Origin: Gordonia pseudamarae
Lineage (GTDB): Bacteria; Actinomycetota; Actinomycetes; Mycobacteriales; Mycobacteriaceae
Direction: 5' to 3'
DNA length: 64,000 nt
Assembly (NCBI RefSeq): GCF_025273675.1
Contig: NZ_CP045809.1
Coordinates: 3,906,001-3,970,000 of the forward strand
The notes beneath the pieces are model-generated. The model was not told the origin of the DNA. It saw only the letters and a program-made list of their open reading frames with translations, and did not search any database. Shown in pieces: positions 1-64,000 of the stretch. The translations under genes were made by a program, and so were the position numbers. Position 1 is the first letter of the stretch. Every line of letters begins with the position of its first letter.

Positions 1-244
1 GCGCCTCGGGGTCGAGCGGCACGTAGTGGCCGCCGGCGGCGACGACGGCGTGGATGGCCACCAGCAGTTCGACCGAACGATCGATACTGACGGCGACGGC
101 GACGTCGGGGCCCACGCCACGCAAGATCAGGTCACGGGCCAGAACCGCCACGCGGGCCGAAAATTCCTGGTAGCCCACTGCCCGGCCGCCGAACGCGAGT
201 GCGATCCGCTCCGAACCTGTAGCTGCCTGAATGAATTCAGCCAC
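1..244 (-). CDS. Non-ribosomal peptide synthetase, N-terminal fragment (starts at an A domain; runs off the left edge)
   Basis: Reading leftward from 244, 81 codons are visible before the window ends. The product opens directly as an adenylation domain. After about 12 residues it reads ALAFGGRAVGYQEFSARV, then VLARDLILRGVGPDVAV, then IDRSVELLVAIHAVVAAGG and YVPLDPEA. This matches the first 80 residues of the A domains in the neighbouring giant synthetase. There is no N-terminal C domain, so the C domain serving this module is the one ending the upstream protein (C17). The start is GTG at 242-244. An in-frame TAA at 248-250 rules out any extension, and an AAGGGG Shine-Dalgarno-like run lies 9 nt upstream. 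Substrate-pocket residues lie outside the window. The NRPS A-domain call is secure; the gene's length and product are unknown. Confidence 0.93.
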   Translation of the reverse strand, partial: MAEFIQAATGSERIALAFGGRAVGYQEFSARVAVLARDLILRGVGPDVAVAVSIDRSVELLVAIHAVVAAGGHYVPLDPEA

Positions 245-282
245 GTGTTACTGCCCCTTGTCCTGGTTGCCGGCTGGTCACG

Positions 283-318
283 ACGTACCCGGTGTCTCCG
301 GGTGTCGTACCCGGGTAC
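283..318. promoter_or_regulatory. Palindrome cluster upstream of the downstream NRPS start
   Basis: A perfect 12-bp palindrome, gtacccgggtac, lies at 307-318. Just beside it at 287-303 is a second inverted repeat, acccgg and ccgggt around a 5-base spacer. The near-repeat cgtacccgg recurs at 284-292 and 306-314. Being 40-75 bp upstream of the GTG at 244, the cluster could be an operator. Chance is not excluded in GC-rich DNA. Confidence 0.3.
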
Positions 319-350
319 CTGCTGGTCGGCGGTGGGCAACGTCGCCGTGG

Positions 351-388
351 GGGCATCGCCAGGCGTGTCACCACGCCACGCGATGCCC
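351..388 (-). terminator. Strong hairpin immediately after the giant NRPS stop codon (possible attenuator, terminator or mRNA-end structure)
   Basis: On the minus-strand RNA the outer stem is GGGCAUCGC with GCGAUGCCC (351-359 with 380-388, 9 perfect pairs). Then come a 2x2 internal mismatch, an inner stem GGCGUG with CACGCC, and a GUGA loop, which fits the GNRA tetraloop class. It starts 8 bases after the TGA at 396-398. No U-tract follows, so it is not a classical intrinsic terminator. In actinobacteria such tail-less hairpins can still mark transcript ends or processing sites. The structure is seen; the function is inferred. Confidence 0.55.
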
Positions 389-395
389 TCACCGC

Positions 396-3300
396 TCAGT
401 TGTCACCAGGTCGATTATCGCCCAGGGCACCCGAACCGTTAATTCTATCGCCCGAACGGAGGACGGCCAGCGAGTCGGTGATAGTCCGCGACGTCAGAGT
501 CATCACCGAACCGCTCGACCATTGCGCCAGGTTGTCACGTTCGTCGGTTGCGATGATCGGCGCGGTGCCGACCGCGTCGTCCGGCGCGGCGGTCAGCGCG
601 TCGAGAAGCATCACCAGACGCCGGGCGAAGGTACGCATCGTCACCTCGTCGAACAGGTCGGTCGCATAGGTGAGCGATCCACCCCATTCACCGCCCGGCA
701 CCACACCGATGTTCACCGACAGGTCCCGCTGGGCAAATGTGAGCGGCGCGTCGATCGGTGTGACCCGCACACCACCGGCCTGGACACCGTCGGAGTTCTG
801 CGCGTCCGGTGAACTCCCGCCCGTATGCACGAGCGTCAGCATCACCTGCGCCAACGGTGCGAATGCCTGCGACCGCACCGGGTCGACGGCGTCGACGACG
901 GCCTCGAACGGTACGTCGGCGTTGGCGAAGGCGCCCAGGTCTGCCGACCGGACCTGATCGAGCAGGTCACTGAACGACATCACCGGATCGACCTCGGCCC
1001 GCAGCACCAGAGTGTTGACAAACATGCCGACGAGCGGGTCGAGCACCCGATCACCGCGCCCGGCGATCGGGGTGGCCACGGCGATGTCGTCGGTCGCGGT
1101 GAGTCTGGACAACAGCACCGCGAGCGCGGCGTGCACCGTCATGAAGGCGGTGACCCCGCGACGGGCCGACAGTTCGTCGATGCGGGCCGACACGTCGGCG
1201 GGCACGGTGAAACCGATCTGCGCACCTGCCGACGAGGCCACGATGGGCCTCGGCCGGTCTGCGGGCAGCTCGAGTACGTCGGGCAGGCCGCCGAGTTGCC
1301 GTCGCCAGTACGCCAGCTGGCCGCCGGCCACCGATTCGGGATCACGCGGGTCGCCGAGCATCGTGTGCTGCCAGATCGCGACGTCGGCGAACTGGACCTC
1401 CAGCGGCGCGAACTCCGGCGCATGTCCGGCCGACCGGGCGATGTAGGCGGTCATCACGTCGGTGACGAGCGGACGCATCGACTCACCGTCACCGACGATG
1501 TGATGAATGACCGCCGCGAACACCCATTCGGCCGGGGCGGTGCGCAGCAGCCGCACCCGGAACGCGGGCCGGCGGGCCACATCGAAGCCCGTCGACATCG
1601 CGGCGGCGACCTCGTCCTGCGAGTCGACGACCTGCCAGTCGAGGTTGGCCTGTGCCCAGTCCACATCGTGGATCTGCTGGTAGGGCTCACCGTCGACCGC
1701 AGGGAAGGTGGTGCGCAGCACCTCGTGCCGGGCCACCACATCCATCACGGCCTGCCGCAGCGCATCCACGTCCAGATCGCCCGAGACGCTGAGCGCGACC
1801 GGGATGTTGTAGGTCGCCGCCGCCGGATCGAACTGGTTGAGGAACCACATGCGCTGCTGCGCGAACGACAGCGGGATGTGTGCGGGCCGCGGGTCGGCCG
1901 CCGTGATCGGAGCCAGTGCCGCGGAGTTCCCGGCCACGGCCACAATGAGTTCCCGCACGCTCGGTGCGTCGAACACATCCCGCACCGACACCTCCACACC
2001 CAGCGCATCGGAGGCTCGGGCGGCCAGACGCATCGCCGACAGCGAGTTGCCGCCGAGGTCGAAGAACGACTCGGCCACCGACACCTCATCGACGCCGAGC
2101 AACTCGGCGAACACCGCGGCGAGGACTTGTTCCCGCCCGGTCTCAGGTGCGACGAACTCCCGATCCGCTCCGCCCGCGCCGACTGCGGGCAACGCCCTGC
2201 GATCGGTCTTTCCCGAGGCGCTGAGCGGCATGGTCTCCAGCCGAACCCACACCGACGGCACCATGAACGCGGCCAACGACGCCGATGCGTGTTCCTTGAC
2301 CGCATTCAGGTCCACCGACGCCGGTGACACATATCCGACCAAGACCGCGTCCGCAGCACTACCGGTCAACGCGGCTGCGGCATGCGACACGCCCGGCGCC
2401 GACGCAAGGACGGTCTCGATCTCCCCCAGCTCCAGACGCTGACCACGCAATTTCACCTGGAAATCAGACCGGCCCACGTACATCAGCTCGCCCGAAGCCG
2501 TCCACCGCACCACATCACCGGTGCGATACAGCCTCTCGCCGGCTGAACCGTACAGATCGGCGATGAACCGTTCAGCGGTCAATCCGGGCCGCCCCGCGTA
2601 GCCGCGCGCCACCAAGTCGCCACCCAGGTACAGCTCACCGGCGACACCCACCGGAACCGGATGCAAACGCTCATCAAGCACCCGAGCCACGGTCTTCGAC
2701 AGCGGCCGACCGATCGTCACCGGGACCCCCGGTGACAGCTCCGCTCGCGTCGCGTAGATCGTCGTCTCGGTCGGCCCATACTGATTCGGTACCAGCAATC
2801 CCGGCCACAGCTCGAACGCCCGACGCACCAACGCTGCCGGCATCGTCTCACCGCCAACGCACAACACCCGGAACGGAATCGCTCTGAGCGACGTGTCGGC
2901 GGCAATCTCCAGAATCGTCGCGAGCATGGACGGCACCATGATCGCCGTTGACACCTGATTCCGGACGAACAACGACACCAACTGGGCCGGATCCCGGTGT
3001 TCGTCCTGCGTGAGCATGACGAGCGGACCGCCAACGGCGACCGGCCGAAAGAACTCCAGCACCGACGGATCGAATGTGAACGAAAGGACCTGCGCGAAGA
3101 CATCGCGCGCGGTTAGCTCGTTGGCTGCCACATCGTGGAGCAGATGCGTCACCACCGAGCGATGCGACACCACAACACCCTTCGGCCGACCCGTCGACCC
3201 GGAGGTGAACATCGTGTACGCCGCCGCATCCATCCGAGGCACGTGGACGACCGACTCCAGATCCGCCGCGTCGGCTCCACGTGCGGCCTCGATCACCGCC

Positions 3301-6300
3301 TCGTCATCGACCTCGATGAGACGGGCACCGGCACGCGCGGCCGCTTCGGCGATCTCGGCCGATACCCCACCTGCGGGCACCACAATCACCTGTGCACCCG
3401 AAGTACGCAGAATGTAGGACGCTCGATCAGTCAGTGCCTCAGGGTCGAGCGGCACGAACTGGGCACCGGACACCGCAATGGCGTATACCGCCACCGCCAG
3501 CGACGCCGACCGCGGCATGCTGACCGCAACCGCGTCCTCCGCAGCCACACCCAGCTGCTGTGCCAGCGATGTGACGGCCGATCCCAGTTCGGCGAACGAC
3601 AACCTCACGTCGCCGGCGATCAGTGCCAGTTGTGACGGTGATTGCTCCACCCGCCGCACCACCAGATCCGCCAGCGTGACCTGTTCGCCGACGATCACCG
3701 GATCAGTACCGTCAGTCTCGATATCGACACCGGACTCAAGCGATGCGATCGCCGTGGCCTCTGCTTCGTCGAGCAATCCGATATCGCCGATCACCACCGA
3801 CGAGTCCTTGGTCACCTCATCGAGAACCATGACCAACCTCGACACCAGAAGCTCTATCGATGCCTCGTCGAACAGGTCGGTCGCGAACCGAGCGCTACCT
3901 TGCCAGTGGCCTGCCGATGCCCGGGTGTCGATATCGATGATGAGATCGACCTGTACCGGCGCCGGTCCGGTGTCGACGGAAGAGACCACCAGTGCATCGT
4001 CAGCGGTGATTCCGTCGGCTGGGATCAGTTCCGCCCCGGCATCTTGCTGCACCGAGAACCACACCTGGGTCAGTGGCGCGAACGCTTCGGACCGTATCGG
4101 GTTGAGCGCATCGACGATCGCTTCAAAAGGCACCGCGTCGTTGGTGAATGCGGCCAGATCGGTGGCCTTGACGTCGGCAAGGATGTCATCGAACGTCGCT
4201 CCGAAATCTACGCGGGTCCGCAGGACCAGCGTGTTGACGAACATGCCGACCAGTCGATCCAGCACCGACTGACCACGACCGGCGACCGGAGTGCCGATGG
4301 TGATGTCGTCGGATCCGCTCAGTCGAGCCAGCAGCACGGCCAGTGCACCGTGCACAACCATGAACGGAGTGACGCCGTGGGCGCGGGCTGTTCGCCCGAT
4401 ACGTTCGGTGAGTTCTTCCGGTAGCGAGAACCCGACGTTCCCGCCGTGTTGCGAAGCCACCGGCGGACGGGGCCGATCGGTGGGCAATGCCAGGACGTCG
4501 GGGATTCCGCGCAACTGCTCACGCCAGTAAGAGAGCTGGCGGCCCACCACGGAATCGGGATCATCGGGTGAACCCAACTGCGTGTGCTGCCAGATCGCGT
4601 AGTCGGCGAACTGCACCTCCAGCGGTGCGAAGTCCGGTATCCGGCCGGCGGACCGTGCCATATAGGCGGCGATCATGTCGGTCAACAGCGGAGCAAAGGA
4701 CTCCCCGTCCGCGGCAATGTGGTGCAGGACCAAGGCGAATAGCACCGAATCGCCTTCGGGGAGTACCCGAACCCGTACCGGCCAGTCGGCAGTGAGATCG
4801 AATCCGGTTGTGGCAGCGGCGACCAGATCGGCCTCCGAATCGACTACCGACCAGATGTGACGAGCATCGAACTCGTTCACATCACCGATGTGCTGCCACG
4901 GCACTCCGGCCTCTGCCGGGAACGTCGTGCGCAACACCTCCTGTCTGGACAGCACATCGATGACAGCCAACCGCAGCGCTTCGAGGTCCAGTCGGGTATC
5001 GACCTCCCTGGCCGCACCAAACCGGAGTACTGCGGGCATGTTGTACGCGGCCGATCCCGGATTGAACTGGTTGATGAACCACATCCGCTGCTGCGCGAAC
5101 GACAACGGAATCCGTTGCGGCCGGGGCACGGTAGCGGTGATCGGGGCCAGAGCGGTGCCGTGACCGGAGGTCGCGGCGATCAGTTCCCGAACACTCGGTG
5201 CGGAGAACACATCACGCACCGACACCTCCACACCCAGGGCATCGGAGGCTCGGGCGGCCAGGCGCATCGCCGACAACGAGTTGCCGCCGATATCGAAGAA
5301 CGACTCGGTCACCGACACCTGCTCGACGCCGAGCAGGTGTGCGAACACCGCGGCCAGCGAGGTTTCGGAGTCGGTCGCCGGGGCGACGTATCCTGCCGCA
5401 ACCGCACCGAAGTCGGGTGCGGGCAGAGCCCGGCGATCCAGCTTGCCCGCCGAGTTCAGCGGCACCTCATCGAGCAGCATCCACACCGACGGCACCATGT
5501 ACGACGGCAACGATTGTGCCGCAGCGGACTTCACCGCTTCGACATCGATGTCGGCCGGGGCCAGATACGCCACCAGATGATCGGCGCCGGTCTCGGTCGC
5601 GGCGACGGTCGCCGCCGCGTGCACCACACCCGGCACCGCCGCCAACACCGCCTCGATCTCACCGAGCTCGATGCGCTGACCACGCAACTTCACCTGGAAA
5701 TCAGTACGACCCAGATACTCGATCTCACCAGCGGTGTTCCACCGCACCAGATCACCGGTCCGGTACAGCCGTGAACCGGGCTCACCGTACGGATCGGCGA
5801 CAAACCGTTCAGCACTCATCCCCGGCTGCCCCGCATAACCACGAGCGATCTGGACGCCACCGAGGTACAACTCGCCGGGGATACCCACAGGTACCGGCCG
5901 CAGACGGTTGTCCAGGACCAGGGTTTCGGTATTCCACACCGGCGCACCAATAGTCACCACGCCGGGCGCGGAACTCACATCGGACCACGCCACCTCAACC
6001 GCAGCCTCAGTCGGACCGAACAGATTATGAATACCCACCCACGGCCACACCTCGTGCACCTGAGCCACCACAGCCGCCGGCAAAGCCTCACCCGAAGCAA
6101 ACACCCACTTCAAGCTCGTCAACTGCGCCAACCGGTCACGATCGACCACATCAACAAACACCGACAACATCGACGGCACAAAATGCACCGAGGTTGCCTG
6201 AGTTTCAGCGATCAGACCCGCGATGTACTCCGGATCCGCATGACCACCCGGACGCGCAATCACCACCTGAGCGCCCGTGAACAACGGCGCAAACAACTCC

Positions 6301-9300
6301 GGCACCGACACATCGAACGTGTACGGCGTCTTCTGAATCACCCTGTCGCCCACACCCCACGCAAACGCATCCAACCCCCACCACAAACGGTTCAGCACCG
6401 CACGATGCGACACCGTCACACCCTTCGGCCGACCCGTCGAACCCGACGTGAACAACGTGTACAACGCGTTATCCAACGACAACGGAGCCAGACGATCAGC
6501 ATCAGTGACCGGCGGTGCCGTCAGATCCACCTCGGCATCACACGAGACGACGATGGTACGGACATTCCCGGCCCGCCAGGTTTCGACGCCACTCGCTTGC
6601 GCTCGCGGCACCTCAACCGACGAGGTTGCCCCATTGCCGGTTGAGGCGTGAGGAGCGTCAGCGACGAGCCTCGAAACCACGTGAGATGACGTGTCCGACA
6701 CCAGGACAACACCCACACCAGCAGTCTCGAGCATGAACCGCACCCGATCAGCCGGAGCATCCGTGGCGATCGGCACATACTGACCACCGGCAGCAACGAC
6801 GGCGTGAATAGCCACCACCATCTCCACCGAGCGGTCGATACACACACCAACAGCCGCATCCGGCCCCACCCCGACCGCAATCAACTCACGGGCAAGCACA
6901 CCCGTACGCGCCGACAACTCGGCATAAGAGACACCACGCCCCTCAAACCACAACGCCGACAACTCAGGAGTCGAAGCAGCCCGCGCCACAAGAGCATCAG
7001 CAACGGTACCGGCCGGAACCGTGGTGACCGGGCCGGTCCCGGACGCGACCGCGGCGTCGAGAACGTCGGCGGAAGCCAACACCATGTCCGCCGTCAGGCC
7101 GTCCGGATCAGCGGCGATCGCATCGAGGATCGACACCAGCGCACCGGCGAACACCTGCACCTGAGCTTCGGTGAACGCGGCAGGCAGGTACTTCAGGCGC
7201 AGCAGTAGGCCGTCGCCCTCGGGCATGGTCACCATGTTGAGCGGGTAGTGCGTGGAGTCGCTGAAGTCGGCCGAACGCACCGCCAGACCACCTGCCCCCG
7301 ATGCGCCGGCGTTCTCGATGGCCGCCGCATCCACCGGATACGACTCGTGCACCACGAGCGTGTCGAAGCCGATCCGGCTTCCGGATGTCGCAGCGATGTC
7401 GGGCAGCGAAAGGTGCTGATAGTCGAGCACCTTCACCTTGTCGGACTGCACCCGCCGCAGCACCTGCGCGATCGTCGCCGACGGATCGACGTCGACCACC
7501 GCGGGCAGGGTGTTGATGAACAGGCCCACCATCGATTCGACCCCGTCGAGGTCTGCGGGGCGTCCGGAGACGGTCTCACCGAAGGTGACCACCTGGTTGC
7601 CGGTGATCCGCGACAGCAGCACCGCCCACGCGGCCTGCAGCACGGTGGCCAGGGTGGCGCCGTGTTCGCGGGCCACCGCTTCGACGCGGGTGATCAGCTC
7701 ACCGTCGATAACGGTTTCGCTGTCGCGCGGCAGCAGGGCTTCGCTGGCCTCGACGGCTCCGGCGACCAGCGTCGGGCCCTCGACCGGCGCGAGTACCTCG
7801 CGCCAGGCCTGTACTCCGGCGGCTTCGTCGCGGTGCGCGATGAGCCGCAGGTAGTCACCGAAGTCGGTGGGCCGGGTGCCGGTGAACGGCTTGCCGGTGG
7901 CGTATAGCGACAGCAGATCGGCCATCACCAGCGGACCCGACCAGCCGTCGAGGATCAGGTGATGGTTGGTGACGATCAGCGTCGACGACGCGCCGTAGTG
8001 CACGAGAACGAACCGCAGCAGCGGCGGTACGGCCAGGTCGAACGGCAGCACCCGCTGCTGCGTCGCGATCTCCGAGACACGGCGCGATGCGGCATCGTCG
8101 GTGATGTCGCCGAGATCGATCTCGGACCACGGCACCGTCACCTGCTCGGGCACCACCGACACCACCGCCCCGGAGTCGGTCAGCACGAAGCCGGACCGCA
8201 GCACCCGGTGCTGGGCGACCAGGCCGTCGGCGGCACTACGCAACCGGGCCGTGTCGATGTCGCCGAGCGCGACGACAGACTGGGCGACGTACACGTCGAC
8301 GCCGGCGTCGGTGGCGGCGGCCAGTTCGGCCTCGAAGAACAGGCCACGCTGCAGTGGTGCGAGCGGCCACACGTCGGCGGTCGGGTACCGCTGCGCCAGG
8401 GCGTCGAGATCGGCCTGCCCGATGTCGGTCCCCGGAACGTCCGACGGCGACAGACCGGGATCGTTGCCGGCGGCGACGAAGGCGGCGATGTCGGCCAGTT
8501 CCGCCGACCAGCGTGCGGTCAGGTCTGCCACGTCGGCCTCGCCGATGACACCGGCCGGGTAGCTGACGGTGGCACTGAGCCGGCGTCCGCCGTCGACTCC
8601 GACGGTGGCGACGTTGATGTTGAGAACCCCCTGGGCCACCATGCCGCCGGCGGGCGAACCCGGGTAGCCGGGGCCTTCGGCACCCATGAACGGCAGCGGC
8701 TCGGTCGCGGCGGCTGTCGACGATCCCCCCGTCGTTCCGCTGGCCCGGGATGTTCCGCCGCTACCGGCACCCAGATAGTTGAACACGATCGACGGCAGCG
8801 GACGGGCTGCGAGCTCTGTCGCGGCGCCGTAACGCAGCGGGCCGAATCCGATGCCGGAGTACGGCTGTGCGAGCCGTTCCTCCTTGGCGGCCTTCACCGC
8901 GTGTACCGCGTCGGCGGCCGGGTCGAGGTTGAGCGGTGCGATACTGGTGAACCAGCCGACCGACCGCGACAGGTCGGCCCGCACCGGGTCCGGCCCGGCT
9001 TCGAGGACTTCCTCGTACCGTCCGTGGCCTTCGGCGAGCACCGACACGGGGTTGTCGTCGACGATGCCGTGATCGCGCTGCCACGAGCGCACGGCCCGCG
9101 CGAGTGCGGCCAGCAGCACATCACTCACGTTGGACCGGAACGCTTCTGGCGCGGCCGTGAGGACCGTTTCGGTGACGGTGGCGTCGACGAAACCGGTGTG
9201 CGCGCGCAGCGTGCTGACGCGATCACGCGCCCGGTCGACCGTGGCGCCGAGATCGGTGGGCCGCTCGGGCAGCCGTTCGAGCCAGTAACCGACCTCACCG

Positions 9301-12300
9301 GTGTGCTCACCGGCACGCTCGGCGATGGCAGTGGCCCACGCGCGCTGCGAGGTGGTGTTGACCCGCAACCGGTACGGATGGCCCTGAGAACGCTGGGCCC
9401 ACAGGGTGACGAGATCCTCGATGATCGCCTGCCATGACACCGCGTCCACGCTCAGGTGATGGATCGTGAGCACGATCCGCCCGACGCCTGCCGCGTCGGT
9501 ATCATCCCCCGTCGCCGCGCTCGCCCCGGTCACCAGTACCGCCTGCACCATGCTGCCGGTGGCCGGGTCGAGGCGGCCCGCCCCCAGTCGGTGGGCGCGG
9601 GTGAGGTCGGCCGAGAATCCGGCGGTACCGACGGCGTGTTCGGAGTTGATCACGGACACCGCTGCGGCGGCATCGAAGTCGGCACCGGCGAACAACTGCC
9701 ACGCGGCTGCGACCGCGAGGTCGTGTCGTGGGGCGTCGAGGCTCGCCGACGGCACCATCGCAGCGGACAGCATCGGATGATGCGCGACCAGTTCGGCCAC
9801 CAGCTCGGTGAGCACCTCGACGGTCAGATCCCGCGGCGCGGCCAGGGTGACCGCCTGGTTGAAGTCGGCGAAATCGGTTGCGCTGTCCGAATGCTCAAGC
9901 ATCCACGAGACGATCGCGGGTAGCGGCATCGCGCCCACCGCCCCACCTTCGGGCTCGGCCAGCTCAGGCAGACGCGCCGAGGTATCGGTGATCGCCGCAG
10001 CCATCCCCCGCACCGTGCGCCGCTCAAAAATCTCCCGCGGCGACAGATCGAACCCGGCCGCCCGCACCGCCGAAGCCAGCTGAATCGACATGATCGAGTC
10101 ACCACCGAGCGCGAAGAACGACTCGGTGGCACTGACCCGGTCCACACCGAGCAGGCCCGCGACGACAGAGGCGAGGAGCTCTTCCACCGCACCGAGCGGG
10201 GCGACGAAGTCGGCACTCACCGCACCGAAGTCGGGTGCGGGCAGAGCCCGGCGATCCAGCTTGCCCGCCGAGTTCAGCGGCACCTCATCGAGCAGCATCC
10301 ACACCGACGGCACCATGTACGACGGCAACGATTGTGCCGCAGCGGACTTCACCGCTTCGACATCGATGTCGGCCGGGGCCAGATACGCCACCAGATGATC
10401 GGCGCCGGTCTCGGTCGCGGCGACGGTCGCCGCCGCGTGCACCACACCCGGCACCGCCGCCAACACCGCCTCGATCTCACCGAGCTCGATGCGCTGACCA
10501 CGCAACTTCACCTGGAAATCAGTACGACCCAGATACTCGATCTCACCAGCGGTGTTCCACCGCACCAGATCACCGGTCCGGTACAGCCGTGAACCGGGCT
10601 CACCGTACGGATCGGCGACAAACCGTTCAGCACTCATCCCCGGCTGCCCCGCATAACCACGAGCGATCTGGACGCCACCGAGGTACAACTCGCCGGGGAT
10701 ACCCACAGGTACCGGCCGCAGACGGTTGTCCAGGACCAGGGTTTCGGTATTCCACACCGGCGCACCAATAGTCACCACGCCGGGCGCGGAACTCACATCG
10801 GACCACGCCACCTCAACCGCAGCCTCAGTCGGACCGAACAGATTATGAATACCCACCCACGGCCACACCTCGTGCACCTGAGCCACCACAGCCGCCGGCA
10901 AAGCCTCACCCGAAGCAAACACCCACTTCAAGCTCGTCAACTGCGCCAACCGGTCACGATCGACCACATCAACAAACACCGACAACATCGACGGCACAAA
11001 ATGCACCGAGGTTGCCTGAGTTTCAGCGATCAGACCCGCGATGTACTCCGGATCCGCATGACCACCCGGACGCGCAATCACCACCTGAGCGCCCGTGAAC
11101 AACGGCGCAAACAACTCCGGCACCGACACATCGAACGTGTACGGCGTCTTCTGAATCACCCTGTCGCCCACACCCCACGCAAACGCATCCAACCCCCACC
11201 ACAAACGGTTCAGCACCGCACGATGCGACACCGTCACACCCTTCGGCCGACCCGTCGAACCCGACGTGAACAACGTGTACAACGCGTTATCCAACGACAA
11301 CGGAGCCAGACGATCAGCATCAGTGACCGGCGGTGCCGTCAGATCCACCTCGGCATCACACGAGACGACGATGGTACGGACATTCCCGGCCCGCCAGGTT
11401 TCGACGCCACTCGCTTGCGCTCGCGGCACCTCAACCGACGAAGGCGACACCTCCACCGACGAAGAGAACGTCTCAACCTGCGAAGAGGTCACCTCCACCG
11501 ACGAGGTTGCCCCATTGCCGGTTGAGGTGCGAGGAGCGTCAGCGACGAGCCTCGAAACCACGTGAGATGACGTGTCCGTCACCAACACCACACCCACACC
11601 GGCGGTGTCCAGCATGTACTGGACACGATCAGCCGGAGCATCGGTGGCGATCGGGACGTACTGGCCACCGGCGGCGACCACCGCGTGGATTGCCACGACC
11701 ATCTCCACCGAGCGGTCGATACACACACCCACAGCCACATCCGGCCCCACCCCAGCCGCAATCAACTCACGCGCAAGCACACCCGTACGCGCCGACAACT
11801 CGCCATAAGAGACACTGCGCCCCTCAAACCACAACGCCGACAACTCAGGAGTCGAAGCAGACCGCGCCACAAGAGCATCAGCAACGGTACCGGCCGGAAC
11901 CTGTGCGACCGGGCCACGTTCGAGTTCGGCTACCTGCGCCCGACGGGTGTCGGTGAGCAGGTCGATGTCGGCGAGTACGCGGTCATCGCCCATGGCGAAC
12001 GATGTCAGGATCTGTACCAGCGCATCCGAATATTGCTGCACGTGTTCGGCACTGAACGCCGACGGCAGGTACTTGAGGTCGACGGCGAGGCCGTCGGCGA
12101 CCGGTGCGGTGATCATGTTCAGCGGGTAGTGCGTGGCATCGGTGGCCTCGATGCCGACGATCTCCAGACCGCCGACTGCACCGGCGTCCGCGGTCGAGAG
12201 CGAGTCGGTGTTGATCGGGTACGACTCGTGCACCATCAGGGTGTCGAACGATGCCGCCACTCCCGCGGCCGCGAAGATCTTCGGCAACGGAATGTGCTGG

Positions 12301-15300
12301 TAGTCGAGCACCTTCACCTTGTCGGCCTGCAGAGCTTCGAGGAGTCCGCCCACGGTCCGGGCCGGGTCGACGTCGACGACCACCGGCAGGGTGTTGATGA
12401 ACAGACCCACCATCGACTCCACGCCGGTGAGTTCGGCCGGGCGTCCGGAGACGGTCTCACCGAAGGTGACCACCTGGTTGCCGGTGATCCGCGACAGCAG
12501 CACCGCCCACGCGGCCTGCAGAGCGGTGGCCAGAGTGGCGTTGTGTTCGCGAGCAACCGCTTCGAGACGCTCGAGCGCATCCGCGGGGAGAAGCGCGTGC
12601 AGCTTGCGCGGCATCGCCTCGACGGTGGCTTCGGCACCCGGTGCGACGAAGGTGGCGCCGTCGGCGCGGCCGACGATCTGCCGCCAGACGTCGAGCCCGG
12701 TGTCACCCTTGCGCGCGACGGACATCACGTAGTCGGCGAAGTCCGTGCTCTCCGGAGCGGCGCCGGTGAAGGTCGAACCGGTGGCGTACAGGGCCAGCAG
12801 GTCGGCGAGCACCAGCGGTCCGGACCAGCCGTCGAACAGAATGTGGTGGTTGGTGATGACCACACTCATCCCGTCGGCGTGGGTCACCACGATCACCCGC
12901 AGCAGCGGGGCCGCGGCCATGTCGAACGGCACCGTCTTCTGGGCGGCGGCGATGCCGGCGACCCTGGTCCGGGCTTCTTCTCCGGCGAGAGCGCCGAGGT
13001 CGACGATCTGCCACGGCACCCGCACCGACGTCGGGACCACGGCGACGACGGCACCGCTGTCGGTGCGCACGAACGCCGAGCGCAGCACCCGATGCTGGTC
13101 GACCAGGGTGTCGACGGCCCGGTGCAGACGGTCCAGGTCGACGCCCGGCCCCAGGTCGAGTACGGCCTGCGTCAGGTAGACGTCGAGCGCATGCTCGTCA
13201 GCCATCTCGGCCTGGAAGTACAGACCACCCTGCAGCGGCGACAACGGCCATACATCGGCGCCCGGGAACCGCTCGGCCAGCGCGTCGAGGTCGGCCTGCG
13301 TGACGGCGGCACCCGGAACGTCGGACGGCGACAGCCCTGGCGAGCCGGCGGCGACCGCGTCGACGACCGCGGCCAGCTCGGCCGACCACCGGTCCATCAG
13401 TTCCCGCACGGCGTCGGCGCCCAGGACCGCTTCGGGGAAGGCGATGGTCGCGGTCAGGCAGCGCCGGCCGTCGACGATGTCGGTACCGGCGTTGATCGCG
13501 AGAATCGCCTGCGCGGCCATCGCTCCGGCGGGCGAGGCCGCGAAGCCCGGGTTGGGCACGCCGGTGAACGGTGACGGCTCCCGGCCGGGTTCGGTGGCCG
13601 ACCGGCCACCGGCGCCGAGATAGTTGAACAGGATCGACGGCAACGGCCGCTGCGCGAGTTCGGCGGTTGTGGCCGCCCGGTAGCGCAGCCAGCCGAAACC
13701 GATGCCCGAATCCGGTTGTCCCAAACGTTCTTCCTTGGCCGCCTTGACGGCATGGAGCACATCATCGGCGGGGTCTATCGACACCGGGGCGATGGTGGTG
13801 AACCAGCCGACCGACCGGGACAGGTCGGCGCGCCGCGGATCTGCTCCGGTCTCGAGGACCTCTTCGTTGCGGCCGTGGCCTTCGAGGAGGATCGAGACGG
13901 GTGCGTGGTCGGCGATAGCGTGATCGTGCTGCCAACCGCGGACCGCCCGCGCGAACGTACCGAGCAGCACGTCGTTGACGTTGCCGCCGGAAGCCTTGCT
14001 GCTGAATGCTTCCGGAACCGTGGTCAGCACGGCTTCGGTGACATCGGGGTCGACGGTGTGCGTGAGCGACACCGCCGTCGACGCCCGGTCCCGGCTACGG
14101 TCCAGGGGCGCACCGAAGTCGGTGGGCCGCTGCGGCAACCGGTCCAGCCAGTATCCGGTCTCGGCTTCACGTTCGCCGATACGCTCGGCCAGCGCCGCGG
14201 ACCAGGCCCGCAGCGAGGTTCCGGTGTCACGCAGGTGCAGCGGATGACCGGCCGAATGCTGTGCCCACAGCGTGACCAGGTCCTCGATGATCGCCGCCCA
14301 CGACACCGCATCGGTACCGAGGTGATGGATCACGGTGACGATGCGGCCCACACCATCTGCGGAGGCCAACACCACCAGTTCGATGATCCGGCCGGTCGCC
14401 GGGTCCAGACGACCGGCTGCGGCGGCGTGCGCGGCCACCAAGTCGTCGTCGAAGCCACTGCTGCCCAACGCATGTGCGGAAGTCATCGCCGAGATAGCGG
14501 ATGCGGCATCGAATTCGGTGCCCGCGGTCAGTGCCCAGTCACCGCCGGTTCGGGTCAGACGCGCCGACAGCATCGGATGCTGCGCGACCAGCACGGCGAG
14601 CAGTTCGGCGAGCACGTCGACGGACACACCGCGCGGTGCGGCGAGCACCACGGCCTGGTTGAAGTCGGCGAAGTCGGCCGGAATGTCGGCGTATTCGGTC
14701 ATCCACGACACGATCGGCGGGATCACCATATCGCCCGCGCCACCACCGTCCGGCTCGGCCAGTTCCGGCAGATGTGCGCTCGGATCGGTCATCGCCGCCG
14801 CCATCGCGCGGACGGTTCGGTGTTCGAAGATGTCGCGCGGGGAGAGGGCGAATCCCGCCGCCCGCATCGCCGAGGCCAACTGGATCGACATGATGGAGTC
14901 GCCGCCGAGGGCGAAGAACGATTCGGTGACCGACACCCGGTCGGCGCCGAGCAGACCGCCCACCACGGAGGCGAGCAGTTCCTCGACCGCGCCGAGCGGT
15001 GCGACGTAATCGCCGGTGAGCGCTCCGAAGTCGGGTGCGGGCAGGGCCTTGCGGTCGAGTTTGCCGGAACTGCCCAGCGGCACGTCGTCGAGCATGTTCC
15101 ACACGGTGGGCACCATGTAGGCGGGCAGCGCGGCCTCGGCCGCCGCCTGCACCTGGGTGAGGTCCACACCGGACGGCGACAGGTAGGCGACGAGGTGCTG
15201 GGCACCCGCGTCGGTGGTGGCGACGGTTGCCGCCGCATGCACCACACCCGGTACCGATGCCAGCACGGCCTCGATTTCCCCGAGTTCCAGACGCTGACCG

Positions 15301-18300
15301 CGCAACTTCACCTGGAAGTCGGTGCGGCCCAGATATTCCAGCTGACCGTCGCGGCCCCACCGGACCAGGTCGCCCGTGCGGTACAGCCGGCCGCCGCCCG
15401 TGTTGAACGGGTCGGCCACAAAACGTTCGGCGGTCAGATCCGTGCGTGCCGCATAGCCACGTGCCACCTGCACGCCACCGAGATACAACTCACCCGGCAC
15501 ACCCACCGGTGTCGGACGCAGACGGGCATCCAGCACCAGCGTCGTGGTGTTCGGCACCGGAACACCGATCGGGATCACGGTATCCCCGTGACGCACCTCG
15601 TACGCGGTCACGTCGACCGCGGCCTCCGTCGGGCCGTACAGGTTCACCAGCCGCGCCGACGGGATCGCCGTCAGCAGTGCCCGCGCCGGCTGCGCGGTGA
15701 GTGCTTCACCGGAGGTGAACACCACACCGAGCGACACCAGATCCGCCAGACGATCGGCGCCCAGCATGTCGACGAACGCCGACAGCATCGACGGCACGAA
15801 GTGCATCACCGACACCCGCCGCCTCTCGACGAGATCGGCCACGTACGCCGGGTCACCGTGACGGTCCGGCTCGGCGATCACCAGCGTCGCGCCGGCCATC
15901 AACGGCAGGAACAGCTCCCACACCGACACATCGAATGTGGTCGGTGTCTTCTGAACATAGACGTCCGCCGACGACAGCCCGTACCAGTCGGCCATCCAGG
16001 CCAGACGGTTCCGCACCGAACGATGCGACACCGTCACCCCCTTCGGACGACCCGTCGAACCCGAGGTGAACAACGTGTACAAGGCCGTATCCGCCATAAT
16101 CGGCGCGATCCGATCGGCATCGGTCACCGGGGCAACCGACAGATCTGCCGCACCGTCACACGACACGACGATGGTGCGGACGCTCTCGGCCTGCGAGGTT
16201 TCGAGGCCCGTACCTCGCACCTCAACCGATGAACCATCACTACCGGCCGAAGTCGCACGTCGCACCTCAGACGAACCATCACTACCGGCCGAAATCGCAC
16301 GTCGCACCTCAACCGACGAGCTGTTGCCGCCGGTTGAGGTGTGAGGAGCGTCAGCGACGAGCCTCGAAACCACGTGGGATGACGTGTCCGTCACCAACAC
16401 GATCCGTACACCGGCGGTATCGAGCATGTACCGCACACGATCGGCCGGAGCATCGGTCGCGATCGGCACGTACTGGCCACCCGCGGCGACCACCGCGTGA
16501 ATCGCCACCATCATCTCGACACTGCGGTCGATCACCACACCGACAGCCACATCGGGAGCCACACCGGCCGCGATCAGCTCACGCGCAAGCGTAGTGACCC
16601 GCGCACCGAACTCGGCGAACGAGACAACCCGGTCCCCGAACACCACAGCGGTCGCATCCGGGACCGACACCACCTGCGCGGCAACAGCATCGGCGATCGA
16701 TCCGGCCGGAACCGGGATCGTCTCGCCGGCCGAGGCCGCCAGGACGGCGGTGTCGTCGCCGGTGAGCGCGATGTCGCCGACCGCGACTGTGGGGTCGGCG
16801 GTGACGGCGTCGAGGATCCGGACGAGCCGCTCAACCATCGTCGCCACGGTGTCGGCGTCGTACAGATCGGTGGCGAAGATCGCGGCGATCGGCCAGCCCT
16901 GACCGGCCGCGCCCGAGGACACCTCGAACGACAGGTCGAGCTGGGCGGCGGTCCGGGTGGGCAGTGCACCGACCTGCAGACCGGCGACCGACACCCCCGC
17001 ATCGGCGACCGAGGCCGCCGGATCGAACGACAGCATCACCTGCGCGAGCGGCGAGAATGCCTCGCTGCGAACGGGGTCGAGTGCCTCCACCAGCGACTCG
17101 AACGGCAGATCGGCGTGGCCGAAGGCATCCAGGTCGGTGACCCGGACTCGGCCCAGGAAGTCGGCGAAGGATTCACCCGGGGCGATCTGCGTACGCAGTA
17201 CCAGGGTGTTGACGAACATCCCGACCAGCGGGTCAAGCACCCGGTCGCCTCGACCGGCGATCGGGGTGGCGACGGCGATGTCGTCGGTTGCCGACAGCCG
17301 CGACAGCAGCGTCGCGAAGCCGGCGTGGACGACCATGAACGGGGTGACACCGTACCGCTGGGCGATGGCGACGATGCGGTCACCGATCTCGGCGGGGATC
17401 TCGGTGTTGACGACGTCTCCGCGGTGGGAAGCGACCTGCGGCCGCGGACGGTCCGCCGGCAGTTCCAGAACGTCGGGCAGGCCGGCGAGCTGGGTGGTCC
17501 AGTAGCCCAGTTGGCGGCCGACCACCGAATCGGCGTCGTCGGCGCTACCGAGCACTTCATGCTGCCAGATCGCGAAGTCCGCGAACTGCACGGCCAGTGG
17601 CTCCCACTGCGGCGCCTGCCCGTCGACGCGGGCGCTGTATGCGGTGACGATGTCGGTGACCAGCGGCAGCATGGATTCGCCGTCTGCGCCGATGTGGTGG
17701 ACGATCACCGCCAGCAGGTGTTCCTGCTCGCCCTGCGCGAGCAGGCGCACCCGCAGCGGCCATTCCCGGCTCACATCGAAACCGGTTGTCGCCGAGGCGA
17801 ACAGATCGGCCTCAGAGTCCGCCGTCCGCCAGATCGCACGCTCGTCAAACTCGCCGATCGCACCGATCGACTGGTGCGGCTTGCCGTCCGCTGACGGGAA
17901 CGAGGTCCGCAGCACCTCGTGCCGGGCAACCACATCGAGCACGGCTACGCGCAGCGCCGCGGTATCGAGTTCACCGGTGAGCCGCAGGACCGCGGGTAGG
18001 TTGTAGGTGGCCTCGGTCGGATCGAACTGGTTGATGAACCACATCCGCTGCTGCGCGAACGACAGCGGAATACGCTGCGGCCGAGGATCGACCGCGACGA
18101 CCGGGGCGAGGGCCGCGGCGTGGTCGGCGGTCGCGGCGATCAGCTCGCGGATCGACGGAGCGCCGAAGATGTCGCGGACGGACACCTCCACACCCAGCGC
18201 CTCGCCGGCACGGGCCGCCAGGCGCATCGCCGACAGTGAATTGCCGCCGAGGTCGAAGAACGACTCGGTGACCGACACCTGCTCCATCCCGAGAAGCTGC

Positions 18301-21300
18301 CCGAACACGTCGGCCAGCAACCGTTCGGTATCGGTGTCCGGAGCGACGTAGTCGGCCGTCAACGAACCGAAGTCCGGCGCAGGCAGAGCGCGACGATCGA
18401 TCTTGCCCGCGCTGTTGAGCGGCACCTCGTCCAGCACATTCCAGACCGTCGGCACCATGAACACCGGCAAGGTCTGCGCCACAGACGCTCTCACCGCATC
18501 CACGTCGACGCTGCCCGGCGACAGGTACGCCACCAGATGCTGAGCGCCGGATTCAGTCGAGGACACCGTGGCCGCGGAGTGCCGCACGCCCGGTGCCGCG
18601 GCAAGTGCCGCTTCCACCTCGCCGAGTTCCAGGCGCTGGCCGCGCAGCTTCACCTGGAAGTCCGAACGGCCCAGGTAGGTCAGTCGGCCATCGGCATCCC
18701 ACACAGCCAGGTCACCCGTGCGATACAGCCGCCGGCCCGGCTCCCCCGTCGGATCGGCGACGAACCGCTCCGCGGTCAGGCCGGCCTGTCCGGCGTAGCC
18801 ACGCGCGACCTGCGCACCACCCAGATACAGCTCACCGGGGATTCCCACCGGCACCGGATGCAGCCGCTCATCGAGCACGTATGCCCGGATACCGGCCAGG
18901 GGGCGGCCGATGGTTACCTGCGGCACCGCCGGATCGTACTGATCGATCGTGGAGAAGATCGTCGTCTCGGTCGGTCCGTACTGGTTGTACAACCGCGCCC
19001 ACGGCCAGGCGTCCGCCACAGCCGCGGCCACGGCCGGCGGCAAGGTGTCACCACCGGTATTGATCCGACGCAGGGTCGCGGCCCAACTCCGGTCGTCCGC
19101 GGTCACCTCGACCATCACCGCCAGCATCGGCGGCACGATCATCATGGTGGTCACGCCCCGGCCACGCACGGCAGTCTCGATCGCCCGCGGATCACGGTGG
19201 GCGCCTGGTGCCAACAACACCAGCGGCGCCCCCGTCGTCACCGGCCGCAGGATCTCCAACACCGCCGGATCGAACGTGTATTCCAGCGTCTGCAGGAAGA
19301 TGTCGGACTCGTCGAGACGGTAGTACTGGATGTCCGCGATCACTTCCGTCAGCAGCGCACCGTGCGACACGGTCACGCCCTTGGGCCGGCCCGTCGAACC
19401 CGACGTGAAGATTGTGTAAGCGGCGGTCTCCGCATGCACGCGACCGCGCCGGTCCGCGACCCCGATCAGCGGTGTCGCCGGGTCGACCGTGCCCGAGCAA
19501 TCCACGGCGACAACCGACTCGATAGCCGCTCCGGCCACAGTGGCCGGTGCGTCAGGACCGGTGACGATCACCGACACGTCCGCCGTCGCGGTGATGTACT
19601 CCACCCGGTCGGCGGGCGCCGCGGGGTCGATGGGCACGAACTGGCCACCGGCGGCGAGCACCGCGTGCACCGCCACGATCATCTCCACCGAACGCGGCAG
19701 CATCAGGCCGACCGCGGCGTCCGGCCCGATACCGAGCGAAATCAGTTCACGGGCAAGGACACTCACCCTGGCACCGAGCTCGGCGTACGAGACGGACCGG
19801 TCGCCGAACCACAGCGCCGTCGCCTCCGGGGTCGCCGACACCCGATTCGCGAGCAGGTCGACGATCGTGTCCCCTCCGACCACCTGCGGGGCCTCCGCAA
19901 GCGCGGGCCCATCGGCAAATCCCAGCACCGTGTCGAGCGTTCCCGACGAAGCCAGGGCGATATCGGCGGTCAATGTCTGCGGTTCCGCCGCGATCACCCG
20001 CAGAATCTGCGTGAACACCTCGGCGAACACCTCGACCTGAGTTGCGGTGAACGCGGCCGGCAGATACGCCAGCCGCACCGCGAGCCCGCCGCCGGCGGCG
20101 GGTGAGGTACCGAGATTGAGCGGGTACTGGGTCGAGTCGGTGAACTGTGCCGATCGAATGCCCAGCTCACCACCTGAACCGTCGGCGCCCTGCTGACCGG
20201 CGGCCGACAGCGATTGCGCGTCGACCGGGTACGACTCGTGCACCGCCAGGGTGTCGAACCCGACGGATACACCTGTGCCCCTGATGATGTCGGGAAGGCT
20301 CAGGTGCTGGTAGTCCAGCACCGCGACCTTGTCGTCCTGCACTGCCGCCAGCACCTGCGCGATACTCGCGGACGGGTCGACGTCGACCACCGCGGGCAGG
20401 GTGTTGATGAAGAGGCCGACCATCGTCTCGACACCGGCCAATTCGGCGGGGCGTCCGGACACCGTCTCGCCGAACGTGACGACCCGATTACCGGTCAGCC
20501 GCGACACCAGCACACCCCACGCCACCTGCAGTGCGGTCGCCAGGGTCGCACCGTTGGCGCGTGCCGATTCCTCCACCCCGGACACCAGTTCGGCGTCGAG
20601 GAAGGTGTGCACCTCCTGCGGCAGTACGTCGGTGCTGCCGGTCTGCCCGGCCGCCACCAGCGTCGGTCCGTCGACCTTGTCCAGCACCTTCTTCCACGCG
20701 GCCATGCCGACCGCTTCGTCACGACGTGAGATCAGGTCGAGGTAGTCACCGAAATCGGCGCTCTGCACACCGGTGAACGGCTGTCCCGTCGCATACAGGG
20801 CCAGCAGGTCTGCCATCACCAGCGGGCCGGACCAGCCGTCGAGGATCAGATGGTGATTGGTAACCACCAGCGTCGACGCCCCACCGTGCCGGATCAGCAC
20901 GAACCGCAACAGCGGCGGTGCGGTCAGGTCGAACGGGACGAGTCGCTGCTGCTGAGCGATCTCTGAAATACGTTCGGCTACAACGTCATCTGCCGCGTCT
21001 GCCAGATCCAGCTCCGTCCACGGCAGGGTGGCGTCGGCGGGCACCACCGACACCGCCGCACCACTCGCCGTCAGCACGAACCCTGCCCGCAGCGCCCGGT
21101 GCGTGGTCAGCAACCGGGACGCGGCCTCGCGTAGCCGATGCGCGTCGATCGCCCCGACGGTGACGACACCCTGCGCCACATACACATCGACAGCAGCATC
21201 GGACGCACTGGCGAGTTCGGACTCGAAGAACAGGCCGCGCTGCAGTGGCGCGAGTGGCCACACGTCCGCACCCGGATACCGGGTCGCGAGCAGGTCCAGG

Positions 21301-24300
21301 TCGGCCTGGGTGATGTCGGTGCCGGGTACGTCGGATGGCGAGAGACCGGGATCCGCGCCGTCGGCGACGGATGCTGCAACTGCCCCGAGTTCGGTTGTCC
21401 AGCGGTCCATCAGGTCGCGGATGTCGTCCTCGGCGAACACGCCGCGCGGGTAGGTGACGGACGCGCCGAGACGGCGCTGCCCGGCGACAGTACCGACGTT
21501 GGCGTTGATAGTGAGCGCACCCTGCGCGACCATGCCGCCGGCCGGCGACGGTGAGAGTCCCGGTCCGGCCGCACCGCCGAATGCGAGCGGTTCGGCGTCG
21601 GATCCGCTGCCACCCGCGCTCGCGCCGAGGTAGTTGAACACCACCGACGGCAGCGGGCGGGTTGCGAGTTCACTGTCGGCGTGCGGGCCGTAGCGCAGCC
21701 AGCCGAAGCCGATTCCCGAATCCGGTTGTCCCAGACGTTCTTCCTTGGCCGCCTTGACCGCGTGCACGATGTCGGCGCCCGGGTCGAGGGACAGCGGTGC
21801 GATGGAGGTGAACCAGCCGACGGTACGCGACAGGTCGGCCCGGGCCGGGTTGCTCCCTGATTCGAGGACGTCCTCATAACGGCCGTGGCCTTCGATGAGA
21901 ACTGAGACGGGCGCATCATCGACGATGCCGCGGTCGCGCTGCCAGGACCGAACGGCCCGGGCGAAGGCACCGAGGAGTGCGTCGGACACGTTGGCGCCGT
22001 AGGCTTCCGGCACCGTCGTCACCAATGGTTCGGTGATTTCCGCGGCCACCTGGTGCAGATAGGTGTCCGAGGTCGAGACACGATCGCGGGTCCGGTCCGG
22101 TGCGGTGCCGAAGTCGGTGGGCCGCTGCGGGAGTCGTTCCAGCCAGTACCCGGTTTCACCGGCGTGGTCACCGGAGCGTTCGGCCAGTGCGGTGATCCAT
22201 GCCCGCTGCGAGGTGGTGGTTGCCCGCAACTGGTACGGCTGCCCCTGCGAACGCTGAGCCCACAGGGTGACCAGGTCCTCGATGATGGCCTGCCACGACA
22301 CGGCGTCGACGCCGAGGTGATGGATCGCGAGCACGATCCGGCCGGTACCGGCCGGATCGGTGACCAGCACGGTCTGCACCAGTTGTCCGGTGGCGGTGCC
22401 GAACCGGCGGGTTGCCTGTTCGTGCGCGGTCACCAGATCGGCGTTGAATCCTTCGGTGCCGACGGTGTGTTCGGAACTGATCGCGGACACCGCCGCGGCG
22501 GCGTCGAAGTCGTTGCCTGCGACGAGCTCCCATGCCGTTGCGCCGCCAAGGGATTCTTGCGGGGTTTCGCGGCTCGTCGCCTGCACTCCTCGCACCGGGG
22601 CCGGCGAAGATGTCAGTGATGCCGACAGCATCGGGTGGTGGGCGACGAGTTCGCCGAGCAGCTCGGCCAGCACGTCCGCGGTCAGACCATTGGGGGCAGC
22701 GAGGATGTTCGACTGGTTGAAGTCGGCGAAATCGGCTGCGGTATCGGCATGTTCGATCATCCACGACACCACCGGCGGCACCGGCATCACACCGGACGCA
22801 CCACCTTCGGGCTCAGCCAGCTCGGGCAGACGCGCCGAGGTGTCGGTGATGGCGGCGGCCATCCCGCGCACCGTGCGCCGTTCGAAGATCTCTCGCGGCG
22901 ACAGATCGAAGCCCGCTGCCCGCACCGCGGAGGCGAGCTGGATCGACATGATCGAGTCACCGCCGAGCGCGAAGAATGACTCGGTGACGCTGACGCGGTC
23001 AACACCGAGCAAGCCCCCGACGATGGAGGCCAGAAGCTCTTCAACCGCACCCAGCGGGGCCGCATAGTCCAGGCTCACCACACCGAAGTCGGGAGTAGGC
23101 AGCGCTTTACGGTCCAGTTTGCCCGCCGAGTTCAATGGCACTTCGCCGAGCAGCATCCACACCGACGGCACCATGTACGACGGCAGTGCCTGCTCCACGG
23201 CGGACTTCACCACATCCACATCGACCGTGGACGGAGACAGGTACGCCACGAGATGTTCGGCACCGGTTTCGGCCCGCGCCACCGTCGCGGCGGCGTGCAC
23301 CACGCCCGGTGCGGCGGCGAGTACCGCTTCGATCTCGCCGAGCTCGACGCGCTGGCCACGCAACTTGACCTGGAAGTCGGTGCGGCCCAGGTATTCGATG
23401 TTCCCGTCGGCATTCCAGCGCACCAGGTCACCGGTCCGGTAAAGCCGTGAGCCATCGACACCGTACGGATCTGGGATGAACCGTTCGGCGGTCAGACCGG
23501 GCTGCGTGGCGTAACCGCGCGCGATCTGGATGCCACCGAGGTACAGCTCCCCGGGAACACCGACCGGCACCGGACGGAGGCGATCATCGAGAACCAACGT
23601 CTCGGTGTTCCACACCGGCGCACCGATCGTCACCATCTCCGGCGCGTCGGATACATCGGCCCAGCTGACCTCGACCGCGGCCTCGGTAGGGCCGAACAGG
23701 TTGTGAATACCGACGTTCGGCCAGACATCGTGGACCCGCGTGACCACAGCGGCCGGCAGCGCCTCACCCGAGGCGAACACCCACCTCAGGCTCGTCAACT
23801 GCGCCAACCGGTCACGGTCGACAACATCGACGAACACCGACAGCATCGACGGTACGAAGTGCACCGACGTCGCCGCGGTCTCCTCGATCAGATCGACAAT
23901 GTAATCCGGATCGGCATGGCCGCCCGGGCGGGCGATAATCATCTGCGCGCCGGTGAACAGTGGCGCAAACAACTCCGGTACCGACACATCGAACGTGTAC
24001 GGCGTCTTCTGAATCACTCTGTCCCCGACCGTCCAGGGGAAGGCGTCCAGACCCCACCACAGCCGGTTCAGGATCGCCCGGTGCGACACCGTCACCCCCT
24101 TGGGGCGGCCTGTCGAACCGGAGGTGAACAGCGTGTAGAGCGCGTTATCCGGCGTCAGCGGCGCCGAACGTTCAGCATCGGTAACCGGTGCGATGGACAG
24201 ATCCACCTCGTCGGCACACGACACGGCGATGGTGCGGACGCCGCCGATCCCGAACGTGTCCACGACCAGAACCATCTCCACACCGGCGGTATCGAGCATG

Positions 24301-27300
24301 AACTCAACACGGTCGGCGGGAGCGTCGGTGGCGATCGGCACGTACTGGCCACCCGCGGCAACCACAGCGTGGATCGCGACGATCATCTCGATCGAGCGAT
24401 CGATGCACACACCGACTGCCACGTCCGGACCGACACCGATCGAGATCAGCTCACGAGCGAGCACACTCGTCCGGGCCGACAACTCCGCGTACGAGACAAC
24501 TCGCCCCTCGAACCACAACGCGGGCGCATCGGGGGTCGACGCAGCCTGCGCGACAAGAGCGTCGGCGACGGTACCGGCGGGCACCGCGACGTCAGGACCG
24601 ACGGCCCGCGCGAGTACCGCGGTGCGGGTGGCGTCGTCGATGAAGATGGCGTCGCCGAGCGCGATCGACGGGTCGGCGGTCAGCACGCCGAGTACCCGGA
24701 CGAACCGGTTGGCGAACTCTGCGACGGTGGATTCGTCGAACAGATCGGTGGCATAGGTGACCAGACCGGACCATGCCGATCCGCTGTCTGCGGTGGATAC
24801 CGCGACCGACAGGTCGAGCTGTGCGGGTACGCCGTCCACCGTGACGGGGCTGATCTGCACACCCGCGACGGACACGTCGGCATCAGCGACAGAGGCCGCC
24901 GGATCGAATGACAACATCACCTGAGCGAGCGGCGAGAACGCCTCGGACCGGACGGGATCGAGCGCCTCCACGATCGCCTCGAACGGCACGTCGGAGTGTG
25001 CGAAGGCGTCGAGGTCGGTACTCCGGACCTGGTTGAGCAGTTCATCGAACGATCCGCCCGTGGCGACGGTGGTGCGCAGCACGAGGGTGTTGACGAACAT
25101 ACCGATCAGCGGATCGAGAACCCGCTGGCCACGACCGGCGATCGGGGTGGCGACCGCGATGTCCTCGGTGGCCGACAGCCGCGCCAGCAGCGTGGCGAGC
25201 CCGCCGTGCACCACCATGAACGGGGTGATACCGCGTTCGGTGGCAACGGCCTCGACACGGGCGGCAATATCGCCGGGAATCTCGAATCCGACCTGAGCGC
25301 CCCGGTTGGAGGCGATGAGCGGACGGGGACGGTCCGCGGGCAGTTCGAGAACGTCGGGGACGCCGGCCAGCTTGCCGCGCCAGTAGGCGAGCTGACGACC
25401 GAGCACCGACGATTCGTCGGCGGGATCGCCGAGCACGTCGTGCTGCCAGATCGCGAAATCGGCGAACTGCACCGTCAGCGGCTCGATCCACGGGATCTCA
25501 CCCGCGGTGCGTGCCGCGTACGCGGTGACGATGTCGGTCACCAGCGGCAGCAGCGACTCACCGTCGGCGCCGATGTGGTGCGCGACCACGGCCAGCAGGT
25601 ATTCGCCGCCGGTTTGTTCACGCACCACGACGCGCAGCGGCCATTCCCGCGCCACGTCGAAACCGGTTGACACGCTGGTGAACAGGTCGTCGTCGGAGTC
25701 AACGACTCGCCACACTCCGCGGTCGTCGAACTCGGCGATATCACCGATCAGCTGGTAGGGATGACCGTCCTCGGCCGGGAACGAGGTGCGCAACACCTCG
25801 TGCCGGCCCAGCACGTCACGCACGGCGATGCGCAGCGCGTCGACGTCGAGTTCGCCGGACAGGCGCAGGACCGCGGGGATGTTGTACGTCGGCCGGGTCG
25901 GATCGAACTGGTTGATGAACCACATGCGACGCTGCGCGAACGACAACGGAATCCGCTGCGGCCGTGGCACAACCGCGGTGATCGGCGCGACCGTGGCGCC
26001 ATGACCGGAAGTTGCCGTGATCAGTGCACGCACCGATGGCGCCTCGAATACGTCACGCACCGACACCGCAACCCCGAGCACCTCCGACGCCCGGGCCGCC
26101 AACCGCATCGCCGACAACGAGTTGCCGCCGATATCGAAGAACGACTCGGTCACCGACACCCGATCAGCACCAAGCAACTCCGCGAACACCTGTGCCACCG
26201 ACTCTTCGGTACCGCTTTCCGGCGCGACGAATTCGGCCGTGACGGAAGCGAAGTCGGGTGATGGCAGCGCACGCCGATCCAGCTTGCCCGCACTGTTCAG
26301 TGGAACATCATCGATGAGCGTCCACACCGACGGCACCATGTACGACGGCAACGACTGCGCAACAGCCGCTTTCACCGCGTCTACGTCAATGCTCGACGGC
26401 GACAGGTACGCCACCAGATGCTCGGTACCGGTCTCGGCGGAGACCACCGTGGCGGCCACGTGCACCACACCCGGTACTGCGGCGAGCACCGCCTCGATCT
26501 CACCCAACTCGACACGCTGACCACGCAACTTCACCTGGAAGTCCGTACGACCCAGATACTCGATAGTGCCGTCGGTGTTCCAGCGCACCAGGTCACCGGT
26601 GCGGTACAACCGTGAACCGGGGTCACCGTACGGATCCGGGATGAACCGCTCAGCGGTCAGATCAGGCTGCGCGGCGTAACCACGCGCCACCTGCACACCA
26701 CCCAGATACAACTCACCCGGAACACCCACCGGCACCGGACGCAGACGATCATCGAGCACCAGAGTCTCGGTATTCCACACCGGCGCACCAATCGTCACCG
26801 ACTCCGGCGCATCCGACACATCCGCCCACGCCACCTCAACCGCAGCCTCAGTCGGACCGAACAGATTATGAATACCCACCCACGGCCACACCTCGTGCAC
26901 CTGAGCCACCACAGCCGCCGGCAAAGCCTCACCCGAAGCAAACACCCACTTCAAGCTCGTCAACTGCGCCAACCGATCACGATCGACCACATCAACAAAC
27001 ACCGACAACATCGACGGCACAAAATGCACCGACGTCGCCTCCGTCTCCGCGATCAGACCCGCGATGTACTCCGGATCCGCATGACCACCCGGACGCGCAA
27101 TCACCACCTGAGCGCCCGTGAACAACGGCGCAAACAACTCCGGCACCGACACATCGAACGTGTACGGCGTCTTCTGAATCACCCTGTCGCCCACACCCCA
27201 CGCAAACGCATCCAACCCCCACCACAAACGGTTCAGCACCGCACGATGCGACACCGTCACACCCTTCGGCCGACCCGTCGAACCCGACGTGAACAACGTG

Positions 27301-30300
27301 TACAACGCGTTATCCAACGACAACGGAGCCAGACGATCAGCATCAGTGACCGGCGGTGCCGTCAGATCCACCTCGGCATCACACGAGACGACGATGGTAC
27401 GGACATTCCCGGCCCGCCAGGTTTCGACGCCACTCGCTTGCGCTCGCGGCACCTCAACCGACGAAGGCGACACCTCCACCGACGAAGAGAACGTCTCAAC
27501 CTGCGAAGAGGTCACCTCCACCGACGAGGTTGCCCCATTGCCGGTTGAGGTGCGAGGAGCGTCAGCGACGAGCCTCGAAACCACGTGAGATGACGTGTCC
27601 GTCACCAACACCACACCCACACCGGCGGTGTCCAGCATGTACTGGACACGATCAGCCGGAGCATCGGTGGCGATCGGGACGTACTGGCCACCGGCGGCGA
27701 CCACCGCGTGGATTGCCACGACCATCTCGATGGAACGATCGATACACACACCGACAGCCACATCCGGCCCAACCCCGACCGACATCAGCTCACGGGCAAG
27801 CACACTGGTACGCGCCGACAACTCGGCGTAAGAGACACTGCGCCCCTCAAACCACAACGCCGACAACTCAGGCGTCGAAGCAGCCCGCGCCACAAGCGCA
27901 TCAGCGACCGTGCCACGCGGAACAACAACCTCGGGGCCGGTAGCGGCGTCCAACGCCGCCCGGACGGTGTCCGCCGACAACCACGACGCATCACCAACTG
28001 CAATCGACGTGTCAGCAGTCAGTACGTCCAGAAGCCGAACGAACTTGTCCGCCATCGACAACACCGTCGACTCCTCGAACAGTTCGGTGGCGAACACCAC
28101 CGAACCAGCCCAGTCCAAGCCATCGCCGCGCGGCGCGACGAGCACTGACAGATCCAGTTGCGCCGGGACAATCGGGGCGGCGAGCGGACTGATCTCCAGT
28201 CCGGCCACCGATACTTCCGTATCAGCAACCGAAGCTGCCGGATCGTACGACAGCATCACCTGCGCCAGCGGCGAGAACGCTTCCGAACGCACCGGATCGA
28301 GAGCTTCGACAATCGTCTCGAACGGCACATCAGAATGAGCGAACGCATCCAAATCGACGGTGCGCACCTGCTCCAGTAACTCGGCGAACGACACACCGGC
28401 GAACACCTCGGTCCGCAACACCAACGTGTTGACAAACATACCGACCAACGGATCAAGTACCCGATCACCACGGCCGGCGATCGGCGTGGCAACAGTGATA
28501 TCGGCAGTCGCGCTCAACCGGGCCAGCAACGTCGACAACGCCGCATGAACCACCATGAACGGGGTAACACCGTGCTCACGTGCCACCGCCTCCACCCGAG
28601 CACCCACCTCGGCGGGAATCTGGAAGTCTGCTCGCGCGCCACGATGCGACGCGACGAGCGGCCGCGGACGATCAGCCGGCAGATCCAACACGTCAGGAGC
28701 ACCGGTGAGTTGATCACGCCAATAACCCAGCTGACGACCCACCGTAGACTCGGGATCAGCAGCCGACCCCAATACCGAGTGCTGCCAGATCGCATAGTCG
28801 GCGAACTGCACCTCCAACGGCGTGAAATCAGGTGCTTTTCCTTGCACCCGAGCGGCATAGGCCACAGTGAGATCGGTCACCAACGGCAACATCGACTCGC
28901 CGTCCGAGGCGATATGATGCACCACAACCGCGAGGATGAATTCATCGGTATTACTGCGCAGCAATCGGATCCGTATCGGCCAATCAGTGGTGACATCGAA
29001 TCCGGATGTGACGGTATTGGTCAGATCCTGCTCAGCCTCGACGATCGACCACACGTCCCGGTCGGCGAATTCCGCGATATCACCGACCACCTGAGCCGGT
29101 TCGCCATTGACCACCGGGAACGATGTCCGCAGCACCTCGTGCCGCACAAGCAGATCGGTGACCGACTCCCGCAACGCGTCCACGTCGAGATCGCCGTTGA
29201 TCCGCAGCACCGCTGGGATGTTGTAAGTGGGCTGTGTCGGATCGAACTGATTGAGGAACCACATCCGCTGCTGGGCGAACGACAACGGGATTCGGTCAGG
29301 CCGCGGATCGGCCTTGGTGATGGGCACGAGCGCCGCCCCGTGACCCGACACCACCGCGATCAGCTCACGCACCGACGGCGCAGCGAACACATCACGCACC
29401 GACACGTTCACACCCAACGCCGCCGATGCCCGCGCTGCAAGGCGCATCGCCGACAGTGAGTTCCCACCGATATCGAAGAACGACTCGGTGACCGACACGC
29501 GCTCGACACCGAGCAGTTCAGCGAACACCGTCACGAGGACGTGTTCGGAACCGGTATGAGGTGCCACAAACCGGGTGGCTCTGTCGCCTTCGATATCGGG
29601 TGCGGGCAACTGCGTGCGGTCGATCTTGCCCGCCGCGTTGAGCGGCATGTGCTCCACCGGCGCCCACACCGCGGGCACCATGAACCCGGCCAACGACGCC
29701 GCCGCATGGGCCTTGACCGCATCGATATCCACCGAGGACGGTGACACGTACCCCACCAGCACCGCATCCTCACCCTTGCCCACGAGGGTGACAGCGGCAT
29801 GGGACACACCCGGTGCTGCGACGAGGACCGCCTCGATCTCACCGAGTTCCACCCGCTGCCCACGCAGCTTGACCTGGAAATCGGTACGGCCCACATACTC
29901 CAGGTCGCCGTCGGTGTTCCACCGCACGATGTCACCGGTGCGGTACAGCCGGTCACCCGCATCGCCGAACCGATCGGCGATGAACCGCTCGGCGGTCAGA
30001 GCGGACCGCCCGGCATAGCCGCGCGCCACCAACGCACCACCGAGGTACAACTCGCCGGCCACCCCCACCGGCACCGGGTGCAATCGGCCGTCAAGGACCC
30101 TCGCGACCGTCCGTGACACCGGAGCACCGATCGTCACCGGCCGATGCGCGGACAACTGTGCACGTGTGGCGTAAATCGTCGCCTCGGTGGGACCGTACTG
30201 ATTGGCCACCACCACCGCGGGCCATATGTGGGCCACCCGGTCCACCAACATCTGTGGCATCGGTTCCCCACCCACACACAACACCCGCAGTCCGATCGTC

Positions 30301-33300
30301 CTCAACACCGCATCGTCGACGACCTCCATGATCGTGGCCAGCATCGACGGCACCACTATCACCGTGTTCACCCGATGCCGAGCCCACAACGCCACCAGTG
30401 CGGTCGGGTCACGATGCTCGTCACCGGTCAACATCACCAGCGAACCGCCTACGGCGATCGGCCGGAAAAACTCCAGCACCGCCGGATCGAAGGTGAACGA
30501 CAGCACCTGCGCGAACACATCCCGATCAGTGAACCCATTGACCGCCACATCGTGGCGCAGATGCGTCACCACCGAACGATGGGACACCACCACACCCTTG
30601 GGCCGACCCGTCGACCCCGATGTGAACATCGTGTATGCCGCGGCATCGACATCACATGCCCGTGCGACTTCACCCAAAGGCACCGAATCCCCCGCACGTG
30701 CCGTCGCGATCACCTGCGCGTCATCGACCTCGACGATCCGAACACCGGTCCGCTCCACGGCCACCGCAACCTGCTCCGAACCACCACCGGCCGGAACCAA
30801 CACCACCCGCGCACCCGCGGTCTCCACGATGTACGACATCCGATCGGCCAAGGATTCCGGGTCAACCGGCACGAACTGCGCACCGGCCACCGCGACCGCG
30901 TACACCGCTACCGCCAACGACACCGATCGCGGCAAACACACCGCCACCGCATCCTCGACACCCACACCCAGCTCACCCAGTCGCAGCGCCAACGCCGCGA
31001 CTGCCGAACCCAACTCGGCATACGACAGTGTCACCTCGCCGGCGATCAGCGCCGGAGACGAGGGACAAGCGGCAACCCGCTGGACCACCACATCCGCCAG
31101 TGTCGCCGGAATCGAACCTGTGACTGAATACGGTTCGGCACCAATCAGATCCACACCGTGCGCCAGCTCGGCAACCCAGGTGGCCCCGGCATCGTCGAGC
31201 AGTGCGACATCACCGACCACAACCGACGAATCCCGTGTCACGGCATCGAGGACCATGATCAACCGGGACATCATCGACTCGACAGTCGGCTCGTCGAACA
31301 GGTCTGTTGCGAACCGTGCACTGCCGAACCAACCGGTTCCGGGTTCGTTTACCGCGATCTCGATGATCAGGTCAACCTGAACCGGTGCGGCATCGAGGTC
31401 GACCGCCGACACCATCAAGTCGTCACCGGCGGCGGCATCTCGCCCGGAAGGTGCGGTCTCAGCGGCGTTCTGGAACAACGACAACCACACTTGCGTCAAC
31501 GGCGCAAAGGCCTCCGAACGGACCGGGCTCACCGCATCGACGACCGCTTCGAAGGGGACGGAGTCATGTGTGAACGCAGCCAGATCGGTGTCCTTGACAT
31601 CAGCGAGGACATCGATGAACCTCGCACCGAGGTCCATCCGCGTCCGCAACACCAGCGTGTTGACAAACATTCCGACCAACCGGTCCAACGCTGCCTGACC
31701 ACGACCGGCGACCGGAGTACCGATCGTGATGTCGTCGGACGCCGTCAACCGTGCCAGCAATACGGCCAACGCACCGTGCACCACCATGAACGAGGTCACC
31801 CCATGACCGGCCGCCGTCCGCTCGATCCTGGCGCACAACGACGCCGGAATCGCAAACTGGACCCGCCCACCCCGCTGCGAGGCCACCGGTGGCCGCGGCC
31901 GATCGGTCGGTAGTGCCAACACGTCGGGAACACCGGCCAACTGCTCACGCCAGTACCCCAGCTGCCGACCTGCCACCGAATCCGCATCGCCGGGCGAACC
32001 CAGCACGCGATGCTGCCAGATCGCGAAATCAGCGAACTGCACATCCAGCGGTACGAATTCCGGCGCGACTCCGGCGACCCGCGCCACGTATGCGGTGACG
32101 ATATCGGTGACCAGCGGACGCATCGACTCACCATCGGCGGCGATATGGTGGGCAACCACGGCCAGGAGATACTCATTGACCTCCGGAGCCGTACCACCTG
32201 AGGTCTCGCGGAGAACGACACGCACAGGCCACTCCCGGGTGACATCGAAACCGCTTGCCACGGAGGCGAACAAGTCGTCGTCGGAGTGAACCGTACGCCA
32301 GATACCGCGGCCGTCGAACTCTGCGATGTCGCCGATCACCTGATGCGGCACACCGTCGACGGCGGGGAAGACGGTCCGCAGGATCTCGTGCCGGTTCAGC
32401 ACGTCGATGATGGCCGCGCGAAGGGCGGGCACGTCCAGCGTCCCGGATAGGCGCAGTACGACCGGGATATTGTAGGCGGTTGCGCTGGTATCGAACTGGT
32501 TGATGAACCACATCCGCTGCTGGGCAAAGGACAACGGGATTCGCTCGGGGCGCGGATCGGCCTTGGTAACGGGCACGAGCGCGCCCGCATGATCGGTCGT
32601 AGCCGCGATCAGTTCCCGCACGGTCGGCGCGGTGAACACATCACGCACCGTTACCTCTACGCCGAGTATCTCCGACGCCCGCGCCGCCAACCGCATAGCG
32701 GACAACGAATTACCGCCGAGGTCGAAGAACGAGCCGGCAACACTGACCCGGTCAGCACCAAGGACATCGGCGAACGCCGTCGACAACGCCGCTTCAACCG
32801 CGGTTGCCGGCGCCACGAACTCCGCGGCCACGGTCTCGAAATCCGGCGCGGGCAAAGCCTTACGATCCAGTTTGCCCGCCGAGTTGAGTGTCACGTCATC
32901 GATACCCACCCAGACGGTCGGCACCATGTATACCGGCAGCGACTGCGCCACCGACGCTCGCACCGCCTCGGTGTCCACCGACGCCGGAGACACGTATCCG
33001 ATGAGGTGCTGGTCCCCGGTCGCCGATTCAAGCACGGTCGCCGCCGCATGCACCACGCCCGGCGACGACGCGATCGCCGACTCGATCTCGCCCAGTTCGA
33101 CTCGCTGGCCGCGGAGTTTGACCTGGAAGTCGGTGCGACCCAGGTACTCCAACACCCCGTCGGTACGCCGACGCACCAGGTCGCCGGTCCGGTACATGCG
33201 GGTGCCCGGCTCGCCGCACGGGTCGGCGATGAACCGGTCCGCGGTCAGATCGCCCCGCGATGCGTAGCCTCGCGCCAACTGGACACCACCGAGGTACAAC

Positions 33301-36300
33301 TCACCCGGCACCCCTGCCGGGACCCGCTGCAGGCGTGCGTCGAGAACCAGCGCGGACGAGTTCCAGATCGGCACACCGATCGGCACCGACGCGTCGGATG
33401 CCATTGCCCGCTTGATGTTCTCGGCGGTGATCTCGATCGCGGCCTCAGTGGGGCCGTACAGGTTGTAGAACAGAATGTTCGGCAACGCCTCGCGCACTTG
33501 CGCGGCAACTGCGGGTGGAACCGCCTCGCCGGTCAGCGAGATGATGCGCACCGAATCCATTGCCGAGATTCGGTGCGTACCCACGACGTCGACGAACACC
33601 GACAGCATCGACGGCACGAAGTGGACCATAGTGGCCCGCGTATCCTCGATGACCTCGGCCACGTACAGCGGCTCGGTATGCCCACCCTCTTTCAGGATGA
33701 CCAGCCGCGCACCCGCCATCAACGGCGCGAACAACTCGGGCACCGATACATCGAAAGTATACGGCGTCTTCAGAATCACCGTGTCCGACTGGTCGATCGG
33801 GAGTTCGTCCAAACCCCACCACAGCCGGTTCAGCACAGCCCTGTGCGACAGGGTGACGCCCTTGGGCCTGCCCGTGGAACCGGATGTGAACAGACTGTAG
33901 GCAGCGTTGTCCGGGGACACCGGAGCCAACCGATCCGCAGCCGTAATCGCCGGGGTCGCCAGGTCGACATCACCTGAGCAGTCGACCAAGTGGATATGGA
34001 TCCCGTTGCCCTGCGCGGTTCCGGCACTCATCGCCTGCGGCCCGCGCACCTGCGCCATTGCGGGGGCTGTGGTTTCAACAGCCAGCACCAGTTCCGCGGC
34101 TGCGGTTTCCACCATGTATTCCACACGGTCCGTGGGAGTGCCCAAGCCGATAGGCACGTACTGACCACCCGCCGCCACAATCGCGTGGATGGCGACGACC
34201 ATCTCCACCGAGCGAGGAATACATAGGGCTACCGCGGTGTCCGGCCCCACCCCGAGTGAGATCAGTTCGCGGGCAAGCACGCTAACGCGTGCACCGAACT
34301 CCGCATAGGAGACACTTCGCCCCTCGAACCACAGCGCTGTCGCCTCGGGAGTGCGTGTGACCTGCGCGAATACAGGACTGTCGAGAGTGGTTGCGGACTG
34401 CACATCAACCCGATCACCCCACTCGGCGGCCTCAACGACGGCCAATTGAGCGGAATTCAGGAGCTCGATGTCACCGCATACCCGGTCGGCGTCGGCAGCG
34501 ATACCGCACAAGATCTGCAGGAGAGCGTCGGCGAACACCTGAATTTGATCGTCGGCGAACGCGCCCGGAAGATACTTGATTTCCACGGACAATCCGTCAG
34601 CGACCGGAGCAGTCACCATATTCAGCGGATAGTGGGTCGCGTCACTGGCTTCGACCTCGAGAATCCGCAGACCGGCCGCCGCACCGGTGTCGGCGGCCGA
34701 CAACGATTCGGTATTCACCGGATACGACTCGTGGATCGTCAGAGTATCGAATCCGGCCGGCACTGCCGTGGTTGCCAGGATTTCGGGCAGGGTCAGATAC
34801 TGATGGTCCAGGACCGCCACCTTGTCGGCCTGCACCTGTTCGATGACCGCCGCGACCGGCGCGTTCGGGTCGACATCGACCACCACCGGCAGAGTGTTGA
34901 TGAACAAACCAACCATCGTCTCCACCCCCGGCAGGTCTGCCGGGCGCCCTGACACGGTCTCACCGAAGGTGACCACCCGATTGCCGGTGATCCGAGACAG
35001 CAGAATCGCCCAGGCCGTTTGCAGCGTCGTCGCGATCGTCGAATTATGTTTCCGAGCAACTGATTCCAGCGCAGCTACGATCTCCGAACCGAGGACGGCA
35101 GCGTGTTTGCGCGGCATCGAGTCGACAGTCGCCTCGATACCCGGCGCCACCAGGGTGGCGCCGTCGGCACGTTCCACCACGCCACGCCAGGCCGCCAATC
35201 CGGCCGTGGTGTCCTTGGCGGCAACAGCGGCGAGGAAGTCGGCGAAATCGTGGCCGGTATCGACGGTGAACACATCGCCGGTCGCGTACAAGGCCAGTAG
35301 ATCGGCCAGCACCAACGGACCCGACCAGCCATCGAAGAGAATGTGATGGTTGGTGATGACCACACCGATACCGTCGGCATGCCGCACCACCACCACCCGA
35401 AGCAGCGGCGGCGCCGCCAGATCAAACGGAACAGTCTTCTGCTCGATGCCGATCTCGGCAATACGAGCACGGGCATCGGTCCCCGACATGTCTCCGAGAT
35501 CAATTGTCTGCCAAGGAACCTCTACCGACGGTTGGATGAGTCCGACAACCGAACCACCACGTGTGCGGACGAAGCCCGAACGCAGTACCCGATGCCGGGA
35601 CACCATCTCATCAACCGCACCACGCAGCCTGGTCACGTCGACCGTGCTGCCCAGATGCAACACCACCTGGGTGAGATAGACGTCCACCGCCGCGTCGTCG
35701 GCCGCCGCATGGCCCAACTCGGCCTGGAAGTACAGACCACGTTGCAAGGGGGCCAGCGCCCACACATCCGAACCGGGGTAACGAACGGCCAGGTCGTCGA
35801 GATCGTCCTGGGAGATGTCGACGCCCGGCACATCCGACGGTGACAAACCCGGTGACGTGTGCGCCACCGCGTCAACCGCCGACGTGAGTTCGGCGGCCCA
35901 GAAGCCGATCAGGTCGTCGACGTCGGCCTCGGACAGGATTGCCCGCGGCACATTCGCGATCACGTTGAGGCGGCGCGAACCGTCGTCGCCGACGGCAACG
36001 CCGACGCTGAGGTTCAGTGCCGCCAGGGCGGCCATGGCACCGGTGGGTGCCGGATCGTAGACCGGTCCGCGGACACCGCTCAGCGGCAACGGATCTCCGG
36101 AGTCCGCGCCCGCCCCCGCGGCACCGAGGTAGTTGAACAGGATCGCCGGGAGCGGACGCTCGGCCAGACCGGCAACCGGGGCGAGCGCAGCGACGGGAGA
36201 TGTCACGTTGTTGTACCGCAGCCAACCGAATCCGATGCCCGAATCCGGTTGGGCCAGGCGTTCTTCCTTGGCGGCCTTGATCGCGTGCACGATGTCGGCG

Positions 36301-39300
36301 GCCGGGTCGAGGGCCAGCGGTGCGATCGAGGTGAACCAGCCGACCGACCGGGACAGGTCGGCGCGTACCGGCTCGGGTCCGGTTTCGAGGACGTCTTCGT
36401 AGCGGCCGTGGCCTTCGGTGAGCACCGAGATCGGCGCGTGATCGACGAGACCGCGGTCATGCTGCCAGGCCCGTACCGCGCGGGCCAGGGAGCCGAGGAG
36501 CACGTCGTTGACATTGCCCGCAGTCGCCTTGCTACCGAACGCGTCCGGAACACTGGTGAGTATCGCTTCGGTGACTGTCGCGTCGATCTGGCCGGTCACC
36601 GTCACCGTGGTGTGCTGGCGGTCGCGGGCAGGGTCGAGTTCGGTCCCGAAGTTGTTGCGGTGCTCGGGAAGACGGTCCAGCCAGTAGTCCGCCTCGGCGA
36701 TATGGGCATCGGTGCGGCCGGCCAGCGCCGTCATCCATGCGCGCTGCGAGGTGGTGGTGGCCCGCAACTGATACCGGTGCCCTCCGCTACGTTGCGCCCA
36801 CAGGGTGACCAGGTCCTCGATGATCGCGCGCCACGACACCGCGTCCACACCGAGATGGTGAACAGTGAGCACGATGCGCGCTGCACCGGTTGTTGCGTCG
36901 GTGACCAGCACAGCCTGCACCAGTTGACCAGTGGCAGTGTTGAATCGGCGGGTGGCCGCGACGTGTGCCGACTGTAGATCCGCGTCGAAACCATCCGTTC
37001 CGATGGCATGTTCGGAGGTCAACGACGATACCGCCGCCGCGGCATCGAACTCGCGACCGGCAACGAGTTCCCAGCCGGCCGTCGGCGAGGTGGTCGGCAC
37101 CAGCGACGCGGACAGCATCGGGTGATGGGCGACGAGTTCGCCGAGCAGTTCGGCCAGCACGTCCTCGGTCAGGCCTTTCGGTGCGGCCAGGGTTGCGGAC
37201 TGGTTGAAGTCGGCGAAATCCGCGGCGGTGTCGGAATGTTCGAGCATCCACGACACCACCGACGGCACCGGCATCACACCGACGGCGCCACCGTCAGGCT
37301 CGGCCAGTTCGGGTAGTCGGGCCGAGGTGTCGGTGATTGCCGCAGCCATCCCCCGTACGGTGCGTCGTTCGAAGATCTCCCGTGGCGACAGATTGAACCC
37401 GGCGGCCCGCACCGCCGACGCCAGCTGGATCGACATGATCGAATCGCCGCCGAGCGCGAAGAACGATTCGGTGACACTGATCCGGTCCACGCCGAGCAGA
37501 CCGGCGACGATCGAGGCAAGAAGTTCCTCAACAGCACCGAGCGGGGCCACGTAGTCGGCGCTGAGGGCACCGAAGTCGGGTGCGGGCAGGGCACGACGAT
37601 CCAGCTTGCCCGCACTGTTGAGCGGCACCTCATCGATCACCATCCACACCGACGGCACCATGTAGTTCGGCAGCGCGTGTTCCGCGGCCGCCTTGACCGC
37701 GTCCACATCGACGCCGGCCGGTGCCAGGTAGGCCACCAGGTGCTCGGCGCCGGTCTCGGTGGCAGCGACGGTGGCAGCGGCGTGTACCACTCCGGGTGCG
37801 GCCGCCAGGACCGCTTCGATCTCGCCGAGCTCGATGCGCTGACCACGCAACTTCACCTGGAAGTCCGTACGACCCAGATACTCGATAGTGCCGTCGGTGT
37901 TCCAGCGCACCAGGTCACCGGTGCGGTACAACCGTGAACCGGGGTCACCGTACGGATCCGGGATGAACCGCTCAGCGGTCAGATCAGGCTGCGCGGCGTA
38001 ACCACGCGCCACCTGCACACCACCCAGATACAACTCACCCGGAACACCCACCGGCACCGGACGCAGACGATCATCCAACACCAGTGTCTCGGTATTCCAC
38101 ACCGGCGCACCAATCGTCACCGACTCCGGCGCATCCGACACATCCGCCCAACTGACCTCAACCGCAGCCTCAGTCGGACCGAACAGATTATGAATACCCA
38201 CCCACGGCCACACCTCGTGCACCTGAGCCACCACAGCCGCCGGCAAAGCCTCACCCGAAGCAAACACCCACTTCAAGCTCGTCAACTGCGCCAACCGGTC
38301 ACGATCGACCACATCAACAAACACCGACAACATCGACGGCACAAAATGCACCGAGGTTGCCTGAGTTTCAGCGATCAGATCCGCGATGTACTCCGGATCC
38401 GCATGACCACCCGGACGCGCGATCACCACCTGAGCGCCCGTGAACAACGGCGCGAACAACTCCGGCACCGACACATCAAAGGTGTACGGCGTCTTCTGAA
38501 TCACCCTGTCGCCCACACCCCACGCAAACGCATCCAACCCCCACCACAGGCGGTTGAGCACCGCACGATGCGACACCGTCACACCCTTCGGCCGACCCGT
38601 CGAACCGGAGGTGAAGAGCGTGTACAACGCGTTATCCAACGACAACGGAGCTATACGTTCAGCATCGGTGACCGGAGCGGTCGACAGATCCACCTCACCA
38701 TCACACGAGACGACGATCGTGCGGACATTCCCGGCCCGCCAGGTTTCGAGGCCACTCGCCGGCGCTCGCGGCACCTCAACCGACGAATCCTCATTGCCGG
38801 TTGAGGTGTGAGGAGCGTCAGCGACGAGCCCCGACACCACGTGAGATGACGAGTCCGACACCAGGACAACACCCACACCGGCGGTGTCCAGCATGTACTG
38901 GACACGATCAGCCGGAGCATCGGTGGCGATCGGGACGTACTGGCCACCGGCGGCGACCACCGCGTGGATTGCCACGACCATCTCCACCGAGCGGTCGATA
39001 CACACACCGACAGCCACATCCGGCCCAACCCCGACCGACATCAGCTCACGGGCAAGCACACTGGTACGCGCCGACAACTCGGCGTAAGAGACACTGCGCC
39101 CCTCAAACCACAACGCCGACAACTCAGGCGTCGAAGCAGCCCGCGCCACAAGCGCATCAGCGACGGTACCGGCCGGGACAACGGCAGCCGGACCCACGGA
39201 TCGCGCGAGGACGGCGTCACGGTCTGCCTCGACCAGGACGGGAACATCACCCACGGCGATGGCCGGATTGGCGGTGACCGCGTCGAGCACCCGCACGAAA

Positions 39301-42300
39301 CGAGCGGCGAACTCGGTGACCGTCGACTCGTCGAACAGGTCGGTGGCGTAGGTGAACGCACCGGACCAGCTGCCTTCGTCCAGATCGCCGGACGCCGCCG
39401 TCGACACCGACATCGTCAGGTCGACCTGGGCCGGGATCACGTCCAGGGTCACCGGACTGATCTCGACTCCGGCGACGGTAACATCGGCGTCGGCGATCGA
39501 GGCGGCCGGATCGAACGAGAGCATCACCTGCGCGAGCGGTGAGAACGATTCGGAACGAACGGGATCGACGGCCTCGACGATCGCCTCGAACGGGACGTCG
39601 GCGTGTGCGAACGCATCGAGGTCGGTGGTACGAACACGTTCGAGGAACTGAGCGAACGTCTCACCGCTCGCGAGTTCGGTACGCAGCACCAGCGTATTGA
39701 CAAACATGCCGATCAGCGGATCGAGCACCCGGTCGCCGCGCCCGGCGATCGGAGTCGCCACCGCCACATCACCATTCGCGGTAAGCCGCGAGAGCAGCGT
39801 GGCGAATGCCGCGTGCACCACCATGAACGGGGTCGACCCGAAATCACGGGCCAGCGGTTCGATACGTTCGGCGATGTGCGCGGGAATCGTGAATGCGACA
39901 CGGCCGCCGCGATGCGAGGCGATCTGCGGCCGCGGACGGTCGGTCGGCAGTTCGATGACATCGGGGATACCGTCGAGCTTGTCCGTCCAGTATTCCAGCT
40001 GTTGTGCCACAACAGAATCGGAGTCATCCGCCGTACCGAGAACCTGGTGCTGCCAGATCGCGAAGTCGGCGAACTGTACCTCCAGCGGCGCGAACTCCGG
40101 CGCCTGCCCGTGGGCGCGCGCCGCATAGGCGGTGACGATGTCGGTGACCAGCGGCAGCATCGACTCGCCGTCGACACCGATGTGGTGTGCGACGACTGCC
40201 AGCACATGATCGCCCGGTCCGCGTTCGAGGAGGCGGACGCGCAGCGGCCATTCGCCGCTGACGTCGAAACCTGTTGTCGCCGCCGCCGACAGATCGGCCT
40301 CCGTCTCGACGGCCCGCCAGATGCCGCGGTCATCGAACTCGGTGAGATCGCCGATCGACTGGTACGGCGTGCCGTCGGCCGCCGGGAACGAGGTCCGCAG
40401 CACCTCGTGCCGGGTCACCACGTCGAGGACCGCCGAACGCAGCGCCGCCACGTCGAGCGATCCGGTCAGCTCGAGAACGGCCGGCAGATTGTAGGTGGCG
40501 TCGTTGGTGTCGAACTGGTTGATGAACCACATGCGCTGCTGCGCGAACGACAGCGGAATGTGCTGCGGGCGCGGCGACACCACAGTCACCGGAGCCAGGG
40601 CCGCGGTGTTGCCGGCGACGGCGGTGATCAGCTCACGAACAGTCGGCGCGCCGAAGATGTCGCGGACCGACACCTCCACGCCGAGCACCTCGGACGCCCG
40701 GGCGGAGAGCCGCATCGCCGACAACGAGTTGCCGCCGATGTCGAAGAACGACGCGGTCACCGATACCCGCTCCACGCCCAGCAGCTCGGCGTACACGGCC
40801 GCCAGCGCCGACTCGGTGCCGGTGGCCGGTGCCACGAATTCGCTTTCCATGGCGGCGAAGTCGGGCTGAGGCAGAGATCTTCGGTCGACCTTGCCCGCCG
40901 AGTTCAGCGGCATCTGTTCCAGCGCCACCCACACCGTCGGCACCATGTAGGTCGCCAGCGTTTGCGCGACGACCGACTTCACGTGTTCGACGTCGACGCC
41001 TCCGGGTGAGAGGTACCCCACCAGATGCTGTGCCCCGGTGGGTGAGGTGGCGACAGCCGCCGCCGCGTACACCACGCCGGGCGCGGCCGTGAGAGCTGCC
41101 TCGACCTCGCCGAGTTCCATGCGCTGACCACGCAACTTCACCTGGAAGTCGGTGCGGCCCAGGTACTCGATCTCGCCGTCGTCCGTCCACCGGGCGAGAT
41201 CGCCGGTGCGGTAGAGACGGTTGCCCGCCGTACCGAGTTCGTCGGACGAGAACGGGTCGGCGACAAAGCGTTCGGCGGTCAGATCCGCACGTGCAGCGTA
41301 TCCGCGCGCCACTTGCGGGCCGCCGAGATACAGCTCGCCCGGCACACCCACCGGCAGCAGCCGCAGCCGCTCGTCGAGGACGTAGCCGGCGACGCCCGCG
41401 ACGGGACGGCCGATGGTGATGCGGCCGACCTCGGGGTCGAACTCCTGAATCGTCGAGTAGATGGTGGTTTCGGTGGGGCCGTACTGGTTGAAGACCCGCA
41501 CACCCGGCCAGGTGGCGGCCACACCCGCGGCGACCGCCGGGGGGACCGCCTCGCCGCCGGTGTTGATCCGCCGCAACGATGACGCCCACGCGACGTCGTC
41601 GCCGAGCACGTCGAGCAGTACCGCCAGCATCGACGGCACGATCATGGCCGTGGTCACGCCATGGGCGGCGATCGCCGCCGAGAGCGCCACCGGGTCGCGG
41701 TGCTCACCGGGCGCCAGCAGCACCAGCGGCGCACCCACCAGGACCGGGCGCAGGAACTCCATCACCGACGGGTCGAAGGTGAACTCCAGCACCTGCAGAA
41801 ACACGTCGGAACCGTCGAAACCGTAGTGGTCGCGGTCGGCGACGAGTTCGGTGATCAGCGACCGGTGCGACACCGTGACGCCCTTGGGGCGTCCGGTGGA
41901 GCCCGAGGTGAACACCGTGTAGGCGGCGTTGTCGGGGTGTACCGGCGCACTGCGCTCGGCGTCGGACACCGGTGCGGTACCCAAGTCGACGGCACCACCG
42001 GCATCGACGACGACCGTTGCCACGCCGGACGGCAGCGACCGATCCGCGTCGGCCCCGGAGGGGGTGGTCGCAGAGGTGATGACCAGTGCGAGGTTGGCGG
42101 TCTCGACGATGTACTCGACCCGGTCGGCCGGGGCTTCGGTGTCGATGGGCACGAACTGTCCGCCGGCGGCGAGCACCGCGTGAATGGCGACCATCATCTC
42201 GACCGATCGGCCGATCATCACCCCGACCGCGGTATCGGGGCCCACACCGAACGCGATCAGTTGGCGTGCAAGGACACTCGCCCGGGCATTGAGCTCAGCG

Positions 42301-45300
42301 TAAGAGACACCACGCCCCTGGAAGATCAGCGCGGTCGCGTCCGCGGCATCGGCGGCACGCGCCGCGAGCAGGTCACTGACCAGCTCACGCCCGACCACGG
42401 GCGCCGCCGGACGTGACCACGCGAGCAACTGCTCCCGGTCGGGTCCGTCGAGCAGCCCGATCTCCCGCGTCGGCGTATCGGGCCCCTCGGCGACAACCCG
42501 CAGGATGTGCGCGAGTGCACGTACGAACACCTCGATCTGCGCGTCGGTGAACACCGACGGCAGGTATGCCAGCCGCAGCTGCAGCTGGTCATCGGTCGGC
42601 GTCGCACCGAAGCCGAGCGGATAGTGCACCGAGTCGAGAACGTCGACCTGCCGTACGTCCAGACCGGCCGAGGATGTGTCGGCGGTGGTCAGGGTGTCGG
42701 TGTTGACGGGGTAGGACTCGAACACCGTCAGCGTGTCGAAGAGCGGTCCGTGCCCGGTGTGGGCCAGGATCTGCGGCATCCCCAGGTGCTGATGGTCAAG
42801 AACCTTGACCTTGTCGGCCTGCAGCTTCGCGAGCACGTCGGCGATCGACGCGTCGGGGTCGACGTCGACGACCGCGGGCAGCGTGTTGATGAACAGGCCC
42901 ACCATCGACTCGACGCCGGGCAGGTCGGCCGGACGACCGGAGACGGTCTCACCGAAGGTGACCACCCGGTTGCCGGTGAGCCGCGAGAGCAGCACCGCCC
43001 ACGCGAACTGGGTGATCGTGGCCATCGTGGCGCCGGTCGACCGCGATACGGCCTCCAGGCCCGCGGTCAGTTCGGCGCCGAGACGCTCACGTCGATCGCG
43101 CGGCAGCGAATCACGCTGCGCCTCTTGCCCGGCGGCCACCATCGTCGGACTGTCGACGGGTGCCAGGACCTCGTTCCACGCGGCCAGGCCGCTCGCGTCG
43201 TCGGTGCGCGCTATCTGCGCCAGATACTCGGAGAAGTCGGTGACCGGGGTGAACGGCCGCCCCAGCGCGTACAGCGCCAGTACGTCCGCCACCACCAGCG
43301 GGCCCGACCACCCGTCGAGGATGATGTGATGGTTGGTGACCACCAGCGTCGACGAATCACCGTGCATGGCGAGCACGAACCGCACCAGCGGCGGATCGGT
43401 GAGATCGAACGGGATGGCGCGCTGCTCCTCCACGATCTCCTGGACGCGCCGCTGCGCGACCGACTCCTCGAGGCCGGTCAGATCGACTACCGCCCAGGGA
43501 AGTTCGGCCTCATCGTGGACGACGGTGACCACCGCACCGCTCGGCGCGGACACGAATCCGGACCGCAGCACCGCGTGATGGGCCACCACCTGCCGGGCGG
43601 CGGTGTGCAGCCGTTCGGCGTCGACCTGCCCCAGTTGCAGGACGGCCTGCGCCACATACACGTCCACGGCGCCGTCGGAGGCCGCGGCCAGCTGGGACTG
43701 GAAGTACAGGCCCTGCTGCAACGGCGAGAGCGACCACAGCTGCGCGGTCGGGTAGCGCGCGTCGAGCACATCGACGTCGGCCTGGGTGAGGTCGACCCCC
43801 ACCACATCCGAGGGGCTGCGGCCCACGAGGCCGTCCGAGGAGGCCACCGCATCGACGACCTCGGCGAGGTACTCGACCCAGTGGCGGCCGATCTCGGCGG
43901 CGTCGTCCGCCGAGAGCACCGAGGTGAGGTAGCCGATGTTGGCCACCAGTACCCGGTTGCCGCCGTCACTGCCGATTCCGGCGTCCAAGGTCAGCGCCGC
44001 CGAGGCCACCATCGCTCCCGACCGTGTACCGGGCAGATCGTAGCCCTCGGCGGCCGGCGCGAACGCGAGCGATGCCAGTGCCGCGTCGTCGTCGGCACGC
44101 ACGCCACGGTTACCGGCGTAGTTGAACGACACCGCGGGCATCGGGGCATCGGCGAAGGCGTCCCGGTGCGGCCCGTAACGCAGTGGTGCGAAGGCGATTC
44201 CGTCACCGGGCTGGCTCAGGATGGCTTCCTTGGCCTGCTTGACCAGTGCTCGCGGATCGGTGTCGGTGACATCGACCGACACCGGCGAGAATGCGGTGAA
44301 CCAGCCGACTGTGCGGGCGAGATCGGCACCGGCGGCTATCTCCTCGGCACGACCGTGCCCTTCCAGCAGGATCGACACGCGGGCGGCGGCCAGTCCGTGC
44401 CCGCGGCTCCAGCGGTCGACCGCCGCGGCGAGTGCCGCGATCATCGCCTCCGACGGTCCGGTGCGGAATGCCTCCGGCACCTCCGACAGCAGACGTTCGG
44501 TGACGTCGGACGGCACCCGCACGGCGGTCCGCGCGAGTGCGCGTTCCCGGTCGGTGGCGCGGTTCACGGTGTGCCCGAACCACTCCGGTGTCTCGGGCAA
44601 CTGGCTGCGCCAGTAGTCGATCTCGGCGCCGCGGTCGGCACCGAGTTCGGCCTGCACCTGTGCCCAGCGCCGCACCGAGGTGCCCTCGGCCTGCAGGGCG
44701 ATCGCCTGCCCGGCACCGAGCTGGCCGGCGGCGGTCACCAGGTCGGCCAGCACCGTCTGCCACGAGACGATGTCGACGACAGCGTGATGGATCGCCAGGA
44801 TCAGGCGCCCGTCCGCGCCGTCGGCGGGCAGGAGTGCGGCGGCGGCCACCATCAGGCCGCTCGCCGGGTCGAGCCGGCCCAGCACCGCGGTGTGGGCGGC
44901 CTCGACCGCCTCGGTGAACTCGGGACTTCCGGGTGCGCCGGCCGCGGTGTCGACGGTGATCGCCGCCGCGGCATCGAAGTCGACCGCACCGGTACGCATC
45001 ACCGGTACACCGCCGGGGTTCGGAGTGTCACCGGTGGGGACGGTGAGCGTGGCGGTGAGGGCGGGGTGGCAGGCGACCATCGCCGACAACACCGCTGCGA
45101 TGGTCTGCTCGGTGGTGCCCGCCGGCAGTACCAGCACCCGCGACTGCGAGAAGTCGGCGTAGTCGGCGGGGCTGTCGCCGCGTTCGATCATCCACTCGAT
45201 CAGCGGCGGCAGCGTCACCTCGCCGGCGGGTCCCCCGTCGAGCTCGGCGAGCACCACGGCCGCACTGCCGGCCGCGGCACCCGCGAGTGCCCGGACCGTC

Positions 45301-48300
45301 TTCAATTCGAAGATGTCACGCGGGCGAAGTTCGAATCCCGCCGTGCGCAGCGCCGACGACAGCTGGATCGACATGATCGAGTCGCCGCCGAGCGCGAAGA
45401 ACGAGTCGGTGACGCTGATCCTGTCCTGCCCGAGCAGGCCGCCGACGATGCCCGCGATGGTGCGTTCGGCATCGGTCCCGGGGGCTACGTACTCGTCCTC
45501 GGCCACCGCGCCCGGCGCGGGCAGCGCATCCCGGTCGAGTTTGCCGCCGGGGGTGACCGGCATCTCCTCCACAGTGATCAACTGCGACGGAACCATGTGT
45601 GCCGGAAGACGTTCGGCGGCCTGTGTCATCACATCGTCGACGTTCACGTCGCCGCCGGGGGTCTCCAGGTAGCCGACGAGCCGGGTACGGCCGGTGCCCT
45701 CGTCCTTGACGCCGACGACCAGGGCGCGGGTGACGCCGGCGACGTCGCCGAGCACCGACTCGATCTCGCCGAGTTCGATGCGCTGGCCGCTCACCTTCAC
45801 CTGGTGGTCGCCGCGGCCGGCGTATTCGATGTCCCCGGACTTGGTGATGCGCACGAGGTCGCCCGTGCGATACATCCGTTCGCCCGGAGCACCATAGGGA
45901 TTGGCGATGAACGTCGTCGAGGTACGGTCGGGCTGCCCGAGGTAACCACGGGCCAGGGCAGGTGTGGCCAGATACAGCTCACCTGTGACGCCCTGGGGCA
46001 CCGGATGCAGCCGGGCGTCGAGAACCAGGGTGGTGAATCCCTCGATGCCGCGGCCGATGGTGATCGGCTTCTTCGGCATCAGCCGGGCGCGGGTGGAGAT
46101 GACCGTGCACTCGGTGGGTCCGTACATGTTGAAGATGCGGCGACCGCGGGCGGCCCAGCGCTGCACCAGTTCCGGCGGGCACGCCTCACCGGCGGGCATC
46201 AGGGTGCGGACCGTCTCCGCGTAGGCCGGGTCGACGGTGGCCAGTACCGTCGGCGTGATCAGCATGTCGGTGACCTCGCCGCGCTCGATCACCTCGCCGA
46301 GCACGTCGCCCGCGTACTCCGACTGCGGTGCGATGACCAGGGTGTGCCCGGCCAGCACGGTCAGCAGCATCTCCCACACCGAGGCATCGAAGCTCGGCGA
46401 CGAGACGTGCAGCACGCGGGTGTCCGGGTTGTCCTCGCGGGTGCCGCTGAGGGATTCGGCGGTCGCGAACAGATTGGGCAGACCCGAGTGGGTGACCGCC
46501 ACCGCCTTCGGCCGGCCCGTGGAACCGGACGTGTAGATCAGATACGCGAGGTTGGTCACGCGGACCGAACCGTGCCGCTCGGCATCGGAGACCGGGTCGG
46601 TCGGATGTCCGGTGGCCTCCAACTCGCTGATGTCGAGCCAGGTGGCCGCCGAATCACCCAGCTTGGCGCGCGTCTGCTCGCTCGTGATCCCGAGGCGTGC
46701 ACCCGAATCCGAGAGCATGTATTCGATGCGATCGACCGGATAGGCGGGGTCGATCGGGACGTACGCGGCGCCCGACTTGATGACGCCGAATACGGCGACC
46801 ACCGACTCGATGGAACGTTCGAGCCCGACCGCCACCACGTCCTCGGGACCGGCGCCGCGGGCGATCAGCTCGCGGGCGACACGGTTGGTGCGCTCTTCGA
46901 ATTCCTCGTAATCGATCTCGTCGTCGCCGCAGATCAGCGCGGGATGGGTGGGATCGAGGTCGCGTTCGGCGAGCATCGCCGGGAGGGTACCCGTTTCCGC
47001 CGTTCCGCCGATGGGCGCGCCTGTGCGCTCGGCCGACGGCATTCCCGCAGTGGGAGTCATCTGGCGGGCCTGCCCCGAAGTCGGCTCGCTGGTCACGGAT
47101 TCCCCTGTGCTGTCTATGTCCCGAATGATGTCTATGTCCCGAATGATGTCTATGTCCCGAATGATGTCTATGTCACCGACGGCCCGGGCCGGGTCGTCGA
47201 TCATGGCGGTGAGCACCCGCTGCCACACCGCGGCCAGGCGGATGATCGTCGATTCGTCGAACAGCGAAGCCGCGTAGACGAATTCGACAGTCGTACGCGA
47301 CCCTTCGTGGACACCGACGGTGAGGTCGAACTTGACCTCGTCGACATCGAGGGTGATCGGCTCGACCGACACCCCACCGTCGGACAGCGGCACCGCCGCA
47401 CCGGTGTCGAGATCGCCGGCGGTGTGCGTGAGCACTATCTGGAACAGCGGCGTGTACGCCGTGGAGCGTTCGGGCGCGAGCTTTTCCACCAGCTGCTCGA
47501 ACTGCACGTCGGGATGGGCGAAGGCGTCGAGATCGGTGGCGCGGACCTGCGCGAGCAGTTCCGCGGTACCAGCACCCGCATCCACCGGCGTCCGCAGCAC
47601 CAGGGTGTTGACGAACATTCCGAGCAGGCCGTCGAGGGCGGCGTCGCCGCGACCGGCGATCGGTGCGCCGATCACCACATCCGCGGTGGCCGCCAGTCGC
47701 GCGACAGTGATCGCGAGCACCGCGTGGAACACCATGAACGGGGTGACGTTGTGTTCGGCGGCGAACTCCGGAATACGTTGTGCCACCTCGTCGGGGACGG
47801 TGATCCGCACACGTCCGCCCGCCGGATCGAACACCGCCGGACGCGGCCGGTCCATCGGCAGATCGGTGACCGCCGGCAGATCGGCCAGCGTGCCCGTCCA
47901 GTAATCGAGCTGGCGGGCCAGCCTACTGCCCTCGGTGTCGATATCACCGAGTTCGCGGGCCTGCCACAGTGTGTAGTCGGCGTACTGCACCGGCAGCGGC
48001 GACCACTGCGGTGCGTCACCGGCCGAACGCGCGGCGTAGGCGGTGAGCAGATCAGCGGCGAGCACCTTGGCCGACTCACCGTCGAAGGCGATGTGGTGGA
48101 CGACGACAAGCACATCAGTCGTGTTGCCGTCCGGCGAGCGCCAGAACCGCACACGCAGCGGAAGGTCGGTCGCGACGTCGAATCCGGTGCGGGCCGCGGC
48201 GAACAACTCTGCCTGAGCATCCGACCGCGCCCAGTCCAGGGCACCGGCGGCGCTCTGCCCGTCGACGATCTCCTGCCACGGACCGATCTCGTCGGACGGA

Positions 48301-51300
48301 TAGCGGGTGCGCAGGATCTCGTGCCGGGCAACCACATCGGCCACCGCCGCACGCAGCACGTCGAGGTCGATCAAGCCGGTGAAACGCAACGGCATCGGGA
48401 TGTTGTAGGCGGCCGAGACGGTGTCGTACTGATTGATGAACCACATGCGCCGCTGCAGCGGCGACAACGGAATACGTTGCGGGCGTGGGCCGGCGGTGAC
48501 GGGCGCGAGCACCTCCGCGTTGCCGGTGGTGGCCGCGATCAACTCGCGCACCGTCGGGGCGTCGAACACCTCGCGCACCGACACCTCCACCCCGAGAACA
48601 TCTCCGGCACGCGCGGCCAGACGCATCGCCGACAGCGAGTTGCCGCCCAGATCGAAGAACGATGCGGTCACCGACACACGCTGCGCACCGAGGACATCGG
48701 CGAAGGCCTCCGCCAGCGCCGCCTCGGTGCCGGACTCCGGCGCCACGTATTCGGCTTCGACGGTGGCGAAATCGGGTGCGGGCAGCGCCTTGCGGTCCAG
48801 CTTGCCCGCAGAGTTGAGCACCACCTCCTCGATACCCACCCACACCGACGGCACCATGTACCCCGGCAGCATCGCGGCCACCGACGCACGCACGACATCG
48901 GTGTCGACCGTCGCCGGCGAGACATAGCCGATAAGATGCTGATCACCGGACTCGGTTTCCAGCACCGTCGCCGCCGCGTGCACCACACCGGGTGCCGAGG
49001 CGATTGCCGACTCGATCTCCCCCAGCTCGACGCGCTGACCACGCAGCTTCACCTGGAAGTCGGTGCGTCCCAGGTATTCCAACACGCCGTCAGCACTTCT
49101 GCGGACGAGGTCCCCGGTGCGGTACATGCGCGCACCCGGCGCGCCGTACGGATCGGCCAGGAAGCGATCGGCGGTCAGATCACCACGCGCGGCGTAACCA
49201 CGCGCCAGCTGCACACCGCCGAGATACAGCTCACCCGCAACACCCTCGGGCACCCGGCGCAGACGCGCGTCGAGCACCATCGATGACGAATTCCAGATCG
49301 GCACGCCGATCGGCACCGAACCGTCGGAGGCCGACACCCGCTCGATGTTCTCGGCGGTGATCTCGACCGCCGCCTCCGTGGGGCCGTACAGGTTGTAGAA
49401 CAGGATGCCCGGCAACGCCTCCCGGACCTGCGCGGCAACCGCGGGCGGCACCGCCTCACCGGTCATCGAGATGATCCGCACCGAATTCATCGCCGCGATC
49501 CGGCCCGTGCCCACCACGTCCACGAACACCGACAGCATCGACGGCACGAAATGCACCATCGTCGCGTGGGTCTGTTCGATCACATCGGCCACATACAGCG
49601 GCTCGGTGTGGCCGCCTTCCTTGAGGATCACCATCCGCGCACCGACCATCAGCGGCGCGAACAGTTCCGGCACCGAGACGTCGAAGGTATACGGCGTCTT
49701 CAGGATCACCGTGTCGGAGCCGTCGATGGGCAGTTCGTCGACACCCCACCACAGGCGGTTCACCACCGCCTCGTGCGGCAACGTCACCCCCTTGGGGCGG
49801 CCCGTCGAACCCGAGGTGAACAGCGTGTAGATCGCCGCATCGGGGCGGATCGGGGCAACCCGATCGGCGTCGGTCACCGGCGGGGTGGCCAGGTCGACCT
49901 CTGCGGTGCAGTCGATGACGTGGATGCGGACGTTGCCGGTTTGCGGGGTTTCGAGGCTCGTCGCTTGCGCTCCTCGCACCTCAACCGGCGAAGTGGTCGC
50001 TTCGGCAAGGGCCGGGACGGTGTGCTCGGTGGCGAGGATCAGTGTCGCGCCGGAGGTCTCCAGCATGTACTGGATGCGATCGGCCGGGGTACCCAGGCCG
50101 ATCGGCACGTACTGGCCGCCGGCGGCGACGATCGCGTGGATCGCCACCACCATCTCGACCGACCGCGGAATGCACAGCGCCACCGCGGTATCCGGGCCGA
50201 CGCCCATCGAGATCAGGTCCCGCGCGAGCACACTCACCCGCGCACCGAACTCGGCATAAGAGACACTTCGCCCCTCGAACCAGACTGCCGGCGCCTCCGG
50301 AGTACGGCTGACCTGCGCGAACACCGAATCCACCACCGAATCGGCGGTCACCGGCACCACCGGTCCGCGCTCGGCCGCCGCGACGGCGGCCACATCGTCG
50401 GCGGTCAGCAGCACCGCGTCGCCGACGACGGTCCGCGGATCGGCGGTCAGGGCGTCGAGCAGCGCGACCAGTCGGTCGGCGAAGGCACGGGCCGTGGCCT
50501 GGTCGAACAGGTCGGTGGCATACACCACGGACCCGAACCACCCCGCGTCACCGTCGGAACGGCTTGCGCCCGACTGGATCACAACAGTCATGTCATCGCG
50601 GGCGGCGACCGATCGCGGCTGCACCTGCGTGATGTCGAGGCCGGCGATCGACACATCGGCGGCAGCCGCGGCGGCGGCCGGGTCGAATGAGAGCGTGACC
50701 TGCGCCAACGGCGCGAACGCCTCGGACCGCACCGGGTCGAGTGCTTCCACGACCGTCTCGAACGGAACGTCCGCATGCGCGAATGCCTCGACGTCGACCG
50801 CGCGGACCCTGTCGAGCAGTCCGGCGAACGTCTCATCCGAGCGCACTTCGGTGCGCAGCACGAGGGTGTTGACGAACATACCGACGAGCGGATCCAGGAT
50901 CCGCTGGCCGCGACCGGCGATCGGGGTGGCCACCGCGATGTCATCGGTGGCACTCAGCCGCGACAGCAGCACCGCGAGTGCCGCGTGCACCACCATGTAC
51001 GGTGTGGCACCGTTGTCCCGGGCGACCCGTTCGATCCGGGTGCCGAGCACCTCGGGCATGGTGAACGTAATCCACTCACCGCGCTGCGAGGCCTTGTGCG
51101 GGCGGGGGCGGTCGGTGGGAAGGTCCAGCACGTCGGGCAGGCCCGCGAGCTGTCGGCGCCAGTAGTCGAGTTGCTGTCCGACTACCGACCCGGCGTCGTC
51201 GGGCGCACCGAGCGCCGCGTGCTGCCAGATGGCGAAGTCGGCGAATTGCACCGGCAGCGGTCCGAATTCGGGCATGCGGCCGGCCGCCCGCGCCGCATAG

Positions 51301-54300
51301 GCCGTCACCACGTCGGTGATCAGCGGAAGTCTGGACTCACCGTCCGAACCGATGTGGTGGGTGATGACGGCCAGGACATACGCATCCGGCGCGGACTGCC
51401 ACAGCCGTACCCGCAACGGCCACTCGGTGGTGACGTCAAACCCGCCGGTCACCGCCGCGTAGAGCGCGGTTTCGTCATCGACGGTCTGCCAGATCCCACG
51501 AGCGTCGAACTCATCAACCGCGCCGATCAGCTGGTACGGAACGCCGTCGGCGGCCGGGAAGGTTGTGCGCAGAATGTCCTGGCGTGCGACGACATCGGCC
51601 ACCGCGGCGGCCATCGCGGGCACATCGAGGGTGCCGGTGAGCCGCAGCACGGTGGGGATGTTGTACGCCGAGGACGACGGATCGAAGCGGTTGATGAACC
51701 ACATGCGCTGCTGCGCGAACGACAGCGGAATCCGTTCGGGGCGCGGCGACACGGCGGTGACGGGCACCGAGGTGGCCGACCGTCCCGCGACCGTCGCCAC
51801 CAATTCACGGATCGACGGCGAGCCGAAGACATCACGGATCGCGACCTCGACACCGAGGACGTCACCGGCCCGGGCCGCCAGCCGCATCGCGGCCAGCGAG
51901 TTGCCGCCCAGGTCGAAGAACGACTCGGTGACCGATACCTGCCGCAACCCCAGCAGCTCCGCGACGATCTCCGCCAGAGCAGCCTCGTCCGCGGACTCGG
52001 GAGCGACGTAGTCGGCGGTCGCGGCCGATTCCAGGTCGGGGGCGGGCAGGGCGCGCCGGTCGAGTTTGCCCGACGAGTTGAACGGCACGTCCTCGAGCCG
52101 GACCCACACCGTCGGAACCATGTACGACGGAAGCGAGTCGGCGGCCACCGACTTGACGTCGTCGATCGAGGCGGTGGCGGGCGCGACATAGCCGACGAGG
52201 AACTCCGCCCCCGACTCCGTCGACGCCACCATCGCCGCGGCGTGGACTACGCCCGGGACCGATGCCAGCACGGCCTCGATCTCGCCGAGCTCCAGTCGCT
52301 GGCCGCGCAGTTTGACCTGGAAGTCGGTGCGGCCGAGATACTCGATCTCACCGTTGACATTCCACTTGGCCAGATCGCCCGTGCGGTACAGCCGCTCACC
52401 CGGATGGAACGGGTCGGCGACGAACCGCTCGGCCGTCAGCGCGGGCTGCGAGACGTAGGCGCGGGCCACCTGCACACCGCCGAGGTACAGCTCGCCCGGC
52501 ACGCCTTCGGGCACCGGACGCAGCCGCGAATCGAGCACGTACATCGATGTATTCGCACCCGGGACACCGATCGGCACCACCACGTCGTCCGGTTCCATCA
52601 CCCGCGCGGTGACATCGATCGCCGCCTCGGTGGGACCGTACTTGTTGACCAGGACCACATCCGGCAGCAGCCGGTACGTCTGGGCCACCACCGACGCGGG
52701 CAGTGCCTCACCGCCCGCCCAGATCCGGCGCAGCGCGGGCAGCCGCCGGGGCGCCGACTCGAGCGCGTCGACGAACACCGACAACAGCGACGGCACGAAC
52801 TGCAGCAGCGACACCCGGTGGGTATCGATGAGATCCATCAGGTACGCCAGATCCCGATGCCCACCGGGTTCGGCGATCACCACCGCCGCACCCATCGTCA
52901 GCGGCGCGAGCAGCTCAAGACCGGACGCGTCGAAGGTGTACGGCGTCTTGGCCAGCGCCACATGGGCGCTGCCCTGGCCGTCGGCGTCGAACCAGGTGAG
53001 CACGTTGGCGACCGCGGCGTGCGAGAGGGTCACGCCCTTGGGTCGGCCGGTGGACCCCGAGGTGAACAGGGTGTAGATCGCCGAGTCGGCGCGCAGCGGG
53101 CTGATCCGCTCGGCGTCGGTGACCGGCGGAACGGTCAGATCGGCGGCACCGGAGCAGTCGACGACAATGGTGCGGGCGGCGTCGACGCGCGCACCATTGT
53201 CGACGACCAGGACGATGCCGACACCCGCGGTCTCGGTCATGTAGCGCACCCGGTCGGCGGGGGCGTCGGTGGCGATCGGAACGTACTGGCCGCCGGCCGC
53301 GATGACCGCGTGGACGGCCACGAACATCTCGACGCTACGGTCGATCACGATCCCCACCGGGGTCTCGGGCCCAATTCCCGCTGCGATCAGTTCGCGGGCA
53401 AGAACATTCACCCGAGCGCCGAATTCGCGGTAGGACACCCGCCGGTCCCGGAAGATCAGTGCGGTCTCGTCGGCACGCGAGGCCACCTGCGCCGCGACCA
53501 TATCGGCGACCGTGGCCGCCACCGCGAGCGACTCCTCACCCTCCGAGAGGGCGAGCATCTCACGCTGATGCTCGGGCGCCTGCACCGCCGCGTCACCGAC
53601 CGCCGCGGCCGGATCGGCCGTCACAGTCGTCAGGACCCGAACCAGCCCGTCACCGAACCGCTGTACCGTGGCCTGGTCGAACAGGTCGGTGGCGTACACC
53701 ATCCAGCCCGACCAGTCGCTGCCGTCCTGCGTGGTCCGCAGGATCAGCGACAGGTCCACCTTGGCGGTCAGCAGCGGCGCCTCGGCGGGCGCGAACCGCA
53801 CCCCGGCCACCGAGATGTCCGCGCCGGCGACCGACGAGGCCGGATCGAACGAGAACGCGACCTGCGCCAACGGCGAAAAGCCCTCCGACCGCACCGGGTC
53901 GATGGCCTCGACGACGAACTCGAAGGGCACGTCGGCGTGGGCGAAGGCATCGAGATCGACGGTCCGGACCTGTTCGAGCAGCTCCGCGAACGACATCTCG
54001 GGCGTCACCTCGGTACGCAGCACCAGGGTGTTGACGAACATGCCGACCACGCGGTCCAGAGCGGCCGATCCCCGGCCGGCGATCGGGGTGGCGATGGCGA
54101 TGTCGCCGGTCGCACTCAACCGGGACAGCAGGACCGCCAGCGCCGCATGCACCACCATGAACGGGGTGACTCCGCGTTCCCTGGCCACCGCTCCGATGCG
54201 GTCGACCACACTCGCCGGCACCGCGAAGGACACCTCCGCACCCTGATGCGAGGACACCTTGGGCCGGGGCCGGTCGGCGGGCAGGTCGAGCACGTCCGGG

Positions 54301-57300
54301 ATGCCCGCCAATCGCTCGCGCCAGTAGCCGACCTGCCTGCCGACCACCGAATCCGGATCGTCCGGTGAGCCGAGGACCTCATGCTGCCACATCGCGTAGT
54401 CCGCGAACTGAACGGTGAGGGAATCGAATTCGGGTGCCCGCCCGTCGACGCGCGCGGAATAGGCGGCGATCACGTCGGAGAACAGCGGCAGCATCGACTC
54501 ACCGTCGGCGGCGATGTGGTGTACCACGACGGCCAGCGAGTACGCGTCCGGCGTATCGGCCGACGGCAACAGGCGAACGCGCAGCGGCCACTCCGAGCGC
54601 ACGTCGAAACCGGTGGTCAGCGCGTTCTCGAGCTCCTCCCGCGAACCGACGACCGCCCAGACCTGCTGCTCGTCGAACTCGGCGATGTCGCAGATCCGCT
54701 GCACCGGAACACCATCGACGGCGGGAAAGACAGTGCGCAGAACCTCGTGCCGGGCGACGAGATCCGTGACGGCCGTGCGCAGGGCATCGACATCGAGCGC
54801 GCCGGTCACCGGGACGACGGCCGGAATGTTGTAGGTGGGCAGTCCCGGCTGGAACTGGTTGATGAACCACATGCGTTGCTGGGCGAACGACAGCGGGACC
54901 TCATCGGGCCGCGGCACCACGATGGTGACCGGGGCGAGTGCACTGGCGTTGTCGGACACCTTGACGATCAGCGACCTCACGGTAGGCGCGTCGAAGACGT
55001 CGCGGATGGCCACATCGACGCCGAGCACCTCCGCGGTCCGCGCGGCCAGCCTGGTGGCCGACAGCGAGTTGCCACCGAGATCGAAGAACGACTCGGTGAC
55101 CCCGACCCGCTCGGCCCCGAGCACATCGGCGAACACCTGGGCGACAAGGATCTCCCTGTCATTCTCGGGCGCGATATAGGTCACGTCGAGGGAACCGAAG
55201 TCCGGCTCGGGCAGGCCATCGCGATCGAGCTTGCCATTGGCCGTCAGCGGCAACGCCCCGATCACCTGGACCACCGAGGGAACCATGTACGAGGGCGCGT
55301 ACAGCGCCGCGGTCTCGCGTACCTGCCGAACATCGAGTTCCACATCGGCATCGGCCACCACGTAGCCGACGAGTTGCTCGCCGATGGTGGGCGCCACGAT
55401 GATCCGCGCCGCGGCCGCCACCACTCCGGGGGCGTGCAGCAGAGCGGCCTCCACCTCGCCGAACTCGATCCGGAAACCGCGCAGCTGGACCTGGGAGTCG
55501 CCGCGACCGAGGTACTCGATGTCGCCGGCGACCCGGCGGGCCCGGTCTCCGGTGCGGTACATCCGCGATCCGCCGGCGGACGACGGATGCGGGTCGGCGA
55601 CGAACCGGGTCGCCGACAGCCCCGCGCGCTTCAGATAGCTCTGCGCCAATTGCCCACCGGTGACGTAGATTTCGCCGGCGACACCATCCGGCACCGGATT
55701 GAGCCGGGTGTCGAGGATGTGGATACCGAGCGAGGCGAGCGGGCGGCCGATGTAGGAGGCGTCCGACGCCGACACCGAGTCACGTTCGAGCGCACGGAAA
55801 CTGACGTGCACCGTGGTCTCGGTGATGCCGTACATGTTGACCAGCAGGGCATCGTCGGCTGCGAACGTGTCGTACCATCGCCGCACCTGATCGAAACTGA
55901 GCGCCTCGCCGCCGAACACGATGTAGCGCAACGAGGAGTTCCCCGCCGCCCGCTCACCGGCACGACGACGCGCGTCGATCAGCTGGTAGAAGGCCGACGG
56001 AGTCTGACTGAGCACCGTGACGCCCTGCGCCGCAAGAACTTCCCAGAATGCGTCAGGATCGCGCGCCAGCTCGGCCCCGACGATGACACACCGCGCGCCC
56101 CGATAGAGGGCGCCCCACAATTCCCACACCGAGAAGTCGAAGGCGTACGAGTGGAACAGCGTCCACACGTCGTCGGACCGGAAGTCGAAATCCTCCACCG
56201 TGGTGTCCATCAGGGTCACCACGTCGCGGTGGGTGACCTCCACCCCCTTGGGCAGGCCGGTGGAACCGGAGGTGTAAATCACATACGCACGCGCATCGGC
56301 GAGCACCGGTACCGGGACGAAGCCGGTACCGGAGTCCGCGATCAACGCGGCGACGTCGACGACCGCCACATCGGCGGGCATGACGGTCCACAACTCGTGG
56401 CCGGCAGTCGAGCTATCGGTGATCACCACGCGCACACCGGAATCGGTGACGATATGACTCAGGCGACCGACCGGGTTGGTCACATCCAGCGGCAGATAGG
56501 CAGCACCCACCTTGAGCACACCGACGACCGCCGACACCAGATCGACCGACCGCGCGGTGGCCACGCCCACCAGATCTCCGGGCCGCACACCTCGGGACAC
56601 CAGACTCGCGGCAATCGCATCCGAACGGCGCGCCAACTCCGCGTACGACAGCACCTGCTCGTGAGGGGTACCCGGATGGGCACTGACCGCCGTCGAATCA
56701 CGATGCGCCGCAGCTGATTGGTTGAAGACATCGACCAGCGAGCGGCCCGCGTTCATGGTGTGGGTCACGGGCGCGGGCAGCTCGGCCAGACGCTCGACCT
56801 CGTGTGCCGACAGCAGATCCACGTCGCCCACCACACGCAGCGGATCATCGGTCAGCACCGACAACAACCGGACGAAACGAGCCATCATCGCGGCGACGGT
56901 GGATTCGGTGAAAAGATCGGTGGCAAAGGTGGCCGAACACCGCCACCCATCACTTCCCGGGGACACCACGATTGTGAGATCGCGCTGCGTCGGAACATCT
57001 TCGGGATCGATCTCGGTGACTTGCAGTCCCGCCGCCGAGATGTCGAGAGTTGCCACCTCGGCCGCCGGATTGAACGACAACATCACCTGCGCCAGCGGCT
57101 CGAAGGCCTGGGAACGCACCGGGGCCGAGGCCTCGACGATCGTCTCGAACGGCACGTCGGAGTTGGCGAAGGCATCCAGATCGGTCAACCGGATCTGATC
57201 GAGCAACTCCACGAACGTCATTCCCGGTGCCACGGCAGAACGCAACACCAGGGTGTTGACGAACATGCCGACCAGCCCGTCGAGCGCAGCATGCCCGCGC

Positions 57301-60300
57301 CCGGCGATCGGCGTCGAGATCGCGATGTCCTCGGAGGCGCTGAGCCTGGCCAGCAGCACCGCGAGCGCGGCGTGCACCACCATGAACGGGGTGACGCCGT
57401 AACCCCGGGCGAGATCATCGATCTGCCCGCCGACGAGCGCGGGGATCCCGACCGTGATCTTGCCGCCCCGGCCCGACGCCACCTCCGGACGCGGGAAATC
57501 GGTCGGCAACTCGAGCACATCCGGCAGACCGTCCAGCTGCCCGGTCCAGTACGCCAGCTGCTTGCCCACCACCGACTGCGGGTCGTCGGGCGAACCCAGC
57601 TCGGCGTGCTGCCAGAGAGCGAAGTCGGCGACCTGCACCGGCAACGGCTCGAACTCGGGGGCCCGGCCGGCCGCCCGCGCCACGTAGGCGGTCAGCATGT
57701 CCGAGACCAGCGGCAGCATCGACTCGCCGTCGGCGGCGATGTGGTGCACCACCACGGCCAACAGCCATTCGGGCTGCGTCCGGGAATCGCCGGCCAGGGT
57801 CTGCAGCACCCGTACCCGGATAGGCGTCCGCACCGACACGTCGAAGCCCTCGGCGACGGCGTCGTACAGCTCGGCCGCCGACCCGGCCACCGCCCAGTCC
57901 AGATTCGCGTCCACCGACTCGGCGGGCGTGACGATCTGGCTCAGCTGCTGACGGTCGGAATGGAAAACGGTGCGCAACACCTCATGCCGCATCACCACGT
58001 CGACCACAGCCGCGCGCAGCGCCGACACATCCAGATCGCCGCTCATGCGCAGCACCACCGGGATGTTGTACGCCGCCGACGCGGTGTCCATCTGGTTGAT
58101 GAACCACATCCGGGCCTGCGCGAAGGACACCGGAATCCGGTCCGGGCGCGGCACGACCGCGGTGACCGGCGGCAGACCCGCATCCACCTGGCCGGCGCGT
58201 TCGGCGAAGGCACGGACGGTGGGCGCCTCGAACAGGTCACGCAGATTCAGATCGACACCGAGTTCGTCACAGGCGCGCCCGACGATCCGGGCGGCCAGCA
58301 GCGAGTTGCCGCCCATGTCGAAGATCGACTGGAGCACGCTGATCTCGTCGACACCGAGCACCTCGGCGAAGATCGTGGCCAGCACGGTTTCCGTGTTGGT
58401 CTCGGGCGCGATGTATTCCACCGTCGACTCGATCACCGGGTCGGGCAGGGCGCGACGATCGAGCTTGCCGTTGACGTTCAGCGGCAACTGCTCGAGCACC
58501 ATGATGATGTCGGGCACCATGTAGTCGGGCACCTTGGTGGCGGCGGCCTGCTTGATATCGGCCGCGACGAGCTCGCCGCCGTCGGCCGACGCACCGACCA
58601 CATAGCCGACGAGCTGATCGGGGAAACCGGGCCGCACCTTGATCGCGGCGGCCGCGGCGTTCACCCCGTCCGCCGACAGCAGCGCCGCCTCGACCTCTCC
58701 GAGTTCGATGCGATAGCCACGCAGTTTGACCTGGTCGTCGGCGCGGCCAAGGAACTCCAGGCTGCCGTTGCGGAAGATGGCCACGTCGCCGGACTGGTAC
58801 ATCCGGTCGCCGGGCGCCCCGTGCGGGTCGGCCACGAACCGGGTGGCGTTGAGCGCGAACCGGCCCGCATAGCCGCGGGCCAGCTGATCGCCGGCCAGAT
58901 ACAGATCGCCGGGCACGCCGTCGGGTGCCTTGGCCAGCCGGGAGTCGAGCACGTACATCCGTGAGGAATCGAGCGCCGCACCCACATCGCTGGCCAGCGT
59001 AGATGCGACAAAAGCCGGGGTCAGCTCCCGGCGAGTCATGTATACGGTGGCCTCCGTGGGCCCGTACATGTTGTTCAGCTGTGGACCGTCGTTGCCGTCG
59101 TAGCGCTGCCGATCGGCGAACCAGCGCCGCACCTGCTCGAAGTCGAGGGCCTCGCCGACGAAGATCATCGACCGCACCGACTGTGACAATGTCTCCGGTG
59201 ACGGCTCGCGCACGGCACCGGCGAGCTGATAGAACGCCGACGGCGTCAGGTTCACCACCGTCACGCGCTCACGGCGCAGAACCCGTGCGAACTCGTCCGG
59301 GGTACGGGTGGTCAGGTAGTCCAAGACCACCAGGGTGCCGCCCCACGCCAGCGATACCCAGATCTCGCCCACCGACACATCGAAGGCGTACGACTGGAAC
59401 ATCGTCCACACATCGTCGGGGGTGTAGTCGTATTCACGACCCATCGCCGACAGCAACGCCACCACATCGGCGTGCGTGACCACCACACCCTTGGGCTTAC
59501 CTGTCGAGCCGGAGGTGTACATCACGTACGCCGGATGCCTGCCGTCGACCCGGGACGGGATCGCGGCACGAGTGCGCTCGGTGGCGGCCGCGGACTGTTC
59601 CGCGATGGTGGCCAGGGGAACGTTCAACTCCGCCCACGCCCCGACCGTCGCCTCGTCGGTCAACGCGAGTACCGGGTGTGCGTCATCGACGATCGTCGCC
59701 AGCCGATCGAGCGGATGGGACTGATCCAGTGGCAGATATGCCGCACCCGTCTTCGACACCGCGAGCAGCGCGACGATCAGATCGGCATCACGCGGCAATG
59801 CCACACCGACCAGCGTCTCCGGTCCCGCGCCGGCGGCGATCAGACCGGCCGCCAGAACATCGGAACGCTCATCGAGCTCGGCATAGGTCAGCGAGGCACC
59901 GGAGGTATCGCGCACCGCTGTCCTGTCGCCGAACCGCGCCGCGATCGACGCGAAGATACCCGGCAGGGAGCCCAGATCCGCCGAACCGGCGAGATCGAAC
60001 GCCGCGGTACGGATCGCCGAGATCGCCTCACCGGTGGCGGCCGCCAGATCACCGGGCGCCGTGCCGGCCGCCAGCAGCGCCGGGGTCACGGCGGCACCGA
60101 CCGCGGCCTCGGTGTCCAGCCCCTGCGCCGCGAACACCGTCACGGTCGCCGAGATCTGGGCATTGAGCTGGGCAAAAGTCACCGGCACCTGCGTCCCGGG
60201 AAGAGCCGGCAGGTCCGGAGCCGCGGCGGCGGCGAAGCCGATCAGATCGACGGTTGACGGTTCGGCTCCCCAGATCCTGGAGAATGCAGCAGCCAACACT

Positions 60301-60314: not shown

Positions 60315-60367
60315 GTTTTTCCGTACTTTCGATATTCAGCAAACGTCTTAGAAAGTCTTCGAGCCAT
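60315..60367 (-). other. 53-bp intergenic gap with a bridging 18-codon mini-ORF (60311-60367)
   Basis: The upstream NRPS stop TAG (60368-60370) is followed directly by ATG. That ATG opens an 18-codon frame, MARRLSKTFAEYRKYGKT, whose TGA overlaps the GTG start of the giant gene as GTGA. It fills the whole gap, is basic and is locally less GC-rich than the flanking genes. It could couple translation between the two NRPS genes by re-initiation. It has no clear Shine-Dalgarno and no recognisable function, so it may be fortuitous. Confidence 0.35.
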
Positions 60368-60640
60368 CTACAGTGTGGACGATGTCGACGCTGTCGCGTT
60401 GCTGCGGAGTGTGTCCAGCGCTTCGCCCAGCTTCTCCGGTCCTTGCACTGCCAAGCTCGGCACCAGACTCATCAGTGCCGTGATCAGCGCGGAGTCGGCA
60501 TCGGGCAGGGTCGCCGCCATCGCGGTGGCCATCGCCGACAACGCGGCAAAGCTCACCGTCATTCCGCCATCGGCAAACGCCTCGGCATCGGGAGTGGCCG
60601 CGACGGCCGACGCGACGAGCTCGGGCAGCGGCAACTGCGC
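60368..60640 (-). other. C-terminal tail of the upstream NRPS resembling a degenerate A-domain N-terminus (putative docking region)
   Basis: After C1 the protein reads LVASAVAATPDAEAFADG, then MTVSFAALSAMATAMA, and ends STSSTL. This follows the register of a normal A-domain start (ALVARAASTPELSALWFEG, then SVSYAELSARTSVLAREL) but has lost the conserved residues. It stops before the A3 motif, so it cannot be catalytic. Its place at a protein junction suggests a communication role; that is inference. Confidence 0.5.
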
Positions 60641-63600
60641 CTTCTCCTCCGCACCCGCCTGGGCGTCGGAGAGTTCGTCGGGGGTGGCGATTGAGATGTC
60701 ACCGACCACCCGCGACGGATCCTCCGCGATCTGCTCAAGGATCCGCAGATACCGCTGAGCGTGCCTGGCCACCGTCGCCGCATCGAAAAGATCGGTCGCG
60801 AAGAGCAACTCGCCGCGCATCGGCCTGTCCGGATCGGCCTGCCCCGGATCCGTCGGATCGCTGGGGAACAGCGTGAGCTGCAGATCGACCTTGGCCGCCA
60901 CCAGTTCCTCGGACACCGGGGAGATCTCCAGCCCCGCCAACTCGACGGTCGGGAAGTCCAGATTCTGGAAGGCGAACATCGTCTGGAACACCGGGTTGAA
61001 GGCACTGGTGCGCGAGCGCCCCAGCACGCCGACAACCTCATCGAACGCCACATCCGCATTGGCCATGTCGGCCAGGTCCGAGGTCCGGACCCGCTCCAGC
61101 AGCGAACCGAACATCTCGGTGGAGTCCAGAGTGGTGCGCAACGCCAGCGTGTTGACGAACATACCGATCACATCATCGAGAGCCGGGTCGCCGCGGCCGA
61201 CGTACGGGGTGCCGACCACCACGTCGGTGGTGCCGGCCAGCCTGCCCAGCAGCACCGCGAACGCGGCCTGGGTGACCATGAACAACGTGGTGTTGTGCGC
61301 GTGCGCCACCGATTCGAGTCCGGCCACCAGCTCCGCGGACACCTCGAACGGCACCTGCTCGCCCTCGAACGTCGGCACCGGTGGACGGGCCCGGTCGGTG
61401 GGCAGCGTGATGACCTCGGGCGCATCCGCCAGACGGCCGCGCCAATAATCGAGCTGACGGGTCTCCTCGTCGACACCGTCGGCACCGATCGCGGCCAGCC
61501 GCTCCGAACGCCACAGAGTGTAATCGGCGTACTGCACCCGCAACGGCGCCCACGTCGGGGACGTACCGGCGACCCGGGAGGCGTATGCGGTCATCAGATC
61601 CCGGGCCAGGGGCGCCATCGACGCACCATCCGCACTGATGTGGTGAATCACCAGCACCACCACGTACTCGTCCCGGCCGGTCCGGAGCAACGCCAGTCGC
61701 ACCGGCGGCCGGGTGGTGATGTCGAAACCCGTGGCGGTGACCTTGCGGATCGCCTCGTCCAGCGCTCCCTCGACCGGTACCGGATTGAGCACCAGACCGG
61801 CGATGATCGCGTCCGGCGGGCTGATCACCTGCGACGGCTCACCGTTGATCATCGGGTAGCTGGTGCGCAGTGTCTCGTGCCTGCGGACCAGATCACCCAC
61901 CGCACTGCGCAGCGCGGCCAGATCGAGCGGACCGGCCAGCCGCAGCGCCATCGCGATGTTGTAGGCCGGCGAATGCGGGTCCGCGCGGTTGATCAGCCAC
62001 ATGCTGCGCTGCACACCCGACACCGGAACCACCGCGGCACGCGTTCGCGGCCCCAGCGGGGGTGCGGCCTGACCGGCCATCAGACCCGACACGTACTCGG
62101 CGAGCCGGGCGACGGTCGGATGTTCGAACAGTTCCCGCACCGGCACCTGGCGGTCGACGACCGCACCGATCCGCGCGACGACCTTGGTCGCCGACAGCGA
62201 GTTGCCGCCCAGGTCGAAGAAGGAATCGTGTACGCTCACCCGGTCCACGCCCAGAACCTGACCGAAGATGTCGGCGACAACCGACTCCAGCTGGGTTCGC
62301 GGAGCGACGAAGGCACCCACGACCTCGGTGAAGTCGATAGGTGGCAACATGGACCGGTCGACCTTGCCGACGGCGGTCGTGGCGAACTCGTCGACGATCT
62401 TGACGGTGAGCGGAATCAGGTACACCGGCAGCAGGTCGGTGACATAGGCGACCAACGACTCACCGGTCACCGCGGCCCCCGGCCACAGCGTCGCATAGGC
62501 CACCAGGACCTTTTCACCCGACGGGCCGTCGACACCGAGGCTGACGGCGTTGCGCACATCCGGATGCGACAGCAATGCGGCATCGAGTTCACCCGGCTCG
62601 ATCCGCTGACCGCGGATCTTGAGCTGGAAATCGGTACGGCCGTGGTATTCGATGCGGCCGTCGGCGCGCAGGGTGGCCCGGTCGCCGGTGCGGTACATAC
62701 GGGCACCGGGCAGGAACGGGTGGGCGACGAACCTGGCCGCGGTGAGACCGGGCTGATTCCGGTACCCTTCCGCGAGCCGATCACCGCTGATGTACAGCTC
62801 ACCCGGAACCCCGAGGGGCAGCGGACGCAGACCGCGGTCCAGGATGAGGGCCCCGACCGAGGTTCCCGGCCGGCCGATGGTGATCTCGTCGTCGATCGAG
62901 TACGGGTCGTCGACGGTGACCCACACCGTGGTCTCGGTGGGCCCGTAGATGTTGACCACGCGGCGGTCCTGGGACACCCAGCGACGCATCACATCCGGCG
63001 GCAGCGCCTCTCCGCCGACACAGATCGTGGTGAGCGTGGGTACCCGGACCGGATCCAGAGTGTCGAGCAGCGCCGGCACCAGGAACGTGTGGGTGACCTG
63101 ATGCTCGTTGATGAACTCCTCGAGCTGGGCGCCGGCGAACGTGTCGAAATCGGCGACGGCCAGCTCCGCGCCCACCGGCAGCGCCATGATCAGCTCCAGG
63201 ACCGTGGCATCGAAGCTCGGGGCCGACACATGCAGCACGCACGAGTCGTGGTCGAGGCCGAGCCGCTCAATCGTGTCCGCGCACAGACTCGCCAGCCCAC
63301 CGGAGGCGACCGAAACCCCCTTCGGCGCCCCCGTGGAGCCGGACGTGTACAGCAGATACGCCACGTCCGCGACGTGGGCGGGCCGAACCAGCTCGGCATC
63401 GGACACCGCCGCACCGTTGTAGCCGGCCAGCCGCAGCTCCACATCCGCCGAATCCAGGACGATCCAGTCCAGTTCCGCCAGCTCTGCGACCTCGCCGACG
63501 GTCAGCCCGACGATCGGGTCCGAGTCCGCGACCATCACCTGCTTACGGTCGAGCGGATGGCGCGGATCGATCATCACGAACGCCGCACCCGCCGTGGCCA

Positions 63601-64000
63601 CGGCGGCCAGGGCGATCACCGACTGCGGCGATCGCGGAATGCTGATGGCCACCACATCTCCGGGACCGATGCCGCGGGAGATCAGGTCACGGGCCAGCTG
63701 ATTGACCCGGGCGCCGAACAGCCGGTGCGAGATGATCTCGCCGGCACCGCTGACCGCTGGCCCCAGCCGGCCCACCGAACGGGTGCCCGTGGCGAACAAC
63801 TGACGCAGGGTCTGTCCGGGCGGGCCGGGCAGCGGCTGCCGCAGACCCGCCAGCACCCCATCGTCGACGATGTCGATCCGGCCGACCGGCCGGGCCGGGT
63901 CGGCCACCATCGCCTCGACGACCCGGATGAACTGCCGGGAGAGGTCGGCGATGGTCTCGTGATCGAAGATGTCGGTGGCGTAGCAGAACTCCAGCGCGAG
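60368..64000 (-). CDS. Non-ribosomal peptide synthetase, C-terminal part (…C)-A0-T0-C1-tail, 5' end beyond the window
   Basis: The frame is open to the right edge. The first visible residues (CYATDIFDHETIADL) are the end of a C domain, so the ATG at 63910 is internal and not a start. A0 lies at about 62320-63800 with YTSGSTGAPKG, YGPTETT, YRTGD and GKVDR. Its hand-read pocket code is DALFCGIVWK, a hydrophobic-looking pocket I cannot assign. T0 lies at about 62110-62310 (FFDLGGNSL). C1 lies at about 60640-62045, with an unusual core VQRSMWLINR and intact HHISADG. The last 90 or so residues after C1 look like a degenerate start of an A domain and may act as a docking tail. C1 is the condensation domain for module 1 of the giant protein, whose gene starts 53 bp downstream. 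The two are very likely co-transcribed. Confidence 0.93.
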   Translation of the reverse strand, partial: LALEFCYATDIFDHETIADLSRQFIRVVEAMVADPARPVGRIDIVDDGVLAGLRQPLPGPPGQTLRQLFATGTRSVGRLGPAVSGAGEIISHRLFGARVNQLARDLISRGIGPGDVVAISIPRSPQSVIALAAVATAGAAFVMIDPRHPLDRKQVMVADSDPIVGLTVGEVAELAELDWIVLDSADVELRLAGYNGAAVSDAELVRPAHVADVAYLLYTSGSTGAPKGVSVASGGLASLCADTIERLGLDHDSCVLHVSAPSFDATVLELIMALPVGAELAVADFDTFAGAQLEEFINEHQVTHTFLVPALLDTLDPVRVPTLTTICVGGEALPPDVMRRWVSQDRRVVNIYGPTETTVWVTVDDPYSIDDEITIGRPGTSVGALILDRGLRPLPLGVPGELYISGDRLAEGYRNQPGLTAARFVAHPFLPGARMYRTGDRATLRADGRIEYHGRTDFQLKIRGQRIEPGELDAALLSHPDVRNAVSLGVDGPSGEKVLVAYATLWPGAAVTGESLVAYVTDLLPVYLIPLTVKIVDEFATTAVGKVDRSMLPPIDFTEVVGAFVAPRTQLESVVADIFGQVLGVDRVSVHDSFFDLGGNSLSATKVVARIGAVVDRQVPVRELFEHPTVARLAEYVSGLMAGQAAPPLGPRTRAAVVPVSGVQRSMWLINRADPHSPAYNIAMALRLAGPLDLAALRSAVGDLVRRHETLRTSYPMINGEPSQVISPPDAIIAGLVLNPVPVEGALDEAIRKVTATGFDITTRPPVRLALLRTGRDEYVVVLVIHHISADGASMAPLARDLMTAYASRVAGTSPTWAPLRVQYADYTLWRSERLAAIGADGVDEETRQLDYWRGRLADAPEVITLPTDRARPPVPTFEGEQVPFEVSAELVAGLESVAHAHNTTLFMVTQAAFAVLLGRLAGTTDVVVGTPYVGRGDPALDDVIGMFVNTLALRTTLDSTEMFGSLLERVRTSDLADMANADVAFDEVVGVLGRSRTSAFNPVFQTMFAFQNLDFPTVELAGLEISPVSEELVAAKVDLQLTLFPSDPTDPGQADPDRPMRGELLFATDLFDAATVARHAQRYLRILEQIAEDPSRVVGDISIATPDELSDAQAGAEEKAQLPLPELVASAVAATPDAEAFADGGMTVSFAALSAMATAMAATLPDADSALITALMSLVPSLAVQGPEKLGEALDTLRSNATASTSSTL

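Follow-up and report, generated by a model that had tools for sequence, protein, structure and literature searches.

A 19,972-codon gene in a four-gene, 27-module non-ribosomal peptide synthetase line at the S10/spc junction of Gordonia pseudamarae

Described systems and the four-gene line

The largest continuous bacterial non-ribosomal peptide synthetase (NRPS) gene is, according to the available text of PMC9002308 (citing Bode et al. 2015), the kolossin gene of Photorhabdus, plu2670, with 49.1 kb and 15 modules. Like the kolossin A synthetase of that account, the G. pseudamarae gene described here, designated N2, is a single continuous multimodular NRPS gene with a predicted D/L peptide product. 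Compared by description, it is set apart by its size (59.9 kb and 16 modules) and, unlike kolossin, it is one of four genes that together hold 27 modules, with modules split at the gene borders. A second likeness is to Nocardia GCF 6, a conserved large NRPS line that varies in module number (7 to 13) within an invariant gene setting, but the accessory genes named in the part of PMC7413640 available are others, and no ribosomal-operon address is mentioned there; this comparison, too, is by description. The putative lipopeptide NRPS families of Rhodococcus share with our locus a first domain of C-starter type, predictions rich in Ser and Thr, and the lack of known products; those families are mostly clade-specific in the available account (PMC5550956), whereas here one locus is held across most of Gordonia. 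New here are an extreme member of a known NRPS kind, an unusual address and, possibly, a new docking element.

The window (the whole stretch of 64,000 nucleotides that was analysed) had been described in a preliminary account as carrying one uninterrupted frame of 16 modules and 53 domains with a mass of about 2 MDa, and these claims agree with our analysis. N2 runs from a GTG start for 19,972 codons without a stop in the ORF listing (19,979 aa from stop to stop) and has a computed mass of 2.104 MDa; HMMs built from Pfam matches gave the same total of 53 domains (Table 1). In the genome-wide Pfam search, 16 AMP-binding and 21 Condensation matches fell within N2, of which 16 Condensation matches were strong and the five weaker ones are the E domains. 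A direct Pfam scan of the translation, over residues 1-10,000 of 19,972, named the same domain families. GC content by codon position ascends in the order 2 < 1 < 3 in every 1,000-codon block, and the conservation of relatives, which reaches or nears the GTG, supports it as the start. A chance open frame was rejected on the grounds of the 19,979 stop-free codons with domains all along, and the long plus-strand ORFs opposite the NRPS modules (up to 2,259 aa, 42507-49286) were interpreted as shadow frames of a high-GC coding strand.

Four NRPS genes with the same orientation (N1-N4; 98,572 bp and 32,770 aa), of which N2 is the second, are separated by gaps of 53, 151 and 46 bp and together encode 27 A (adenylation), 27 T (carrier), 27 C (condensation) and 6 E domains plus a terminal TE. 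The domains of N2 follow the order A-T-C...-A-T-C and supply modules 3-18, and every one of the three gene borders cuts a module between C and A. The "at least 18 residues" of the preliminary description is accordingly a low bound, since the window cuts an operon bearing 27 A domains. Its reading of an extreme giant NRPS stands as to continuity and size, but was too narrow in view of the 27 modules on four genes and the related giant frames that are common in the genus. Its statement that all key motifs are intact is nearly exact: among the 27 modules, the carrier serine and the YGPTE-type motif of the A domain were found in all, HHxxxDG of the C domain in 26 (HHxxxDA in the last C of N3) and the A3 core in 26 (TSGSTGRPKA in the fifth A of N2), and HHxxxDxxSW was found in 6/6 E domains. 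The TE of N4 carries a GWSVG motif, and EntF chains containing a TE were among its matches. With repeated C-A-T modules that carry the active-site motifs, and with a release domain that closes the final subunit, the line is a type I modular NRPS by the features tested.

Upstream of the line, on the opposite strand, lie genes for an ABC ATPase and an ABC-2 permease. A GT2 ORF (3872419-3874542) adjoins the operon, but among ten genomes it was matched only in the source genome (E 1e-8), and glycosyltransferase tailoring was therefore kept out of the mechanism. If expressed, N2 would be among the largest bacterial polypeptides, and the synthesis of one peptide would take a line of 32,770 aa, proportionally some 3.4 MDa.

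Table 1. Positions of the features of the NRPS line (window numbering unless marked as contig)
Feature	Position	Strand	Content or basis
N1, 2,681 aa, C-A-T-C-A-T-C, first C starter-type	contig 3966368-3974413; window part 60368..64000	-	HMMs
N1 last 105 codons, after last C, with ~90-residue domain	60371..60685	-	profile comparison
N2, giant NRPS gene	396..60314	-	16 A, 16 T, 16 C, 5 E
N2 N-terminal region, residues 1-118, with ~90-residue domain	59961..60314	-	profile comparison, predicted structure
First A domain of N2 (module 3), code DVGNIVMVYK	58869..59951	-	HMM call and code reading
E domain, module 7	44109..44885	-	HMM and motif
E domain, module 9	36120..36956	-	HMM and motif
E domain, module 13	21621..22415	-	HMM and motif
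E domain, module 15	13611..14420	-	HMM and motif
1,223-bp exact repeat, copy 1, A domain of module 16	10219..11441	-	
E domain, module 16	8766..9584	-	HMM and motif
1,223-bp exact repeat, copy 2, A domain of module 17	5401..6623	-	
Last C domain of N2 (partner A is the first domain of N3)	540..1880	-	HMM and motif
N3, 4,342 aa, four A-T-C units	contig 3893216-3906244; first codons at window 1..244	-	HMMs
N4, 5,775 aa, five modules and TE	contig 3875842-3893169, outside window	co-directional with N2	HMMs
MbtH-like gene, downstream of N4	contig 3875566-3875790		
Free-standing ORF of ~90-residue domain, after MbtH, 126 aa	contig 3874848-3875225		

Predicted product and working of the line

When all 27 C domains are placed in one tree, the first C of N1 stands alone, 6/6 C domains that follow an E domain form one clade and 20/20 that follow a T domain form another, as expected for one starter, six DCL and twenty LCL domains. 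The best matches of the first C were the solved C domains 7c1k/7c1h/7c1p, ObiF1, EntF and CDA synthetase I, all of which we take to be starter C domains. This separate branch and these matches identify the first C as of starter type, and the line is very probably a lipopeptide synthetase.

Ten-residue codes of the A domains were taken from the alignment by motif anchors, which presumably correspond to the GrsA positions. The code DVWHFSLVDK, found in modules 15, 19 and 23, is given as the Ser code of enterobactin synthetase in the available part of PMC3795760, and DFWSVGMVHK, found in module 4, is named in a Thr/Dhb section of PMC12283262, as far as its text was available. Seven further modules (1, 9, 12, 13, 16, 17 and 24) carry the near-Ser codes DVGHFSLVEK or DVPHFSLVEK, and no substrate could be matched to 16 of the 27 codes; the groups of codes that are Ser-like or without a substrate include DVPHFSLVEK, DVPHSTLVEK, DPLxxGQIxK, DALQWGKIDK and DVGNIVMVYK. 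From the place of the E domains, D residues are expected at positions 7, 9, 13, 15, 16 and 24, and the line most likely yields an N-acylated, Ser-rich peptide of 27 residues.

With high confidence we regard the locus as a real, very long member of a Gordonia NRPS family at the S10/spc junction, the four-gene, 27-module line of which would make a lipopeptide of about 27 residues. In the working that we propose, the starter C of N1 would join a fatty acyl group to the residue of module 1, which has a Ser-like code. After the addition of two residues by N1, the chain would pass to N2 for 16 residues, to N3 for four and to N4 for five, assisted at the A domains by the MbtH-like protein. The six E domains would form D residues, to be accepted by the C domains of DCL type, and the TE of N4 may free the Ser-rich lipopeptide of about 27 residues in a linear or cyclic form, which the adjacent ABC transporter may export. 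The order of domains, the C types, the kinship of the starter C and the codes, on which this scheme is built, are direct observations, as is the conserved place of the line; most substrates, like the production of the protein itself, are presumed.

Distribution, ribosomal address and alternative readings

The N-terminal 135 residues of N2 were matched in 56/59 genus genomes (E 1e-6), and 25/25 loci bearing names were of Gordonia, with 43-63% identity across the N2 head. In a sample of 151 family genomes, strong matches to this N-terminus were found in one g12 genome (G069), one g15 genome (G132) and six g18 genomes (G182, G171, G133, G159, G117 and G100). The longest related frames in the genus survey were of 18,521 (G040), 18,315 (G050), 17,953 (G013), 16,138 and 15,209 aa, with several of about 13,440 aa; in the order survey, for which frames were listed for 24 of 397 genomes with four candidates scored per genome, the longest other frame among those listed was of 17,357 aa (G136). 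No frame listed in the genus, family and order surveys is longer than N2, which, judged from these frames, is an extreme member of a recurring family (13-18.5 thousand aa in the genus) rather than a new kind. In other genera of the family survey, a second regular class of giant NRPS, of about 11,270-11,460 aa, was observed in several genera.

In many bacteria, the genes rpsQ (S17) and rplN (L14) adjoin each other where the S10 and spc operons meet. In the source genome they are 117,876 bp apart, with the NRPS line in between. The address could be judged in 38 of the 59 Gordonia genomes, those with both genes on one contig (21 were unjudged, and in two of these rpsQ was not detected): the spacing was 10.5 to 137 kb in 38/38, the start of N2 lay between the two genes in 36/38 (exceptions, G035 and G036), and the line was on the strand of rpsQ in 36/36. 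By eye, the same arrangement was seen in five of seven g18 genomes (G182 is split over contigs and G075 is without it) and in G069, and in G132 the NRPS match and rpsQ are on different contigs. The junction is often interrupted across the family, because among 30 one-per-genus genomes the starts of the two matches were 2-65 kb apart in 15 and at most 1.3 kb apart in 11 (four were not comparable). A literature search of open-licence papers gave, among those listed, no title on an NRPS at a ribosomal operon, and the words "ribosomal protein", "lipopeptide" and "modules" are absent from the available part of a survey of Gordonia metabolism (PMC9680422).

Some further breaks and insertions were observed in this region of the source genome. 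The 3' part of rpsQ is duplicated (3979221-3979413 and 3982218-3982410; L006): two direct copies of 193 bp, 97.4% identical, flank about 3 kb that include a VWA-domain gene, perhaps as the trace of an insertion or partial duplication. A pair of genes for a VbhA-like antitoxin and a Fic protein (PF18495, PF02661; 3978204-3979132) lies between rpsQ and the NRPS. The spc operon is broken a second time at 3809320-3863463, where rpsH is 54 kb from rplE; this gap contains a five-module NRPS (3834927-3851855) and, as named by eye, VapBC-like genes, an IS3-like fragment and nar-like genes.

The locus was compared in nine relatives, eight of them NRPS-bearing, with 17 A domains in G032, 17 plus a second nine-module line in G013, 16 in G008, 14 in G133 and 13 in G057. 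The order C-A-T-C-A-T-C of N1 was kept in 8/8 NRPS-bearing relatives and the module 3 code, DVG-N/H-I-V/A-MVYK, in 7/8 (G032 differs, and the second copies of G013 and G018 also deviate); MbtH follows the line in 6/8, and ABC genes are close to it in 8/8 (weak in G133, and in the truncated region of G057 represented by the permease alone). The line can be dispensed with, since at least three relatives (G034, G030 and G018) have broken, overlapping or odd frames at the locus and G035 lacks an NRPS at this position. Two relatives, G013 (L052-L058) and G018 (L063-L069), carry tandem pairs of a starter gene and a giant gene at the same junction, with 17 and 9 A domains in G013 and with a broken longer copy and one of 9 in G018; in both, a four-module NRPS is on the opposite strand.

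The line appears to change both through gain and loss of modules and through exchange of A domains. At the DNA level, the six A domains with code DVPHFSLVEK share 78.4-97.8% identity and their C partners 60.4-73.6%; the mean over 60 sampled pairs of other A domains is 66.2%. The T domains of the same modules are 82-95% alike among the four that precede an E domain, 76% between the two without E, and 57-67% in mixed pairs. By this pattern, A domains would have been copied individually and not along with their modules, and exact A-domain repeats of up to 1,223 bp (Table 1) suggest recent exchange; recombination has been described as driving NRPS evolution (PMC8097286). Lines of 13 to 27 modules with a conserved head at one address would form a natural experiment on the lengthening of assembly lines, on the A-domain exchanges that are tolerated and on the cooperation of subunits cut inside a module.

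Near-identical A domains might also have caused modules to be gained or lost during assembly, in which case the true module number would differ from 27. Besides the 1,223-bp repeat, N2 contains exact repeats of 680 and 416 bp and shares others, of 914 and 875 bp, with N4, and such repeats could hide a collapsed or extra module, so that the module count hinges on long reads. We nevertheless consider an assembly artefact very unlikely, since the source genome is a single contig of 5,147,008 bases (99.97% complete), since the copies sit in A domains with differing C partners (60-74%) and each therefore has unlike neighbours, and since frames of 15-18.5 thousand aa occur in relatives. Moreover, the N1 protein cluster holds eight sequences on three contigs, the longest of which, with 5,213,089 bases, differs in length from the source contig, and the source or a very near strain has thus apparently been assembled more than once. 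It is also improbable that the locus is silent or decaying, with N2 intact yet no longer expressed or uncoordinated across the genes. Such a state would fit the lack of a clear Shine-Dalgarno sequence ahead of N2 (by eye), the one atypical C motif and the broken or odd frames of the three relatives named above, but not 98.6 kb of NRPS genes without an in-frame stop and with nearly all motifs intact, nor the retention of MbtH and the transporter beside the line in most of the relatives read.

A non-acylated or differently capped peptide, for which the first C would take another acid or be a relic, is a more serious alternative, though we still hold it to be doubtful. No stand-alone AMP-binding (acyl-ligase) frame was found between rplN and rpsQ, where all AMP-binding matches are within the four NRPS frames, and an acyl-activating enzyme would therefore be supplied from elsewhere; the nearest stand-alone frame (contig 3823212-3824270) is close to another NRPS. 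EntF, whose C domain takes an aryl acid, is among the closest solved relatives of the first C, but the best matches include the first C of CDA synthetase I and the 7c1k group as well. An acyl-activating enzyme is frequent but not obligatory in lipopeptide clusters, ligases may be encoded outside the cluster, and most rhodococcal NRPSs have a C-starter domain, according to the available text of PMC5550956.

A small adenylation-like domain at the N1-N2 border

In this line, the end of N1 and the head of N2 carry the same domain of about 90 residues, and a free-standing form of it follows MbtH (Table 1). Free-standing forms of about 100-130 residues beside MbtH were found in 6/8 NRPS-bearing relatives (G030, G032, G008 and G057, with two each in G013 and G018). 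Profile comparison of the N1 tail (its profile made without L019, L020 and L040) gave a probability of 96.4% with the N2 head (E 1.2e-9, 89 columns) and of 95.1% with the free-standing form (73 columns); the N2 head and the free-standing form gave 94.4% over 77 columns, or 90.8% over 82 columns when query and template were exchanged. Each of the three also matched the N-termini of A domains at 89-96%, but over only 44-55 columns (86.8% over 51 columns for the N2 head in a smaller comparison), and the C and T domain controls were at 1.5% or lower. In Pfam and NCBIfam, no match was found at E 0.001 for the N1 tail, the N2 head or two free-standing relatives; at weaker values, several NCBIfam models of acyl-CoA-synthetase type touch the domain with their N-terminal ends (best E 0.0057), and the 126-aa ORF scored 17.1 bits against AMP-binding, below the cut-off. 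A database search with the free-standing form gave 45 proteins, of Gordonia wherever the organism was given, all named "hypothetical" or "uncharacterized protein" save for one with a truncated non-ribosomal-peptide label. The predicted structures agree in a helix-strand-helix start followed by two helices, and in structural searches, in which matches were weak, ANL N-terminal regions led.

We tentatively propose that this domain, perhaps derived from the N-terminus of an A domain, may be a new docking or helper module that bridges the C/A cut between N1 and N2, by which a fixed dimodular starter at the ribosomal junction would feed fast-changing giants of 13 to 27 modules; the docking role is possible but less than probable. 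Against it, N3 and N4 open directly with A domains, and the N2-N3 and N3-N4 borders, which are C/A splits as well, are without the domain, as 2/8 relatives are without the free-standing form. Like the COM, PAX and beta-hairpin docking domains, which serve E/C or PCP/C borders in the available text of PMC9113145, it is found at the ends of NRPS subunits; unlike those, it is at a border of C to A, resembles the N-terminus of an A domain and also exists free-standing. The adenylation-like small domain offers a docking hypothesis that can be tested. As a separate observation, five g10 genomes (G067, G114, G130, G145 and G181) carry a frame of 117-160 aa that matches the N2-head model, on the same contig as the giant frame of the second class (about 11,270-11,460 aa).
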